Shown here in pieces: positions 1-64,000 of a stretch of DNA of 64,000 bases. The translations under genes and the position numbers were made by a program. The notes under the pieces are model-generated. The model did no database searches. It had not been told where the DNA came from and saw only the letters and a list, made by a program, of their open reading frames with translations. Origin of the DNA: Paenibacillus sp. R14(2021) (GTDB taxonomy: Bacteria > Bacillota > Bacilli > Paenibacillales > Paenibacillaceae); NCBI RefSeq assembly GCF_019431355.1, contig NZ_CP080269.1:1860001-1924000 (forward strand). The letters run 5' to 3'. Each line of letters starts with the position of its first letter. Positions within the stretch are counted from its first letter, which is position 1.

Positions 1-890
1 GAGAAATGAATGAAATCGGCGAACGCCGCCACCGTTCGTCCCGTCTCAAGACGCGGTGTCAGGTCCAGCTCCGCGAAGCGCAGATTCTCGCTGTACTGGC
101 ATACGATGCCTAGTCCGTGCATGAAGTGGATACCGGACTTGATCCACTGCACGTTCCGGCTTCGATGAATAAAGGCGCCAACCTGATCGCGCAGCCCGTC
201 CCGTACTTGAAGCACACGACCCGTCGTCATGCCAGGCGCATGATCGTAATGGAAACGAAGCCGCATCGGCGCAAGCTCCTCGACACGAACTGCAAGCGCA
301 GTCAAGTTGTCGATTCGCCACGTCTTATTGCGAACAGGATCGTACTCCTGCATCGGCCCTTCGTTGAATCGCCAGCCTTCGCCGGACCAGTAGAACTTAC
401 CGTCTTGAAATTCATAGCGGGAGTCGGGATGCACCTCAACATCCATAAAATAGTCGCTGCTCGCCATAATCGTCATTTCCGCTACTGTCGGCCTTGCATA
501 GTCGAGATGCACATGCCGAATCTCAATATCATCGCAATCGTCGAGAACAAGCATTGTCATCCGGCCATGGATAAGAAACATCGATCCATGACCCTCCAGC
601 GTCAAGTTCGCGATGCTCTTCAGTAAGATGCCGATCGTCTTCGTTACGTCGGCGTTCTCCTCTTCGCTGGCCGTATTGGAGATATAATAAGGCGCGCGAG
701 TCGCCTGTTCCGGATAAAAATCATAGACGCCCTTCGGACATTCCAGCACGACCGGACCGGCAATGACAGCTGCCGCCTCGATCGCAAGCCGCATGGCGGG
801 CAGCGCGTCGCGCCCCGAATCGGGTTCCGCACCGAAATCGGCTAGACAAATCGTTACCGGTGCCGATTCTGAATCCTTTTCCGCAATCAT
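1..890 (-). CDS. GH110-type alpha-1,3-galactosidase (3' end outside window)
   Basis: Open frame of 296 codons from ATG at 890, preceded by CAGGAGGG, running off the left edge without a stop. The start resembles a right-handed beta-helix enzyme (ADFGAEPDSGRDALPAMRLA) followed by strands such as NLTLEGHGS and DDIEIRHVHLDY. The visible end, GLGIVCQYSENLRFAELDL then GRTVAAFADFIHFS, matches what I know of GH110 exo-alpha-1,3-galactosidases, which remove terminal alpha-1,3-galactose from blood-group-B-like or algal glycans. No signal peptide is visible, so it probably acts in the cytoplasm on imported oligosaccharides. It follows the binding-protein gene but has its own promoter and cre-like site. 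The catalytic Asp residues should lie in the missing part, so GH110 is inferred from the N-terminal half; another beta-helix hydrolase is the alternative. Confidence 0.72.
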   Translation of the reverse strand, partial: MIAEKDSESAPVTICLADFGAEPDSGRDALPAMRLAIEAAAVIAGPVVLECPKGVYDFYPEQATRAPYYISNTASEEENADVTKTIGILLKSIANLTLEGHGSMFLIHGRMTMLVLDDCDDIEIRHVHLDYARPTVAEMTIMASSDYFMDVEVHPDSRYEFQDGKFYWSGEGWRFNEGPMQEYDPVRNKTWRIDNLTALAVRVEELAPMRLRFHYDHAPGMTTGRVLQVRDGLRDQVGAFIHRSRNVQWIKSGIHFMHGLGIVCQYSENLRFAELDLTPRLETGRTVAAFADFIHF

Positions 891-912
891 TCAATACCCT
901 CCTGAACAGTGA

Positions 913-926
913 GTTAAGCGCTTTCC
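913..926 (-). promoter_or_regulatory. cre-like CcpA operator before GH110 gene
   Basis: Minus strand reads GGAAAGCGCTTAAC, close to the cre consensus TGWAAGCGYTWNCA. It begins 2 bases after the -10 element, over the expected transcription start, a typical place for catabolite repression. Confidence 0.6.
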
Positions 927-928
927 TT

Positions 929-957
929 ACCATACAATGATTCGCCTGCCAATTCAA
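929..957 (-). promoter_or_regulatory. SigA-type promoter of GH110 gene
   Basis: -35 TTGAAT (952-957) and -10 TATGGT (929-934) with a 17-base spacer, minus strand. Four of six consensus bases in each box. Confidence 0.5.
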
Positions 958-997
958 TACGGATAAGCATATTTTTAAGGTAAATAGTAGGGTAACA

Positions 998-1043
998 AAA
1001 AGGGAAAGACTCCGCCCGAAGCCCGCGCAGAGCCTTTCCCTTT
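998..1043 (-). terminator. Terminator after first binding-protein gene
   Basis: Arms AAAGGGAAAG and CTTTCCCTTT flank a GC-rich loop. On the minus strand the hairpin runs into TTTTTG, just after the stop at 1057. Confidence 0.6.
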
Positions 1044-1056
1044 CTCCTTCATATCC

Positions 1057-2730
1057 TTATTTGCCCTGCTTCGCCATTTCCGACGTTACTTCGTCAATTG
1101 CCGCTTGCAGTCCTTTGCCGTCGTAGCCTTTCTGCGCGTCGTGGAGCATCGCCACCGGATCGTCTTTGCCTAATACGATTCGGGTGAAATCTTCATCGAA
1201 GTTGATTGATGACAGCTTATCCTTTGCAGGCGTGGACATCGAGAAAATATCGAATGCCGTCGGGATCGGCTTGGCGTTATCCAGCTGCCATTTCAGCTCG
1301 TTCTGAATGTAATCGACGTATTGGTCACCGAGCGCGAGTCTGTTCACCGGGCTGTCTTCCAGAGAGCTTGCGTTTCTCCACGCAGCCAGCTGAGAGATGA
1401 TATCCATCGATGGATATTCTTTCTTCAGATCCGCGTAGGCGCTGCCTTCCTTAGGACGCGTAATCGTGATCGTGCCGCTTGCGTCTTTGGTATAATCCGT
1501 GCCTTCGATGCCGTAATCGAACATTTCCTTGCCTTGCGGTGAAAGCAGCCAGTCGTAGATGCGCAGGATCCGTTCCAGCTTCTTGTCATCCACATCAGCG
1601 TTGATCATCGTTTCCGACCAGAACGACTGCGTCGTATGGCGGTAAACCGTACCGTCCGCGGACGGCCACAGATGAAGCACCTTCACGTTATCGTAAAACT
1701 TCTTGCCGGGGTTATTCTTCTCCCATTCCGCTTGAATGCCATTCGAGCCGGCGACGGAATTCGCAGCCAGCGCCAGCGCGCCTGCCTTGCCTTGATAGAA
1801 CTTCTGATTCGCTTCACCGGCCTTCTCGACCGCGAAGTCCGGGTCCAAACCGCCGTCCGCATACAGCTGACGGGCTTGCGTAATGACTTGGTCCATTTGC
1901 TTGGAAGCGTAGAACGGCATCCATTTGCCGTCTTCTTTCACCCAGCTGCCATTCTCGAACTGCGGGAACGTTGGCATGAACACGGCCTTGAAATAACCGA
2001 GCGTATTCATGACGATGCCTGTCGTATCGTTCTTGCCGTTGCCGTCCGGATCCTTGTCCGCGAACGCTTTCATAAGCGCATCGAACTCGGCGAAGCTCTG
2101 CGGATCCTTCATGCCGAGCTTATCCATCCAGTCCTTGCGAACGAAGATGGCACGGTCGATCGCCCACATGTCCGTATTCGGGTACGTCATCCGCGGAATT
2201 GCGTACAGCTTGCCATCGCGGTATACGCCCTGTACATCCTGCGCCTTAGCGACCTTCTCGACGTTCGGGTAAGCGCTTAGATCTTCCGGCAAGGCATGAA
2301 CCAGCCCTTGGCTGACCCATTGATTGTACGTAGCCGGGTTATCGTTGACGATGCTGTTCGTAATAATGTCTGGCAGCTGACCGGCAGCCGACCACACTTG
2401 GTTCTTTTCTTTATAATTGTCCCAGCCGATATCGACCGGATTCAGCGTCACGTTGAAATCCTTCTCGATCTTCTGCTGCAGGCCGTCATGCTGCTGGAAG
2501 CCGACGCCGATGCCCCACCAGGAGAGGGAAATGTCCATATGCTCCTTGTACGGATTGTCATCCGCTGCAGGCGCGTTTGCAGTCGTATTGCTGCTGCCGT
2601 TGGCAGAATTCGATGCAGCAGGTGCATTATTCGCGTTATCCGCATTGTTCGTATTTCCGCAACCGGAAACGACCGTAACGAGCGCGGCTGCGATCAGACT
2701 GTTCAAGCCGATCCATTTTGTTTTGTTCAT
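1057..2730 (-). CDS. Extracellular solute-binding lipoprotein (LplA-like)
   Basis: 557 residues. Signal peptide with lipobox VSGC (Cys24), then an Asn/Ala/Ser-rich linker and a large two-lobed binding fold of the family-1 type seen in Paenibacillus LplA proteins (about 550 residues is normal). It should sit on the outer face of the membrane and deliver an oligosaccharide to the two permeases encoded just upstream (gap 52 bases). The ATPase is not encoded here; such transporters usually share a MsmX-type ATPase made elsewhere. ATG start with AAGGGG upstream. The substrate cannot be read from sequence; the neighbouring GH110 gene suggests an alpha-galactose-containing glycan. Confidence 0.88.
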   Translation of the reverse strand: MNKTKWIGLNSLIAAALVTVVSGCGNTNNADNANNAPAASNSANGSSNTTANAPAADDNPYKEHMDISLSWWGIGVGFQQHDGLQQKIEKDFNVTLNPVDIGWDNYKEKNQVWSAAGQLPDIITNSIVNDNPATYNQWVSQGLVHALPEDLSAYPNVEKVAKAQDVQGVYRDGKLYAIPRMTYPNTDMWAIDRAIFVRKDWMDKLGMKDPQSFAEFDALMKAFADKDPDGNGKNDTTGIVMNTLGYFKAVFMPTFPQFENGSWVKEDGKWMPFYASKQMDQVITQARQLYADGGLDPDFAVEKAGEANQKFYQGKAGALALAANSVAGSNGIQAEWEKNNPGKKFYDNVKVLHLWPSADGTVYRHTTQSFWSETMINADVDDKKLERILRIYDWLLSPQGKEMFDYGIEGTDYTKDASGTITITRPKEGSAYADLKKEYPSMDIISQLAAWRNASSLEDSPVNRLALGDQYVDYIQNELKWQLDNAKPIPTAFDIFSMSTPAKDKLSSINFDEDFTRIVLGKDDPVAMLHDAQKGYDGKGLQAAIDEVTSEMAKQGK

Positions 2731-2782
2731 GTCTCTTATCCCCTTATATGAACGTATTTTATAATAAAAGCTTTCGCCCTTA

Positions 2783-3703
2783 CTATCCCTTGATGGACCC
2801 GATCATAACGCCTTTGGCGAAATATTTCTGCAGGAACGGGTAGAGGCAGGCGATCGGCAGCGTACTGACTACAAGCACAGCCATCTTCAGCATTTCCGGC
2901 TGAAGATCAGAATCCTGCACCCTGACGCTTGTCGTGATGCTTGCGAGCACCTGCTGATAATTGGTCAGCAGCTCACGAAGCAGCGCCTGCAGCGGAAGCA
3001 GGTTGACATTCTGCATGAACAGGACGCCAAGCCACCATTCGTTCCATCGATCCACGGCATAGAAGAGCGTAATCGTTGCGATCATCGGCATCGAGATCGG
3101 AACTACGATCTTATACAATACCTGCAAATCGTTGGCGCCGTCAATCTTGGCCGATTCCTCAAGTCCGGCCGGCAGCGTGCGGAAAAAGGCGATGCAGATG
3201 ATCATATAGAACGTGTTGACGGCAACTGGCAGCACCATGACCAGCAGGTTGTTGACCAGATGGAAGTTCTTCATTGTCAGGTAGAACGGGATGAGCCCGC
3301 CGTTGAAAAACATCGTGAAAATAATGCCTCCCATCACGATCTTCTTTCCCGGAAAGCCCGACTTCGACAGGACATATGCGCCTGTCACCGTAACGAGCAT
3401 GTTGACGGCCGTGCCTACGCCGGTCACGAAGACGGTTACCATAAGCGCTTTCAAGAAACGCGGCTCATGAAAAATATAGCTGTATGCGGACAGATCGAAA
3501 ACGGTCGGAACCAGGTACACGAGCTGCTTCGATACCGCTACTGTGCTGCTGAACGACATCAGAATGACGTTGTAGAACGGCAGAATCGTCATTAACGTCA
3601 ATAGGATAAGGACGATGTGAATGATGAGATCGGCTGGGCTGAATCTGCTGCGCCTGCCCGCAGCTTGTATGCTGACGGCTGCTGTTTTCGTAATCGGTTC
3701 CAT
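2783..3703 (-). CDS. Carbohydrate ABC transporter permease (LplC/YtcP-like)
   Basis: 306 residues with about six hydrophobic helices and the permease cytoplasmic loop, here EESAKIDGANDLQVLYKIV, the EAA-type contact for the ATPase. The C-terminus FAKGVMIGSIKG is typical of LplC/YtcP permeases. The ATG overlaps the stop of the partner permease by one base (TAATG), so translation is coupled. It forms the membrane channel with the 3703-4611 product and works with the 1057-2730 binding protein. Confidence 0.92.
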   Translation of the reverse strand: MEPITKTAAVSIQAAGRRSRFSPADLIIHIVLILLTLMTILPFYNVILMSFSSTVAVSKQLVYLVPTVFDLSAYSYIFHEPRFLKALMVTVFVTGVGTAVNMLVTVTGAYVLSKSGFPGKKIVMGGIIFTMFFNGGLIPFYLTMKNFHLVNNLLVMVLPVAVNTFYMIICIAFFRTLPAGLEESAKIDGANDLQVLYKIVVPISMPMIATITLFYAVDRWNEWWLGVLFMQNVNLLPLQALLRELLTNYQQVLASITTSVRVQDSDLQPEMLKMAVLVVSTLPIACLYPFLQKYFAKGVMIGSIKG

Positions 3704-4611
3704 TAAACAAGTCCCTCCCCGCCGAGTTTTTTCACGATGTAATTGGCCGAATAGAGGAGCGAGAAGTTCAGTACGGCTTTGAACAGGCCGACGGCCGTCG
3801 AGACGCCGAAACTGAGGCCGTCCGCGAACGCCGAGCGGTACGTATACGTATCGATGATATCGCCGGTCGAATACACGCCCGGATTGTACAGGTTGAAAAT
3901 TTGATCAAAGCCGCCGTTCATCGCATTGCCGACCGCGAGAATAAGCAGAATCGCCGCCGTGCCGCGGATGGATGGCCAGGTGACGGACAGCAGCTTCTGC
4001 CATCTGCCAGCTCCGTCCACATGAGCCGCTTCGTACAATTCCGGGTTGATGCCGGCGATTGCCGCCAAATAAATGATTGCGCTCCAGCCGACTTCCTTCC
4101 AGATGCTAGAGATGAAGACAATCGCTCGGAACAGCGAAGGGTCGGTCAGGAACGTCATCTTGTGATACCCGAGCGAATCCAAAATCTGGTTCAGCACGCC
4201 GGTTGTCCCAAGGAAATTGAACATAATCCCGCTGATAATGACCCAAGATATAAAGTGTGGAAACGTGTACACGGTTTGGTAAAATTTTTTCAGCTTCTCC
4301 CGTGCCACCTCGTTGATCATCAATGCCAGAACGATGGCGATCGGAAATTCAAACACGAGCCGTCCGCAGCTGATGTAGAGCGTATTCCAGAACGCCCGCC
4401 AAAAATCGCTCTGCGCGACCAGCTCCTTGAAGTTGTCCATGCCGACCCACGGACTGCGCAAAATACCCTCGCGGATGTGAAGCTCCTTGAACGCGAGCAG
4501 CACGCCGTACATCGGAACATACTGAAACATGACATAAAAGAGCACGGTAGGAAGGAGAAGCAGGTAAAGATAACGGTGTTTGTACAGATCCTTCCCTAAA
4601 GTTTTTCCCAT
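3703..4611 (-). CDS. Sugar ABC transporter permease (LplB-like)
   Basis: 302 residues from ATG at 4611 (MGKTLGKD), which has GAGGAGG six bases upstream; a longer frame back to a TTG at 4641 would put the start before that ribosome site and is unlikely. Six membrane helices, with the permease motif ELYEAAHVDGAGRWQKL for ATPase docking. First gene of the permease-permease-binding protein operon. A cre-like site (4624-4638) lies directly upstream and a terminator separates it from the regulator genes, so the transporter is transcribed separately from its two-component system. Confidence 0.92.
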   Translation of the reverse strand: MGKTLGKDLYKHRYLYLLLLPTVLFYVMFQYVPMYGVLLAFKELHIREGILRSPWVGMDNFKELVAQSDFWRAFWNTLYISCGRLVFEFPIAIVLALMINEVAREKLKKFYQTVYTFPHFISWVIISGIMFNFLGTTGVLNQILDSLGYHKMTFLTDPSLFRAIVFISSIWKEVGWSAIIYLAAIAGINPELYEAAHVDGAGRWQKLLSVTWPSIRGTAAILLILAVGNAMNGGFDQIFNLYNPGVYSTGDIIDTYTYRSAFADGLSFGVSTAVGLFKAVLNFSLLYSANYIVKKLGGEGLV

Positions 4612-4623
4612 GGCGAACCTCCT

Positions 4624-4638
4624 CGTAAGCGCTACCAA
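4624..4638 (-). promoter_or_regulatory. cre-like CcpA operator before permease operon
   Basis: Minus strand TTGGTAGCGCTTACG against WTGNAANCGNWNNCW, with two mismatches. It lies 13 bases upstream of the permease start at 4611. Confidence 0.45.
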
Positions 4639-4722
4639 CAATATGTTCCCATTATGGCGCTATCCTTCCGCTTGAGGTATGCACGCATTTTATCGATTGC
4701 GGCCGTATCTAAAATCCGGGCA

Positions 4723-4758
4723 TAAAAAAAGAAAACTTTCAGCGAAAGTTTTCTAAAA
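4723..4758 (-). terminator. Terminator after kinase/regulator operon
   Basis: Perfect 10-base stem GAAAACTTTC-AGC-GAAAGTTTTC (4731-4753), with T-rich sequence on the minus strand after it. Follows the response-regulator stop at 4801. Confidence 0.8.
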
Positions 4759-4800
4759 ATAATCCATATAACTTCTAAAATGAAGACATTGTTCGCGCTT

Positions 4801-6222
4801 TCATTGACGCTCGCTGCGGTATTGCGTGGGCGTTTTGCCCGTCATTTTCTTAAACAGCCGGGTAAAATAAAAATAGTCGTTATAGCCGATTTTCTCCGCG
4901 ATCTCCTGAATCGAGGCTTCATCCTGGTCCAGCAGCTCACACGCGTATTCGATCCGCAGGCGGGCTATGTATCCGGTCAGCGTCTCTCCGACTTCCTTGC
5001 GGAACAGCTGGCTGATGTAGCTTGGATTCATGAAGAACTGCTCCGACAAGCTCTGCAGCGACAGCTCCTCGCGGAAATGCGTCGTCACGTAGTGCAGAAT
5101 GCCGTTAAAGGTGCGGTTCTTCGTCTCGACTGATGGGGCGGCCGGCTCCACAGCGCCGAGATTACGAGCAGTAAACGATTCGAGCGACGCGAGCATGTCG
5201 AGCACGTTGCGGTAGGAAGATAGGAGCTGCTCATAGCTGTACAGCGTATCTTCGGTCTGCCCCAGCTTGAAGAGGAACGAGACCGTCATGTTGTACACCT
5301 GAAAGGCATGCCGGATCGAGAGCGACCGCGTGCCGAACAGCTCCCTGATCAGACAGAAGGACTGCTGAATTGCCGCTACGTCTTTGCGGGCAATCGCCCC
5401 GCTCAAGTCCACCATCCGGCGGTTCAACTCCTCCTGCCGGAATGGCTGGGAATCGTACACGCCGTATTCCCCCGTCACGAAAAATTGGTGGGCCAGCGCA
5501 TCGGCCGCTTCGATGCCCCCCTTGATCTCGCGCAGGTCCGATACCGCGCCGCTGACGCCGATGCCATTCAATCCCGGCGGGAACCGATCCTTCCACGCTG
5601 CGGCGAGCTTGTCCGCCTCGCCGGCACCAAGCAGGTACGTCGACTTCGCGGCCCCCGTCTTCAACCGAATTGATGGGTCAGTCATTCCCGGCAGGTCGCC
5701 GTGACCGACTGCAACAATCGTCACGATGCCTGCTTCGCGCCAATTCCCGAAGCCAGCCCGATCGAGCTCGTTCTGCAGCTTTAATACGTTCAGTTCGCTT
5801 TGATCCTCCAGAAAGTACATCAGGGACGACTCCGATGCCGGCTTCGAAGCCGATAACGTCTTGCTCAGCTTCATCAGCACGCCGGACAGTTCCATCTCGT
5901 CGAACGGCTTCAAGCAGTAGGCCGCGGCACCGTACGCAATCGCCTTCTGCGCATAGGCAAACTCGGCGTAGCCGCTCACGACCACGAATTGCACCTGGAA
6001 GTCTAACCCTCTTCCGCGCTGAATAAGTTCAAGGCCGCTCATCTCCGGCATGCGGATGTCTGTGAAGACGACGGAGGGCCGCAGCCGCTCCATTGCTTGC
6101 AGTGCAGCAGCACCGTTATACGCTTGTCCGGCTACTTCGAAGCCGTACCGGTTCCAATCCACCAGATCCTTGAGGCTCTCCACCACCCAGCTCTCGTCAT
6201 CCACTATCAACACCTTATGCAT
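4801..6222 (-). CDS. Response regulator, receiver plus AraC-type HTH (YesN-like)
   Basis: 473 residues. Receiver domain at 1-120 with acidic pair DD (8-9), phospho-acceptor Asp55 in VVFTDIRMP and Lys in YCLKPFDEME. A middle region of about 240 residues precedes a C-terminal AraC pair of helix-turn-helix motifs (about 370-470: YISQLFRKEVGETLTGYI and QEIAEKIGYNDYFYFTRLFK). Its start overlaps the end of the sensor kinase gene by 8 bases. Systems of this kind sense an extracellular oligosaccharide and activate the adjacent ABC transporter genes; that role is inferred from family and position. Confidence 0.93.
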   Translation of the reverse strand: MHKVLIVDDESWVVESLKDLVDWNRYGFEVAGQAYNGAAALQAMERLRPSVVFTDIRMPEMSGLELIQRGRGLDFQVQFVVVSGYAEFAYAQKAIAYGAAAYCLKPFDEMELSGVLMKLSKTLSASKPASESSLMYFLEDQSELNVLKLQNELDRAGFGNWREAGIVTIVAVGHGDLPGMTDPSIRLKTGAAKSTYLLGAGEADKLAAAWKDRFPPGLNGIGVSGAVSDLREIKGGIEAADALAHQFFVTGEYGVYDSQPFRQEELNRRMVDLSGAIARKDVAAIQQSFCLIRELFGTRSLSIRHAFQVYNMTVSFLFKLGQTEDTLYSYEQLLSSYRNVLDMLASLESFTARNLGAVEPAAPSVETKNRTFNGILHYVTTHFREELSLQSLSEQFFMNPSYISQLFRKEVGETLTGYIARLRIEYACELLDQDEASIQEIAEKIGYNDYFYFTRLFKKMTGKTPTQYRSERQ

Positions 6223-8014
6223 GCTGCTCGCCCCTCTCTTTGATCGTCAGCTCGACCTTCGTCCCCTCGCCCTCGGCGCTCTCGATGCGCAGACCGCACT
6301 CGGAGCCGAACATCAGCTGAATCCGGTTATTGACATTGACGAGCCCGATGCTCTTCTGTTCGCTCGGCTCCTGCAAGCCCGAGACCGGGGCCGCCACCAT
6401 GCCGCGTACCTCCTCCAGACGATCCCGCGGTATGCCCATGCCGTTATCCTCGATGCGGATGACCAGCGTGCCGTCATCTGCGACGAAGCCACGTATCCAG
6501 AGCTCGCCCTCTCTCAAGGTCGGCTCGAAGCCATGGTAGACGGCGTTCTCCACCAACGGCTGCAGGATCATTTTCGGCACGCGGTAAGCGAGTGCTTCAG
6601 CTGCCAGCTCGTAATGAACGGCGAAGCGGTCGGCAAACCGGATTTGCTGGATGCGGATATACGATTCAATCATGCGGATTTCTTCGCTGAGCGGCACCTC
6701 GCTTGCGCCCTTGATGCTGTAGCGGAAGATGCTCGACAGCGAACGCGTCATCGCCTTAATTCGTTCCTGCTTCTCTACGACTGCGATTCCCGTGATCGCT
6801 TCCAGCGTGTTGTACAGAAAATGCGGATTGATCTGGCTGCGCAGAAACGCCAGCTCCGATTTCTTCTTCTCCAGCTCGATGCCGTAAAGTCTAGTGTTCG
6901 TTTCGAGCAGCCGCTGCGTGAGCAGGTCGATCTCGTCCAGCATGCTGTTCAGCTCCGTGGCCACGATGCTGATTTCCATGTAGCCGTGCAGCGCGATGCG
7001 CTTCTTATATTTGAGAAGGTCCCCGCGCCGGATTGTCATGATGAAGAAAATCAGCTTCTTCAACGGCCGCAAAATGTTATTGATGATAAACATGAACGGC
7101 ACGGCCAGCACCAGGAGCGCGATCCCCAGAATGATCAGCTCCTGCTTGCGGATATCGAGCAGCTCCCGCAGCAGTTCGTTCTCCGGCGCCATGCTTAAGA
7201 TCGTTCCTTCGATATCGGCCAGCGGCTCTGCTTCCACCACGTAGCTGCGGTCGTTCAGCTGAACAATTTGATTGCTCTGCATCTCACTGCCGAGCTTCAT
7301 TTCCTTGAAATCGCTTCCAGTTCGGGCCTGCGAGTTGCTCGCGATGATTTTGCGGGATCGGTCGAGCAAATAAATTTGAGTGCCTGTCTCCTTCGATGAA
7401 TATTCCTGTTCGCTCACGAGCGCGGAAGCATCTACGATGAAGAAAGCGGTTCCGATATTACGGTTGAACAACTCACCCTGCTGACTGTACGTAATCGAAG
7501 TCGCGAAGATCAGCTTCTCGTCCCGCCCGTACAGCGCGCCGAACTGCTGCATGCCCGCATAATAGCCGTTTACTTTGCGGCTCGACAGCGAAACGCGCAG
7601 CGGGACGACGTATCGGTTGCCGCCGTACAAATCGATCCAAGTCCCGTTGTTGCCGGATATGATAATGTCCTGTATACCTTCCTTCAATTCCTTCTGGCTG
7701 TTCAAATATTTGTTCAGCTTCGTAAATCGGTCGTAGCGGATCAGCTTGTCCGTCTCCACGAGATAATCCTGCACGTCCGGATTGTAGGAAATGTCCTGCA
7801 TGATGCGATAAATAACATCGTGATTGGAGGCGACGTTCTTCTTAATTTCGGATACAGTCTGCTTGACGTATTCCTCATGACTGCGCGTAATCATGCCGGA
7901 CATCATGGAATAGGTATGGAAAATGATGACCAGAATGACGATGATCGTAGAAGCCGCTAGAATGAATAGTTGGGAACGAATAGATAATTTTCTCAGGAAA
8001 GCCACTGCGTTCAT
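6215..8014 (-). CDS. Membrane sensor histidine kinase (YesM-like)
   Basis: 599 residues. Membrane helix at about 14-36, extracellular sensor to about 290, second helix at 292-314, HAMP-like linker, coiled coil, then the kinase core: His398 in RSQINPHFLYN, N-box LVENAVYHG (488-496) and G-box EDNGMGIP. This order is that of the LytS/YesM kinases, which pair with AraC-type regulators. It is co-transcribed with the downstream regulator. A clear promoter lies upstream at 8050-8079. Confidence 0.93.
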   Translation of the reverse strand: MNAVAFLRKLSIRSQLFILAASTIIVILVIIFHTYSMMSGMITRSHEEYVKQTVSEIKKNVASNHDVIYRIMQDISYNPDVQDYLVETDKLIRYDRFTKLNKYLNSQKELKEGIQDIIISGNNGTWIDLYGGNRYVVPLRVSLSSRKVNGYYAGMQQFGALYGRDEKLIFATSITYSQQGELFNRNIGTAFFIVDASALVSEQEYSSKETGTQIYLLDRSRKIIASNSQARTGSDFKEMKLGSEMQSNQIVQLNDRSYVVEAEPLADIEGTILSMAPENELLRELLDIRKQELIILGIALLVLAVPFMFIINNILRPLKKLIFFIMTIRRGDLLKYKKRIALHGYMEISIVATELNSMLDEIDLLTQRLLETNTRLYGIELEKKKSELAFLRSQINPHFLYNTLEAITGIAVVEKQERIKAMTRSLSSIFRYSIKGASEVPLSEEIRMIESYIRIQQIRFADRFAVHYELAAEALAYRVPKMILQPLVENAVYHGFEPTLREGELWIRGFVADDGTLVIRIEDNGMGIPRDRLEEVRGMVAAPVSGLQEPSEQKSIGLVNVNNRIQLMFGSECGLRIESAEGEGTKVELTIKERGEQHA

Positions 8015-8049
8015 CCCGTCTCTATAAGGTTTGGATTCGCCTAAGGCCT

Positions 8050-8079
8050 ATTATTACTGCAACCTAAGAAGATAGTCAA
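8050..8079 (-). promoter_or_regulatory. SigA-type promoter of sensor kinase operon
   Basis: -35 TTGACT (8074-8079) and -10 AATAAT (8050-8055), 18-base spacer; TAATAA one base earlier gives 17. Minus strand, about 35 bases before the kinase start. Confidence 0.55.
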
Positions 8080-8087
8080 TCTCCAAG

Positions 8088-8112
8088 CAAAAAGCCCGGC
8101 AGACGCCGGCAC
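8088..8112 (-). terminator. Hairpin terminator upstream of kinase gene
   Basis: GCCGGC-GTCT-GCCGGGC followed by TTTTTG on the minus strand. Separates the tRNA units from the kinase operon. Confidence 0.6.
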
Positions 8113-8170
8113 AATTGGCCAAGCATCCACCGAGCTTCCGATTCGTCCATCAGCTTGCGGGATAAATATA

Positions 8171-8200
8171 AAAAAGAAGCCTTGTCAGCAAGACTTCTTG
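8171..8200 (-). terminator. Terminator of tRNA-Leu copy 1
   Basis: Stem AAGAAGTCTTG / CAAGGCTTCTT with loop CTGA, then a T-run on the minus strand, 12 bases past the tRNA 3' end. Confidence 0.75.
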
Positions 8201-8212
8201 AATGGAATAAGT

Positions 8213-8299
8213 TGGTGCGGTCGAGAGGACTCGAACCTCCACGGCTGTTACACCACTAGAACCTGAATCTAGCGCGTCTGCCAATTCCGCCACGACCGC
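8213..8299 (-). tRNA. tRNA-Leu (CAG), copy 1
   Basis: 87 bases including encoded CCA. Acceptor GCGGTCG pairs with CGACCGC; the anticodon arm CTAGA-TTCAGGT-TCTAG gives anticodon CAG; GGTTCGAGTCC is the T arm; a long variable arm marks a class II leucine tRNA. Its sequence is identical to copies 2 and 3. Confidence 0.96.
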
Positions 8300-8343
8300 A
8301 TCTGGCATATGTCGCTTCATGTATTTCAGAAGCGGCAAGAAAG

Positions 8344-8373
8344 AATATACCATGACTGCTAATATAAAGTCAA
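8344..8373 (-). promoter_or_regulatory. Promoter of tRNA-Leu copy 1
   Basis: -35 TTGACT (8368-8373), -10 TATATT (8344-8349), 18-base spacer, about 45 bases before the mature tRNA. Confidence 0.7.
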
Positions 8374-8464
8374 CCTATTAGAGTTAAAATGCGTAAATCA
8401 TTGTTCGGATCGTGGTCAGCGGCCCCCGAAATTCGGTTACCATCTCCCCGATGTTAAAACTATA

Positions 8465-8493
8465 AAAAGAAGCCCTGCTCATGCAAGGCTTCT
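8465..8493 (-). terminator. Terminator of tRNA-Leu copy 2
   Basis: Near-perfect hairpin AGAAGCCTTGC / GCAGGGCTTCT followed by TTTTTATA on the minus strand. Confidence 0.75.
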
Positions 8494-8507
8494 CGGATCG
8501 AATATGT

Positions 8508-8594
8508 TGGTGCGGTCGAGAGGACTCGAACCTCCACGGCTGTTACACCACTAGAACCTGAATCTAGCGCGTCTGCCAATTCCGCCACGACCGC
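8508..8594 (-). tRNA. tRNA-Leu (CAG), copy 2
   Basis: Same 87-base sequence as the copy at 8213-8299, anticodon CAG, CCA encoded. It has its own promoter and terminator, so the two neighbours are separate units and not a polycistronic tRNA cluster. Confidence 0.96.
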
Positions 8595-8638
8595 ATCTGG
8601 CAGATGTCGCTTCATCGATTTCCGAAGCGGCGTTTATT

Positions 8639-8668
8639 AAAATACCATGAATTTCAGTAGAAAGTCAA
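8639..8668 (-). promoter_or_regulatory. Promoter of tRNA-Leu copy 2
   Basis: -35 TTGACT (8663-8668), -10 TATTTT (8639-8644), 18-base spacer. Confidence 0.65.
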
Positions 8669-8740
8669 TATTTTCTTCACATGATGTTACGAATAGCTTA
8701 GGCAATGCTGCACATCGGATCAATGACCCGGTGTCTTCGA

Positions 8741-9910
8741 TCAATGCTCTAGCAGCGCCAGCACGCGAAGCCAAGTCCCCGTGCTCCGTTCATCCTTCAT
8801 CGCCGTATTGCGTACCGTAATCCGCATCGCCTCCACCTGCGATTGCGAGGCCAGCCTCACCGGTACCGGCCGCCAGAACAGCGGACACCATTCGTCGAAC
8901 GGATTCACGGTCTGGAACGGCCCTCCGTTGACGGCGAATTCCAATATACCTGAATCCGGCCCGCAGATTAGCAGCAAGCCTGCCCCATGTCCGTTCACGT
9001 CGAAGCTAAATTCCGCCTCCGGCGAATCAGACGCCAGATGTTCGGCAGCATAGCGCCAATTGACCATATTTTCAGGTCTCTGCTGCATGTGAAGCAGCTT
9101 CACGCCATAGGTCCCGGACATGTCGCGCATGGATGCCTGCCCATACGAGTCTTCCAGCAGCGGCGCTGGCAGCACCGTGGTCCCCTGCGCGCTTTGCGCC
9201 GAATTGGGCTTCAGTACATGATCCAGAAATTCACGCAGCAATCCAGCATAGCATGCATACCCGGCATCATTCGGATGCGTCCGGTCAGGCGCAAGCTGCT
9301 CCCACGTCCCTTCGCCAGCCGCTAGCCAGTCGCGTACTCGTCCAGAGAAGGATACAGATGGCAGTCCGTAATGCACGGCAACCTCCTCATGAACGGATAT
9401 GAAGAACGGATCCACCTCTGCCAGGTTGTGCTCATCTGCGGAATAGAGCAGCACGATATCAGCCTGAGGTGACAGCCTGCGGCACTGACGAACGATCCCC
9501 TCCATGCTTCGGATCGTCTCCGCCCTTCCTTCAGCAGAGTGTTCCCGGTGCTGACTGTCATTGACTGCAAATTCGATGAACAAGAGATCAATGCCATCGC
9601 TCACCGGTACATGGGACTGCAGCCGATGTGCGCCGAGCGTGGAATTCGTCCCCCCGACCCCGGCATTGACGAAGGTCCATGTGAGAGCCGGATAAGCAGC
9701 CTGCAGGAATTGCTCCGTGAGCGCGCGCCAGCTGGAACGATCGGGATCGGAAGCGCCGTAGCCTTCCGTAATAGAGCCGCCGAGAAAAGCGACCGTAACG
9801 GCATCGCTGCGGCTTAGCTTCTCCCGAAAACGCGGCAGGCCTTCCCGGGCTGTGCAATAACGATATATGTATGGGCTTACGTTCTGATTGGCGTTCAACT
9901 GATTGTTCAT
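8741..9910 (-). CDS. SGNH/GDSL-family hydrolase (probable carbohydrate esterase)
   Basis: 389 residues with no signal peptide. SGNH blocks are visible: catalytic Ser in FLGGSITEGYGA, the Gly block in FVNAGVGGTNS, Asn in IEFAVNDSQ and the Asp-His pair in DRTHPNDAGY. After about residue 240 there is a second region of roughly 145 residues that looks beta-rich. Enzymes of this type remove acetyl or other acyl groups from sugars. As the last gene after two GH27 genes it probably de-esterifies imported fragments. ATG start with GGAGG eight bases upstream. The acyl substrate cannot be told from sequence. Confidence 0.85.
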   Translation of the reverse strand: MNNQLNANQNVSPYIYRYCTAREGLPRFREKLSRSDAVTVAFLGGSITEGYGASDPDRSSWRALTEQFLQAAYPALTWTFVNAGVGGTNSTLGAHRLQSHVPVSDGIDLLFIEFAVNDSQHREHSAEGRAETIRSMEGIVRQCRRLSPQADIVLLYSADEHNLAEVDPFFISVHEEVAVHYGLPSVSFSGRVRDWLAAGEGTWEQLAPDRTHPNDAGYACYAGLLREFLDHVLKPNSAQSAQGTTVLPAPLLEDSYGQASMRDMSGTYGVKLLHMQQRPENMVNWRYAAEHLASDSPEAEFSFDVNGHGAGLLLICGPDSGILEFAVNGGPFQTVNPFDEWCPLFWRPVPVRLASQSQVEAMRITVRNTAMKDERSTGTWLRVLALLEH

Positions 9911-9932
9911 GGTTCATCCTCCAACAAGGCAA

Positions 9933-9954
9933 GCTCTCCGCAATCGCGGAGAGC
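9933..9954 (-). terminator. Hairpin between GH27 and SGNH genes
   Basis: Perfect stem GCTCTCCGC / GCGGAGAGC with loop AATC, but no T-run follows on the minus strand. It may attenuate or protect the message and not end it. Confidence 0.35.
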
Positions 9955-10022
9955 CGCCTGCTTAAATTTAAGTTGATTGGCTCGTGCTCACCGCCGGAGG
10001 ACGGGGAATGTAATAATCCTCC

Positions 10023-12473
10023 TTACGGTGTAATGCGAAGCGAGTCCAGCAGCATGTACGAGGCTGTTTTCTTCACTGCTTTAAACGTGTGGCTGCCCGA
10101 AGATAGGCCTGAGATCTGGTATACCGCCTGATTGACAAGCCGCGTCGCATTGTACGTGCTGACCGTCGCCTTGAAGACATTGTCGACGTAAATATCGACA
10201 TCGCCCTGCCCCGCTTCCTTCTCCGTGATGTACTCGATGCCCGTTCCCGTGAAGGTGTATTGGAAGTAATCGTTGTTCGTTTGCGAGAAATGCACGTCAT
10301 TGTTGTAATCGCCGAAACCGCGGTTCCCGTTCAGCGACCACGAGCCGGAATACGTGATGCCGGCATCCGAATTGTTGATTTGAATTTTATTGCTGATGAC
10401 TTTGAAGGCGTCAAGCAGCATGTACGTACCCGTTTTCTTCACTGCCTTGATCGTATGGCTGCCGCTTGACAGGCCGGAGATCCGATACACGCTCTGCTGC
10501 GTCAACCGGGTCGCATTATACGTGCTTACCGTGCCCTTAAGGACATTATCGACATAGATATCGATATCGCCCTGCGCTGAATCCTTCTCCGTAATCAGCT
10601 CCACACCGGTTCCGGTGAAGGAATACTGGACGTAATTGTTATTCGTCGCCGTGTAATGCACATCGTCCTGATAATCGCCGAAGCCTCTGCTCCCATTGTA
10701 CGTCCACGTGCCGGAGTAAGTAATCGACGTGTCTGTGTCGTTGACGGCAATGTCGGCCGGGACGCTGAAGCGTAATTTATCCAACAGCATGTACGTGCCC
10801 GACTTCTTGACCGCCTTCAGCGTATGCGTTCCGTTCGCGAGCCCGCTGATCGCATAGACGGTCTGCTGGAGCTGCCTTGTAGCGTTGTACGTACTGACCG
10901 TCCCCTTCAAGACGTTATCGACGTAAATATCGATATTGCCTTGCGAGGAATCCTTCTCGGTGATGAGCTCGATGCCGGATCCGTTAAACGTGTACTCGAA
11001 ATAATCATTGTTCGTCTGCGTGAAATGCACGTCGTCCTGGTAATCGCCGAGACCGCGGTTGTAGCTCCGCTGCCAGCTTCCCGTGTATTTGACGCCGGTA
11101 TCATCGTCGTTGGCCGTTACTGAGCCGCCGGCGGCTCTCACCTTCAGAAGCCGCGAGCCATGCGCAGGCAAACTGACCGAGCTGTAACCGGTATTGAAGG
11201 CCCCCAGGTCGGTATGCGTCCACAGGTCGCGGACATTTGCCGCGCCGTTCAGGCCGAGGTCGCTCCAGTTCACCGTCACGGTCGCCGCCGCGCTGCCGAG
11301 ATTGACCAAGCCGACGGTATACGTCCCGTCGCCGTTGTTTGCGTACCAGACCTGTTGATTCGTTGCGGTCGACACCGGATGTGCCGGGCGTCCTGCTTGG
11401 TTGACGGCGATCACCTCATCGTTCGTCAGCAGGCTGATGCCGAAGCTGTCCAGATTCGTCAAATCGTTGCCCGTATACAATTGCGCGGAAGACATCGCCC
11501 ACAGCGTCATCGCCGTGCGCCGTTCGTCCTGCGTTAAGCCGTCCATCGCGCCGTTGCCGACGTTCAGCGAATCGAAATCGTTCCAGCCGCCGGGTCCCGC
11601 ATCCCGCCACCACGTCGCGGCATCTGGGAACAGACGGGCAATATTCGCCCATGTGGTCAATGCCGAATTCGTGCAGTAGCACTCGACGTCCCAATCGACG
11701 CGCCAGCCGTTCGCATATTGCTTCCAGGTGTCAGCGTAATTGTGATCGAGCGCCCAGGACAGCTCGAACCAGATGCCGTGCGGCGCAAGGGCCTGCGACC
11801 AAGCGGCGACGTCGCCGCGGGCATCGATCGTCGTGTCGTTATGACCGGAGCCCGGCGTCACGCTGTCGAACTTCAGGAAGTCCACGCCCCAGGACGCCAG
11901 CAGATCCGCAATGGAATTGATGTACTTCTGCGCGCAAGGATTCGAGAAATCGATCTTGTAGCCCAGATTCCAGTAGTCCGCCGTCGTCAGCGGCTGTACC
12001 GCGATGTCCTGCATGGAGCATCCCGGTGCGTTGTAGATCGGCAGATCCGCGTTGTACGCTTGCGGCGACAAGCCCGGTATCATATACAGACCGATCTTCT
12101 GCCCATTGTTATGCACGTAGTTGATAACGTCGCTAATACCGTTCGGATAAAACGTCGTGCTCGGCACCGGACGGCCGTAGCCGTCGATGCCGCCGTTCCA
12201 GCCGGCGTCGATGTTAATGTATTCGTAGCCATGGGATTGCAGCGTCGTATGCATCGCATCGGATTGTGCCTTGATTTGCGCAGCTGTAATCCATGAAGAG
12301 TTGCCGGAATATACCTGCATGCTGTAGCTGCTCCAACCCATGTACGGCTTCGCACCGAGTCCGTTATTTGCCGCATGGGCAATTGGTGCTTTAGGGGCGA
12401 TGAAACCGATCTGGGCAGCGAACAATGCAGCAATCAACAAATATAAACGCAGTTTTTTTACGCTTCGCAGCAT
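10023..12473 (-). CDS. Secreted GH27 alpha-galactosidase-type enzyme, three C-terminal modules
   Basis: 816 residues from ATG at 12473 (MLRSVKK), placed nine bases after GGAGG; a frame back to 12632 adds 53 residues ahead of the signal peptide and is rejected. Signal peptide ends near IAHA (34). GH27 barrel from AKPYMGWSSYS (41) to about 370, with candidate nucleophile Asp203 in FLKFDS and acid/base Asp260 in WRVDWD. A beta-sandwich domain follows, then three copies of a roughly 120-residue module starting NDxDxxxxY(S/T)GxW and containing the motif ITEKxxxQGDIDIYVDN. These probably bind carbohydrate. Secreted; expected to release alpha-linked galactose outside the cell. Nearly identical in its catalytic part to the next gene upstream. 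Confidence 0.88.
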   Translation of the reverse strand: MLRSVKKLRLYLLIAALFAAQIGFIAPKAPIAHAANNGLGAKPYMGWSSYSMQVYSGNSSWITAAQIKAQSDAMHTTLQSHGYEYINIDAGWNGGIDGYGRPVPSTTFYPNGISDVINYVHNNGQKIGLYMIPGLSPQAYNADLPIYNAPGCSMQDIAVQPLTTADYWNLGYKIDFSNPCAQKYINSIADLLASWGVDFLKFDSVTPGSGHNDTTIDARGDVAAWSQALAPHGIWFELSWALDHNYADTWKQYANGWRVDWDVECYCTNSALTTWANIARLFPDAATWWRDAGPGGWNDFDSLNVGNGAMDGLTQDERRTAMTLWAMSSAQLYTGNDLTNLDSFGISLLTNDEVIAVNQAGRPAHPVSTATNQQVWYANNGDGTYTVGLVNLGSAAATVTVNWSDLGLNGAANVRDLWTHTDLGAFNTGYSSVSLPAHGSRLLKVRAAGGSVTANDDDTGVKYTGSWQRSYNRGLGDYQDDVHFTQTNNDYFEYTFNGSGIELITEKDSSQGNIDIYVDNVLKGTVSTYNATRQLQQTVYAISGLANGTHTLKAVKKSGTYMLLDKLRFSVPADIAVNDTDTSITYSGTWTYNGSRGFGDYQDDVHYTATNNNYVQYSFTGTGVELITEKDSAQGDIDIYVDNVLKGTVSTYNATRLTQQSVYRISGLSSGSHTIKAVKKTGTYMLLDAFKVISNKIQINNSDAGITYSGSWSLNGNRGFGDYNNDVHFSQTNNDYFQYTFTGTGIEYITEKEAGQGDVDIYVDNVFKATVSTYNATRLVNQAVYQISGLSSGSHTFKAVKKTASYMLLDSLRITP

Positions 12474-12609
12474 GACATGCTTCCTCCTTTTTATACGTAC
12501 CGTGCTTGCGCCGTACATGTAGAAAGTCAAGCCTTGTGCATGATCCCCGAAGTCGATGGCATTGACCCGATTGACCGGACCATGATGATCCGGCCGTCTC
12601 TGCACGATC

Positions 12610-15600
12610 TTACGGGGTGATTCGAAGCGCATCTAGCAGGAAATTCGTTCCTGATTGCTTGAGCACTTTAAGCGTGTGACTGCCTGGCGGCAGATTCTGA
12701 ATCTCGTAGACGGCTTGCTGCACTTGCCTGGAAGGATTCGACGTATCAATCGTTTCTTTGAGGACATTATCCACGAATACCTTGATCAGTCCTTGCGCAG
12801 CATCCTTCTCGGTTATGATTTCAATGCCTGTACCCGTGAATGAATACTGAAAGAACGGCGGGTTCGGCGTATTGCCCGTTTGGATATGCACGTCGTCCTG
12901 ATAATCGCCGAAGCCTCGGCCTGAGCTCAACGTCCAGCCGCTGGAATAGGTTATGCCCGTATTCGTGTCATTGACGACGACCTTGGCGGGAACGGTAAAC
13001 CGTGCTTTATCCACGAGCATGACGCTTCCCGATTTCTTCACGCCCTTGATCACATGCGGCGCATTGGTCAAGCCCGACAGGCTGTACAACGATTGCTCCG
13101 TGGTCCGAGCACCGTTGTACGCGCTGATTGTCGTCTTCAGCACGTTATCGACATAGATATCGATATTGCCAAGATTCGGGCCTTTTGGACCGAGCAGCTC
13201 GATGCCCGTGCCTTTGAACGCAAAGGTAAATGCATCGTTGTTCACCATTGCGGCATGAATGTCATCCTTGTAGTCGCCGCGGAACGCGAACGCCAGGTTC
13301 GTCCGGCCTGCCGGTTTGCTTGCAAGATAGCTTTTCTTGATCGTCACTTGGCTGCCGGACACCGTATAGTCGCTGCCTGCCGTGAGTATGGCCGATCCGT
13401 CCTTGATGCTGACCAGACTGCTCGTGTCGACAGACAGGCCTGCGATGACGTCCGCCTGCGCGGAAACCTTCTTGTCAAAGCTTGCAGCATCTGGATTGAT
13501 CAAGTCCGAAAGGCGAACTTTTAGCCGGTCCAGCAGCATGTAAGAGCCCGAGCGCTTGACGACCTTGAGCGTATGTGCGCCGTCCGTTAGTCCCGCTGCC
13601 TTATACGCGAGCTGCTGGACTTGGCGCCCATCACGGTAGGTGCTGATGATTTTCTGCAGCGTGCCGTCCACGTACACGTCGACATCGCCCTGCGAGGCAT
13701 CCTTCTCCGTGATCAATTCGATGCCGGTGCCCGTAAACGCATATTCAAAATAAGCGCCATTCGTCTCGGCATAATGCACGTCGTCGTTGTAGTCGCCGAG
13801 TCCGCGGCCCCGCGAAGTTCCCCATGAGCCCGAATAGGCGATTTGGGCATTGTCATCGTTGACCGACAAGTACCGTCCTCTGGCCGAATCGGTGACGGCG
13901 ATTACGAGCTGCTGCGCGTCGCCTCCCGAGAAGGAAACGAAGAACGAGTATGTTCCCTCAGCCAACGTGGCTAAATATTCTTTTTTCAAGGTCAATTGAT
14001 TGCCGGAAATCGAGTAATCAGTCGTTGGCGAAAGCGGTATAACGCCGAGCGAGACGCTAGTAAGCGTATTGCCGTTTAACGATAGGGCAGCGGTGACATC
14101 AGCCTGAGACGCTATGTCAAAGCTGGCCGCCGATGGACTGACGGTGCTGTTTTGTGAAGCGGAAACGATCGTTGCCTTCAATCTGTCGAGCAGCATGTAG
14201 CTGCCGGATTTTTTGACGACCTTGAGCGTATGCGGCGCGTCGGCCAAGCCCGCAGCGCTGAAGACGCTTTGCTGCGTAAGCCGGCTGGCGTTGTATGTGC
14301 TGACCGTTTGCTGGAACACGTTATCGAGATAGATGTCGATGTCGCCCTGCGAGCTGTCCTTCTCCGTAATGAGCTCGATGCCCGTTCCCGTGAAGGCATA
14401 CTGGAAAGAATCATTATTGTTCTCGGTATAGTGGACATCGTCGTTGTAATCGCCTAAGCCGCGGCTCCAGCTGTACCCCCAGCTGCCCGTATAGGCGATC
14501 CCTGCGTCCGAGTCGTTAATAGAGAGCGTCTGCACGGACGTATCCTGAACGGTGATCGCAAGCGTCTGCGAGGCGCCTCCGGCATAGGAGAACGTCAGCC
14601 GCGTCATGCCGACGGGCTGTGCAGCCAAATAGGCTTTCTTGATCGTCACATCGCCGCCCGTTACGGTGTAATCCGTTCCGGACACGAGTACGGTGCCGTT
14701 GTTCGCGATCCCGTTCAGACTCGGACTGCCCGGCGTGATCGTCGTACTCACATCCGCCTGCGCCGACGCCTTCTTATTGAACGAAGCCTGCGCCGGAATG
14801 ATCAGATCAGGCGCCGTAACGTCCAGACGGTCGAGCAGCATGAACGAACCCGATTTCTTGACTGCCTTCAGCGTATGGGCGCCTTCCGCCAGCCCCGTTA
14901 CGCTGAATACGTTTTGCTGCACGAGACGGCTCGCGTTGTAAGTGCTGACCGTTTGCTGGAAGACATTATCCACGTAGACGTCGATATCCCCTTGCGAAGT
15001 ATCCTTCTCCGTGATGAGCGAGGCTCCTGTTCCCGTAAACCCGAATTCGAAGGACGCATTGTTAGATTCGGTATAATGCACGTCGTCGTGATAGTCGCCG
15101 AGTCCGCGTCCCGAGCTTCGCTGCCATACGCCCGTATAGGCAATAGCTGCATCATCGTCGTTATACGAACTGACGACTCCGTTCGTAGTGTCCGTCACTA
15201 CAACCGATAACGTGACAGGCGAGCCGGCGCTGAACGCAAACACAAGACTAGTCGTACCGACCGGCTGCGCGGCCAAATAGGACTTCTTGATCGTCACCTG
15301 ACTGCCGGATAAGGTATAGTCAGTCCCGGCTGTCAACGACGCCCCGCCGTTTGTGATTCCGCTAAGCGTATTCCCGTTTAACGTCATCGCTGCCGAGATA
15401 TCCGTCTGCGCGGTTGTTTTCTTGTTGAATGAAGCCTGTGCCGGCTGGATCGCGCTATTCAGCGTACTGGTATCGCCAACTTCGATAACCAGATTTTGCG
15501 AAGCGGCTGCAAGCTCCTGCCCTCCGTTCCGGGACCAGCTGCCCGTATAACGGAAGTCCTGATCGTCATCGTTCGCCGTCACGGTGCCGCCTTGCGCGGT

Positions 15601-16950
15601 GACCTTGAACAATCGGGAGCCGTGCGAAGGCAGATTCACCGAGCTGTAGCCGGCGGCAAACGTCCCGAGGTCGGTATGGCTCCAGAGATCGCGGACAGCG
15701 CCCGAACCGCTTAGCCCGATATCGCTCCAGTTCACGTTGACCGTCGCTGCCGAGCTGGCAAGGTTAAACAGTCCGACCGTGTAGGAGCCATCCCCATTGT
15801 TTGCATACCAGACCTGCTGATCCGTATCCATGCTTACCGGATGCGCCGGGCGTCCTGCTTGGTTGACGGCGATCACCTCATCGTTCGTCAGCAGGCTGAT
15901 GCCGAAGCTGTCCAGATTCGTCAGATCGTTGCCCGTATACAATTGCGCGGAAGACATCGCCCACAGCGTCATCGCCGTGCGCCGTTCGTCCTGCGTCAAG
16001 CCGTCCATCGCGCCGTTGCCGACGTTCAGCGAATCGAAATCGTTCCAGCCGCCAGGTCCCGCATCCCGCCACCACGTTGCGGCATCCGGGAACAAGCGAG
16101 CGATATTCGGCCACGAGGTCAACGCCGAATTCGTGCAGTAGCATTCCACGTCCCAGTCGACGCGCCAGCCGTTCGCATACTGCTTCCAGGTGTCGACGTA
16201 ATTGTGATCAAGCGCCCAGGACAGCTCGAACCAGATGCCGTGCGGCGCGAGCGCCTGCGACCAAGCGGCGACGTCGCCGCGGGCATCGATCGTCGTGTCA
16301 TTATGACCGGAGCCCGGCGTCACGCTGTCGAACTTCAGGAAGTCCACGCCCCAGGACGCCAGCAGATCCGCAATGGAATTGATGTACTTCTGCGCGCAAG
16401 GATTCGAGAAATCGATCTTGTAGCCCAGATTCCAGTAGTCCGCCGTCGTCAGCGGCTGGACCGCGATGTCCTGCATGGAGCATCCCGGCGCGTTGTAGAT
16501 CGGCAGGTCGTCGTTGTACGCTTGCGGCGACAAGCCTGGAATCATATACAGGCCGATCTTCTGTCCATTGTTATGGACATAGTCGATGACGTCGCCGAGG
16601 CCGTTCGGATAAAGCGTCGTGCTCGGCACCGGACGGCCGTAGCCGTCGATGCCGCCGTTCCAGCCGGCGTCGATGTTAATGTACTCGTAGCCGTGCGATT
16701 GAAGCGTCGTATGCATCGCGTCCGACTGGGCCTTGATCTGCGCTGCCGTAATCCATGCGGAATTGCCCGAATACACCTGCATGCTGTAGCTGCTCCAGCC
16801 CATGTAAGGCTTTGCGCCGAGTCCGTTGTTTGCCGCGTGCGCTGTGTTTCCTCTAGGTGCGGTCACGCCAAGCTGCGCAACGATTAGCAAAGCAACAACC
16901 ACCCATAAGCGGATTGTTCTGCCTGCCCGTACCTGAATCACGTCATTCAT
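12610..16950 (-). CDS. Large secreted GH27 enzyme with alternating X2 and binding-type modules
   Basis: 1446 residues; signal peptide to NTAHA (about 39), GH27 barrel with FLKFDS and WRVDWD as candidate catalytic sites, then a long modular tail. Reading the tail in order: a truncated binding module, X2 (CBM_X2-like, core SGSQVTIKKSYLAAQPVG), full module, X2, full module, X2, full module, X2 fused into a shortened module, then a final full module. The fused module carries LLGPKGPNLG where the others have LITEKDxSQG. X2 domains are Ig-like spacers known from secreted polysaccharide-degrading enzymes. ATG start with AAAGGAG close upstream. Follows a binding-protein gene and terminator hairpin, and precedes its GH27 paralogue. 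Confidence 0.88.
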   Translation of the reverse strand: MNDVIQVRAGRTIRLWVVVALLIVAQLGVTAPRGNTAHAANNGLGAKPYMGWSSYSMQVYSGNSAWITAAQIKAQSDAMHTTLQSHGYEYINIDAGWNGGIDGYGRPVPSTTLYPNGLGDVIDYVHNNGQKIGLYMIPGLSPQAYNDDLPIYNAPGCSMQDIAVQPLTTADYWNLGYKIDFSNPCAQKYINSIADLLASWGVDFLKFDSVTPGSGHNDTTIDARGDVAAWSQALAPHGIWFELSWALDHNYVDTWKQYANGWRVDWDVECYCTNSALTSWPNIARLFPDAATWWRDAGPGGWNDFDSLNVGNGAMDGLTQDERRTAMTLWAMSSAQLYTGNDLTNLDSFGISLLTNDEVIAVNQAGRPAHPVSMDTDQQVWYANNGDGSYTVGLFNLASSAATVNVNWSDIGLSGSGAVRDLWSHTDLGTFAAGYSSVNLPSHGSRLFKVTAQGGTVTANDDDQDFRYTGSWSRNGGQELAAASQNLVIEVGDTSTLNSAIQPAQASFNKKTTAQTDISAAMTLNGNTLSGITNGGASLTAGTDYTLSGSQVTIKKSYLAAQPVGTTSLVFAFSAGSPVTLSVVVTDTTNGVVSSYNDDDAAIAYTGVWQRSSGRGLGDYHDDVHYTESNNASFEFGFTGTGASLITEKDTSQGDIDVYVDNVFQQTVSTYNASRLVQQNVFSVTGLAEGAHTLKAVKKSGSFMLLDRLDVTAPDLIIPAQASFNKKASAQADVSTTITPGSPSLNGIANNGTVLVSGTDYTVTGGDVTIKKAYLAAQPVGMTRLTFSYAGGASQTLAITVQDTSVQTLSINDSDAGIAYTGSWGYSWSRGLGDYNDDVHYTENNNDSFQYAFTGTGIELITEKDSSQGDIDIYLDNVFQQTVSTYNASRLTQQSVFSAAGLADAPHTLKVVKKSGSYMLLDRLKATIVSASQNSTVSPSAASFDIASQADVTAALSLNGNTLTSVSLGVIPLSPTTDYSISGNQLTLKKEYLATLAEGTYSFFVSFSGGDAQQLVIAVTDSARGRYLSVNDDNAQIAYSGSWGTSRGRGLGDYNDDVHYAETNGAYFEYAFTGTGIELITEKDASQGDVDVYVDGTLQKIISTYRDGRQVQQLAYKAAGLTDGAHTLKVVKRSGSYMLLDRLKVRLSDLINPDAASFDKKVSAQADVIAGLSVDTSSLVSIKDGSAILTAGSDYTVSGSQVTIKKSYLASKPAGRTNLAFAFRGDYKDDIHAAMVNNDAFTFAFKGTGIELLGPKGPNLGNIDIYVDNVLKTTISAYNGARTTEQSLYSLSGLTNAPHVIKGVKKSGSVMLVDKARFTVPAKVVVNDTNTGITYSSGWTLSSGRGFGDYQDDVHIQTGNTPNPPFFQYSFTGTGIEIITEKDAAQGLIKVFVDNVLKETIDTSNPSRQVQQAVYEIQNLPPGSHTLKVLKQSGTNFLLDALRITP

Positions 16951-16971
16951 CTCCTTTGCTTATTTGAAATA

Positions 16972-17010
16972 AAAAACCGGGCGCTTATGCATCGATAATG
17001 CGCCCGGTTG
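16972..17010 (-). terminator. Terminator between binding-protein and GH27 genes
   Basis: Arms CCGGGCGC and GCGCCCGG around a 15-base loop, followed by TTTTTTA on the minus strand. It may limit expression of the GH27 genes relative to the transporter. Confidence 0.75.
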
Positions 17011-17021
17011 CCTAGCTTTGC

Positions 17022-18734
17022 TTATTTCTTGAATGTGGAAGAATCATATGCCTTTTGGAGAATTTCCAGGTAGCGGTCGAGCTTCAAGTCCTGCAGACCT
17101 TTCACGTAGCTGTCCCAGTCCTTATCAAGGCTCTTGTGTCCCGTAATGAATTGCAGCGCGTTCTCGTCGATATACGTTTTGATGTTGGTTTGCAGCATCG
17201 TCGCCTCGTCGACTTCAGCCGGATCCAGCCAAATTGCCCACAGCGGGAACAATTCCTTCGGCTCATGACCTTGGTAGAGCAGCGTTGCTTGGTAAAGACG
17301 ACGCTCGTAGTTAGCGGAATCGTAGATGTCCGTTCCTTGTACGTAGCTGTCGCGGTATTCTTTTGGCATGTAGAAGTGAGCCATGCCGCTCCAGCCGGCG
17401 TTGTGCGGAGCTTCGCCTTCCGACATCGGGATTGGAGCAACCATCGGTTTTACGCCTTCGCCAAGCGCAACTTCGCCGTCTTTTGGATCTCTCCAGTCAA
17501 TACCTTTCATACCGGATGCGCCATTTGTTTGGCCTTCAGGCGTAAACATGTAATCAACCAATTTGATCAGCGCGATTTGTGCTTCTTTACTTGCTTTGCT
17601 TGTGATTGCGAATTTCGCGCCAGGAGCAACGCCGCCGCCGTCATGCGTAGCCAGCGAAACGCCATTCGGACCTGTAAGCGGTGGTACTGGGTTGTAGTCT
17701 TTGGAGTTTTTGTTGCCGTGATCGATGTTTAGGAAGATTGCCGGGTGCATGCCTGCGCCTGCGCCGAGAATTTGCGCATCGCCGTTTTCGCCGATTTTTT
17801 TGAACGCTTCGGCATTTTGCGTGAACGCTCCCGGATCGATCAAGCCTTCGTCGAACAACGATTTGATGTACGTCAAGCCTTGCTTCCATTCGTTCGTTAC
17901 AGCGGAGGAACCAACTTTGCCGTCTTGCATCATCAAGTGGTTGCGATCGTCGTCATAGACGAATGCATCCATCAAGTAAGGAACGACACGTACGCCGAAA
18001 TCTTCCGTCGAGCCGCTGAGCGGCACTTCGTCTTTTTTGCCGTTGCCGTTTGGATCTTGGTTTTTAAACGCTTCCAAAACCTTTTTGAATTCGTCGGTCG
18101 TTTTCGGCATTTGAAGCTTCAGCTTTTCCAGCCAGCTCGTATTCAGCCACATTTTGTTCGGATACGAACAGTGGAAACATTGCGAGTAAGCAGGGAGACC
18201 GTAGATGTTGCCGTCCGGCGCTACGCTGAATGCTTTGAAGTCCGCATTGCTGTCGAGAGCTGCCTTAATGTTCGGTGCATATTGATCGATCAGATCGTTC
18301 AGCGGAATTAACACGCCTTGCTTGCCATACTTGATCAGGTCCGCTTGCGAGAATTGATCGACGTAGGCTGTCAGCATGTAAGCATCCGGGAAGTCGCCGC
18401 TCGCCAGGGAAATTTGACGTTTCTCCTTGGCACCGTCCCCAGGGATTGCTTCAAAGCTGAATTTGATGTTGAATTTATCTTCCACGAATTTCGTGAACTT
18501 GTTTGTCGCGAGGTCGATGTTTTGCTCCTGAACGGCGAACAGCTTGATGTCTACAGGCTTAGCAGGTTCAGCCGTATTCGTATCGGCAGGCTTAGTATCA
18601 TTCGTCGCTGCCGTATTAGCCGGCTCGTTGCCTGAAGCCGTATTACCGTTTCCGTTGTCTTTGGAGCAAGCTGACATTACCATGCTGGTCATCATGACAA
18701 TTGCAAGCAAGCTTACCATTCTCTTTTTTAACAC
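17022..18734 (-). CDS. Extracellular solute-binding lipoprotein (second system)
   Basis: 570 residues from a GTG at 18734 (VLKKRMVS), nine bases after GGGAG; a frame back to 18782 would add 16 charged residues before the signal peptide. Lipobox MSAC with Cys23, then an Asn/Thr-rich linker and the family-1 binding fold. A shared segment GAKEKRQISLASGDFPDAY shows it to be a close paralogue of the protein at 20918-22570. It lies directly after the two permeases (19768 and 18853) and is taken as their main binding protein. The substrate is unknown; GH27 genes follow, pointing to alpha-galactosides. Confidence 0.88.
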   Translation of the reverse strand: MLKKRMVSLLAIVMMTSMVMSACSKDNGNGNTASGNEPANTAATNDTKPADTNTAEPAKPVDIKLFAVQEQNIDLATNKFTKFVEDKFNIKFSFEAIPGDGAKEKRQISLASGDFPDAYMLTAYVDQFSQADLIKYGKQGVLIPLNDLIDQYAPNIKAALDSNADFKAFSVAPDGNIYGLPAYSQCFHCSYPNKMWLNTSWLEKLKLQMPKTTDEFKKVLEAFKNQDPNGNGKKDEVPLSGSTEDFGVRVVPYLMDAFVYDDDRNHLMMQDGKVGSSAVTNEWKQGLTYIKSLFDEGLIDPGAFTQNAEAFKKIGENGDAQILGAGAGMHPAIFLNIDHGNKNSKDYNPVPPLTGPNGVSLATHDGGGVAPGAKFAITSKASKEAQIALIKLVDYMFTPEGQTNGASGMKGIDWRDPKDGEVALGEGVKPMVAPIPMSEGEAPHNAGWSGMAHFYMPKEYRDSYVQGTDIYDSANYERRLYQATLLYQGHEPKELFPLWAIWLDPAEVDEATMLQTNIKTYIDENALQFITGHKSLDKDWDSYVKGLQDLKLDRYLEILQKAYDSSTFKK

Positions 18735-18852
18735 GTACAATCGCTCCCTTTTTAGTTGATTCTCTTTGGACTGTTTCGCCATCCTGTGTCAAACGTACCG
18801 TAGAGTCTGTACGCTTGAAGCGGCATCACCCCTTTCATTGCAGCCGTCCGGA

Positions 18853-19752
18853 TCAGCCTTTGACAGATCCGACCAGCATCCCTTGGACGAAGTAGCGCTG
18901 CACGAACGGATAAATAATGAGCACCGGCAGCGTTGCCACGACAATCAACGAGTATTTCAGAAGCTCGGCCAGCTGCTGGCGTTCGACCTGCTTCATGGCG
19001 TCCATGTTGGAGCTGCCGCTGTTGTTCTGAATGATGATGCTGCGCAGAATCAACTGCAGCGGGTACTTGCTTGCGGTTTTCAAATAAATCAGCGCATCGA
19101 AGTACGCATTCCATTGTCCTACCGCGTACATGATGACGAGTACCGCGATAATCGGCTTGGACAGCGACAACACGACGCTGCGAATGAAGCGGATATCGGT
19201 ACAGCCGTCGATTTCACTTGCTTCTACGAGCTCTGCCGGTATGGACTGCTGGAAGAACGACCTTGCAATGATGACCTGCCACACCCAAACGGCGTTCGGG
19301 ATGATCAGTGCCCAGCGCGTGTCGATCAAGCCCATGCTCTTCACGACCAGATAGGTCGGAATAAGTCCGCCGCTGAACAGCATCGTGAACGTAATGATCA
19401 TCATGATCGCATTGCGCCCAAAGAAGGTCGACCGCGACAGCGGATAAGCCAGCATGATGGTCAACGTAACACTGATCAGCGTACCTGCTGCGGTATACAG
19501 CAAGGAATTGCCGTAACCCGACAAGACTTGCGGGTTTTTGAACAGCGATTCGTAGCCCTTCAGCGAAATATCGACAGGCCACAGCCATACGCGTCCCGAC
19601 GAGACGGCATCCGGGCTGCTGAAGGAGCTGCTAAAGATGTAGATCAATGGATAAAGCACCGCCACCAGCACGAGTGCCAGAATGATGTAAATGACGGTTA
19701 GAAACACTTTATCGCCGGATGATTCTCTGATTTTATTCGTTACCTTAGTCAT
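18853..19752 (-). CDS. Carbohydrate ABC transporter permease (LplC/YtcP-like)
   Basis: 299 residues from ATG at 19752 (MTKVTNK), five bases after GAGGTG; a GTG two codons earlier is the alternative. Six hydrophobic helices, the loop ELVEASEIDGCTDIRFI for ATPase contact and the family-typical end FVQGMLVGSVKG. Follows its partner permease by 15 bases and precedes the binding-protein gene. Confidence 0.92.
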   Translation of the reverse strand: MTKVTNKIRESSGDKVFLTVIYIILALVLVAVLYPLIYIFSSSFSSPDAVSSGRVWLWPVDISLKGYESLFKNPQVLSGYGNSLLYTAAGTLISVTLTIMLAYPLSRSTFFGRNAIMMIITFTMLFSGGLIPTYLVVKSMGLIDTRWALIIPNAVWVWQVIIARSFFQQSIPAELVEASEIDGCTDIRFIRSVVLSLSKPIIAVLVIMYAVGQWNAYFDALIYLKTASKYPLQLILRSIIIQNNSGSSNMDAMKQVERQQLAELLKYSLIVVATLPVLIIYPFVQRYFVQGMLVGSVKG

Positions 19753-19767
19753 GAACACACCTCTTCA

Positions 19768-20691
19768 TTACCAGATGCTGGATTTCAAAAACCGACGTGC
19801 CATTGCGTTTACGGTGAACAACAGCACCAGATTGATGACGGAGTTAAACAGGCCGACTGCCGTGGCAAAGCTGTAGTTCGCATTCAGCAGGCCGATCTGA
19901 TACACGTAAGTCGCGATAATCTCCGAATTGGCGATGTTCAGTTTATTTTGGAGCAGATACACTTTCTCGAAGCCGATTGCCATGACGTTCCCGACGTTTA
20001 GAATCAAGATGATCGAAATCGTCGGCAGAATACCCGGCAAATCGACATTCCATATTTTCTGGAAGCGTGATGCGCCGTCCACCTTGGCGGCCTCATACAG
20101 CGTCGGGTCGACCCCGGACAGCGCGGCCAAATAGATAACGGCTGAATAGCCGGCCGTCTGCCAAATATCGGACCAGACATAAATCGACGAGAACATGCCC
20201 GGACTGCCTAGGAAATTGACGGAATCCAGACCCAAGTGATTCAAGAATACGTTTACAAATCCAAGCCGAGGCGCTAAGAAGAGCATGATGATCGATACCA
20301 TGACGACTGTGGAAATAAAATACGGCGCGAAAGTCACGAGCTGCACGAAGCGCTTGAACTTCTGGGCGCGCACCTCGTTTAACATCAGCGCCAGCAGAAT
20401 CGGAATCGGGAATCCGGCAAGCAGCAGATAGAAGCTGAGCGTAATCGTATTCTTCACGATCGTGCCGAACAACGGATTCTCGAAGAACATTCTAAAGTTG
20501 TAAAGACCAACCCACGGACTGCCCCAGATGCCCTTCGTCACGTAATAGTCTTTGAAGGCTAGAACCGCGTTCAGCATCGGGTAGTATTTGAAAATAATAA
20601 AGAATAAAAACGGCGGTGCGACGACGAGATACAATTGCCAATGTCTTGCGAAACTCTTTCTTGCGCCGAGACGTTTGCCAGCGGCTTCCAA
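19768..20691 (-). CDS. Sugar ABC transporter permease (LplB-like)
   Basis: 307 residues. The start is TTG at 20691, seven bases after AGGAGGGG; there is no ATG that fits this site. Six membrane helices; ATPase-contact loop TLYEAAKVDGASRFQKI. First gene of the permease-permease-binding protein-GH27-GH27-esterase series. A cre-like site at 20727-20740 precedes it. Confidence 0.92.
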   Translation of the reverse strand: MEAAGKRLGARKSFARHWQLYLVVAPPFLFFIIFKYYPMLNAVLAFKDYYVTKGIWGSPWVGLYNFRMFFENPLFGTIVKNTITLSFYLLLAGFPIPILLALMLNEVRAQKFKRFVQLVTFAPYFISTVVMVSIIMLFLAPRLGFVNVFLNHLGLDSVNFLGSPGMFSSIYVWSDIWQTAGYSAVIYLAALSGVDPTLYEAAKVDGASRFQKIWNVDLPGILPTISIILILNVGNVMAIGFEKVYLLQNKLNIANSEIIATYVYQIGLLNANYSFATAVGLFNSVINLVLLFTVNAMARRFLKSSIW

Positions 20692-20726
20692 AAAAATCCC
20701 CTCCTAGTGAATCGAGCCTTGATGTG

Positions 20727-20740
20727 TGACAGCGCTTTCT
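20727..20740 (-). promoter_or_regulatory. cre-like CcpA operator before second permease operon
   Basis: Minus strand AGAAAGCGCTGTCA matches 12 of 14 positions of TGWAAGCGYTWNCA. A TATGAT hexamer (20750-20755) lies 9 bases upstream and could be the -10 box; no good -35 is visible, which fits an activator-dependent promoter. Confidence 0.6.
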
Positions 20741-20875
20741 ACAGGATCGATCATAGGTGATTTTTAGGACCTCAGGGTAGGTACAATTGCGTCTTTCAGC
20801 GTACAGATCTCCCGAAATCCGGGGGACATTTGCGCGTCAAACGGCCATCTGAGCGTTCGCTGCCCGCTGAATGAC

Positions 20876-20910
20876 GCAAAAAAGCCGACCGCGAATACCG
20901 CGGCCGGCCC
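20876..20910 (-). terminator. Terminator after regulator-linked binding-protein gene
   Basis: Arms GCCGACCGCG and CGCGGCCGGC with a 5-base loop, followed by TTTTTT on the minus strand. Ends the 24882-20918 unit before the permease operon. Confidence 0.8.
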
Positions 20911-20917
20911 CCTTGCA

Positions 20918-22570
20918 TTATTTGGAATTTATATCGGATGCCCAACTGTCGTAGGCCTGCTGCATGATGCCTACATATTTTGCCGTTCCAAGTGATTTCA
21001 GCCCATTTACATAGGTGTCCCAATCCTTGTCCAAGTCCAATTCGCCCGTTATGAATTGAATGGCGCTCTGATCGATCATATTTTTGACATTGGTTTGGAT
21101 CATACTCGCTTCGTCGGCATTCGCGGAATCCACCCACACCGCCCACATCGGAAAAAACTCCTTCGGTTCATGGCCCTCGTACAGTTTGGTCGCTTGAAAG
21201 AGCCTTCGTTCATACCCGTTCGGCGCATAAATGTCACTATCCTGCACCCAACTGTTCCTGTAGGCTTTCGGCATATAGAAATGACCCATCCCGCTCCATC
21301 TTGTATTGCGGGGCGGTTCCCCTTCCCTCTCCGGAATACTTACGAATTGAGCAGGAATATTAGGATCGAGTGCCTGCTCCCCTTTAATTGGCTTACGCCA
21401 ATCGATGCCTTCTGTGCCTACTTCAGCCCCTACCTGGCCTTCAGGTGTATAGAGATAATCGGCAATTCGAATGAGCTCGATTCGCTCCGCCAGACTCGCC
21501 TTGTCCGTTATGACGAATTTGGCCCCCGGCGTTATGCCGTCCTGAAAATAAACGGAATACGCTGCATGCGGACCTTGCAGAGGCGGTGCAGGCGCATAAT
21601 CGCTTCCTCGTTTGTTGCCTGGACCCGTATTCACGAAGATCGCTGGGTGCATCGCCGCTCCAGCCCCCAAAATTTGAACGCCTTCATTCTCGCCCAATTG
21701 CTTGAAAGCATCGGCGTTTTGCGTAAACGCCCCTAAATCGATCAGCCCTTCGTCATATAAGGATTTGACATAAGCCAATCCCTCGCGCCAAGCCGGCTTA
21801 TCTGCGGCCAAACTGACTTTTCCGCCATTGACGTCCAGATAGGTGCGATCGTCATCATAGATAAATCCATTCATGAGATAAGGCAGTATGCGTACGCCAT
21901 AATCCTCCGTAGAGCCGCTAAGCGGAATCTCGTCTCTCAAGCCGTTTCCGTTAGGATCATTGTACTTGAACGCGCGAAGCACGGCTTGAAAGTCCTCCGT
22001 CGTCTTCGGCATGTCCAAATGCAGGCTCTTCAACCAGTTGCTGTTTATCCACATTTTGTTGGGAAAGGAGCAATGATAGCATTCGCTGAAGGCGGCCAGT
22101 CCATAAATATTGCCATCCGGCGCCGTATTAAGCGAGCGCAGCTCCGGTTCTTTGGCGAAGGCTTCCTTGATATGCGGCGCATAATGATCGATAAGATCGT
22201 TCAGCGGATAGAAAATCCCCTGTTTGCCGTAGCGAAGAACGTCCGCTTGCGTGAACTGGTCGACGTAGCTTGTCAGGATGTAGGCATCGGGATAATTGCC
22301 GCTCGCCAGTGAAATTTGACGTTTCTCCTTGGCGCCTTCATACGGAATGGTCTGCCAATCAAATGAAACATTGAATTTGTGCTCAAGCGCAAGGGAAAAA
22401 CTGTTCGTTTTTAAATTCTGATCCGTTCCCTGCTGCGCGAAAATACTGATTCGGAGCGGCTTCGCGGCAGGCTTATCCTGCTGCTTGGCGCCATCGCAGG
22501 CAGGAAGCGCCAAGAAGAGGAATGCGCAGAGCGAAATCGCGGTCCAACCTGACCGAATAGGCTTCTTCAA
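20918..22570 (-). CDS. Solute-binding lipoprotein next to AraC/YesS-like regulator
   Basis: 550 residues. Start read as TTG at 22570 (LKKPIRSG), since AAAGGAGG lies six bases upstream; an earlier in-frame TTG at 22588 would overlap the previous stop and precede the ribosome site. Lipobox LPAC, Cys25. The mature part follows the 17022-18734 protein almost residue for residue in several blocks (for example GAKEKRQISLASG and LNDLIDHYAP), so the two are paralogues. It has a terminator after it and no permease of its own in its unit. It could serve the neighbouring permeases for a related sugar, or present ligand to the upstream membrane regulator; both are inference. Confidence 0.87.
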   Translation of the reverse strand: MKKPIRSGWTAISLCAFLFLALPACDGAKQQDKPAAKPLRISIFAQQGTDQNLKTNSFSLALEHKFNVSFDWQTIPYEGAKEKRQISLASGNYPDAYILTSYVDQFTQADVLRYGKQGIFYPLNDLIDHYAPHIKEAFAKEPELRSLNTAPDGNIYGLAAFSECYHCSFPNKMWINSNWLKSLHLDMPKTTEDFQAVLRAFKYNDPNGNGLRDEIPLSGSTEDYGVRILPYLMNGFIYDDDRTYLDVNGGKVSLAADKPAWREGLAYVKSLYDEGLIDLGAFTQNADAFKQLGENEGVQILGAGAAMHPAIFVNTGPGNKRGSDYAPAPPLQGPHAAYSVYFQDGITPGAKFVITDKASLAERIELIRIADYLYTPEGQVGAEVGTEGIDWRKPIKGEQALDPNIPAQFVSIPEREGEPPRNTRWSGMGHFYMPKAYRNSWVQDSDIYAPNGYERRLFQATKLYEGHEPKEFFPMWAVWVDSANADEASMIQTNVKNMIDQSAIQFITGELDLDKDWDTYVNGLKSLGTAKYVGIMQQAYDSWASDINSK

Positions 22571-22584
22571 CGCTAGTCCTCCTT

Positions 22585-24882
22585 TCAACCCTCGGCAGTC
22601 TGCCGGTACGAACTTGGTGAAACGCCAGTGACTCGTTTGAACGCTCTGCGGAACGAATGCGAGCTGTTGTAGCCGACGCGGGAAGAGATTTCATCCACCG
22701 TATATCGGTTTTCCCGCAGCAGTGTAACGGCGTGCTCCATGCGAACTTGCTCTAGATAATCGGACAGGTTGGAGCCGGTCACTTCCTTAAACAGCTGGGA
22801 AATATATTTCTCCGGCCGTTCCACCTGCTCCGCAACCCGGTACAGCGTCAGCTCCGAATCCGAGAAATGCTCGCCGATATAGGCTTTAATGCCTTCGACC
22901 GTTCTCGTATGGCTGTCGTTCTTGCGGCTGACGACAACCGCACACATCGCATCCGCGATATCCTCGATCTCCGTCTGAAAGGTCCGCTTATCGGGCGCTT
23001 GAATCGCAATGATGCGGTCCTTCAACTGCTCGAACATGCCGGATTCCATGAATGTCTTCTGGTCCAGCAGCTTCAGCAGCGAGCCTTTAAGCTCTCCGAC
23101 GAGCTGCTGCCACATCTCGACCGACAACTCGCGCTGCTCGGTATTGAGCGACAGTACGGATCGAACCATGCGCCTCGCCTCGTCCGTTTCACCTGCCCTG
23201 ATCGTCCCGATCAAACGCAGCTCCATATCGAGCGGATAGTAATAGGTTGCGCTCTCCATACTCGTCTCATCATACCAGACCACGCCTTTGCGATCGGCGT
23301 GCAGCGCATGCTCGAGCGTTTGCTTGGCTTGCTCATAAGACACATTGACTTCCGTCTCCGAGCCGAAGAGATCACCGAGCGCTGCCGTGAAGGTAATGCG
23401 GTATTCCGCGAAGGCCTGCCGGGATAACTGCTCCAGCAGCGCGGCGATCTCGCTGCGGCCGAGCCTATTGCCGGTCTCCGCTTCCTTGGAAGCGAACACG
23501 ATGACGATCCGGTCCGAGCCCCAATCGGTCGTAAGCGTAAAGCCGGCAATGTCGAGCAGCGCCTGCTTCAGGATGAGCCTTGCGGCATGCAGCTCGTTCA
23601 GCACCTCTACGCTGTCCATGCCGGAATAACCCTGGACATGCAGGATACACACGTAGCCGGAATTACCATAGATCCCCGTATTCGCTTGTGAAGCCGCTGC
23701 GAATATCTCCTCCCGGGTCTGCAGTTCTCCGGAAATCAACCTTTTCAGGAAGGCATCCCGAATGAGCGGCAGCTGGCGGTGCAGCTCAGACTCCAGCTGA
23801 TTGCTGCTTCGAATCATTTCCGCGATGTTCCCGTGCAGGAAGTCGTATTCATTCCGTTCAGCAGTCTCGACCTTGCCGAACTGCTCCTTCACGACAGACA
23901 CCAGCTTATGGATCGGTACGCTGTTGCGGTAAGCGAGCAGCAGACCGACCAACAGGCCAATAGCAAGCGCAATGCCGGTTATGGTCCATGTCATGATCTT
24001 AATCTGGTTCGCATTCTCCAGCAGCGCATGTCTTGGAATGCCGGAGCGGTAGACCCAGCCGCTCGTCTCCGAACGGATCGTGATGACGAGGTCGTCATCG
24101 TAAAATTGGCTCGTCTTATGCGGATCAAAACTCGCGTCCTTAGCCAGTGCCTTCATATCGGGCAAGCCGGAGCCCTGCGAAGCGATCGCATGGCCGTAGG
24201 CATCACTGATCTGGGTCCATCCGCCGTACTTGTCGGTTATGCCCGTCAATAGGCTCGCAATCGTTTTCTCATCGATAATGACGACGGCTACTGCCGGCGA
24301 GGAGCCGCTGAAGCTGTCCAGCGGGAAGGACTGCATATAGGTAACAACAGAAGTCATTGTCCCTTTGTTGTTGAATTTACGGAGGGGCATAATTTCGCTT
24401 CGGTGCGTTTTGCCCAGAACGGACTGTTTCCATTCCGCGAGCGACTGATCTTCATAACGGAAGCTGTCATAATAATGCTCGGGACGGAAATACGCGGAGC
24501 CCGGCGTCAGGATGACGTTGTAATTGCCCAAGTAAATATAGAATTGCTGCAGAAAATCGTTGGTTTGCCCGAATGTCAGCACGCTGCGAAGCATTTTCCA
24601 TATGCCGTACACATTCGTTTGGTCTCCGGCGCTCTTCTCGTTCATTAAAACATTCAAATCCGGATTAATCGCGAGCTGCCTCGTGAAGCCTTCGACTTCC
24701 GCCATTCGCCGCTCCAACAATTCTTTGCTCTTCTGGAGCTGCATCACGCTGTTCTCGATGGACAGCTTCTCTGTGATTGAAATGGAGGTACGATAAGATA
24801 TGAATCCGGCGATGCTTGGAATAATCAATATGACGATATAAGACACCAGGAAGCTCCTGAACACGCTTGAAAACTTCTTCAT
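22585..24882 (-). CDS. Membrane-bound AraC-family regulator (YesS-like)
   Basis: 765 residues. Membrane helix at 9-31, extracellular sensor domain of about 260 residues, second helix near 293-315 (TWTITGIALAIGLLVGLLLA), a long cytoplasmic region, and a C-terminal AraC domain (about 660-762) with two HTH motifs (YRVAEQVERPEKYISQLFK and EISSRVGYNSSHSFRRAFKR). Size and layout match YesS-type one-protein sensors that bind an extracellular ligand and activate sugar genes. ATG with GGAGGGG four bases upstream. The gene is 14 bases from the following binding-protein gene. A strong cre-like site and an inverted repeat lie upstream. Confidence 0.9.
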   Translation of the reverse strand: MKKFSSVFRSFLVSYIVILIIPSIAGFISYRTSISITEKLSIENSVMQLQKSKELLERRMAEVEGFTRQLAINPDLNVLMNEKSAGDQTNVYGIWKMLRSVLTFGQTNDFLQQFYIYLGNYNVILTPGSAYFRPEHYYDSFRYEDQSLAEWKQSVLGKTHRSEIMPLRKFNNKGTMTSVVTYMQSFPLDSFSGSSPAVAVVIIDEKTIASLLTGITDKYGGWTQISDAYGHAIASQGSGLPDMKALAKDASFDPHKTSQFYDDDLVITIRSETSGWVYRSGIPRHALLENANQIKIMTWTITGIALAIGLLVGLLLAYRNSVPIHKLVSVVKEQFGKVETAERNEYDFLHGNIAEMIRSSNQLESELHRQLPLIRDAFLKRLISGELQTREEIFAAASQANTGIYGNSGYVCILHVQGYSGMDSVEVLNELHAARLILKQALLDIAGFTLTTDWGSDRIVIVFASKEAETGNRLGRSEIAALLEQLSRQAFAEYRITFTAALGDLFGSETEVNVSYEQAKQTLEHALHADRKGVVWYDETSMESATYYYPLDMELRLIGTIRAGETDEARRMVRSVLSLNTEQRELSVEMWQQLVGELKGSLLKLLDQKTFMESGMFEQLKDRIIAIQAPDKRTFQTEIEDIADAMCAVVVSRKNDSHTRTVEGIKAYIGEHFSDSELTLYRVAEQVERPEKYISQLFKEVTGSNLSDYLEQVRMEHAVTLLRENRYTVDEISSRVGYNSSHSFRRAFKRVTGVSPSSYRQTAEG

Positions 24883-24904
24883 CTGACCCCTCCTCCCCCT
24901 TTTT

Positions 24905-24918
24905 TGTTAGCGCTGTCA
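24905..24918 (-). promoter_or_regulatory. cre-like CcpA operator before YesS-like gene
   Basis: Minus strand TGACAGCGCTAACA matches 13 of 14 positions of TGWAAGCGYTWNCA, the best of the cre-like sites here. It is 22 bases upstream of the start at 24882. Confidence 0.7.
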
Positions 24919-24937
24919 CGCTTCTCTCTCTATTATC

Positions 24938-24971
24938 GTACAAAATTCATTTCACCGCACGTGTTTTGTAC
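24938..24971. promoter_or_regulatory. Inverted repeat, possible operator
   Basis: GTACAAAA (24938-24945) and TTTTGTAC (24964-24971) are perfect 8-base arms separated by 18 bases. It abuts a GATAAT hexamer (minus strand, 24932-24937) that may be the -10 box of the YesS-like gene. Confidence 0.35.
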
Positions 24972-24978
24972 AACGGAA

Positions 24979-25010
24979 AAGCAACCGAAGGAAAATTCCC
25001 TCAGTCGCTT
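24979..25010 (-). terminator. Terminator after GH95 gene
   Basis: Long imperfect stem AAGCGACTGAGGGAA / TTCCTTCGGTTGCTT with G-U pairs, then TTCC on the minus strand, about 20 bases past the stop at 25030. Confidence 0.6.
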
Positions 25011-25029
25011 AACTTTCAACGCCATCTAT

Positions 25030-27375
25030 TCAATTAATTCCCTTTTCTGTAACTGTTTCTACCAACATGCCATTGAACTCGCGGCTCTCTCCGCCGTCCA
25101 AACGCAGATCGATGACCGTGCGTCCGTACCGCAGCCGTGTTTCGAGCGGACGATTCGCCTTGACGGTAACGGCCGTGAGGCTGCCGTTCTCCCAAAGCGC
25201 CTCTACCTCGGCGTCCCCGCGCGCGCGAAGTCCGGCGAAGCGGCCGGCCGGCCAGTCCTGTGGAAGTGCCGGCAGGATGTGAATTTCACCGGCATGGCTC
25301 TGGAGCAGCATTTCCGCGAATGCCGCTGCGCCGCCGAAGTTGCCGTCCACGACGAAGATGTCCACCTCCGCCCCGGCGATGCCGGATTTGGAGAACGTCA
25401 GCATATTGTCCAAACAAAGCTGACTGATCAGGTACGTCAAATGCTCGCGGGCTTTGTCACCGTCATGGAGTCTGGCTCTTCCCGCCGCGAACAGGGCAAG
25501 CGTAAACTCCACATCCTCCAAATCTGCGCCCCGCTGCCGGTTATCGAGCGTCTGCCTCGCCGCTGCAGCAAGGGCCGGTGCAGCTTCCGGCGTAATTTCA
25601 CGGCCTGGATACAAGCCGTACAAGTGCGATAAATGCCGATGGTCAGGCTGGGCCTCGCCGTAATCCTTCAGCCATTCCTGCAGCTGACCGCGTCCTCCGA
25701 CCGCGAGCGGCGGGAGCAGGGGAAGCGCCGTCTCCAAGCGTACGCGAAATTCCTCATCCGTTCCCAACCGCACGGAACTCTCGATGCAGAACCCGAATAG
25801 TTCACGAACGAGCATCGTATCCATGACCGAGCCCATGGACATCGTGTATGAAACGGTCTGTTCATCATCCGGATAGAAACTGTTTTCCGGCGAATTGGAC
25901 GGACCCGTAACGAGATGTCCGGTCTCCGGGTGGCAAACCATATAATCGAGGTAGAAAGCTGCGGCCTCCCGCAGAACAGGATAAGCTAAATTACGCAAAA
26001 ACGCGTCGTCCCGGCTAAATTCATAGTGCTCGCGAAGCTGTGCCGCCAGCCACAAGCCGCCGGTTACATTGAGCCCCCATGAATAATGCCAGCCTGGTGC
26101 CGCGAATCCCCAAGCATTCGTGAACACATGGGCCACCCAGCCCTCGCAGCCGTAAAAATCCTGTGCGGCCGTTTTCCCGGCTTCGGCCAGCCGTTCGACA
26201 AAACGAAGCAGCGGCAGATGGCATTCCGCCAGATTACCGGTTTCCGCCGGGTAATAATTCATTTCGGTGTTGACATCCAGATGGAAATCGCAGCTCCATG
26301 CCATGCGTGCCGCTTCCCCGTCATTCCATATGCCCTGCAGATGCATCGGCAGTTTGGAGTCCTCGCGGGAGCCTGCAATCATAAGATATCGGCCGAATTG
26401 ATAGAACAAGGCGTACAGCTGCGGATCTCCTTGACCACCATTTTCGCGCATACGCAGTATTCGCTTGTCGGTTGCCAGATCGTCAGCTTGAAGCATCTCG
26501 GCCCCTGAACCAAGCTCAACGTTTACGCGGCCATACAACTTGCGATAATCCGCAAGATGCCTTGCTTTCAAGCCGTCAAAACCTTTGCGGACCGCGAGAT
26601 CGATTCGCAGCTCCGGTTCTTCCAACCATTGTCCGTCTTCCGTTCTATAGTCTGTTGCGGCAGCGAAATATATGCTCGCTTCATCGGCCAGTTCCACGAC
26701 AATTCGATTGCGATCAATCCGTACGGATCCACCGCTTACGCATACGCGCAGGATGCCTCGGCCATTCACGCCGCATGTTCCGTCGCTGTGCACATGCTCG
26801 GTCGCTCTCCCGTTGAAATGGAGCGAAGCGGCACCTTCGCCGTGTGCATCGGCCCATGCATGAAATGTTTGAGAACGCCCTTCGATATCAATCGCAAAGG
26901 AAAGCGAGCTTGGCCTTTCGCTGCGGATACGAGCCGCGGCGACATTGTCGGCATGCGTTGCGAACATTTCGCGTTCATAACGAACGCCGCCAGAGCTATA
27001 GCCCGTGCGTACGATCGCCTCGGCCACGTTTAATTCCCGGACGAACACTTCCTCTGCATGGTCGAACGTCAATTTCACGTCGCACATCGGCACATTGGTT
27101 CCGAAATTGCCCTTCTCCGGCATCAGCTGCTGCTCAACCAGCCGCTCGCCGTTCGCGTAATCCCCATCAAAGAACAGCTGCCGCATTTCTGCCAAGCCAG
27201 CCTTGCCCTTCGAAAGGCTGATCGTTCGTTCGGCTCTACCAGACCAATAGGTCGTTTCCGTTAAGTGCCAGATCTCAGATTCCGCGCCGCTGCAAACGAC
27301 GGCACCGAGACTTCCATTGCCGATCGGCAGCCCCTGCGTCCAATCCGAAGCTGAACGATCATACCAAATTCTCAT
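25030..27375 (-). CDS. GH95 alpha-L-fucosidase-type glycosidase
   Basis: 781 residues with no signal peptide, so cytoplasmic. The N-terminal domain opens with LPIGNGSLGAVVCSG, typical of GH95. The (alpha/alpha)6 barrel carries NTEMNYYPAETGN (paired Asn residues known to be active-site in GH95), GPSNSPENSF (the Glu being the likely general acid) and VDGNFGGAAAFAEMLLQSH. Characterised members act on alpha-1,2-linked L-fucose, some on L-galactose. ATG start with GGGGAG seven bases upstream. Transcribed alone, divergently from an AraC regulator. A fucosidase in this locus suggests that the imported glycan carries fucose as well as alpha-galactose. Confidence 0.88.
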   Translation of the reverse strand: MRIWYDRSASDWTQGLPIGNGSLGAVVCSGAESEIWHLTETTYWSGRAERTISLSKGKAGLAEMRQLFFDGDYANGERLVEQQLMPEKGNFGTNVPMCDVKLTFDHAEEVFVRELNVAEAIVRTGYSSGGVRYEREMFATHADNVAAARIRSERPSSLSFAIDIEGRSQTFHAWADAHGEGAASLHFNGRATEHVHSDGTCGVNGRGILRVCVSGGSVRIDRNRIVVELADEASIYFAAATDYRTEDGQWLEEPELRIDLAVRKGFDGLKARHLADYRKLYGRVNVELGSGAEMLQADDLATDKRILRMRENGGQGDPQLYALFYQFGRYLMIAGSREDSKLPMHLQGIWNDGEAARMAWSCDFHLDVNTEMNYYPAETGNLAECHLPLLRFVERLAEAGKTAAQDFYGCEGWVAHVFTNAWGFAAPGWHYSWGLNVTGGLWLAAQLREHYEFSRDDAFLRNLAYPVLREAAAFYLDYMVCHPETGHLVTGPSNSPENSFYPDDEQTVSYTMSMGSVMDTMLVRELFGFCIESSVRLGTDEEFRVRLETALPLLPPLAVGGRGQLQEWLKDYGEAQPDHRHLSHLYGLYPGREITPEAAPALAAAARQTLDNRQRGADLEDVEFTLALFAAGRARLHDGDKAREHLTYLISQLCLDNMLTFSKSGIAGAEVDIFVVDGNFGGAAAFAEMLLQSHAGEIHILPALPQDWPAGRFAGLRARGDAEVEALWENGSLTAVTVKANRPLETRLRYGRTVIDLRLDGGESREFNGMLVETVTEKGIN

Positions 27376-27401
27376 TCATGCTCTCCCCTTACTATCCAAG
27401 A

Positions 27402-27416
27402 CGTATTCGCTTCCAC
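27402..27416 (-). promoter_or_regulatory. cre-like site before GH95 gene
   Basis: Minus strand GTGGAAGCGAATACG keeps the core TGNAANCGNWNNC but misses both outer W positions. It lies 26 bases upstream of the GH95 start. Confidence 0.35.
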
Positions 27417-27567
27417 TCTTCGAAAGAAGTTGATGCTTTCATCCGTAAAGAAAGCAGTAACCGTATTTCGAATTTCCTGTGAATATCGTATCATTGAAAG
27501 AGATGCTCGTATTTGGATTCACATCCATGAGTTGACGAATAATCCGGTAACGAAGGGAGCGGCTTCG

Positions 27568-28431
27568 GTGAAACAGCTGACAGATATCACCCCGTTTCTC
27601 GGGGACTACATGCCCTACCTCTACGACGGCAGCTCGAACGAGGGGCTCCGTACTTGCAGCGTATATGCCATACATCTCTTCCCTGACGGCCCCGGCGAGA
27701 TGGAGGTCGATGGTAAACGCTATCCGATCGGAAGGAGAACGCTGGTCTTCCTAAGACCCGGCCAGCCCCATGCCTTCCATATTTCCCCGGACCATCCGCA
27801 ATCGTCGTATAACCTTTATTTTGACCTGTGGGAGCAGCAGGAGCCCCGCTCGCTGAATCGCTTCTTCTTCCGGCATCCGGAGAAATACCAGCCGCATACC
27901 GGAACGCCGACGTTCCCTTGCGAAGAACTGGACGGCATGCCGAGCGTCTTCTCGCTGCAGTCGCAGCCGCTGCTATTCGATCTGCTGCATCTCATCACCA
28001 GGCAGTTCGAGACGTTAAGCTACCATCGGCAAGAAACAGTAAACAGCTTGTTCTACGGCTGGATGCTGGCTTGGTACAATGCCGTTCATGCGCATCAGCC
28101 GAGTGACTATCGAATCGTTCGCCTGCTGGCCAAGCTGGAAGCCCATCCGGAACGAAGGGAGCCCGTAGCGGATTGGTGGAAATCCTGCGGTCTGAAGCGG
28201 ACGTATTTTCACGAGCTGTTCCTGCGTGAGACAGGCCTAACGCCCAAAGCCTATCAGCACAAGCAGTTAATGAAGCGAGCCTCGCAATTAATCCAGGAAA
28301 GCGATCTAAGTATAACGGCAATCGCCGAGAAGCTCGGCTACACGTCAATCCATCCGTTTACCCGGCATTTCAGTACGTATTTCGGCGTAAGCCCAAGGCA
28401 ATTCCGGGCTGGACCGCCTGTATTACAATAA
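27568..28431 (+). CDS. AraC-family transcriptional regulator
   Basis: 287 residues from GTG at 27568 (VKQLTDIT), eight bases after GGGAG; a longer frame from 27430 lacks a ribosome site. The N-terminal half is a cupin-like sugar-sensing domain (RPGQPHAFHIS is typical). The C-terminal AraC domain has helix-turn-helix segments ending in TAIAEKLGYTSIHPFTRHFS and YFGVSPRQFR. Divergent from the GH95 gene with a 190-base gap, so it most likely controls that gene. It is the only plus-strand gene in the glycan region. Confidence 0.88.
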   Translation: MKQLTDITPFLGDYMPYLYDGSSNEGLRTCSVYAIHLFPDGPGEMEVDGKRYPIGRRTLVFLRPGQPHAFHISPDHPQSSYNLYFDLWEQQEPRSLNRFFFRHPEKYQPHTGTPTFPCEELDGMPSVFSLQSQPLLFDLLHLITRQFETLSYHRQETVNSLFYGWMLAWYNAVHAHQPSDYRIVRLLAKLEAHPERREPVADWWKSCGLKRTYFHELFLRETGLTPKAYQHKQLMKRASQLIQESDLSITAIAEKLGYTSIHPFTRHFSTYFGVSPRQFRAGPPVLQ

Positions 28432-28468
28432 TAATCAACCTAGTCGGCCTTCGACGCGCAAACATAAA

Positions 28469-28498
28469 AAAGAAGCCTTGCAGGTGCAAGGCTTCTTT
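28469..28498 (-). terminator. Terminator of tRNA-Leu copy 3
   Basis: Perfect 14-base stem AAAGAAGCCTTGCA / TGCAAGGCTTCTTT with loop of two bases and a following T-run on the minus strand. It is related to the terminators of copies 1 and 2. It could also stop the convergent AraC message. Confidence 0.8.
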
Positions 28499-28511
28499 GA
28501 ATTTGAATAGT

Positions 28512-28598
28512 TGGTGCGGTCGAGAGGACTCGAACCTCCACGGCTGTTACACCACTAGAACCTGAATCTAGCGCGTCTGCCAATTCCGCCACGACCGC
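28512..28598 (-). tRNA. tRNA-Leu (CAG), copy 3
   Basis: 87 bases, CCA encoded, identical to the copies at 8213 and 8508. The first bases upstream (ATCTGGCAGATGTC) are also shared with copy 2. Confidence 0.96.
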
Positions 28599-28641
28599 AT
28601 CTGGCAGATGTCATTGCATTTGATCCGCAATCACGTTTCTC

Positions 28642-28670
28642 ATATTAGCATCCGTATGGAATGAAGTCAA
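28642..28670 (-). promoter_or_regulatory. Promoter of tRNA-Leu copy 3
   Basis: -35 TTGACT (28665-28670), -10 TAATAT (28642-28647), 17-base spacer. Confidence 0.7.
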
Positions 28671-28734
28671 GCCATAAGCCAAAGTAGAAATTTTCCAACA
28701 ATTACAACGGTTTTCCGAGCTTAGTTACGATCAA

Positions 28735-29025
28735 CTAAATCTCGCTTCGCGGTGCGGTGACCGGTTCATAAATGTAGCTCCGGCTCAATTTAACGACTCG
28801 CCGGCTTCGTTTGCGGATAACGACGCTGTCAGCATCCCAAGCTACGACTATGCCAAGCACGTCATTACTCTCTATATTATCGCGAACGACCCGAACCGGC
28901 GTTCCCTCAATCCGATATTGATCCAATTGTTGTTCTGTAATCAAGCTGCAACCCTCGTTTCGATTTAAAAAAACCTCAATGGCAGGATTTCCACCGTCAT
29001 TGAGGTTCAAGTGTATATCGTTCAA
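28735..29025 (-). CDS. Small conserved-looking protein, unknown function
   Basis: 96 residues. The start is TTG, overlapping or touching the stop of the gene before it (TGATTG), so it depends on translational coupling; there is no clear ribosome site of its own. The C-terminal half is beta-rich and basic (VLGIVVAWDADSVVIRKRSR), like a small SH3/Sm-type barrel, but I do not recognise the family. Paired with the 29026-29346 gene. A shifted start or a non-coding frame cannot be excluded. Confidence 0.6.
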   Translation of the reverse strand: MNDIHLNLNDGGNPAIEVFLNRNEGCSLITEQQLDQYRIEGTPVRVVRDNIESNDVLGIVVAWDADSVVIRKRSRRVVKLSRSYIYEPVTAPRSEI

Positions 29026-29346
29026 TCAACTAACATGCTCTTTGGAATCGTTGGTTTCATACCATTCGTCCAGCACGCGCGATGACATGACGCGAGTCGT
29101 AATATACGCCGACTGCTTCTCCGTAAACTGACCCTTCCAGTCCATCTCCAGCTCTTCGGAAAGCTTCACGACGGTAAGGAGCTCTGACCATGCGACATAC
29201 CGCTTATACCAGAAAAATTGAGGATGTTCGATCATATAAGGATAGAGATCGTCAAACTCCGTATGTTTGCAATCGAGCGCACGTTCAAAATGGATTTTCG
29301 CGTCCGACAATTTGGTTAATAAATAATCAGCTGATAGATTTGCCAT
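29026..29346 (-). CDS. Small helical protein, unknown function
   Basis: 106 residues from ATG at 29346 (MANLSADY) with GGGGGAGG eight bases upstream. The sequence is mostly amphipathic helix with several aromatic residues (HPQFFWYKRYVAW) and no signal peptide. I do not recognise the family. It forms a two-gene unit with the TTG-started gene that follows it. Confidence 0.75.
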   Translation of the reverse strand: MANLSADYLLTKLSDAKIHFERALDCKHTEFDDLYPYMIEHPQFFWYKRYVAWSELLTVVKLSEELEMDWKGQFTEKQSAYITTRVMSSRVLDEWYETNDSKEHVS

Positions 29347-29424
29347 GATTTGTGCCTCCCCCAACCGTACTTATGAACATTATAAGTCAAATCGCGAATC
29401 TCGAAAAGATGCTGATTATGGAAC

Positions 29425-29997
29425 TTAAGTCTCGAACCTGATTTTGCCGCCTTCAAGTGAAGCAATCTTGGCAAGAGATTCTACCCGAATGCCCTGCTCG
29501 CGAATCGTGCGCGCTCCGGCTTGAAACGATTTCTCGACGACGATGCCAAGACCGGCCAGCTTGGCACCCGAGCGCTCGATGATTTTGATCAGACCGCGAG
29601 CGGCATCGCCATTGGCAATGATATCATCTATGAAGAGCACCGTATCCGTGGACGTTAAAAATTGACGGGAAACCATGATGTCCGTTACAATGCCTTTCGT
29701 AAACGAAGGCACGCGTTCGATGTACGCATCCGGATCGGCAATGAGCGTTTTCTTGCGTCTTGCGAAGACAAGCGGTACATTCAGCGCCATTGCGGTCGTG
29801 AAAGCGACCGGGATGCCAGAGGATTCCACGGTAATGACTTTGGTAATCGGCGTTTCGGCGTAAAGGCGCGCGAATTCTTTCCCCATTTCTAATGTCAGCA
29901 GCGGATCGACCTGATGATTGAGCAGTGCATCCAGCTTCAGAACGTCCTGATTCAAAATCGAAGCCTCGCGCAAAATGCGTTCTTTTAACAGTTCCAT
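29425..29997 (-). CDS. xpt: Xanthine phosphoribosyltransferase
   Basis: 190 residues from ATG at 29997 (MELLKERIL) after GGAGGG. The long frame upstream to 30531 is only an open reading frame on the wrong strand of the next gene. Shows the Xpt pattern: VESSGIPVAFTTAM, ARRKKTL, and the PRPP-binding site VLFIDDIIANGDAARGL. It converts xanthine and PRPP to XMP in purine salvage. In B. subtilis xpt is controlled by a purine riboswitch; in the 180 bases before this start I see no such fold. Stands alone here, divergent from a lipoprotein gene. Confidence 0.95.
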   Translation of the reverse strand: MELLKERILREASILNQDVLKLDALLNHQVDPLLTLEMGKEFARLYAETPITKVITVESSGIPVAFTTAMALNVPLVFARRKKTLIADPDAYIERVPSFTKGIVTDIMVSRQFLTSTDTVLFIDDIIANGDAARGLIKIIERSGAKLAGLGIVVEKSFQAGARTIREQGIRVESLAKIASLEGGKIRFET

Positions 29998-30183
29998 TCG
30001 CTTTCCCTCCACCAAAAATCTTTTTCCGTTAAAGGTACCATATGGGAGGGGAAATTCGCAACTAACGAATAAAAATAACGCCGAAGACTCTGATGCACAG
30101 CAACTTTTTTCCAGTCCGTGCGTCCATTGGTGTATCATTCGGACGAAATAGCACGCAGTCCCAATTACAGGAGGTGCACGGTA

Positions 30184-30891
30184 ATGAAGCCCGTATATGC
30201 CAGACCCGCAGCCTATGCAGCGGCAGCCGCTCTGTTGGCCGTCTCCATCACCGGCTGCCAGTTTGAAAGCGCTGCCCCTTTGGGTAACGCCTCTGATTCG
30301 AATACAGCGGTAAACGGCAAACCGGCCGGTGTCAGCCGCGCAACGGGCAGCCCGCAGCAAACCTTCGACGATACGAAAGGCGGTAATATCGGCCCTTCTG
30401 CCGCGGACGCCACGCCCGATGACGGCAACGATGCGGCTGCAGCGTCGACATCCGGCAAGACCGGCGAGAAGCCAGCTTCCACTTCTGCCAAGCCGGGCCA
30501 GGAATGGGATAGCCGCGCACCGAAGCTCCACGGCATTGCGCTCGGAGACGCCAAGTCAGCGCTCGATTCCAAGTTCGGTAAGCCAACCGACACCTATGTG
30601 CTTGACGACGACAAGGAGAAGCTCGCCGTCTCGGAATACCGCGCATTCTCGATCGGCTACAGCGCTGACAAGAAAGCGAAATTCATTGAAGTGTTCGACA
30701 AATCCGCTGCTTCCGGACTAAACGGACTCCGCGTAGGCGACGAAGAAGGTACAGCAGTCAAAGTGCTCGGCAAGCCGCATACGCATACGTCGAGCGTTCT
30801 TGTCTACGAAGCCTCAGGCGCGCTGCTCAAGCTGGATCTGGACCCCGCCAATCATCAGATCTTGTCGATCAAGCTGTTTTCAAGCAAATAG
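30184..30891 (+). CDS. Uncharacterised lipoprotein with repeated GD...GKP motif
   Basis: 235 residues from ATG at 30184, seven bases after AGGAGGTG. Signal peptide with lipobox ITGC (Cys24), then a low-complexity linker rich in Ala, Asp, Ser and Thr, then a C-terminal domain of about 120 residues. The domain holds two similar units: GIALGDAKSALDSKFGKP and LRVGDEEGTAVKVLGKP, each followed by strands. This resembles repeats in other Paenibacillus secreted proteins but I cannot name the family. Its 3' end overlaps the convergent transporter gene by 12 bases. Confidence 0.8.
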   Translation: MKPVYARPAAYAAAAALLAVSITGCQFESAAPLGNASDSNTAVNGKPAGVSRATGSPQQTFDDTKGGNIGPSAADATPDDGNDAAAASTSGKTGEKPASTSAKPGQEWDSRAPKLHGIALGDAKSALDSKFGKPTDTYVLDDDKEKLAVSEYRAFSIGYSADKKAKFIEVFDKSAASGLNGLRVGDEEGTAVKVLGKPHTHTSSVLVYEASGALLKLDLDPANHQILSIKLFSSK

Positions 30892-32166
30892 AAGCCATAA
30901 CGAGAGCAGCGCGCAAAGCAGGATCGGCAGCGTCATCGCCACTCCAACCTTCACATATTCACGCCACGACATATCGATGCCGCCTTTTCGCAGCAGCTGC
31001 AGCCAGAGCAAGGTTGCAAGCGAACCGATTGGCGTCAGCTTGGCGCCTACCGACGTGCCGAGCAGGCTGGCAAATGGCAGGTAATGAGGCCCACCTGACT
31101 CATGAATGGCCAGTGAGGAGACGAGCACGGCAGGCAAATTGTTTAAGGCAGCGCTGAGCAGCGAGAACAATGCACCTGAGCCGAGGATGCCAACGAATAC
31201 GCCCTGATCTGTCATTGGTGCAATCGCCTTCGGCAGCCAGTCTGCCGCTCCGTGCACGTACAAGCTGTACACAATCAAATTCATCGACAACGCAAATACG
31301 ACAATCAGCCAAGGTGTTCCACGAAGCGTGCTCCTGAAATTCCCCATTCCTGCCGCCGCACTGGCGATCCATTGGACTGCCGCGCCGCCCAGCGCTACAT
31401 AGGCTACGGGAATGCCAACCTTCCCGGCGAGCAGATATCCCGCCAGCATGGCAGCGATGATGAGCCATGACAATAAGAACAGCTTCCGGTTCGCGATCGC
31501 TGAATTCGGCTCCTCGAAACGCCGCGGTGCTTCCGACCTTCTCTCCTGCGCATGAACGCTTTTACCGAAAAACGCCGTCGTCACGCCGATTGTAGCCGCG
31601 ATCGAGACCAAGCCCGGGATCAGCATCGTTCTGGCATATTCACCGAACGTGATGTGGAAGAAATCCGCCGTCAGAATGTTGGTTAAATTGCTCATCATGA
31701 GCGGCGCGCTCGCCGTATCCGCCATCAGACCGACGCCGAGCAGGAACGCGATTCGCGCCTTGCGCGTCAGCCGCAGCAGTGCGGTTACTTCCAAAACGAT
31801 GGGAATCATGATCAGAACCGTACCGTCATTGTTGAAGAACACGGTAATGCAAGCTGCGAGCGTACACAGTCCGGTCAAGAGCTGAAGCTGCTTGTGATGG
31901 AACCGATGGACGATATGGAGTGCAGCCCACCGGAAAAACCCGTTGGCATCCAGAAGTGACGTGAACAGCATAATGCCGATGAGCGAGAACGTCGCGTCCC
32001 AAACAAAGCTCCAGATATAAGCCGCATCCCCAGGCACCAACAGGCGTGCCGCGAAGAGCAGCGCGGCGCCGATGAGCGCGGTGATCGCTTCGTGCAATCC
32101 TCTCGGCTTCCAAACGATCAGCGCAAGCGAAGCGGAAAATACGCTGATTGCGAGTGCCATAGCCAT
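30880..32166 (-). CDS. ArsB/NhaD-type (ion transporter superfamily) membrane protein
   Basis: 428 residues with about 10-11 hydrophobic helices over its whole length. Segments such as VFFNNDGTVLIMIPIVLEV and MADTASAPLMMSNLTNIL match the two conserved re-entrant regions of ArsB-like carriers (arsenite, citrate or sodium/proton exchange). No arsR, arsC or arsA lies next to it, so an arsenic role is unproven. The ribosome site is weak (AAGGAAAG lies far upstream). The region before the start also carries the divergent YkvI-like gene. Confidence 0.82.
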   Translation of the reverse strand: MAMALAISVFSASLALIVWKPRGLHEAITALIGAALLFAARLLVPGDAAYIWSFVWDATFSLIGIMLFTSLLDANGFFRWAALHIVHRFHHKQLQLLTGLCTLAACITVFFNNDGTVLIMIPIVLEVTALLRLTRKARIAFLLGVGLMADTASAPLMMSNLTNILTADFFHITFGEYARTMLIPGLVSIAATIGVTTAFFGKSVHAQERRSEAPRRFEEPNSAIANRKLFLLSWLIIAAMLAGYLLAGKVGIPVAYVALGGAAVQWIASAAAGMGNFRSTLRGTPWLIVVFALSMNLIVYSLYVHGAADWLPKAIAPMTDQGVFVGILGSGALFSLLSAALNNLPAVLVSSLAIHESGGPHYLPFASLLGTSVGAKLTPIGSLATLLWLQLLRKGGIDMSWREYVKVGVAMTLPILLCALLSLWLLFA

Positions 32167-32272
32167 AAAAAATAATCAACCGCTTTCCTTAGTAATGGAT
32201 AATAGTCATGCCTGTCCTCGTCTGGACATACCTTAGAATAAGCGGCTTACGAAGGGCAGGTATGATGCGGGT

Positions 32273-33313
32273 ATGAAACGGACAGGCAAAGTGATGCAAA
32301 TTGCGTTTACGTATATGGGGACCGTTGTAGGCGCAGGGTTTGCGACAGGACAAGAGATCCTGCAGTTTTTTACTCGTTTCGGCTTTCTGGGAGCCGTGAC
32401 GATCGTGCTGGCAACGATTATGTTTATTTGGCTTGGTGCCAAAATGATGCTGATCTCGAGCGACGTTCGCGCCAAATCCTATGAGGATGTCAATAAAGTG
32501 CTGTTCGGCGACCGCTTCGGCCGCTGGGTGAGCCATTTCATGCAGCTGGTGCTGTTCGGCGTTTGTGCCGTTATGCTGGCAGGCGCCGGTGCGATATTTT
32601 CGGAGAACTGGAACATTTCTTATCAGTCGGGCCTGCTCCTTACGATCGTCGGCTGTTTCTTCCTGCTCCGCAAAGGCATGAATGCGATTCTGACCGTCAA
32701 CTCCATCGTCGTACCGATCATGCTGCTCTTCACCGTTCTCATTATTATTGATACGGTCAAAACGCCGGGCTCCGAACGCTGGCTGCTGCTGACGAGCGAT
32801 TTCTCGCCCGTTGCGTTATGGGCCTCCCCGTTTCTCTATGCCGCGTTCAATCTGTCTATGGCGCAGGCCGTACTCGTCCCGCTCGGCGCAGAAATGCGCG
32901 ACAGGAAAACGATTGTTTACGGCTCCTGGATCGGCGGCATCGGCATCGGCTTTATGCTTCTCGCCGGACATATCGCCTTGTCCGTCTATATGCCGGGCAT
33001 TCAGCAATTCGCCATTCCGATGGGCGGAATCGCCCGTGAGCTTGGACATGGCATCCAGTGGATCTATATCTTCCTCATCTTCGCCGAAATCTTCACGACG
33101 CTCATTGCCGATGTCTACGGCCTAACATTGCAGCTGCAGGAGCGATTGAAGCTCTCCCGCACGCTGCTTACGATCCTGACGCTTGCCGCCTGCTATATAG
33201 CCAGTCAGATCGGCTTCGGTCCGCTTCTGTCCACGCTGTATCCCATTTTCGGCCTCATCAGCTTGGGATGGCTCATCCTATTGATTCGGCAGCGGAAACC
33301 GGCCGGGGAATAG
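32273..33313 (+). CDS. YkvI-like membrane transporter
   Basis: 346 residues with about ten membrane helices. The start MQIAFTYMGTVVGAGFATGQEI is characteristic of YkvI, a distant relative of the amino-acid/APC carriers. The substrate is unknown. ATG AAA CGG start after GCAGG; a nearby upstream ATG is out of frame. It converges on the yhaN gene, and the 158 AT-rich bases between them show only a short hairpin (TCAATCA / TGATTGA near 33411) with no convincing terminator. Confidence 0.88.
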   Translation: MKRTGKVMQIAFTYMGTVVGAGFATGQEILQFFTRFGFLGAVTIVLATIMFIWLGAKMMLISSDVRAKSYEDVNKVLFGDRFGRWVSHFMQLVLFGVCAVMLAGAGAIFSENWNISYQSGLLLTIVGCFFLLRKGMNAILTVNSIVVPIMLLFTVLIIIDTVKTPGSERWLLLTSDFSPVALWASPFLYAAFNLSMAQAVLVPLGAEMRDRKTIVYGSWIGGIGIGFMLLAGHIALSVYMPGIQQFAIPMGGIARELGHGIQWIYIFLIFAEIFTTLIADVYGLTLQLQERLKLSRTLLTILTLAACYIASQIGFGPLLSTLYPIFGLISLGWLILLIRQRKPAGE

Positions 33314-33471
33314 AACTACTGAAGCAGAGAATAATCGCCATGATAGAGCAGTGGTCAATAAAACATGGATAAGCAGGGAATAATAAATCAAAATTCAACG
33401 CCAATAAAGGTCAATCAAACAATGATTGATAGGCAATATATGGATAAGCTTAAATGATGATTATCTTACAC

Positions 33472-36400
33472 TCAGCCGAGCCGGATCAGCTGTGCTGCTG
33501 GAATTCGAGCCAGCAGCAAGTCCCGCACGTGCGCGTGGCACGTAAAGAAAATCAGCTGCCTGCGCGCCGCGATCTCCTCCAGCACACCGGCAGCAGCCTT
33601 CAGCCGGCCATCGTCGAAATTGACGAACGGGTCGTCGAGCAGCAGCGGCAGCGCTGACGCGCCGGCCGCCTCGTCGGCAAGCGCGAAGCGCATCGCCAAG
33701 TAGAGCTGCTCTGCCGTGCCTCTGCTGAGAAATATACTTTCCACGATACGCCCGTCGCTGTTTTCGAGCGAAATGGTCTGCTCCCCTTCGGGAATCGATA
33801 TCCGCCGATAACGGCCTTCCGACAGTAGATTCATCCATCTCGACGCTTCGCGGAGTACGCCTGGCTGCCGCTGTTCTTCCATCAACCGCTTCGTTCGCTT
33901 CATCATCGTCATGCTGATTGACAGTACGGCATAACGGCTGATGAGCTGCTCCAAAGAAGCAATCGTCTGCTCCCGGTCCGCCGTCAGCCGCTGTCGGTCA
34001 TTGTCGCGAAGCAGCTGCTCCAGCTGCTGGCGCTTCCTGCCGCTTTGCTCAAGCAGATGGCTCCGCTGCAGTTCGACCGCCTGCAACTCCTCACCCGTTT
34101 CCGCATACTTCGCTTGAAGCTCCGATTCCTTGTAAGACGCATACAACGCGTCCAGCTCCGACTGCTTCGAACCGGATCGCCCAGCCGTCAGCTGCGCATC
34201 CAGCTTGAACAGCTCATGCTCGATTTCATGCAGTCTCTCGGATTGCTCCAACACCGTAAGAAACTGGAATTCATCTATGGCCTTGCCCGCCTGAAGCCAC
34301 TGTGCCTGCTTCGCCCTCAGCGCTGCGGCAGTCTCTTCGAACCGATCTGCCTGCAAACGGAACTCTGCCAGCTTAGCCTCCGATTCCTCCGCCGCTGCCT
34401 GCGCAGCCAATTGCGTATCGATGACGGCCTGCATCAGCTGAAGCGCAGCTGCCGCATCGCCGTTCGCACGATAGGTAAGATCCTGGTAAGGCGCGCACAG
34501 CCGATTCGCCGTAGCTTCAAAGGTCATGATCTGCTCCTGCAGGCGCGCGGCCTTGCCTGCCGCTCGATCATTCGCCTGCAAGCGAAGCTGCGCCTGCTCG
34601 GCGAGATCGAAAATTTCCATGACCGCCTCCGGCGATAACACTGGCGGCAGCGCACGCGCTGTCAGCCAATCATGCCAATCAGTCGCGATGGCACCAGCCG
34701 CAAGCTCCGCGTTGTCTGCCGCGGACTTGGCGGCTTGTTCCTGTGCGCGCAGCCGGGCATGACCGCGCGCGAGCTCTGCGCGCCGCTCAGCGCTGCTGGC
34801 GCGGCGGCGGAGCTCGTCCTGCCGCGCGTCGAGCGCTCCGCGCAGGCGCGAGAGCAGCTGGGCCTGGCCCGCCGCCATGCTGCCGTCAGGCGAGCTGCCC
34901 CGGCGGGCCCCGGCCCCCTCCCGCGCAGCGGCGGCTTCGCGCTGCGCGGCGGCGGCTCCGCTGCGCGAGCGCGGCAGCAGCAGCGAAAGCGCGGCCTCCG
35001 GCGCGGCGACGAGCGCGCCGAGCGCCGCGAGCACGCGCTGCTCCGCGGCGGCGGCTTGCCCGGCCGCGGCAGCCACGCCGGCCGGCCGGCTCCGCGCGCA
35101 GCGGTGCCGCGCGAGCGCGCGAGGCGCAGCAGCGCGGGCGCAGCCAGCGCCGCGCCGGCTGCGCCTGCAGCTGCGGCCGCAGCCGGCATGCCTGCGGCTG
35201 CGAGCGCTGCGGCTCCGGCGGCGAATATTCCGCCGGCCGCCAGCAGCACTGCGCTGCTGGCTCCCGCTTCGCGCCCGCTGCGCTGTGCCGAAGCCGCGCC
35301 TGCTTCATGCTGTTCGCGAAGCAGGGCAAGCTCCAGCTCGCGCCATGCCTCCTCGAACTGGCGCGATGCATAATGCAGTGCCTCCGCCGTCTCCGGAAGA
35401 AGACGGAAAATAGACGCGTACGCGTCTTCGCCATCTTCCGCATCGGCCTTCTTCCTTGCGGACCTCAGTCTCGTTGCTTCCGTTTCAACGTTCCTGCCTG
35501 CTTTTCTATCCGCATGCACAGGCCACACAGGCCATACCGCAGTCGCTTCATCGCCGAATTCCGCCAGCAGGGCACCCGCTTCACGCTCCTGCTGCAAGAC
35601 GGCACGATGCTCTGCTTCCGCTTCGCGAAGTGCTTTCTCGCCATCAGATAAGGCTTCGCGGAATCCTCGAACCGCCTCCCGATCGGCAACGCCGATTCGG
35701 AAGCCCCGCAGCGTCTCCTCCGACCATGCCGGTGAAATACGAAGCAGCAAATGCTGCACGGCGTCCGCATGCTCGCGCATTTCCGCCGCAAGCTCTGCGT
35801 CAGTATGACGGGCGGCAGCGATCTGCTGTGCCGCGAGCAGCAGGGAGTTCACCTCGTGCCTGGAAGCGATGAGATTTGGGTCGAACGTCTGCTGCGACAA
35901 CCGGAGCTGCTGCATCGCGGCAAGCTCTTCTAAGCGGCGGCTTTCTTCCTGTACGCGATGCAGTTCTTCCGTAAGCGCCTCCCAGCGGGAACGCGCATCG
36001 CCAGCCAATCGAGGAACCTCTCCGAGTGTCGCCTTCTCCTGCAGAAGTGCCTGACGTTGAATCCAAATCGGGCGCAGCTCCACCGCTCTAGCTAGTCCCG
36101 CATGCTGATCGCGCAGCAAAGGAAGCTTCTCGCTAACAGCCTTAAGCGCGGCTTCCGTTTCGTCGATTGCTGTCGTCAATGCGTTAAATACCGCGATTCC
36201 ATCCTCCAGCTTACGCAGCTCGGCCTCCGTCTCCTCCAGCGTCTTCAGCAGCTTGCTCATTTGCTGGGTGCTTCCTCGGGGTTTGAACAACTCGTCCATT
36301 TGGCCGAGCAGCCGCTTCTCCGTTCTTGCAATCGCATTTCCGCCATTCCAGCCTGTATGATACAGCTGCTTGCCCAGCTCATCGCCTTCCAGCATGCCGA

Positions 36401-36839
36401 TCGCCTGCAGCTCCGACAGCGTGATCGCAAACAGCTCCCGAAATACGCGTTCATTCACACCGCCCAGATACGTCCGCTCCCACTCCTGCTGCGTAATCGT
36501 TTCAGCGGCACCGCCGACCGTCCCGTCATCTAAGCCTTCAGCCGTGGCGCGAACGACGATTTTACCGGAGGCGCTGCCGTAGCGTTCGAGTACATAATGC
36601 CGCCCAGTCTCGTCGGAGAAAAACAATCTGCCGCCGTGGCGTCCCCCGTTTACAGGCTCCAGCCGCTCTGCCCGATTGCCTTTGTTTGCATACCCGAACA
36701 GCATGGCGCGAATGAAGCCGAGCATGGTGCTTTTCCCCGCTTCATTCGGACCATAAAACACAGTTACAGGCGCCTGCAAATCGCAAACCTTGCCGCTTAA
36801 TTGCCCAAACCCTTCCAGATGCAGCTTCTGCAGCCTCAC
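33472..36839 (-). pseudogene. yhaN: yhaN-like SMC/SbcC-type ATPase, frameshifted
   Basis: Two overlapping frames together make one YhaN-type protein of about 1,110 residues. The N-terminal frame (GTG at 36839) has the Walker A motif YGPNEAGKSTMLGF, coiled coils, and two Ala-rich hydrophobic segments. After LLRLARSRGTAARGAG its sequence turns to Arg/Pro nonsense. The C-terminal frame, open through 35076-33472, continues with AAAAEQRVLAALGALVA, more coiled coil, and the ABC signature and Walker B region (SRGTAEQLYLAMRFALAD, PLLLDDPFVNFD). The break is near a CCGG-CCGG-CCGG run at about 35078-35095; one added base or one more CCGG restores the frame. In B. subtilis YhaN acts with the nuclease YhaO. 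The GTG overlaps the yhaO stop by 4 bases. A sequencing error in very GC-rich DNA is a real alternative. Confidence 0.82.
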
Positions 36840-38194
36840 CGCTCATCCCCTCCATCTGCCGCCGGCCGCTCTCCTTGCTTGTCCGCTACCTGGTCCGCTT
36901 GTTCGGCGGCAAGCAGGCCTGCGGCGACCTCCCTCGCATGTGCAAACCAATCTTCCGCCCGTTCTTCCATCACAGAACGGGTCAGTCTTCTTAGCTTGGC
37001 ATGACTCAGAAGCGGCTGAAGCGCCTCCTCGATCACCTGCTTGAATTCGGCAGCATCCCCTTCAATCTGCAGGCTTCCGCGTATAAGCTCGCCGACGAAG
37101 CTGTCTTCCTCCGCCAGGCCTGCAAGATCGATTAAAGCCCCGGCCTCATTCTCGATCCCGGCGACCCAGCACCATGCATCATCCGCGAGGCCTACCTCCT
37201 GCTGCCACCCGCTGACCGCCAGCCGCTCTCTCAAGCCTTCGAGCAGCTCTTGCACGACCGCTGTAGCTTCTAATCTAGCATGAAGCGCGCTCCTGCCAAT
37301 CAGCGTGAAGCGAAGCATAAGTGAACGCCCCTCGCTCTCCAAGACAGCCGCAACCGCCGCCCGCTCCAACTGGTCAAGCAGCTGCTGCTCCGTGTCCATC
37401 CCATCAATTGCGAGCGGTCTGTCGATCCACCGGACCGTATCCAGCGGTATAAACTGCAGCTCCGTTTCATGGGAAGCCGAGACATTGACGATATAACATC
37501 CCTTTGCGCCGGTTTCCTTCGCATGTCTGCCCTGCGTATTTCCGGAGTAGACGACGTGGGGATAGGTGTGCAGCACCGTCCGCTGATGAATATGGCCAAG
37601 TGCCCAGTAGTGGAATCCGGCTCCGACCAGCTCGTCTAGTTTGCATGGTGCATAAGGATCGTGACCAACGGTTCCATCTACGCTCCCATGAAGCAGCGCT
37701 ATACCGTAAATCCCGTCCGTTCCGGCTCTGTAGCCCGCGGCCAGATTCGTCATTACCGACCTTGTTTCATACGAAATCCCGCTTATGTACGCCGCCAGCT
37801 CGCCTCGCTTTGTATATGCGGGCAGCCGCTCGACCTTGTCCGACCCGAAGAAGTGCACGGATTCCGGCCATGCGAGTGCAGCCTGCTGTCCTGAGAGGTG
37901 ATCGTGATTGCCGTGAATGACAAAGAGCCGCACGCTATGGGCGTGCAGCTTCTGCCATTCTTTCTGCAGCGCTAATTGGGCGCGGAGCGATCGGTCCGCC
38001 GAATCATAGAGATCGCCTGCAATCACAACGAAATCCACCTCGGCGGTAATTGCCGTCCTCACTAGACTTTCCACCGCTTGGAAGGTAGACATCTGAAGCG
38101 CCTCCCGCACATGGGTAGGCACCTCAGTCAAGCCGCGGAATGGACTGTCGACATGCAGATCAGCCGCGTGAATAAACCGAAATGAAACGCCCAT
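36836..38194 (-). CDS. yhaO: YhaO-like metallophosphoesterase (Mre11/SbcD-type nuclease)
   Basis: 452 residues. All metallophosphoesterase blocks are present: HAADLHVDSPF, VIAGDLYDSADR, FVIHGNHDHLSG, ALLHGSVDG and WALGHIHQRTVL. This is the Mre11/SbcD arrangement with two metal ions, and the partner ATPase yhaN follows with a 4-base overlap. Expected role is DNA-end processing or repair. ATG with GGGGAG upstream, 14 bases after the glycosyltransferase gene. A LexA-like box precedes the operon. Confidence 0.93.
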   Translation of the reverse strand: MGVSFRFIHAADLHVDSPFRGLTEVPTHVREALQMSTFQAVESLVRTAITAEVDFVVIAGDLYDSADRSLRAQLALQKEWQKLHAHSVRLFVIHGNHDHLSGQQAALAWPESVHFFGSDKVERLPAYTKRGELAAYISGISYETRSVMTNLAAGYRAGTDGIYGIALLHGSVDGTVGHDPYAPCKLDELVGAGFHYWALGHIHQRTVLHTYPHVVYSGNTQGRHAKETGAKGCYIVNVSASHETELQFIPLDTVRWIDRPLAIDGMDTEQQLLDQLERAAVAAVLESEGRSLMLRFTLIGRSALHARLEATAVVQELLEGLRERLAVSGWQQEVGLADDAWCWVAGIENEAGALIDLAGLAEEDSFVGELIRGSLQIEGDAAEFKQVIEEALQPLLSHAKLRRLTRSVMEERAEDWFAHAREVAAGLLAAEQADQVADKQGERPAADGGDER

Positions 38195-38207
38195 GCTTTC
38201 CGCTCCC

Positions 38208-39350
38208 CTATTCTGCCGCTTCCTTATTCGGATTAATGTCGGTGTATACCTGCTTCAGCTCAGCGATAACCCGCTGCAGGGAATAGACCTTCTTTGCTTT
38301 GTTCCACGCTGCGCGCGCCATGTTGTAGCGGAAATCCTGGTCGGAAACAACCTTCTCCAGCGCATTGCACAGCGCCGTCGGATTCTCGGGCTCCACCAGC
38401 AGGCCGTTCTGTCCATCGTCGATTTGTTCGGCGATGCCGCCGACATTGGTGCCGACCAGCGCCAGCCAGCACAAGGCGGCTTCCGCGAATACGGAGCCGA
38501 ACGCTTCCGCACGCGAGGGCAGCACGAACACGTCGAAAAACGGCATGAACTCTTCCGGATGCAGCATATAGCCATAGAAAATCGTATCGTCGTACAAATT
38601 CAACTGCTGCGTGAGCTGCTCCAGTTCATTGCGGATCGGGCCGTCTCCTATAATATGAAGCACGAACGAATGGCCTCTCTCCTTCAACTGCGCGCAGGCG
38701 CGAAGCAGCACATCCAGCCCTTTCGCCGGAACGAGGCGGCAAACCGTGATCAGCTGGACCACTTCGTTCTCGTGCGAAATGGGCCGAAACCGTTTCTCGT
38801 CGAAGCCGTTTGGAATGACCTGAAACCGGTCGGCATCCTTTACATGCGGTCTCAAGTACTGCCGGAACGATTCCGACGGTGTCAGAATACGATCCGCCTT
38901 CGCTTCCAGCTCCCCGTAAATGGCCGTGAGAAACCGGTGCTCCATGCCGCCCTCTATGATTTTGCCGTTCAAGATCAGTTCCCGCTCGTAGCTCGAATGG
39001 ATCGTCATGACGAGAGGCGTCTCCGGGTACAGCTGTTTCATGACTAACGCGGAGATCGGATGATGCGCATGAATCAGATCGTACGATTTATTAATTCGCA
39101 GCTTCGTCCACCAGACGTAGTCGCGGTAGGTTTGCAAATATTTATCGATAATGGGATTTCCCTCATAATGCGTAATATCGAAAGTATCGAAGGACACATG
39201 CTCCTGTCCCTTTCCTCTCACACGCTTCGGCAGTGAAAATAGCTCCATCTGCCAGCCGAGTTTATTAAACCGCTCTTGGATATACGGAACCATGGAGGAC
39301 ACGCCGCCCGGCTGCTCCGGCGGGAAAAACAGCGCCTGTAAAATGTTCAT
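38208..39350 (-). CDS. GT4-family glycosyltransferase
   Basis: 380 residues. GT-B fold: N-terminal MNILQALFFPPEQPGGVSSM, HAHHPISALVM in the acceptor domain, and the donor domain with ICRLVPAKGLDVLLRA-like segment (TVCRLVPAKG) and the EX7E region PSRAEAFGSVFAEAAL. Such enzymes add a sugar to a lipid or cell-wall acceptor. It is first in an operon with yhaO and yhaN, an unexpected partner for DNA-repair proteins. ATG with GAGGAGG seven bases upstream. Confidence 0.9.
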   Translation of the reverse strand: MNILQALFFPPEQPGGVSSMVPYIQERFNKLGWQMELFSLPKRVRGKGQEHVSFDTFDITHYEGNPIIDKYLQTYRDYVWWTKLRINKSYDLIHAHHPISALVMKQLYPETPLVMTIHSSYERELILNGKIIEGGMEHRFLTAIYGELEAKADRILTPSESFRQYLRPHVKDADRFQVIPNGFDEKRFRPISHENEVVQLITVCRLVPAKGLDVLLRACAQLKERGHSFVLHIIGDGPIRNELEQLTQQLNLYDDTIFYGYMLHPEEFMPFFDVFVLPSRAEAFGSVFAEAALCWLALVGTNVGGIAEQIDDGQNGLLVEPENPTALCNALEKVVSDQDFRYNMARAAWNKAKKVYSLQRVIAELKQVYTDINPNKEAAE

Positions 39351-39400
39351 GTCAAGGCCTCCTCAAACCGCTGCAATTGTCTTCTCGACCCGCAAAAAAC

Positions 39401-39430
39401 ATGATATACTAGAACATATGTTTCTGTAAA
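39401..39430 (-). promoter_or_regulatory. Promoter of GT-yhaO-yhaN operon
   Basis: -35 TTTACA (39425-39430), -10 TATCAT (39401-39406), 18-base spacer, minus strand. Each box differs from consensus at one position. The LexA-like box fills the spacer. Confidence 0.55.
39412..39424. promoter_or_regulatory. LexA (DinR)-like SOS box
   Basis: GAACATATGTTTC matches the Gram-positive SOS box CGAACRNRYGTTYC except for the first C (A here). It sits between the -35 and -10 boxes of the GT-yhaO-yhaN promoter and about 70 bases upstream of the divergent GGDEF gene. Confidence 0.6.
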
Positions 39431-39494
39431 GCTCATCAAACCGATGGGCTGGACCGATAACATCCTTATGCAAATTCTCATCTTAGGTGGTTGA

Positions 39495-40697
39495 ATGATG
39501 TCGTTTATCCAATGGCTTGCAGGTACATCCGGCAAAATTTTCGCTTACGCCTGCGTCATGACGATTCTGGTCATGATGTTGTTCATGTCGATCAAGCTTT
39601 ATAAGAGCTATCGCCGAAATCAAACCTATCTCATGCTGATCATCGTGCTTCCGATTGTGCTTATCCAGAATGCCGTCATGCTGAGCTTATCGAGTTTGAA
39701 ATGGACGGCCGCTCCCTATTTAGACATCGTCTATGCATTCCTCAGTCTGCTTACCTTTATTATTATAAACTTTGTATTCATGAAATTATATACCGGCCCC
39801 GCCTCCAAATTAAAAGGCATGCCCTTTCTGCTGATGTTCATCGGCCTTGCCCTCATCACAGCCGCTCAGATTCTATTCACGCCCGGCATTAATCAGGCGT
39901 ACGCCGGCTACGGACATGCGGGGCTGCTTGGCTTGGACTTCTACGGCCTCGTGCTAACTTTCATTATTCTGCTTAATCTTCGCGGCATCGAACAGCGCTT
40001 CAGCTATTCGGCAAGCCTGATCGTCTACTTCATGTACCAAATTTCGAATTTGGCGGATAACTATGTGTTTCACGGAACAGTGCCCGCAATTCTAATCCTG
40101 GCTCAACTGCTCCCGGTCGTCTATTATACGCTCTTATTCCTGCTGTTGTTCGAGTGGGTGCTGGAACGGCTTCTGCTTACCTTCCAAAGCTCCATTACCG
40201 ACGGATTGACGAGCTTATACAATCGGCGCCATTTCACGAAGAAAGCCGAACAGCTGCTGCGAGAGTCGAAGCGGATCGCAATCATCTTCTGCGACATCGA
40301 TAATTTCAAGAAGCTGAACGACACGCAGGGACATCATAAGGCAGACGGCGTATTAAAGCAGGTCGCCGAGATTCTCAAAGAAGAAACGGCGGGCATCGGC
40401 ACGGCCGGCCGCTACGGCGGCGAAGAGCTTCTGGGCCTCGTGGCCGCTGCCGGCGTCAAGCCGGAAGAGGTAGCCGAATCGATCCGCAAACGCGTGGAGA
40501 AGGAAACCATGGTTACGATCAGCGTCGGCGTCAGCGTGACTCGCGAAGGCATTTCCATTGCCGAAGTGGTCAGCCAAGCCGATGAGGCCATGTATCAATC
40601 CAAGACTAGCGGCAAGAACAAAGTCACGCTCCATGCTTCCATGCGTACGCGTTCGCGTTCGGCCGACAGCGCCCTCAAGTCCAACGCGCAGGCTTAG
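39495..40697 (+). CDS. Membrane GGDEF-domain protein (probable diguanylate cyclase)
   Basis: 400 residues. Seven or so hydrophobic helices fill residues 1-220, then a GGDEF domain at about 235-390 with DGLTSLYNRRHF, FCDIDNFKKLND and the active-site loop RYGGEELLGLV. The last residue of the signature is Leu in place of Phe, and no RxxD inhibitory site is seen upstream of it. It probably makes cyclic di-GMP from two GTP at the membrane. ATGATG start after AGGTGG; the second ATG has the better spacing. Confidence 0.87.
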   Translation: MMSFIQWLAGTSGKIFAYACVMTILVMMLFMSIKLYKSYRRNQTYLMLIIVLPIVLIQNAVMLSLSSLKWTAAPYLDIVYAFLSLLTFIIINFVFMKLYTGPASKLKGMPFLLMFIGLALITAAQILFTPGINQAYAGYGHAGLLGLDFYGLVLTFIILLNLRGIEQRFSYSASLIVYFMYQISNLADNYVFHGTVPAILILAQLLPVVYYTLLFLLLFEWVLERLLLTFQSSITDGLTSLYNRRHFTKKAEQLLRESKRIAIIFCDIDNFKKLNDTQGHHKADGVLKQVAEILKEETAGIGTAGRYGGEELLGLVAAAGVKPEEVAESIRKRVEKETMVTISVGVSVTREGISIAEVVSQADEAMYQSKTSGKNKVTLHASMRTRSRSADSALKSNAQA

Positions 40698-40727
40698 CTG
40701 CTCGCCTGCCGCATACATAAACAATAA

Positions 40728-40768
40728 AAGACAGTTCCTTCCGGTGATTGCCGGGTTGGAACTGTCTT
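40728..40768. terminator. Bidirectional terminator between GGDEF and queC
   Basis: Perfect 11-base arms AAGACAGTTCC and GGAACTGTCTT around a 19-base loop, T-rich on both sides. Serves both convergent genes. Confidence 0.8.
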
Positions 40769-40775
40769 CTATTTG

Positions 40776-41474
40776 TTAATGCTTATAAGGAATCGGATCC
40801 GTTAAACCGGCTTCCGCAAAGCCCTTCAACCGCAGTCTGCAGCTGTCGCACTCGCCGCAAGCTTCCGCTTCGCCGTTATAGCAGGACGTCGTCAGGCGAT
40901 AGGGCACGTTCATCCGCATGCCTTCCGTCACGATTTGCGCTTTCGTCAGGTGGATAAGCGGCGTCTCGATGGAGATCGGCCTGCCTTCCACGCCGACTTT
41001 CGTCGCGGTTGCGATTACTTCCTGCACCTTGGCGATAAATTCTGGCCGGCAATCGGGATAGCCGCTGTAATCCAGCGCATTCACGCCAATGTAGATCGCT
41101 TCCGCGCCGACGGTTTCCGCAAACGATGTTGCGATGGACAAGAAGAGCAAGTTGCGCCCCGGTACGTACGTGACCGGTATTTCACCTGCTTGCTCAGGCA
41201 CAGGATCTGCACCGAGCTTCGGCACCTCAATACGGTCGTCTGTCAACGCGCTTCCGCCGAAGTCGCGCAAAAAACCGAGCTCAATGATTTTGAACCGGTC
41301 ACTGACGCCGTAATGCTCGGCTACGGCTCGAGCGTTGTTCAGCTCGATAATATGCCGCTGGCCGTAATTGAACGTAATCGGATACAGCTCATAACCCGCT
41401 TCCTTCGCAAACCCCATGCAGGTCGTGCTGTCCAAACCTCCGCTCAAGATAATGACTGCTTTTTTCGTTGTCAA
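40776..41474 (-). CDS. queC: 7-cyano-7-deazaguanine synthase
   Basis: 232 residues from TTG at 41474 (LTTKKAVI), with AGAGGTG seven bases upstream; a GTG at 41483 lies within that ribosome site. ATP-pyrophosphatase loop ILSGGLDSTT, NALDYSGYPDCRPEF, and the zinc-binding cysteine cluster CYNGEAEACGECDSC. Converts 7-carboxy-7-deazaguanine to preQ0 using ATP and ammonia. Third gene of queD-queE-queC; no queF is seen nearby. Confidence 0.96.
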   Translation of the reverse strand: MTTKKAVIILSGGLDSTTCMGFAKEAGYELYPITFNYGQRHIIELNNARAVAEHYGVSDRFKIIELGFLRDFGGSALTDDRIEVPKLGADPVPEQAGEIPVTYVPGRNLLFLSIATSFAETVGAEAIYIGVNALDYSGYPDCRPEFIAKVQEVIATATKVGVEGRPISIETPLIHLTKAQIVTEGMRMNVPYRLTTSCYNGEAEACGECDSCRLRLKGFAEAGLTDPIPYKH

Positions 41475-41475
41475 C

Positions 41476-42186
41476 TTAAACACCTCTCTGTGCAGGATCC
41501 CAAATGATTTTGTGCAGCTGCATGTTCAGCTTAACGCCTGTCAACCCTGCAGCCAGCATTTTCTCGACCAGCCGTGCCGGCGGCATGCTCTCCCATACCG
41601 GGCTGAACAGCGGCAGCGCCGCAGTCGGATAGTCGCGCAGCACCTGTACGGCGGCATCAAAGTCCGCATCGCTGGCAATGACGAATTTCACTTCGTCCTG
41701 CGGGCGCAGCAGCGCGAAATTGCCGTGCAGCATCGCATTGTTCTCGCCGGAATCCGGCAGTTTATAATCCATCACGTAGCGTGCCTTCGGTGAATGGATA
41801 TCGCGCAAAAACGGCGCCAAATCAATCGCCCCGTTCGTCTCGATGTGCACATCCTGGATTCGTTCAATGCTGCACAGCGCTTCCAGCAGCGCGGCAGAGC
41901 GGCTGCCATACAGCAGCGGCTCCCCGCCGGTCATGCAAATATGCGTGGAGGCATACTTGTTCTCGACCTGCGCTGCAATCTCTTCGACCGTCATCGTGAA
42001 TTCCGCTTCCGCCGGCGGATAGCTGTACTTCGTATCACACCAGACACAGCGCAGATTACAGCCGAACAGACGTACAAAAACGGTCGGAAACCCGGCACGC
42101 GTGCCCTCGCCTTCGACCGTTTCGAAAATTTCCACCATGGGTAATCGGATAGATCGAGGCCCTTGCTCCTTGACGTCAACCGACAT
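41476..42186 (-). CDS. queE: 7-carboxy-7-deazaguanine synthase
   Basis: 236 residues. Radical-SAM cluster motif CNLRCVWC (Cys-x3-Cys-x2-Cys), the N-terminal FETVEGEGTRAG typical of QueE, and the SAM-binding GGEPLL. Rearranges 6-carboxy-tetrahydropterin to carboxy-deazaguanine. ATG with GGAGGCGG upstream; overlaps the queD end by 11 bases. Confidence 0.95.
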   Translation of the reverse strand: MSVDVKEQGPRSIRLPMVEIFETVEGEGTRAGFPTVFVRLFGCNLRCVWCDTKYSYPPAEAEFTMTVEEIAAQVENKYASTHICMTGGEPLLYGSRSAALLEALCSIERIQDVHIETNGAIDLAPFLRDIHSPKARYVMDYKLPDSGENNAMLHGNFALLRPQDEVKFVIASDADFDAAVQVLRDYPTAALPLFSPVWESMPPARLVEKMLAAGLTGVKLNMQLHKIIWDPAQRGV

Positions 42187-42658
42187 GCTCGTCCGCCTCC
42201 ATCATGACACGAGTGACAGCCGCATAGCTGGTCGGCGTTTCCCATAACCGAATTTCCTCGATCCGGACGACGGGATAATGCCCCTCTTCAACAAGCGCCT
42301 CATGCATTTGCTCGTACATCCACACAACCATATTCTCGGCGGTCGTGTTCATCGGCGGAAGCACTTCATTCAAATAACGGTGATCCAGCTTGTCGATAAT
42401 CCGTTCCTTGGCGATGCGCTTCATATCGGCAAAATCGATCGTCAGGCCGCGCTTGTCGGTCGTACCGGACAAAATCGTTTGTAGCTTATACGTATGGCCG
42501 TGCAAACTCTTGCACTTGCCCTCATATTGATGCAGATGATGCGCGCTGTCAAAAGTATATTCCTTGGAAACGAGCACCCGCCGGTTGTGATAGCGGAGCT
42601 GATGCTCCTCAATATCGACACCGAACTGCTGAATATGCTTCGGAATCTCGTACGTCAC
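42176..42658 (-). CDS. queD: 6-carboxy-tetrahydropterin synthase
   Basis: 160 residues from GTG at 42658 after GGGGAAGGTG. Zinc-binding histidines appear in FDSAHHLHQYEGKCKSLHGHTY, where the Cys is the catalytic residue of QueD. Converts dihydroneopterin triphosphate to 6-carboxy-tetrahydropterin, the first dedicated queuosine step. First gene of the operon, with a promoter ending about 45 bases upstream. Confidence 0.95.
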   Translation of the reverse strand: MTYEIPKHIQQFGVDIEEHQLRYHNRRVLVSKEYTFDSAHHLHQYEGKCKSLHGHTYKLQTILSGTTDKRGLTIDFADMKRIAKERIIDKLDHRYLNEVLPPMNTTAENMVVWMYEQMHEALVEEGHYPVVRIEEIRLWETPTSYAAVTRVMMEADEHVG

Positions 42659-42704
42659 GTTTCACACCTTCCCCTTCTTACCAATCGAACAATTGCAATA
42701 TGCA

Positions 42705-42733
42705 ATTATAGCATAACGCGAGGCCTGTATCCA
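42705..42733 (-). promoter_or_regulatory. Promoter of queDEC operon
   Basis: -10 TATAAT (42705-42710, perfect) and -35 TGGATA (42728-42733), 17-base spacer. The leader to the GTG is too short for a preQ1 riboswitch. Confidence 0.6.
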
Positions 42734-42793
42734 TAGAACCAAATTTTTGTCATCAGGCTCATGCGGCAGGTCCATTTTCATCGTCTTTTCCTG

Positions 42794-43600
42794 TCAAATC
42801 TCCAAATATCCGTTCATGATCGTAACGGCTCTCCCCGTCATCAGCACGCGATCGCCTGTTACCTCGATGGTAAGCTCTCCGCCTCTTGAGGATGCCTGAT
42901 AAGCGTTCAACACGTTCTTGCGAAGTCTGCGCTGCCAATATGGTCCAAGCGCACAATGCGCGGAGCCGGTCACAGGATCTTCGTTAATACCGGAAGCCGG
43001 ATAGAAGGCTCGCGATACGAAATCATAAGGTGTCCCTTCCGCATTCGAATCGGCACGGCTCGTCACGATGACGCCACGGGCTTGAACCCGCGCCAGCATT
43101 GCAAAATCCGGCTGCAGCGTTCTTACCGTGTCCTCCCTGTCCACTTCGACCAAATAATCCATCCGGTTCCGTCCGATGAAGCGCGGAATCAGCCCGAGTC
43201 CTTGAATCAGCTCCTCAGGTGCCGTCAGCGGCGCAGCCGGCTCCGCCGGGAAATCGAGCGTAACGCCGCTGCTTGTCAGATCTGCCTTCAGCAGGCCGCT
43301 CAGCGTCTGGAACCGCGCTTGTTCATCAGGCCGCAGCAGGCCGTTCGTCCATAAATAATGGCTGCTTGCGAGCGTCGCATGCCCGCAAAGCTCCACCTCC
43401 ACCGTAGGCGTAAACCAGCGCAGGCCATAACTGCCATCTTCCCGCCGCTCCAGAAATGCCGTTTCAGACAAATTCATCTCGGCTGCCGCCAGCTGCATCC
43501 ATTCGGCATTCTTCGGTTCATCCAAGAGACAGACCGCAGCGGGATTCCCCCGAAACGGAACGGACGTGAACGCATCGATGATTGCAATCGGTGTTTTCAT
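42794..43600 (-). CDS. PhzF-family isomerase
   Basis: 268 residues from ATG at 43600 (MKTPIAII), six bases after AAGG; an ATG two codons earlier is too close to the ribosome site. The family signatures are present: FRGNPAAVCLL, the catalytic Glu in MNLSETAFL, CGHATLASSHYLW and GSAHCALGPYW. PhzF-like proteins are diaminopimelate-epimerase-fold enzymes; most, including this one, have no known substrate and are not linked to phenazines. Confidence 0.92.
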   Translation of the reverse strand: MKTPIAIIDAFTSVPFRGNPAAVCLLDEPKNAEWMQLAAAEMNLSETAFLERREDGSYGLRWFTPTVEVELCGHATLASSHYLWTNGLLRPDEQARFQTLSGLLKADLTSSGVTLDFPAEPAAPLTAPEELIQGLGLIPRFIGRNRMDYLVEVDREDTVRTLQPDFAMLARVQARGVIVTSRADSNAEGTPYDFVSRAFYPASGINEDPVTGSAHCALGPYWQRRLRKNVLNAYQASSRGGELTIEVTGDRVLMTGRAVTIMNGYLEI

Positions 43601-43641
43601 CTGCATCCTTCTTTCATGGTTCGAATGACCTAGGTCGGCTG

Positions 43642-44592
43642 CTATTCTTCCGTCAGCGTTCTTGCCGCTTGCCTGCGGCCCCGGTTAACGATAACGATAC
43701 CCGCGCTGACTAGCGCTAAAGCCGCCAAGACGGCCGCGGACAACGCTTCATGAAGAAACAACGCCGACTGCAGGACGCCAAACACGGGAATGAGAAACAA
43801 ATACATCGAAACACTGCCGACCCGGTTATATTTCATGACATTGTTCCACAGCGTGAATGCCAGCGCGGAAACGACTGCCAGATGCAGCAGCATAAGCAGC
43901 CCAATACCGTCAAAATGAAACGGCGTCCAGCCTACCCCGCCTGCAGCGATTAAACTGAGCACAATGCCGCCGAGCAGCATCTGATACCCGTTAATGTAGG
44001 AAACGCTGAGCGTTGCCGCTGCCCGTTTAGACAAGAGGTTGGCAAACGCGTTGAAGAGCGTTGCGGCCATGAGCAGCAGCTCCCCTGCCGAGAAATGCAA
44101 GCCGCCGGCTCCGCCGTCATGCTTAGCTATGCCAAGCACAAGCAGGCCGATAAATCCGACCAGCAGACCGGCTCCTTTGGCGCCACTAATACGGTCGTCC
44201 CTGTAAATGAAATGGGCCAGTACGATTTGAAAGAACGAGATCGTTCCCGAAATAACCGCTCCGGCAACGCCTGCGCTCATCGATAAGCCAGCATAGAAGA
44301 AGGTATATTGCAGCACGGTTTGGAGCATGGCAATCGACGAGACCATCCCCCCGCTGCCGCGTTGATAACGAAGGCTTTCTCGTCGAATGACCATATACGC
44401 CAAAATAAGCAGCCCGGCCAGCGTAAACCGATAACCGGCAAACAACAGCTGCTGCAGCGTATCCGAAGAACCGATGCCAAGTCTGGCGTAACTAAGCTTA
44501 ATAAATGGATATGAGCTTCCCCAGAGCAAAGTTGCACTGACGGAAGCTCCAAAAATGCCAAGCGGATGCGTGAAAAATTTAGCTGCTGTCAT
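43642..44592 (-). CDS. EamA/DMT-family transporter
   Basis: 316 residues, ten predicted membrane helices in two EamA repeats. The opening SATLLWGSSYPFIKL is typical of metabolite exporters of the RhaT/YdcZ-like group. Substrate unknown. ATG after AAGGAAG. It is 42 bases upstream of PhzF and likely co-transcribed with it. Confidence 0.9.
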   Translation of the reverse strand: MTAAKFFTHPLGIFGASVSATLLWGSSYPFIKLSYARLGIGSSDTLQQLLFAGYRFTLAGLLILAYMVIRRESLRYQRGSGGMVSSIAMLQTVLQYTFFYAGLSMSAGVAGAVISGTISFFQIVLAHFIYRDDRISGAKGAGLLVGFIGLLVLGIAKHDGGAGGLHFSAGELLLMAATLFNAFANLLSKRAAATLSVSYINGYQMLLGGIVLSLIAAGGVGWTPFHFDGIGLLMLLHLAVVSALAFTLWNNVMKYNRVGSVSMYLFLIPVFGVLQSALFLHEALSAAVLAALALVSAGIVIVNRGRRQAARTLTEE

Positions 44593-44613
44593 AATCTTCC
44601 TTACTTTGTGACT

Positions 44614-45066
44614 TTAGTGTTCGTCAATCGGAATAAGCAGCTCTACTTGTTCCTCCTCCAAATGTTCATCAATGTAGAAGATTTCCAAGGAAACGGCGTT
44701 ATCCCGCTTCTTTATGTTCTGCTCGTTCATCCAAGCGGTCAGCTGCTCGTAACCCTCGCCGATTCTTTTGTTCGTACAGACGGCCATTGCGTATGTTCGC
44801 ATTGGAATCGAGAATTGCACCATGCCTTTGGGCAGCTGCTCCAAATGCGGAGCTTCGAAGCAAGCCCAATACGTAGCAAATACCTCATTGCCGAAATACG
44901 GACTGTAGAGCACATTTGCTTTCACGTCACCGTTAATTTCATGCTTTCTGGAGAGAAAGTCACTCTGCAGACGGATGGCTTCATCCGGAAATGTGGAATA
45001 GGGACCGCAATAGCTGATACCAACCATATTAATCGCAGGTTTGGTAATCAATGAGCAATTGTTCAT
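44614..45066 (-). CDS. GyrI-like small-molecule-binding domain protein
   Basis: 150 residues forming a single GyrI-like/AraC effector-binding fold (strand pattern with VCTNKRIGEGYEQLTAWM and the end SLEIFYIDEH). Stand-alone members bind hydrophobic ligands or act as hydrolases; no DNA-binding domain is fused. ATG with GGGAGG upstream. Short gap (21 bases) to the EamA gene suggests one unit. Confidence 0.8.
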   Translation of the reverse strand: MNNCSLITKPAINMVGISYCGPYSTFPDEAIRLQSDFLSRKHEINGDVKANVLYSPYFGNEVFATYWACFEAPHLEQLPKGMVQFSIPMRTYAMAVCTNKRIGEGYEQLTAWMNEQNIKKRDNAVSLEIFYIDEHLEEEQVELLIPIDEH

Positions 45067-45186
45067 CGCGAATGACCTCCCGCAGGAAATTGCGAAACGC
45101 AGGTTGACCCGATATCAGTTTACCATGTTTGACCGGACGTTTGGAATGCAATAATTGCGTATGGATTGTAAACGACTTGCCGGAAA

Positions 45187-45220
45187 TAAAAAGACATCCT
45201 TTCGCGTGGAAAAGAATGCC
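45187..45220 (-). terminator. Terminator after DUF4157 gene
   Basis: Imperfect stem GGCATTCTTTTCC / GAAAGGATGTC ending in TTTTTA on the minus strand. Confidence 0.55.
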
Positions 45221-45234
45221 TCCTTCTACTCTAT

Positions 45235-46227
45235 TTAGCTTTGCTGTACAACATGCGTAAGCTCATGACTGAGCAGTTGAATGCCGCTTGCCGTATCCGG
45301 CTTAAATTCGCCTTGTCGGAAATAAATATCCGAACCCGTGGTAAATGCACGCGCGCCTACCTGTTTGGCCAGCTGGTCTGCCGCATTGTCCGTATGAATG
45401 GACACCTTGCTGAAATCCGCCTTGAACGAAGCTTCCAACTTCTTGCGAAGCGCATCCGGCAGCGGCTGTCCTTTGCCGCGGGATTCATCGATCGCCGCCT
45501 CCACCTTCGGACCGGCATCCTCCGGAGCTCCTTCGGCCTCCCGCTGAATGACCGCGAACGGATCGCGCTTCAGCTGCAGCTCCTCTTCTTCCGATTCGCC
45601 CTGTTCCATCCGCTGCAGCACGCCTGCGCTGTCTGGCTTCAGCTGCAGCTCCTCTTCCTCCGATTCGCCCTGCTCCATCCGCTGCAGCACGCCTGCGCTA
45701 TCCGGCTTCAGCTGGAGCTCCTCTTCTTCCGATTCGCCCTGCTCCATCCGCTGCAGGACGCCTGCGCTATCCGGCTTCAGCTGTAGCTCCTCTTCCTCCG
45801 ATTCGCCCTGTTCCATCCGCTGCAGGACGCCGGCGCTGTCCGACTTCAGCTGCAGCTCCTCTTCCTCCGATTCGCCCTGCTCCATCCGTTGAACGGGTTC
45901 GTCGCTCTTGCCGGAAGAGGCTTGAAGATCGTTCGCAACGCGAAACGACACCTGGTCCGCTTCTAATTCATAGGCATCCGTCGGTTGATTGATCGTCATC
46001 TTGGCCATGATCGGCTGCCGTCCGCCTGCTCCAATGAATTGACCTGCAGCTTGGTTGCCTACTGAACGCTGCAAGGCATGCATCTCAGCAGCTTGAAGCG
46101 GCGCTCCGCTTGCCAGCGCTCGCTGCAAAGGTGCATATGGGTTGGATTTGGAGCGAAGAGCAGCTTGTCCCTTGTAGCTGCTCTTGTCCATTTTCCGGAT
46201 GGATTTACCCGAACCGAATGTTTTCAC
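45235..46227 (-). CDS. DUF4157 (eCIS core domain) protein with acidic repeats
   Basis: 330 residues from GTG at 46227 (VKTFGSGK), eight bases after GAGGAGG; a frame back to 46317 lacks a ribosome site. There is no signal peptide. Residues about 78-100 (QPTDAYELEADQVSFRV) and the C-terminal part (PLPDALRKKLEASFKADFS, VSIHTDNAADQLAKQVGA, LLSHELTHVVQQ) are the DUF4157 pattern, including HELTH, a zincin-like HExxH. Between them are five near-identical 23-residue units of form QRMEQGESEEEELQLK. DUF4157 proteins with such acidic repeats occur with extracellular contractile injection systems, as cargo or cargo adaptors. This one ends right after the HExxH helix, so no toxin domain follows. Confidence 0.88.
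   Translation of the reverse strand: MKTFGSGKSIRKMDKSSYKGQAALRSKSNPYAPLQRALASGAPLQAAEMHALQRSVGNQAAGQFIGAGGRQPIMAKMTINQPTDAYELEADQVSFRVANDLQASSGKSDEPVQRMEQGESEEEELQLKSDSAGVLQRMEQGESEEEELQLKPDSAGVLQRMEQGESEEEELQLKPDSAGVLQRMEQGESEEEELQLKPDSAGVLQRMEQGESEEEELQLKRDPFAVIQREAEGAPEDAGPKVEAAIDESRGKGQPLPDALRKKLEASFKADFSKVSIHTDNAADQLAKQVGARAFTTGSDIYFRQGEFKPDTASGIQLLSHELTHVVQQS
45569..45896 (-). repeat. Tandem 69-base direct repeats within DUF4157 gene
   Basis: About 4.8 units of 69 bases starting near 45569, 45638, 45707, 45776 and 45845, differing by only a few bases. They encode the acidic 23-residue units and stay in frame if copies are gained or lost. Confidence 0.9.
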
Positions 46228-46344
46228 GATTACAGCCTCCTCGTATCGACACCATTCACGTACTTTTGCTACTAATATACCATATTTTAGCGAGTATGTA
46301 CGAGATGCGCGCAACAATAGTCACAGGCATGGCATGAACGAATA

Positions 46345-46381
46345 CAAAAAACCGCCCTGTCTGGAAACAGACAAAGCGGTA
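46345..46381 (-). terminator. Terminator after formaldehyde dehydrogenase gene
   Basis: Stem ACCGC..CTGTCTG / CAGACAAAGCGGT with loop GAAA, then TTTTTTG on the minus strand. Confidence 0.75.
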
Positions 46382-46389
46382 TTTCTCAC

Positions 46390-47604
46390 CTATCGTCTAA
46401 CGGATCCGTGTGGATCGATCACGAACTTCTTGGATGCGCCTTGATCGAACTCCGCATACGCGGCTGGGGCTTGATCTATTGAAATCAGCGTCGCGTTGAC
46501 GGCTTTGGCGATCTGTGCTCTGCCGCTCAGAATAGCGCTCATCAACTCGCGGTTATACTGCATTACCGGCGTTTGGCCCGTGACAAACGTATGCGATTTG
46601 GCCCAGCCGAGCCCGAAACGGATCTTGAGCGTGCCAATCTTGGCATCCTCGTCCACAGCACCCGGATCCCCGGTGACGTACAGCCCCGGTATGCCCAATC
46701 TGCCTCCTGCACGGGTCACTTCCATGATGGAATTAAGCACCGTAGCCGGCGCTTCGCCGTGCGCTTTACCGTGACCATGCGCTTCGAAGCCCACGCAGTC
46801 AATCGCGCAATCCACCTCGGGCACGCCAAGAATTTGGTCAATTTGCTCAGCGAGATTCGGATGCTCGCGCAGATTAACCGTCTCGCACCCGAAGCTGCGT
46901 GCTTGGGCAAGACGCTCGCTGTTCAAATCGCCGACGATGACGACCGAGGCGCCGAGCAGCTGTGCCGAATGGGCAGCCGCAAGTCCGACCGGTCCAGCGC
47001 CAGCGACATAGACGGTTGAACCCGGTCTCACCCCTGCGCTAACCGCGCCATGGTAGCCCGTCGGGAATATATCCGAGAGCATCGTCAGATCAAGAATCTT
47101 CTCCATCGCGCGATCCTTATCCGGAAATTTAAGCAGCTGGAAATCCGCATAAGGTACCATAACATACTCGGATTGGCCGCCTATCCAGCCGCCCATGTCC
47201 ACGTAGCCATAAGCTGAGCCCGGTCGGTCCGGGTTGACATTGGAACAGACATTGGTATTGCGTTCTTTGCAATTTCGGCAGCGTCCGCATGCGATGTTAA
47301 ACGGCACGGACACCAGATCGCCTTTCTTTATAAATTCAACGTCGCGGCCGACTTCGATGACTTCGCCCGTAATTTCATGGCCGAGCACTAAGCCGCTCGG
47401 AGCCGTCGTCCGGCCGCGAACCATATGCTGGTCGCTGCCGCAAATATTCGTCGTTATGACTTTCAAAATAACGCCATGCTCACATTTTCTGCCGACATTG
47501 AGCGGGTTGACACCTGGTCCGTCCCGCAGAATCAATTCCGGGTACGAGATATCGCGAACCGCTACTTTACCGGATTCCACATAGACTACCGCACGATTTC
47601 CTGA
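46390..47604 (-). CDS. fdhA: Glutathione-independent formaldehyde dehydrogenase (zinc MDR family)
   Basis: 404 residues from ATG at 47604 (MSGNRAVVY), after GGAGGAGAG. Zinc-dependent dehydrogenase with catalytic-zinc ligands in CGSDQH and GHEITGEV, four structural-zinc cysteines in CGRCRNCKERNTNVC, and the NAD site VAGAGPVGLAAAH. The long insertions (DRPGSAYGYVDMGGWIGG and the HGHGKAHGE stretch) match the Pseudomonas-type formaldehyde dismutase/dehydrogenase group of about 400 residues. It probably oxidises formaldehyde or another small aldehyde with NAD. It is isolated by terminators from both neighbours, so its place between eCIS-associated genes may be chance. Confidence 0.9.
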   Translation of the reverse strand, partial: SGNRAVVYVESGKVAVRDISYPELILRDGPGVNPLNVGRKCEHGVILKVITTNICGSDQHMVRGRTTAPSGLVLGHEITGEVIEVGRDVEFIKKGDLVSVPFNIACGRCRNCKERNTNVCSNVNPDRPGSAYGYVDMGGWIGGQSEYVMVPYADFQLLKFPDKDRAMEKILDLTMLSDIFPTGYHGAVSAGVRPGSTVYVAGAGPVGLAAAHSAQLLGASVVIVGDLNSERLAQARSFGCETVNLREHPNLAEQIDQILGVPEVDCAIDCVGFEAHGHGKAHGEAPATVLNSIMEVTRAGGRLGIPGLYVTGDPGAVDEDAKIGTLKIRFGLGWAKSHTFVTGQTPVMQYNRELMSAILSGRAQIAKAVNATLISIDQAPAAYAEFDQGASKKFVIDPHGSVRR

Positions 47605-47665
47605 CATGGTTTCAGTCTCTCCTCCGTGATCCATAGATTGGGCTGCCTCGTTCTTCACTCCTCAT

Positions 47666-47679
47666 TGTAATCGCTTCCA
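47666..47679 (-). promoter_or_regulatory. cre-like site before formaldehyde dehydrogenase
   Basis: Minus strand TGGAAGCGATTACA matches 12 of 14 positions of TGWAAGCGYTWNCA, 61 bases upstream of the start. Confidence 0.4.
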
Positions 47680-47730
47680 GTTGGAAAAGCTATCCTTACT
47701 TTTGTTTATTCTTCCATCCGAGAGGAAGTA

Positions 47731-47759
47731 AAAAAAAGAGGCTGCTAAGCGCGCAGCCT
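47731..47759 (-). terminator. Terminator of the pseudo-cyclase/GNAT/transporter operon
   Basis: Stem AGGCTGC / GCAGCCT with loop GCGCTTA, then eight T residues on the minus strand; the stem overlaps the last codons of the transporter gene. Confidence 0.75.
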
Positions 47760-50700
47760 TTCCGATTCTGTGTCAGGCAGGCGTCCGGCAATCGCTTGCT
47801 CCAGCATGCGGACTCTAGAGAGCGATGCTTTCAACAAACCTATGCCGATCTCAGGGTGAAGTCGAATCAGCTTTGCCATCTCCTCGCCTACCAAGGACAA
47901 GATACGTACATCCACGGATGCCCGGGCAGTCGCGGTTGCCGGCGTTCCATCGAGTGCGGAGGTTTCGCCGAAGACATCCCGAACCCCAAGCTCCGCAATA
48001 ACTCCACCTTGGCTTCCTCCGCTCACGAGCTGCACGGTGCCCTCTACGATGACACCAAGTTTCGCATTGGCTTGCGACGCGGTGACTAGCCGTGACCCAG
48101 CAGCGTGCGTTTCCTCCACGGCCACGCCGGCAATATAACCGAGCTCCTCTAGCGATAGATCGCTGAAGAATGGCACCTGCTTGAGGAAAACGACTTTATC
48201 CAGCATGCCCATCAGCTTATGCTCGCTCATTCCTGCTTCCTCCTTCTGCCGCAGCGCCTCAGATGCCAGCAATTGCAGCCACATATCTTGTTGAGCCGCC
48301 GCTGCGCGAAGGACAACATTTGCCTCCTCCGCTGACGGCAGCTCTGGAGCCGCGTCCTGCCAGACTTCCAGCAGCGTAATCAAGGCTCCACTCATACGTT
48401 TGTCGGCGGCTCCTTCCATGAGCGCCTCCAATCCGCTTTCCCGTATCTCTTCATCCGAATCTTCAACGGCACGTCTAACCGACTGGATCACGTCTTCTTC
48501 GCCCAGTCTTGCCATGACAAGCCATACGCCTCCGAGCACGAATCCCATGAGCTCTGTAAGCCGCATGCGGGCCAGCTCTGCCCGATCGGTGCGTTCATGA
48601 AGCAGCAGTGCGGATTCGATCTCGCGGTGCTTGCGCAGCTCCGCCAGCTTTGACAAGCAAGCCGGAATAAGGATTTCCTGGCATTGCGATTCATCCATCA
48701 GGCGTGCGAGGACTCGAACAGCTGCGCTCCACACCTTCGGCTGAGACTGCTCGATGACAAGCAGCAGCGTCTCGATCACGCCGCCGCCCATATCGATTAA
48801 GGCTTCAATCGTCACCTCGTACAGCGCTGGCTCCGCCCATTCCAGCTGCTCCAGCAGCCAAGGCACGACTTCATTATGCTGAAGCTTTCCCATGCAGGCA
48901 ATCGCGGCAGCGCGGACAGCCGGATCAAATTCGCCGAGCAGCACTTCGACGTCCTGCAGGAAGCTGTACATTCCCAGGTCCGCGATCACCCGGCACATAT
49001 ACACCGCAGGCTCGCCGCCTTCTTTCAAATATCGCTGAATGACCTCGTAGCAGGCCTCGAAGCTCTGTTCGTTTTGTAAAAAGTAGAGCGCCTTTACCGC
49101 CTCTGCGACGACTTTCGGATTGGCATCCAGCAGCTTCAAGCGGATGAAATAGACCGCCTGATGGGACATATGGGAAGCGCGGCCTAGCAGCCGCACCCCT
49201 TCCGCGCGCACCTCGTAATCAGGGTCCTCCAGAAACGAAGCCACCTTCACCAACGCCTGAAGCTCCGCGCGCTCCAAATTCATCGCCCGCAGCGATGCGA
49301 TGCGAATCCTCGCACTACGATCATCAACGAGCTTCAAGAGTGGTGCTAGATAAGAAGCATCCCGCGTTCGCCCAATCAATCCAAGCGCAATTTCTTTGGA
49401 ATAATCGTTAGGCGATTCAAGCAGCTGGCCAAGGAGCAGCGCCGAACGCCCTTCGCGCATAAACTCGTCGAACGCAGCGTCTAGGTCATGACCGGAATCC
49501 GTCATCTGCTGAACGCTGCGAACCAACTCGCGAATGTAGAAATACCGGCCGACATAAGCCAAGCCGACGAGACAGACAGCACCTGCGGCGCCATACCAGG
49601 CAAGCGTTTGAAGCTGCATGCCGAGACCGGCATGCAACGCCTGCAGCAGCGCGCCGATCAGAATGCCCGCCGACGCGGCAATCCCCTGTGCGACATAACG
49701 ATAACCGTCCCGCTGCCGAATGGGCAGCAGCTTGAAAAACAATTGATTGGCCGGTTCGGCAAAATAATAAAGCAGCAGGTAGAGGAACATGTAACCGACG
49801 GACAAGGCATATATAATGACGCTTGTCCCGAACGTAATCGCCGCAAGCAGAAATCCGCATGTGAAGACGATCGCAATGACCGGAAGCATGTTGCTTTGCC
49901 CCAGCCAGTTCATAATACGGGCGGACAGCAGCTGGAGTAGGAATGCGGCAGTAAACAACAGCGTCGTTATAAGTCCGAAGAACGAACCGAAAGACGCTTC
50001 CGTCGGATAATAGGTTCTGGACACGTTCAGAAACACGTATTCCATCAGGAAATATAAGGCCGGCATCAGCGTCATGACGCCGACCGCTATGAGCAGATAA
50101 GGCGTTGTAAAGGTGCGTTTGAAATAATCGGCCGAAGACAGTCCGCCCTCATCCGCAGCACGATTGCCGCTTCGTTCCTGCTTGAGCGTTAACGGAACCA
50201 AGTATGCTGCAATCGATTTCCAATAATTCACGCCGCCAGCAAGCATAAAGAGCGGTGCCAGCATATAGACGGCGTCTGCGCCAAGCCAGCGGCTCACGAC
50301 TTGCGCCAGCAATCCTGCAGCGATGCCGCCAAGCGCCGCCGATGAAACGAATACGGGCATAAGCCGCTTTCCTTGCTGCGTCGGACATAGGTCGACGGCC
50401 AAGCTCCACAGCAGGATCGTCTGCTGCCTGACCACGAAGCTCGAGCTCAGAAACAGGAACGGATAATAGGCGCTCATGCTGAAATCCGCTAAATGAAAGA
50501 TGAGCAGGACAACTGCATTACAAGCGATAATGATGCCCATGATAGCAAATAGCGTGCGCATCAGCTGCGGTTTGGACAGCCGGCTGGTCAACCAGGACAT
50601 GAACCAAGCCTCTAGCGGCATAATCACGGCTTCCGCCCCGTATACGTACGGCAAATACTCACTGCCGAACCGCTGATTGAACAGCGTCATGTACCCATTG

Positions 50701-50810
50701 TAATTCAGCATTTCGGCAATCCCGCACAGAAAAAAAACAGGCACCATCATCGCCAGCTTCCGCCGGTCATCGAATTTGGCGCCAATTGAGCGTAATAAGG
50801 TTTGATTCAT
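47745..50810 (-). CDS. NTT/MFS-like transporter fused to HEAT repeats and cyclic-nucleotide-binding domain
   Basis: 1021 residues in three parts. Residues 1-430 form about 12 membrane helices resembling ATP/ADP-translocase or MFS carriers. Residues 440-850 are HEAT-like helical repeats (for example YLAPLLKLVDDRSARIRIAS). Residues about 870-1005 are a cNMP-binding fold: FFSDLSLEELGYIAG, then the phosphate cassette VFGETSALDGTPATATARA. The Arg that normally follows Pro in this cassette (PRxAT) is Ala here, so cyclic-nucleotide binding may be weak or lost. It starts 3 bases after the GNAT gene. Function unknown; likely a membrane partner of the cyclase-like protein in the same operon. Confidence 0.85.
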   Translation of the reverse strand: MNQTLLRSIGAKFDDRRKLAMMVPVFFLCGIAEMLNYNGYMTLFNQRFGSEYLPYVYGAEAVIMPLEAWFMSWLTSRLSKPQLMRTLFAIMGIIIACNAVVLLIFHLADFSMSAYYPFLFLSSSFVVRQQTILLWSLAVDLCPTQQGKRLMPVFVSSAALGGIAAGLLAQVVSRWLGADAVYMLAPLFMLAGGVNYWKSIAAYLVPLTLKQERSGNRAADEGGLSSADYFKRTFTTPYLLIAVGVMTLMPALYFLMEYVFLNVSRTYYPTEASFGSFFGLITTLLFTAAFLLQLLSARIMNWLGQSNMLPVIAIVFTCGFLLAAITFGTSVIIYALSVGYMFLYLLLYYFAEPANQLFFKLLPIRQRDGYRYVAQGIAASAGILIGALLQALHAGLGMQLQTLAWYGAAGAVCLVGLAYVGRYFYIRELVRSVQQMTDSGHDLDAAFDEFMREGRSALLLGQLLESPNDYSKEIALGLIGRTRDASYLAPLLKLVDDRSARIRIASLRAMNLERAELQALVKVASFLEDPDYEVRAEGVRLLGRASHMSHQAVYFIRLKLLDANPKVVAEAVKALYFLQNEQSFEACYEVIQRYLKEGGEPAVYMCRVIADLGMYSFLQDVEVLLGEFDPAVRAAAIACMGKLQHNEVVPWLLEQLEWAEPALYEVTIEALIDMGGGVIETLLLVIEQSQPKVWSAAVRVLARLMDESQCQEILIPACLSKLAELRKHREIESALLLHERTDRAELARMRLTELMGFVLGGVWLVMARLGEEDVIQSVRRAVEDSDEEIRESGLEALMEGAADKRMSGALITLLEVWQDAAPELPSAEEANVVLRAAAAQQDMWLQLLASEALRQKEEAGMSEHKLMGMLDKVVFLKQVPFFSDLSLEELGYIAGVAVEETHAAGSRLVTASQANAKLGVIVEGTVQLVSGGSQGGVIAELGVRDVFGETSALDGTPATATARASVDVRILSLVGEEMAKLIRLHPEIGIGLLKASLSRVRMLEQAIAGRLPDTESERLRA

Positions 50811-50813
50811 ATG

Positions 50814-51344
50814 TTATGCACCATGTTTATTCGAATGTACTCGATGCCTGCCGAGCTTCAGGCTGTAGATCAGCCGGTCTTCGCCTTCAAAATAATAATC
50901 CGGACAGCGTCCTGCAAGCGAGAAGCCTGTCCGTTCGAAGAGCCGGCGAACAGGCGCGTATAATTCCGTATCGCATGTATAGGTAAGCACATACCGAGCC
51001 TCTTGAAATTCCAATACGCCAATCATGTCGTTCAGCAGCAGGGCCGCAATACCATGCCTGCGGAATGCTTTGTGAACGACGAGATAGTCAAGATAATACC
51101 CGCCTGTCTGCTGCTCGTTCTGCAAATAGCCAATTACGCCGATCATTTCATTCCGTTCATTCTTGACGAACCGATACGAATAATCCGATACCAGCGCCTT
51201 GAACGGATTGGTCTCGTAATGCTGAATTTCACCAGGCGTATGATTCATGTCGTCGAAGGAAACATCCGACAGGAAAAACTTGCTGATCAGCCTCGCATCC
51301 TCTTCCAGAAGAAGCGGCTCTACATGATACATCGTTTGCCTCAT
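50814..51344 (-). CDS. GNAT-family N-acetyltransferase
   Basis: 176 residues. The GNAT core is visible in NEMIGVIGYLQNE, YYLDYLVVHKAFRRHGIAALLLND (acetyl-CoA-binding motif A, R/Q-x-x-G-x-A form RRHGIA) and YAPVRRLFERTGF. It would acetylate an amine of a protein or small molecule; the acceptor is unknown. ATG after GAGGAGG. It lies 21 bases after the cyclase-like gene and 3 bases before the transporter gene, so it belongs to that operon. Confidence 0.88.
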   Translation of the reverse strand: MRQTMYHVEPLLLEEDARLISKFFLSDVSFDDMNHTPGEIQHYETNPFKALVSDYSYRFVKNERNEMIGVIGYLQNEQQTGGYYLDYLVVHKAFRRHGIAALLLNDMIGVLEFQEARYVLTYTCDTELYAPVRRLFERTGFSLAGRCPDYYFEGEDRLIYSLKLGRHRVHSNKHGA

Positions 51345-51365
51345 ACCGGTCTTCCTCCTCTATCG

Positions 51366-54146
51366 CTATGAAACAGCCAGCGTGCCGTTCCAATCGACAG
51401 CCGTGCCCCGTTGGAAATACTCGTCGCATAAATAGAAATACAGCTTTGCTGCTTTATCCATCCGGTTCCATTTAATCACTTCCACGAACGTTTCCCTCGC
51501 GTCGAAGAAGCGGCCTTCCTGGTACAGCCGAATGCCATGCTCGAACAATTTCTTCGTCTTGTCCTTGCCGGAGCGGAGAAGCTCGCTGTCGCCCTCGTAA
51601 ATATCATACAGCTCTACGGCCTCTTCCTTGCCCTCGATATGAATACGGCCGAGCCAGCGGTACTGAAACCGTTCAGGCGAATCCATGGATGCCATCGCTT
51701 CGCGGGTAACGAGGATGGAGACGCCGAGCGGCTCGGACAGCTCCTCCAGCTTCGAGGTCAGCGTCACATCATCGGAAATCACATTGCTTTCCATCTTCGT
51801 TTCCTCGCCGATAATGCCGAGCATAAGCGGTCCTTTGTGAATGGCGATGCCGATATCGACCGGACTTTTATTCGTTTTACCGCGATGGCCGTTATAGGCG
51901 ACAAGCTCCTTGCGGATCGCGATTGCAGCCTTAATGGCCTCTTCCGTCCTGTTCGGGAACAGCGTCATGAAGCCCGCGCCCAGATAGTTGCTGATTAATC
52001 CGTTCTCCTTGCGGACAAGCGGACCGAAGCGGCTGAGAAACGAATTCATGAAGTTAAAGTTTTCCTTCGGCGTCAGACGTTTCGACATTTCATAGAACGT
52101 ACGCAGCTTCGTGACCATAACGACCATGTTCTGCTGCACTTGATCGCCCAAATGCACATCCAGAATGCCCCGCTTACCCAAATACTTGAACACCTGCTGC
52201 GGCACGAAACGGAAGGAAGCTTCACTGAACGCCGTAATATCATTGATATACTGCCGGATATGCCGCACCATGAGGTTGAATTGCTGCCCCAGATCGGCCA
52301 CTTCGTCGCTGGAACGGATATGTACTTCTGCATCCCAATTTCCGTTCGTAATTTCGGTGACGCTTTTGCGAAGCTTCCGAAGCGAAGCGAGCAGGAAATA
52401 GGAAGAAATCATGAACACGAGCAGAATCAGGATGGTAATAATCGTAATATTTTTGAAGATCGACCTATTAATGGTGGAATTCTCGGTACGCAGTACGTTC
52501 AAATCGCGGCCCGTCTCATAGATGCCGACAATGGCGCCCTTGGAGTTATATACCGGCGCGATCGCATACGTCCATTGACCGTTCGCGTCCTCCCAGCTTC
52601 CGCTCATGACCTGTCCTTGCTCCACGACCGGCAAATTATTCTCCGTCAGCGGAAACGGCTTGAACATGTTCACCCCGTCATCGTCGTCTGCGATGATGTA
52701 GAGCTTACCGTTCTCGTATTTATAAACCGTGCTGTAAAGCCCGCGGCGGTCGATGCTGCTGTCATGCTGAAAAAGCACGTTCATTCGCTGTTTGATTTCC
52801 TGGTAGTCGACGTTCATAAAGTCATTCGGCGAAGTAAGGCGTTCCAGCCGATCGCCGTCGATAATATATTTGCCGCTCTGTGCCAGAACGGACAGCTCCC
52901 GCTTCATCTCCTCTTCCATCTTGCCGGAGAAGCCGTCATATATGGAGTTGGACAACACGATCATCGAAACGATAATGAGCGGCACGAACGCGACCATCTG
53001 TTTCAGGAAGAATGAAATCCGCCTTCTCATCACATGCAGGTAGATCAGCCAGCAAACAGCGATCAGCAGCAAGACGCTTCCTGCGGCAGCTCCCCATACA
53101 AGCCACAAACGGAATTGCTCGCTACCGCTAAAGGTGATTTGATCGGTTAAGGAAGTCACGGCACCGTTACTGCTTTGTTTCATAATGCGATCAGCCAGCA
53201 GAATGTCCATGCTTCCGTCGGCATGAAGATGAAAGTCGCCAATCTCCACGCTCTCCGCCAGCGGAGCAGCAGCCGTCAGCGTCTTCTCTTCTAACAAGAG
53301 CGAAATCGGACTCGTTAAGTCAGGCGTCAATCTCGTAACCGCATTGATGGAACGATCCACAAAGGTTAAACTCCCGTTGCCGTCCAGCTTGAGCCGCTCG
53401 GGAAAGTTTTTACGTGTCTGCTCCATACCTGCAACAGGATAGAGCCTGCTACTTGTACCGTCCGAAGCGACGCTGTAGATCGCGCCGCGCTTGGTTGTAT
53501 AGTAAATTGCGCCGGGCTCCGTTCCGTAGACTTCCGATAGATAGCGGTTAGGCGGCAGCTGGAACGCAAACGGCTGCTCCCATTTGCCGCTGACCAGCGA
53601 GAGCTGCTTCTGCTGCACCTCGTTTTGACGACTGATGAAGAACGAAAGCGTATCGCCCTTGATTTGCAGCGATCTGAGCTGCCCGATTCGCTTGCTCGTA
53701 TTGTCGCCCTTCCATTGGAAAAGCACTTTGTCCAGCTTGCCCGCGGACGTGTAACGGATGATTTCCTCTGCATTCACATACAAGCCGTATGTATCCAGCT
53801 CCGTATTGATCACGTACAAGCGTCCGCTGTCATCCACGGCGATTTCCGAGAAGTTGCGCCGATTGCCGCTCTTCTGATTGATGCGGTATTTGAGCGTACC
53901 GTCTTTATCGATGGCTTCGATCTGCTGCTTCGCGCTGCTGATGACATATACGCCGCCGCTCGTGTCCTCCGCCATGGCAGAGAGGTTACTGAGGGGTATG
54001 TTCGTTTGCGTGGGGCCTTGCTTCAGCTCGCTGCTATGTATGGCTGCATACGTCGTTAGTCCTATTAAACATACCGTTAGAATCGCAAGCCATGATAGTC
54101 CTATACTCCGATTATGCAGTGAACTGCGCGACTTCTTCCTTTTCAT
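51366..54146 (-). CDS. Membrane receptor with degenerate class III nucleotidyl-cyclase domain
   Basis: 926 residues from ATG at 54146 (MKRKKSRSS); a frame to 54245 runs into upstream sequence. Order: membrane helix at 13-36; NHL/beta-propeller-like sensor to about 335 (GGVYVISSAKQQIEAIDKDG-type blades); two helices; a Cache-like extracellular domain; a fourth helix near 570; HAMP; class III cyclase fold at about 650-830; helical TPR-like tail. The cyclase fold has lost its catalytic residues: the first metal Asp (FaDIRgF) is Lys in MVTKLRTF, the second (GDg) is Ala in YLGAGFM, and the Asn and Arg of NxxSR are Thr and Lys in VTLTSKLEEL. It is therefore probably a binding or signalling pseudoenzyme. 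First gene of a three-gene operon, divergent from the PAAR-like gene. Confidence 0.85.
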   Translation of the reverse strand: MKRKKSRSSLHNRSIGLSWLAILTVCLIGLTTYAAIHSSELKQGPTQTNIPLSNLSAMAEDTSGGVYVISSAKQQIEAIDKDGTLKYRINQKSGNRRNFSEIAVDDSGRLYVINTELDTYGLYVNAEEIIRYTSAGKLDKVLFQWKGDNTSKRIGQLRSLQIKGDTLSFFISRQNEVQQKQLSLVSGKWEQPFAFQLPPNRYLSEVYGTEPGAIYYTTKRGAIYSVASDGTSSRLYPVAGMEQTRKNFPERLKLDGNGSLTFVDRSINAVTRLTPDLTSPISLLLEEKTLTAAAPLAESVEIGDFHLHADGSMDILLADRIMKQSSNGAVTSLTDQITFSGSEQFRLWLVWGAAAGSVLLLIAVCWLIYLHVMRRRISFFLKQMVAFVPLIIVSMIVLSNSIYDGFSGKMEEEMKRELSVLAQSGKYIIDGDRLERLTSPNDFMNVDYQEIKQRMNVLFQHDSSIDRRGLYSTVYKYENGKLYIIADDDDGVNMFKPFPLTENNLPVVEQGQVMSGSWEDANGQWTYAIAPVYNSKGAIVGIYETGRDLNVLRTENSTINRSIFKNITIITILILLVFMISSYFLLASLRKLRKSVTEITNGNWDAEVHIRSSDEVADLGQQFNLMVRHIRQYINDITAFSEASFRFVPQQVFKYLGKRGILDVHLGDQVQQNMVVMVTKLRTFYEMSKRLTPKENFNFMNSFLSRFGPLVRKENGLISNYLGAGFMTLFPNRTEEAIKAAIAIRKELVAYNGHRGKTNKSPVDIGIAIHKGPLMLGIIGEETKMESNVISDDVTLTSKLEELSEPLGVSILVTREAMASMDSPERFQYRWLGRIHIEGKEEAVELYDIYEGDSELLRSGKDKTKKLFEHGIRLYQEGRFFDARETFVEVIKWNRMDKAAKLYFYLCDEYFQRGTAVDWNGTLAVS

Positions 54147-54365
54147 CCAACTGACGCTCCCTTTCAGAGAGAAAAAATGACGAATTACTTCCATACTACT
54201 ACATAATTCGGCTTTCAACATTAAATAATTGCATATTTTCGCCAATTACCGACAACTTATATTGATGCTGTTAAAGGCTTTATAGTACTATTGAAAGGTG
54301 AGAGATTCGGATTTCGCAGCAATGCGATAGATGCGTTACATATGGATCATGAAGGAGTTTTCTAA

Positions 54366-54752
54366 GTGGGTCAGCTTGTTTGTCAAGGCGCCATGCTGCA
54401 ATGTTCGTTCGGCATGGCACCCAGTGCGCTCAATGTACTGCCGGCCAACCGGGTCATGACCATGACGCCGATCGCCAACATTATGGACAACAAGCCGATG
54501 GTCAACGTTATGCCTTTCGGCATGTGCAGCTCCATGGCTAATCCCCAGGTTGCCGCCGCGACGGCTGCTGCGCTCGGTGTATTAACACCCATGCCTTGCA
54601 TCCCGGTTACGGCTGCACCATGGGTTCCAGGCTCACCGACGGTTCTCGTCGGCAATATGCCCGCATTAAACAATTCCTCGAAATGCATGTGCAACTGGGG
54701 CGGCGTTATTCAAATCTCGGTCGCCGGCCAGTTCACGATACAGGTGCCCTAA
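54366..54752 (+). CDS. PAAR-like spike-tip protein (DUF4280)
   Basis: 128 residues from GTG at 54366, eight bases after AAGGAG. DUF4280 pattern: GQLVCQGAMLQCSFGMAPS, Cys and Gly-Pro turns, MPFGMCSSMANP, CIPVTAAPWVPGSPTVLVG and KCMCNWGGVIQI. These small beta-rich proteins cap the spike of contractile injection systems and carry conserved cysteines and histidines that may hold a metal. Its stop overlaps the ATG of the next gene (TAATG). Its placement with Baseplate_J and tail genes on the right supports this role. Confidence 0.88.
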   Translation: MGQLVCQGAMLQCSFGMAPSALNVLPANRVMTMTPIANIMDNKPMVNVMPFGMCSSMANPQVAAATAAALGVLTPMPCIPVTAAPWVPGSPTVLVGNMPALNNSSKCMCNWGGVIQISVAGQFTIQVP

Positions 54753-56731
54753 TGAAAATACTCGAGCAGTTCCTCAAACCTTTTATAAAACCGTTCAAAA
54801 AGCTCGTCATGCTCCCGCTTCGGTACGCCAAGCAGCTGCCTAAGCTTGTTCTCATCTTCTTGGGCAAATGGGTTAAAACCGTTCTTAATCCCGCGGAGCA
54901 ATCCGTCAAAAACTATATTCCGTTCGGCCGCTTCTACATCGCGAAGAAGCTTGTCGTAATCATCGTGCTGATCGGCCTTGTCGTGTTTTATTTCGGTTTC
55001 ATCAAACCGCCCAAGCTATTGAATAAACTGCTCGCTCGGACACCGAAGATTGAAGCGGTTGCCGGAAATGCGGCTAACTTCACGGGATCGGCGAAAGTAG
55101 TCGACGAGGCAGGCAATCTCATCTACGAAGGCGGTTTAGTCGACGGTCTGTACGACGGCACCGGCAAGCTGTATGGCAAGAACGGCAAGCTGCTCTATCA
55201 AGGTGACTTTGCCAAAGGGCTTAAGAACGGCATGGGCGAGCTCTTCGATGGGGACGGCAAACTGCTATACCAAGGAACGTTTGCCTTGGATCAATACGGC
55301 GGCGGTCCGGGAACGCTCTTCTTCGCAAGCGGCGGCAAGCACTATGAGGGCGATTTTGCCGGGGGGAAATACGAAGGAAACGGCACCTTGTACAATGAGC
55401 TTGGCAGCGTCCTCTATACCGGTGCTTTCTTGCAGGGTGCTTACGGCGGCGCCGGTAAGTCATATGATGAGCAAGGCGCTGTCGTTTATGAAGGCAACTG
55501 GGCGAACAGCGTCTACGAAGGCGCAGGCAAGCTGATGCGGCCCGACGGCTCCGTGCAGTTCGAAGGCGAGTTTAAGAGCGGCGCGCTCTCAGGCGAAGGC
55601 ACGGAATACAACCCTGACGGTTCGGTGAAATACAAAGGCGCATTCCAGCTTGGACTATACAGCGGAGCCGGATCGTTATTCGGCAGCAAAGGCACGCCCG
55701 TGTACACGGGACAATTCAGCAGCGGCGTAAAAAATGGCGACGGCCAGTCCTTCGATCCGCTGACCGGCGTCGTGCACTATGCCGGCAAATATAAGAACGG
55801 GCAATACGACGGCGTTGGCGCCCTAAACGATGCGGATGGCAATACGGTCTATAAAGGCTATTTTCAGAAGGGCAAAATTAACTTGGCAGGCTTCATCAGC
55901 TTGACGCGCAAGAAGCTGATGGACGTGCTGGGCGAAGCCGATGCGCCGCCGGAAGAAGCCGCTGCCGACGGCAGTGCAGCAGATCCGGCTGACGGCGGTG
56001 ACAGCAGTACAACGACAGGCGATGATGCTGCGGAGACTACGCCGCCTGCCGATCAAGGGACGGCAGCCGCTGAAGGAAACGGTGGAGCTGCGGATACGGG
56101 CAATAGCACGACAACCGACACAGGCGATACCAAGGCTGCCGGAGGCACTTCGACCGGTACCGTTAGCGAGAACAGCCAAGGCACGAGCAGCGGCGACGCC
56201 AAGGAAACGGGCACGAACGGAACTGCCGCCGATCCTGCAGCGACAGACAACGGCGCTGCCTCAGGCAGCCCATCCGATACCAAGAAGGACAGCAGCAAGT
56301 CGGTCAAGACAGCTTCCGCAGTCCCAGCTGATACGGCAGGAACGACTGTCACCGACCCAAGCGCAAGCGATGCGAGTGATCCTGTCGGCACTTCTGCGGA
56401 AGACGTGGTATCCGACGGCGTTCCTGTCGAGCAGACCGGCCCTGTTCTCATGACCTACGCCGCTTTCCAGCTCTCCTTCCAGCTTGAGCCGGACGAGGCG
56501 AACCCGGAGGAAGCCTACGTAGCCGAAGTGAACCTGTGGAACAAGACTATTATTGCGGATCTACTAAGCCAAGTGAACGCGCTCAAGCTTAAAGGCGTCA
56601 AAGAACAAATCAATGCCGAAAAGAGCATTGTCGTCTATACGTACGGCGACTACTTCCTTTCCTTCACCTACTTCAAGCAGCAGAAGGATCCGGTTCGCTT
56701 GCAAGTAACCAAGTCCTTATTAAGCTCATAA
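54752..56731 (+). CDS. Membrane-anchored MORN-repeat protein
   Basis: 659 residues from ATG at 54752, overlapping the PAAR-like stop by one base. A basic amphipathic N-terminus and one membrane helix (66-84, KLVVIIVLIGLVVFYFGFI) are followed by about 11 MORN-type units of 22-24 residues (pattern YEGxFxxGxYxGxGxLY) from about 125 to 385. Then comes an Ala/Asp/Gly/Ser/Thr-rich linker of roughly 180 residues and a compact C-terminal domain of about 90 residues (QLSFQLEPDEANPEEAYVAE). MORN repeats often act as scaffolds at membranes. Coupling to the spike gene suggests a tether or loading scaffold for the injection machine. I do not recognise the C-terminal domain. Confidence 0.85.
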   Translation: MKILEQFLKPFIKPFKKLVMLPLRYAKQLPKLVLIFLGKWVKTVLNPAEQSVKNYIPFGRFYIAKKLVVIIVLIGLVVFYFGFIKPPKLLNKLLARTPKIEAVAGNAANFTGSAKVVDEAGNLIYEGGLVDGLYDGTGKLYGKNGKLLYQGDFAKGLKNGMGELFDGDGKLLYQGTFALDQYGGGPGTLFFASGGKHYEGDFAGGKYEGNGTLYNELGSVLYTGAFLQGAYGGAGKSYDEQGAVVYEGNWANSVYEGAGKLMRPDGSVQFEGEFKSGALSGEGTEYNPDGSVKYKGAFQLGLYSGAGSLFGSKGTPVYTGQFSSGVKNGDGQSFDPLTGVVHYAGKYKNGQYDGVGALNDADGNTVYKGYFQKGKINLAGFISLTRKKLMDVLGEADAPPEEAAADGSAADPADGGDSSTTTGDDAAETTPPADQGTAAAEGNGGAADTGNSTTTDTGDTKAAGGTSTGTVSENSQGTSSGDAKETGTNGTAADPAATDNGAASGSPSDTKKDSSKSVKTASAVPADTAGTTVTDPSASDASDPVGTSAEDVVSDGVPVEQTGPVLMTYAAFQLSFQLEPDEANPEEAYVAEVNLWNKTIIADLLSQVNALKLKGVKEQINAEKSIVVYTYGDYFLSFTYFKQQKDPVRLQVTKSLLSS

Positions 56732-56737
56732 CGATAT

Positions 56738-56773
56738 AAAAGGGGGAAGCGCATAACTGCGCTTCCCCCTTTT
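56738..56773. terminator. Bidirectional terminator
   Basis: Perfect 16-base arms AAAAGGGGGAAGCGCA and TGCGCTTCCCCCTTTT with loop TAAC. Ends both the MORN gene and the convergent baseplate operon. Confidence 0.9.
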
Positions 56774-56783
56774 AAACTAGGAC

Positions 56784-58469
56784 TTATGACTTCTCCTTGC
56801 CGGCGGCTGCTTCGCGCATGGCTGCAATGCTCCCGGCGGCTGCTGCCGCCGATTCCACGAGGACTGCCGAATCGGCGCCAGGCAGCTTCTTGAAGGCCCA
56901 CCAGCGCAGCTTGATCGCCGATGTCTCTGTCGCTTGGCTCAGCTTCATGCCAATGCGGAATGATCCTTTGGCCGGATAAACGATCGTGCCGAAGGTCACG
57001 CTCGGCAGCTGGGACTCAAACTCGCTGCCTTTAAACACGTCCGATGCCCCGTAATACACCTGATCGCTCGCTTGCAGCAGATCGGAGGTCACGTTAATGT
57101 CCTTGTCTTCCAGTCCGACCATAACGTAGAGCTGTCCTTCCCCCAAGCCGCTTTCAATTTCTCCGGTGACATAATTCTTCTGGCCGCGGGAGAAGAAGTA
57201 CAAGCCGCTCTTGCTGCTTGGCTCCATCTCCACGGTTACGGTGCCTGTCGCCATCTCATCCTGCATATGCTGCGGCTGAGGCACGCCGAGCTTGAAGGCA
57301 AACTCGCTGCGCTCTGGGTTGTAGCTCACATCCAGCTCAGGCGCCTTGCCGTACGGAAGCTGGAATGCTTCCGACGACGTGAAGAACTTCGCGTTGTTCT
57401 CTCTTCCGCCCGAACCGCCTACGCGCTGAAGGTGGGAAGGATTGTACACGTACTCGCCGAACGGCACACGGTCCACGCTCTCGATCATGTAAGTCGGCCC
57501 CATTTGAAGAAGGCTGATCTTCGCCAGGCACACGCTTTGCTCCGACACGCCGTCGATGGATTGATCCAGTGTTCGGTTGTAATAATCGCGCATGATGCGA
57601 TCCGCCGCGGCGGCTTTAATCACTTCGACTTCATGGCTCGGGCTGCTGTCCAGCGGAATGCGCGAATCGCCGATCGTGAGCAAGGCATTCGAGGCTAGGA
57701 GCGACAGTGAAGCTTTGCGTCCTTCCGCCCAATTTGCCGCTTTCACCGAATAGGTATACGTATATTCAGTCTCTTGTCCATCGCCAGGCTCCGTAAATTG
57801 AATGCTAGTTTTGTCCGTACCAACAGGCGTGAAGCCTTCGCAGGCATAGTCAAAGGCGAATGAGATCTTCGGCGTCTGCAGCGTCTTCTCGACGACAAGC
57901 GTTACATCCACGATGCTTTCCGGGTTCACGTATTTGGGCATTCGCTGGTAGATGCGGACTTGACCGTCCTGATAGATGGGCGCTATGCTCTCCGTCAATT
58001 GCACATGCTCGAAGGAAGCCGGATCCGGCGCCTCCTCCTTGATGAACAGCCGGTAGCTTTCCAATACGCGGTTGTATTCGCTGACATCCTCGGAACGAAC
58101 CGCGGAGTTCGCAATCGCATGAACAGGCTCCTTGCCCTTCTCGTCATAGGCGACGTAGAGGTAGACGTTCTTCTTGTACTCATTGTTCGTGAAGCCATCG
58201 ATCATGGACAGCTTCAGCGTCGTCGGTGAAGGAATGACGATTTCGCGGCCGGCGTAATCGAGTGCCACGCCCATTTCCACGGTAATGGATTTATCGTCCA
58301 CCGCAACCACATGCATGCCGGACACGACGCCGCTGCCGACGAGCAGACGGTTCATCAGACGGCGCTTGTCGCCGAGATACTTTTGCTCGGACTCGAAATC
58401 GCGGACCGTCAGCAATTTTCCATAGAAATACCGATTCCGCTCAAAAGGGTAATACCTGCTCTTCTTCAC
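56784..58469 (-). CDS. Conserved tail/baseplate-associated protein of contractile systems
   Basis: 561 residues from GTG at 58469, eight bases after AGGAG. The start FERNRYFYGKLLTVRDFESE and the following DKRRLMNRLLVGSGVVSG form a block I have seen in proteins beside baseplate genes of eCIS-like loci, where they are usually unnamed. The rest is beta-rich with no membrane segment. Last gene of the operon that enters from the right edge; 33 bases after the tail-protein gene. It may be a baseplate accessory or fibre-like part; no firm function. Confidence 0.75.
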   Translation of the reverse strand: MKKSRYYPFERNRYFYGKLLTVRDFESEQKYLGDKRRLMNRLLVGSGVVSGMHVVAVDDKSITVEMGVALDYAGREIVIPSPTTLKLSMIDGFTNNEYKKNVYLYVAYDEKGKEPVHAIANSAVRSEDVSEYNRVLESYRLFIKEEAPDPASFEHVQLTESIAPIYQDGQVRIYQRMPKYVNPESIVDVTLVVEKTLQTPKISFAFDYACEGFTPVGTDKTSIQFTEPGDGQETEYTYTYSVKAANWAEGRKASLSLLASNALLTIGDSRIPLDSSPSHEVEVIKAAAADRIMRDYYNRTLDQSIDGVSEQSVCLAKISLLQMGPTYMIESVDRVPFGEYVYNPSHLQRVGGSGGRENNAKFFTSSEAFQLPYGKAPELDVSYNPERSEFAFKLGVPQPQHMQDEMATGTVTVEMEPSSKSGLYFFSRGQKNYVTGEIESGLGEGQLYVMVGLEDKDINVTSDLLQASDQVYYGASDVFKGSEFESQLPSVTFGTIVYPAKGSFRIGMKLSQATETSAIKLRWWAFKKLPGADSAVLVESAAAAAGSIAAMREAAAGKEKS

Positions 58470-58502
58470 ACGATCAACTCCTAAAAATGGATTGAACTTG
58501 TA

Positions 58503-60629
58503 CTACTCGATTTCCGAATCCAGGCCAAGCCTTGTATGTAAATCCAGCCGCCGGTCGCGGTCCACATCAACGATAATCGTGTCGCTCGGCATCGAGCGGC
58601 TTGGATCGATGCGCAGAAGGGACGGCTCCGACAAGAGCGTATTGACTTCCAAATACGTGTGCATATCCAAGTACATCCACGGCTGAAGGACGATGAGCCG
58701 CGCTTCCGTGAAGGCGGGCTTCTGCTCATCCAGCATGCGCTGAAGCATATGACGATGCTTCTCCGTCGGCGCCTGCTCCGTCGTGACAAGCACAGAGAAG
58801 CTGCAAGCGTGCATGCCGTAAAGCATATCCGTCAATTGACGCAGCTCGGCGGATTCCCGCATCATTTTGTACTCGAAGTATTCGACGATGTGCGGCTTGC
58901 TGCCGGTATAAATCTCGACCATCTTCTCGATCCCCCGGCGCGTCCCACGGTATCGGTACAGCTGAGGGGCTTCGCGAATGAAGCGCCGGATCTGATCGTC
59001 GTTCCAATGCTCATCGACTTCGATGCCGAGCCAGCTCCCCAGCCATTTGAGGTACGGCCCCTCCGCAAGCTCGCTGTCGAGGTGCCTCGGCAGCTCGTCC
59101 GCCTGCGCCTCCACGCTGTCGAACATCGTGCCGAACAACGCCAGGAACCGTTCCATGAAGCCGCTCGGATCCTCCTGATAAATCGCAGGCAAATGAGACA
59201 AGTAGGTGTTTCTTGGAAAAACAATGCGCAGCTTCGACAAGCAGGGCGTTTTGCGCTCGCTTCCGATCCATTCGATCTTCAGCCACATGTAGCGACCCTT
59301 GGCATTGAAGAACAGCGCATCTCCTGGATTCGTTACGGGCGGCGACCAGAAGGGCGCCAAGGTTCTGATTTTCTCCGGCATGTCACGTCTTGGGTCGCAA
59401 ATGAAATCGTCCATAAGCAGCATGCGCCCGTCAATAATTTGGTAGAGAGAATCCGAACAGAAGTACGAAATGCGCACCTGTGTCTCATCCGGAAAATCGC
59501 CTTCCAGCACCATTTTGTGCCAGACCGTCTCTGCTTCCGTGCTGTCGAGCGCCGTCGTAAGACAGACGCCTTCCAGTCGGCCGGTATCTTCGCTTTCCAG
59601 CGTCCTCGGCTGGAGCTCCAGCACCGTTACCGTTCCTTCTTCGGCGTTCAGAATGTACATCCGGTCCCGGGCGTCGAACATCAGCTTGTCCGCTTTACCG
59701 CGGAAGCCGGGTACCTTGTTGATCATCTCGCCCGTCTCGCCCAAATTCAGCACGAACCGGTCGTCTTCACCCTCGTCGGCGATGTACCGGGAATCCCCGA
59801 TGTACAGCTGATTCTGCGAATCGACAGCGAGTCCCGCGAACCGCAGCGACGGCAGGTAAATGCGGGAAATCAGCTCCCCGCTTTTTGCGAATCCGTGCAG
59901 AATATGCGCCTCGCTGTCAAAGACATATACGCCGCGCTCCGGTGTTACGGCCGCATAGAAGCGCTTGTACAGGAAGCGAAGCTTCACGGCTGATTTCAGC
60001 AGCCATTTCTCATCCGTGCAGATGCCGACGAACTGTCCGCTGCGGTCGATTTGGACGACGGCAAGTCCCGTTCCCGCAGGCACGACGGCCTCGCCGTCCT
60101 CATGCTGCTCCACCTTCAGCGGCGTGACGATGTAGAAGCAATGCTCGTCGGATGCCGCTGCTAGCGGGTGCAGCTCGATGTCCTTGCAATGCGTTAAGCT
60201 CCAATAGGTTTGCGCATTCCCAATTGCGTAGGCTGCGCAGCGCTGCTGCTCGGGATCCGCGACAAGCAGCGTCTCACCGATGACGGCCAGCATGGATCGA
60301 ACGCCGAATAATCCATGACCGCTTGGAAACAGCTTCTCGTGATGATGGCTCTCGGCATCGTACATCCACACATCGCTGGCCTGATCCAGTACGTACAAAC
60401 GGCCGTAAGGGCCGATGACGAACTCGTGGGCTTCATGCATGCCGTCCAAATCCTGCAGGCGAAGCGTGTTCCGAATGCCGTATTTTTGCGTTTGCGCGAT
60501 CTGCAGTCCCTTCGGCGTCCATTCCAAATTCGATTTACTGCTGCCCGCCCAATCGCTTTCCTTGTTGAGCGAGAAAAACAGCGTGTCCTGCTCCAGTTCG
60601 TCCACCTCCTCACGGCCTGCGGCATTCAA
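58503..60629 (-). CDS. P2 gpI-like tail protein with N-terminal beta-propeller
   Basis: 708 residues if the TTG at 60629 is used. A CTG at 60596 has the much better ribosome site (GAGGAGG, eight bases), so the start is uncertain. Residues to about 480 contain propeller-type repeats (GRLYVLDQASDVWMYDAES, NQLYIGDSRYIADEGED, DRMYILNAEEGTVTVLEL). The C-terminal part is the phage tail protein I pattern: NTYLSHLPAIYQEDP, LARHLD-like DELPRHLDSELAE, YLKWLGSWLGIEV and YRYRGTRRGIEKMVEIYTG. In contractile machines this protein joins the baseplate wedge to receptor-binding parts. It follows the Baseplate_J gene by 17 bases. Confidence 0.85.
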   Translation of the reverse strand: MNAAGREEVDELEQDTLFFSLNKESDWAGSSKSNLEWTPKGLQIAQTQKYGIRNTLRLQDLDGMHEAHEFVIGPYGRLYVLDQASDVWMYDAESHHHEKLFPSGHGLFGVRSMLAVIGETLLVADPEQQRCAAYAIGNAQTYWSLTHCKDIELHPLAAASDEHCFYIVTPLKVEQHEDGEAVVPAGTGLAVVQIDRSGQFVGICTDEKWLLKSAVKLRFLYKRFYAAVTPERGVYVFDSEAHILHGFAKSGELISRIYLPSLRFAGLAVDSQNQLYIGDSRYIADEGEDDRFVLNLGETGEMINKVPGFRGKADKLMFDARDRMYILNAEEGTVTVLELQPRTLESEDTGRLEGVCLTTALDSTEAETVWHKMVLEGDFPDETQVRISYFCSDSLYQIIDGRMLLMDDFICDPRRDMPEKIRTLAPFWSPPVTNPGDALFFNAKGRYMWLKIEWIGSERKTPCLSKLRIVFPRNTYLSHLPAIYQEDPSGFMERFLALFGTMFDSVEAQADELPRHLDSELAEGPYLKWLGSWLGIEVDEHWNDDQIRRFIREAPQLYRYRGTRRGIEKMVEIYTGSKPHIVEYFEYKMMRESAELRQLTDMLYGMHACSFSVLVTTEQAPTEKHRHMLQRMLDEQKPAFTEARLIVLQPWMYLDMHTYLEVNTLLSEPSLLRIDPSRSMPSDTIIVDVDRDRRLDLHTRLGLDSEIE

Positions 60630-60646
60630 ATGCGGCCCTTGTACGT

Positions 60647-62983
60647 CTATACGCTATTTCGGCTGATTAACTCGATTTCGTGCTCGCCGGAGTAGACCAA
60701 GCCGTACGGTGGAAGCTCGATATCCCCGCCTGATGACTTCGCCCAACCTGCACCCTGAGCGTCTAGCCAGAGCTCCTGAATATAAGCGACGCCTTTCATC
60801 TCGTTCATGACGCCGAACAAATCGCCTTTATACACCGTTCGCCCGAACGTCCAGCCTTTAGAGCCGTCGCGTCCATCAAGCGGCTTCAGCAGCTTGTTCA
60901 GCGCGGACACGATCTGCCTGCCCTCGTCAACGAAATGCGGCTCGACCACGATAACGGCATGCACGGTAATTCCGATATACGCCGGCGCAATGACATGAAC
61001 CTCCGTCGTAATCAGCCTTCGCTCGTCCAAATGGCGCTTGACCGACTGCAGGAAGCCCGGACTCGGCGTCGGCGTCTTGGACGGGCTGTACGGCACGACA
61101 GCAACGGTCAACTGCCCGGGCGCTTGGCTGCGCGGGTAATCCTTCAGCCCTTTCATGTAGAGCGGCAGCGCTTTGACCCTTGCGACTCGCAGTCCGGGGG
61201 TCCGGGCAACAATCGACTCCACATCCTCAGCCGTTACGGCGCGGAAAGGCTGCTGCAGCTCATGGCGAACCCGCTCGATGCACGCTTCCAGCGTTTCCTT
61301 CTCCGTTCCTCCGGAAGCAAACTGATGGTTCGTTACGCTTAAGCTTGCCGCGGCGTAATCCAGCTCCGGCTGAATCGAAACGATCTCGTTAATCAGATGC
61401 GGCTTGACATTCCCTCTTGTTCCTCCGCCGACTTCGCATGCGATCACACAAATATTCGGCTCTTCGCAGGCAGCCGGAACACGTCCGCGTTCATTATCCC
61501 CAAACCGCAGCTCTCGTTCCTCTGCATGAAATACGAAATGGCGGTCTTCCGGACCCGAGTTATCAAAATGTTCAACCTCCAGCCAATCCTCCCACAGCCA
61601 TTCGGCATCCGACTGTTTACGGCCGATTTGAAGAGTGAACCTTCCGTTCTGCAGCGGATCATCGTAAACGGGCAGCTTCTGGCGGGGCAGTCCGTTCGTG
61701 CGCCCGATAAACGCCTGATTCTCGAACGCTTCCGTATAGGCAATTATGCGCATTGTATTTCTTCCGAGTACGGGAATTGTCTCCGTCTCGCTGCCTGCGA
61801 ATGTAATCTGCGCTTCGCCGAGTTCCGTCAGCTGCTGCAGACGGAACGTCCGCTTCACCTGCGCGACAGCTGAATGAATGTCGGCCTTGGCGGTCTCATG
61901 CCAGTCCACCCAGCTGCCGTCTTCCGTACGAGATTGCACGCGAATGCGGCCAAAGGCTGCCAAATACGATGATACGCGCACCTGTTGAACCTCTTCGCCG
62001 TTGCCGTCCGCATAGAACAGCTCACTGAACGTTTCTTGCTGCACGGCCTGCACTGTGTTAAGCGCAATATGTTCGATGCGCGGAGGATTCTCGTAGCCTG
62101 CCTGCTCCACCGTACAGCAAAACCAATAGCGGCCGCGATCGTTGGCTGGATGCACCATAACCGGCAGCATGCCATGCGGTACCTTGAACGTCATTTTGCC
62201 GCTGTACATAAGGTGAACCGTCTCGTCCTGTTCGACTTGCAGCGGCATCCATGCCGACTGGCCGCCTGCCCGTGCAGTGATATCCGCCATTTCGAGCTCG
62301 TTCGAATCTGCGGCCTGTACCGCGTTCGCGCCTGAATCGTCAACGCTGCTTCCGTAGAACTTCCAAGAAACCTTGGCCGACGGCACGATTGTCTTGTATG
62401 CGTCTTTAATTGGCGTGAGCGGAACGATGCCGTCGTCATAAAGGGTGAACGCCATTGTGATCGTATCACCCGGCAACAGCTCGCGGTCAAATGCGACATA
62501 AAGTCGGTTGCCCTTGTGGGCCTCAGGTCCAAACGCAAAGAAAGAGACGCCGACATGATCGTTCGTCGACGTATAATCGTTCGCTTCTTTCTCGGTTCGG
62601 ACGAGTATCCGCTCGATACTGGCCGGATGCAGCGTGAGCGGAACGACCGTCTCAAACGGTTGATCCTGCGCAAGCAGCTTCGTTCCCTTCGGCAGCACGC
62701 GGCTGCGATCGGCGCCTGTGAAGCTCACTTCGGTATGCGCGCTGTGCGCCAGCTGCGGCTTTGCCCCAAGCAGCTTCAAAAATTTCAGCTGGTTCCGTTC
62801 CGGAACGCGGTTGATGTAGAACTGCTGCATTTCACTCAGCCAAGCGAACAGCTCGATCATCGTGATGCCGGGATCATGTGCGTTCTCATCCGTCCACTCC
62901 GGCAAAAATTTTGGAATCGCCTTGCGCGCTTCCTCCACGATTTGCTGAAAGCGGCGGTCATCCAAATTAGGCGTCGGCAGCAT
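60647..62983 (-). CDS. Putative baseplate assembly protein (Baseplate_J-like)
   Basis: 778 residues, ATG with GGAGGTG upstream. N-terminal block FLPEWTDENAHDPGITMIEL and FAWLSEMQQFYINRVPERN is typical of the large eCIS/phage baseplate assembly protein. The central Baseplate_J core has RFGDNERGRVP, VGGGTRGNV, ASGGTEKETLEACIERV and FRAVTAEDVESIV. It forms part of the wedge ring around the spike. Tandem with a second protein of the same fold to its right, as in Afp11/Afp12-like pairs. Confidence 0.9.
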   Translation of the reverse strand: MLPTPNLDDRRFQQIVEEARKAIPKFLPEWTDENAHDPGITMIELFAWLSEMQQFYINRVPERNQLKFLKLLGAKPQLAHSAHTEVSFTGADRSRVLPKGTKLLAQDQPFETVVPLTLHPASIERILVRTEKEANDYTSTNDHVGVSFFAFGPEAHKGNRLYVAFDRELLPGDTITMAFTLYDDGIVPLTPIKDAYKTIVPSAKVSWKFYGSSVDDSGANAVQAADSNELEMADITARAGGQSAWMPLQVEQDETVHLMYSGKMTFKVPHGMLPVMVHPANDRGRYWFCCTVEQAGYENPPRIEHIALNTVQAVQQETFSELFYADGNGEEVQQVRVSSYLAAFGRIRVQSRTEDGSWVDWHETAKADIHSAVAQVKRTFRLQQLTELGEAQITFAGSETETIPVLGRNTMRIIAYTEAFENQAFIGRTNGLPRQKLPVYDDPLQNGRFTLQIGRKQSDAEWLWEDWLEVEHFDNSGPEDRHFVFHAEERELRFGDNERGRVPAACEEPNICVIACEVGGGTRGNVKPHLINEIVSIQPELDYAAASLSVTNHQFASGGTEKETLEACIERVRHELQQPFRAVTAEDVESIVARTPGLRVARVKALPLYMKGLKDYPRSQAPGQLTVAVVPYSPSKTPTPSPGFLQSVKRHLDERRLITTEVHVIAPAYIGITVHAVIVVEPHFVDEGRQIVSALNKLLKPLDGRDGSKGWTFGRTVYKGDLFGVMNEMKGVAYIQELWLDAQGAGWAKSSGGDIELPPYGLVYSGEHEIELISRNSV

Positions 62984-63004
62984 AGACGTTCACCTCCTTC
63001 CTGG

Positions 63005-64000
63005 CTAGTTCGTTTGTACGTGAACCTTATGCGAACCGCTGCACAGCAGTGCATGCGGGAATTGCGATTGTTTGGCCGGATCGATTTCGGTTCTGGTTCC
63101 GTCCTCGACCTTCACCATGGACAAATAGAGTTTATCGATGTTTTTGATCGAGCGAATTGATTTGAGCAGGGAATAAAACAACGACGGATGCAGTGTTTCG
63201 CCGATTTCCCATCCTCGGCCGTCCAGCTTTCCCTTCAGCGGATCCAGGAACAGCGTCAATTTGTCGATGCATGCCGTTTCTGTGGGCAGCACGTCATCAA
63301 GCGCTTCAACTGTCACGACGACCGTCACGGACACCTCTAGGAAAGCAGGCGCAATGACTTGCACGGACGGCGCATGGGCAACTGTATTTGCAGCTCGCTC
63401 AATCAAATAAGCTTCAATCTGGCGTTTCAATGCCGGGAACAGCGCGTAGCCTCTTTCACCCGGTACAGAGAGCGCGACCAGCGTAATCGAACCTAAGCTG
63501 TGCTCCATGTACACGTTCCGGTTCGGCAGGCATTTGACCTTCGTTAGTCCGGGATACGCTTCTCTAGCCAGCCACTCGAAATCCTCCGCTGTTACGGCGC
63601 GGCCTTGATGCTTGAGCCGCTGCGGTCCGCGCAGCATCGCCGCTTCCAGCCGTTCCGTGTGGCAGCCCCCGCCTGCAGGCTCCGGGTTGGTTGCTCCAGC
63701 GATAAATGCGATCGATTGCAGCAGACCCTTGATTTCGCCTGCACCGATATTGCCTTCTTCGCCGGCCGTGACTTTATAGTTGACGCGAATGCTGTCCGGA
63801 CCTCCGCCCGGAACCGCACGCCCGTGAATGCCTTCGCCGAACGTGATTGTGCCGGCAGAGCCATCCAGTACGTAATGCCGATCATCGGCAGCAGAAGCAA
63901 GGAACGAATCGACGCCGCTCCATCGTACCCATACGCGCTGCACAAGACCTTCGCTGTCGTAAAGCACTTCGATCGATTCCGGCGACTGGCGTACATGGGC
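63005..64000 (-). CDS. Second Baseplate_J-like protein (5' end outside window)
   Basis: Frame open from 64000 to the stop at 63005, 331 residues without a start in the window. Baseplate_J core: ITFGEGIHGRAVP, VTAGEEGNIGAGEI, then the GGGCHTERLEAAMLRGPQ and GRAVTAEDFEWLA blocks equivalent to those in its neighbour. Separated by 21 bases from the next gene. Further particle genes would be expected upstream, beyond the right edge. Confidence 0.87.
   Translation of the reverse strand, partial: AHVRQSPESIEVLYDSEGLVQRVWVRWSGVDSFLASAADDRHYVLDGSAGTITFGEGIHGRAVPGGGPDSIRVNYKVTAGEEGNIGAGEIKGLLQSIAFIAGATNPEPAGGGCHTERLEAAMLRGPQRLKHQGRAVTAEDFEWLAREAYPGLTKVKCLPNRNVYMEHSLGSITLVALSVPGERGYALFPALKRQIEAYLIERAANTVAHAPSVQVIAPAFLEVSVTVVVTVEALDDVLPTETACIDKLTLFLDPLKGKLDGRGWEIGETLHPSLFYSLLKSIRSIKNIDKLYLSMVKVEDGTRTEIDPAKQSQFPHALLCSGSHKVHVQTN

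What the first reader, a model, noticed from the sequence alone, without database searches (positions are those of the whole stretch)
45235..64000. Partial eCIS-like contractile injection locus in a Paenibacillus-type genome with an unusual signalling operon
Two Baseplate_J proteins, a gpI-like tail protein, a DUF4280 PAAR-like tip and a DUF4157 protein with acidic repeats are the marks of an extracellular contractile injection system. Between them lie a membrane MORN protein and a three-gene operon (pseudo-cyclase receptor, GNAT, transporter-HEAT-cNMP protein). The combination of a particle with membrane-bound, nucleotide-signalling-like proteins may be a regulated or membrane-tethered variant.
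Basis: partly seen in the sequence, partly recalled or inferred. Interest (0 to 1): 0.75.

Follow-up and report, generated by a model that had tools for sequence, protein, structure and literature searches.

The report
Contractile injector paired with dead-enzyme receptor
A soil bacterium carries a complete phage-tail-like protein syringe whose genes are accompanied, in its relatives, by an envelope receptor built on a dead signalling enzyme and by a membrane-anchored rod protein, which suggests a syringe docked to the cell envelope and switched on by an outside signal.

Summary
The locus is real and, past the window's right edge, complete: gp25, spike, hub, two tube proteins, sheath, cap-type protein and AAA+ ATPase lie at 66117-80446; no phage head or packaging gene was seen among the flanking proteins read or scanned. 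The stranger part is also real. In 295 genomes of the family, all 43 with a close sheath (one match, 67% identity or more) also have the cyclase-like receptor (CYC) and the transporter-HEAT-cNMP protein (NTT). Exceptions: G048 (sheath match in two pieces) has neither; G012 has NTT only; G082 has CYC but no sheath hit. A PAAR/membrane-MORN pair accompanies them. In another order 9 of 10 sheath-bearing genomes have MORN and CYC among the particle genes. CYC is a pseudo-cyclase: none of 76 sequences keeps both catalytic aspartates, 3 of 3 stand-alone relatives do; the cNMP domain lacks its phosphate-binding arginine in 88 of 88. Most likely this is an envelope-docked, receptor-gated injector working by protein contact. 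Conservation and dead sites are shown; docking and gating are inferred. The searches made found no description of these partners.

The parts
45235..46317 (-). DUF4157 (eCIS_core) protein with 23-residue acidic repeats, ending with the DUF4157 domain; no other Pfam domain
   Evidence: PF13699 E 4.3e-30; tandem repeat 69 bp x 4.7
47745..50810 (-). NTT: MFS/TLC-like membrane domain + HEAT repeats + degenerate cNMP-binding domain
   Evidence: HEAT_2 E 3.8e-23, cNMP_binding E 1e-10; TLC matched in 3 of 9 aligned orthologues, not in the window protein; PBC arginine absent in 88 of 88
50814..51344 (-). GNAT acetyltransferase, usual but not obligatory member
   Evidence: PF00583 E 3.4e-10; near NTT in 62 of 77 loci
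51366..54146 (-). CYC: receptor with 4 predicted TM helices, two predicted outer modules, HAMP, pseudo-cyclase domain and a C-terminal tail (the listed ORF runs to 54245)
   Evidence: PF00211 E 5.8e-13, PF00672 E 5.5e-9; TM by hydropathy; catalytic Asp pair absent
54366..54752 (+). DUF4280 PAAR-like spike tip
   Evidence: PF14107 E 3.6e-38
54752..56731 (+). Membrane-anchored MORN rod protein; its ATG overlaps the PAAR stop by one base
   Evidence: MORN Pfam hit; AlphaFold model mean pLDDT 77.6; junction read
56784..58469 (-). g561: candidate fibre / CIS13-like protein
   Evidence: NCBIfam CIS13_fam E 4.7e-34 over residues 9-159, below its cut-off; macroglobulin/cohesin-like fold in part
58503..60629 (-). 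gpI/Tail_P2_I baseplate protein (CIS12-like)
   Evidence: PF09684 E 2.7e-11; CIS12_fam E 3.3e-57, below its cut-off
60647..62983 (-). Baseplate_J protein 2
   Evidence: PF04865 E 5.9e-16
63005..64000 (-). Baseplate_J protein 1; the gene runs on to 66091, and gp25, spike, hub, LysM, tape-position protein, tube2, chaperone-like protein, tube1, sheath, g277, cap and AAA+ ATPase follow to 80446 outside the window

Best explanation
The locus encodes a complete contractile injection particle plus a conserved envelope module. Shown: the particle genes; the close company of CYC and MORN; a dead cyclase and a dead cNMP site. Predicted: membrane topology. Inferred: the particle assembles in the cytoplasm; its PAAR tip and baseplate meet the inner side of the membrane through the MORN protein (cytosolic basic helix, one membrane helix, MORN rod and a wall-facing domain outside); CYC reads an extracytoplasmic signal with its outer modules and passes it by contact through HAMP and the pseudo-cyclase, in this family together with the NTT-HEAT-pseudo-cNMP protein, to license docking or firing. 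No cyclic nucleotide is needed. It would be a counterpart in this phylum of the membrane-gated Streptomyces system with CisA, probably built from different parts.
Against: No physical contact between module and particle is shown. Genomes of a family share ancestry, so the Fisher value overstates independence. G048 has the particle, PAAR and MORN but neither CYC nor NTT. G012 and cl123 keep NTT with no sheath found. Nine sheath-bearing genomes outside the family had no full-length NTT. Other sheath-bearing genomes of the phylum (G389, G477, G493, G295, G458, G469) had no full-length CYC. g561 could be a fibre, which fits a released particle; a fibre from another Paenibacillus eCIS directed injection into other cells (PMC12923769, passages). 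The fold matches of the MORN C-terminal domain lie near the level of common arrangements, and OspA rows reach similar Z. The outward side of MORN rests on charge and fold hints only.
Confidence: 0.5

Rival explanations
1. The particle is an ordinary released eCIS with g561 as its fibre; CYC, GNAT and NTT only control when it is made or released, and MORN is an assembly scaffold.
For: g561 has a CIS13-like N-terminus and C3/macroglobulin-like folds, as reported for eBAP3 fibres, a group common in Bacillota; a Paenibacillus fibre can target other cells (PMC12923769, passages). No output domain of CYC or NTT is known to touch the particle.
Against: No transcription factor, kinase or DNA-binding domain was found among the ten left-side proteins scanned. 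g561 is well conserved (63% mean column identity over 25 sequences), unlike a fast-diversifying receptor-binding fibre.
Confidence: 0.27
2. PAAR-MORN is a tip-plus-effector pair and the MORN protein is cargo; CYC and NTT are bystanders selected for an unrelated envelope function.
For: In type VI systems effector genes often follow PAAR genes (recalled). PAAR and MORN overlap by one base here; the assigned MORN start lies within -1 to +2 bases of the PAAR stop in 30 of 69 loci, some genomes being counted twice.
Against: One MORN family is kept in 56 of 77 NTT loci and in the other order, where MORN and PAAR are separate, non-adjacent genes in several clusters. CYC follows the injector too closely to be a bystander.
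Confidence: 0.1
3. NTT imports or exchanges nucleotides to power assembly or recovery, so the module is metabolic support rather than a switch.
For: The TLC ATP/ADP transporter model hits 3 of 9 orthologues, best E 3.5e-9.
Against: The window protein matches only MFS, below its cut-off; the HEAT and pseudo-cNMP domains and the receptor stay unexplained; no full-length NTT in 9 sheath-bearing genomes outside the family.
Confidence: 0.08
4. CYC is still a nucleotide cyclase with unusual metal ligands and NTT is its cyclic-nucleotide receptor.
For: Cyclase and cNMP domains sit in neighbouring genes; Pfam scores are above the gathering cut-offs.
Against: No CYC sequence of 76 keeps both aspartates and no NTT sequence of 88 keeps the PBC arginine; several domains in the other order are more degenerate still.
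Confidence: 0.04
5. A decaying prophage tail cluster.
For: Tail genes by homology; sheath relatives in 1365 phage records, all under 60% identity.
Against: Open reading frames intact, AAA+ ATPase, DUF4157 and cap-type protein present; flanks read as housekeeping genes; no packaging or head gene among the proteins scanned.
Confidence: 0.01

Closest known systems
Streptomyces coelicolor CIS with CisA (PMC12237407; outline, abstract and passages seen)
   Same: A bitopic membrane protein encoded just after the baseplate genes; Tail_P2_I and g561 here match NCBIfam CIS12 and CIS13, both below cut-off.
   Different: CisA has a disordered cytoplasmic N-terminus and a substrate-binding-like outer domain; here a MORN rod. 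No cyclase-like receptor or NTT appears in the passages seen. Homology of MORN with CisA was not tested.
eBAP3 fibre-bearing eCIS of Bacillota (PMC12923769; passages seen)
   Same: Tail_P2_I adaptor, C3-like fibre folds, Paenibacillus hosts.
   Different: Main text has no occurrence of 'cyclase' or 'MORN'; supplements could not be read. That paper says eBAP3 systems largely lack Afp12 homologues, whereas this locus has two Baseplate_J proteins.
Anabaena thylakoid CIS (tCIS)
   Same: Membrane-anchored injector; weak sequence match of g561 to the All3314 protein 7b5h, E 0.068.
   Different: Anchored by a baseplate extension (as told in PMC12237407); no MORN protein or receptor known to me (recalled).
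Class III adenylate/guanylate cyclase receptors
   Same: HAMP plus Guanylate_cyc domain; stand-alone relatives in the family at 34-38% identity.
   Different: The catalytic aspartate pair is absent from the injector-linked copies examined.

Membership tests
Contractile injection system (eCIS/CIS) | Sheath, tube, spike, gp25, Baseplate_J in one cluster | tested here: met
Contractile injection system (eCIS/CIS) | AAA+ ATPase, DUF4255-type cap, DUF4157 | tested here: met
   AAA E 3.4e-35, DUF4157; the cap protein was named by reading and by its conservation in relatives, not by a Pfam call
Contractile injection system (eCIS/CIS) | No capsid, portal or terminase beside it | tested here: met
   ORFs read for about 37 kb right of the ATPase; PHROGs on 10 flank and locus proteins gave no head or packaging family; not every flank ORF was scanned
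Membrane-gated CIS (CisA-type) | Bitopic membrane protein required for contraction | not testable with these tools
   Predicted bitopic MORN protein; the requirement needs a deletion
Class III nucleotide cyclase | Two metal-binding aspartates | tested here: not met
   none of 76 has both, 1 keeps the first, 1 row is a gap; controls 3 of 3 keep both
Cyclic-nucleotide-binding receptor | Phosphate-binding arginine in the PBC | tested here: not met
   S/A/T in 88 of 88; paralogues L080-L082 keep it
TLC/NTT nucleotide transporter | TLC domain | tested here: inconclusive
   3 of 9 members match, the window protein does not
eBAP3 tail fibre | Conserved N-terminal anchor, variable C-terminal receptor domain | tested here: inconclusive
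   CIS13_fam N-terminal match; conserved residues run to the C-terminal part; model confidence moderate, pLDDT 66.8

The most novel reading that the evidence does not exclude
Contractile injectors of this type in at least two orders of the phylum are envelope machines: docked from inside by a wall-facing MORN anchor and fired by a catalytically dead receptor cyclase that signals by touch, a second, independently built kind of membrane-gated injector beside the CisA system.
Probability: 0.35. Interest if true: 0.88.

Novelty: new variant of a known kind. Interest (0 to 1): 0.74.

Why it matters
How cytoplasmic contractile injectors without CisA meet a membrane is open; [quoted passage not shown] Here two genes travel with the injector in two orders and can be deleted and assayed. 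It also offers a receptor lineage that kept the cyclase fold and lost catalysis, next to a partner that lost its cyclic-nucleotide site.

Tried and rejected
Prophage reading: rejected. Cyclic-nucleotide relay: rejected on the residues. Dehydrogenase as a member: rejected, 2 of 77 loci. GNAT as an obligatory member: rejected, not seen beside CYC in G160, G254, G143 and G150. NTT as an obligatory partner of the injector: rejected outside the family. Plasmid search with CYC gave partial, cyclase-region matches in 4 records, none covering 80% of the query. Fold searches of g561 did not list the tCIS crown or TssK among the rows shown, which excludes nothing. Mirror-tree and coevolution tests were not done.

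Literature: no paper held both terms for contractile injection with MORN repeat, guanylate cyclase, cyclic nucleotide-binding or Cohnella, or for HEAT repeat together with adenylate cyclase; eCIS with MORN gave one unrelated paper. Contractile injection system with adenylate cyclase gave 12 papers; in the first, passages show it as a two-hybrid reagent; the other 11 were seen as listing only. PMC8213781 (section 10 and passages seen) has no 'cyclase' or 'MORN' in its main text. Supplements and Chen 2019 (not held) could not be read, so domain lists there may already contain these domains.

Full report
What is there. The window is positions 1860001-1924000 of a single 5.98-Mb contig. The finding's genes are confirmed. 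Fetching the right side shows the cluster is whole: from 66117 to 80446 lie gp25, spike (Phage_base_V), hub (Phage_GPD), a CIS_tube/LysM protein, a 1385-residue arginine-rich protein at the tape-measure position, tube2, a chaperone-like protein, tube1, sheath, a 277-residue conserved unknown, a cap-type protein and the AAA+ ATPase, all on the minus strand. The flanks read as housekeeping genes (my reading; a few confirmed). PHROGs on ten flank and locus proteins gave no head or packaging family.

The company of the injector. Three searches over the same 295 genomes of the family gave: a sheath as one match at 67% identity or more in 43; full-length NTT in 44; CYC, whole or in fragments, in 44; all three in 43 (counted). 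Exceptions: G048 has a complete-looking particle whose sheath matched in two pieces, with PAAR and MORN but neither CYC nor NTT. G012 has NTT only. G082 has CYC, GNAT, MORN, PAAR, g561 and particle genes back to the LysM protein, but an ORF of more than 6700 codons stands where tube and sheath would be, and no sheath was found. A further 22 family genomes have other sheath types and none showed CYC at E 1e-40 or full-length NTT; those searches scored two candidates per genome, and 9 of the 22 were searched more deeply with the same result. Fisher's test gives 2e-49 for each gene; the genomes share ancestry, so the number is only descriptive. Sheath and CYC lie on one contig in 37 of 43, median 24 kb apart.

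Gene order. A scan of named genomes for NTT returned 77 loci (103 pattern matches), nearly all Paenibacillus or Cohnella; they overlap with the 295 genomes and are not independent of them. Within up to 10 kb, 61 have CYC, 62 GNAT, 56 PAAR, 56 MORN and 2 the dehydrogenase, which serves as an internal negative control; 67 have at least one particle gene, PAAR and MORN included. In 56 of 56 loci with PAAR and CYC these face away from each other, with MORN on PAAR's strand. NTT follows CYC in one layout and stands at the ATPase end in another. The ten genomes without a particle gene in the flank were searched whole for the sheath: 5 have one. Of the other five, P. radicibacter shows a CYC with five stops and a partial NTT; cl123 has NTT and GNAT with neither sheath nor CYC; a Syntrophomonadaceae genome has only a 30% NTT relative; two metagenome-assembled Paenibacillus genomes have CYC beside NTT but no sheath hit. 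In P. silviterrae, and in G028 at about 2 Mb, NTT is kept away from the injector. The scan also reached Ammoniphilus resinae, which NCBI places in Paenibacillaceae, and a Bacilli metagenome genome.

Beyond the family. Among 299 genomes of the phylum 10 had a sheath match, the window's own included. G438 (68% sheath) has CYC 41 bases from the cap gene and MORN next to g561, but no full-length NTT. Six others (G389, G477, G493, G295, G458, G469) had no full-length CYC, and G498 had only a sensor-MFS protein away from its sheath contig. G512 led to its order: 10 of 176 genomes have a sheath at E 1e-60. Seven showed MORN and CYC in the fetched cluster (G512, G603, G623, G631, G647, G658, G733; G603 is cut at a contig end). 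G646 and G662 were cut; a whole-genome search found CYC on another contig, and there g561, MORN and CYC lie together. G652 is cut and no CYC was found at E 1e-10. So 9 of 10. For G631 and G662 gene order in a relative told where CYC should be, next to PAAR, and two copies were found there in each. Those domains are far diverged (21-37% identity to the window's CYC where measured). G623 also encodes the same sensor fused to an MFS transporter (MFS_1 E 1.7e-29) beside g561: a transporter-type partner recurs, which is weak fusion evidence that sensor and transporter work together.

Dead enzymes. Over 76 distinct CYC sequences (the window's and G438's included) the first metal position is N 65, K 6, S 2, Q 1, D 1, gap 1; the second is A 66, P 8, S 1, gap 1; none has both aspartates. 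In the other order some copies keep one aspartate (G647; one copy each in G631 and G662) and none both, as read. The nearest stand-alone cyclases of three family genomes keep both. Over 88 distinct NTT sequences the phosphate-binding arginine position is S 81, A 6, T 1; seven have an arginine two residues earlier. Paralogous NTT-like and cNMP proteins keep the arginine. The residue roles are recalled knowledge of these families.

Mechanism. The simplest account of linkage, shared loss, dead sites and topology is a receptor that gates the injector by contact at the envelope, with MORN as anchor. It would work like the CisA system of Streptomyces (PMC12237407, abstract and passages), where a bitopic protein is needed for contraction; I make no claim of homology. 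The main rival is a released particle whose production or release the receptor controls. Present evidence cannot separate the two; deletion plus tomography would.

Novelty. Paenibacillus eCIS and their fibres are in print (PMC12923769, PMC8213781; passages). I found no mention of the pseudo-cyclase receptor, the MORN protein or NTT with contractile injectors in the searches listed under Tried and rejected; supplements and subscription papers were out of reach. I rate it a new variant of a known kind.

Noticed in passing
L083:1-5810 (G048, beside the ATPase): A 1936-residue open frame with a poly(A)-polymerase head domain and a ubiquitin C-terminal hydrolase domain lies next to the injector ATPase, possibly cargo.
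   Followed up: no
L180:913-3930; L170:3336-6326; L171 (G498): Receptors with the same sensor part as CYC but fused to an MFS transporter, one beside the injector's g561, others elsewhere; in G498 a HAMP receptor with a phosphatase-like end (named by reading) lies close by.
   Followed up: partly
L168:3395-4237, L176:12989-13876, L177:3385-4299, L188:7629-8480: A 280-304 residue protein lies next to g561, between it and CYC or MORN, in injector clusters of the other order; no confident Pfam family.
   Followed up: no
L168:8108-10270: An outer-membrane-efflux (OEP)-like protein (E 1.5e-11) within the G512 injector cluster.
   Followed up: no
L173 (G389): Another injector subtype with two sheath genes in tandem, a DUF4157 protein and no full-length CYC or NTT.
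   Followed up: partly
L064 (G028): The sheath gene is interrupted by a stop while CYC is intact; NTT with GNAT sits about 2 Mb away.
   Followed up: no
L195-L196 (G082): An open frame of more than 6700 codons stands where tube and sheath genes would be, beside otherwise intact baseplate, MORN and CYC genes.
   Followed up: no
right of the window, 69012-73169: The tape-position protein is arginine-rich (213 K+R, 119 D+E in 1385) with recurring QRR motifs, and relatives match only parts of it.
   Followed up: no
window 39495-40697: A GGDEF diguanylate cyclase protein lies left of the cluster; no link to it was tested.
   Followed up: no
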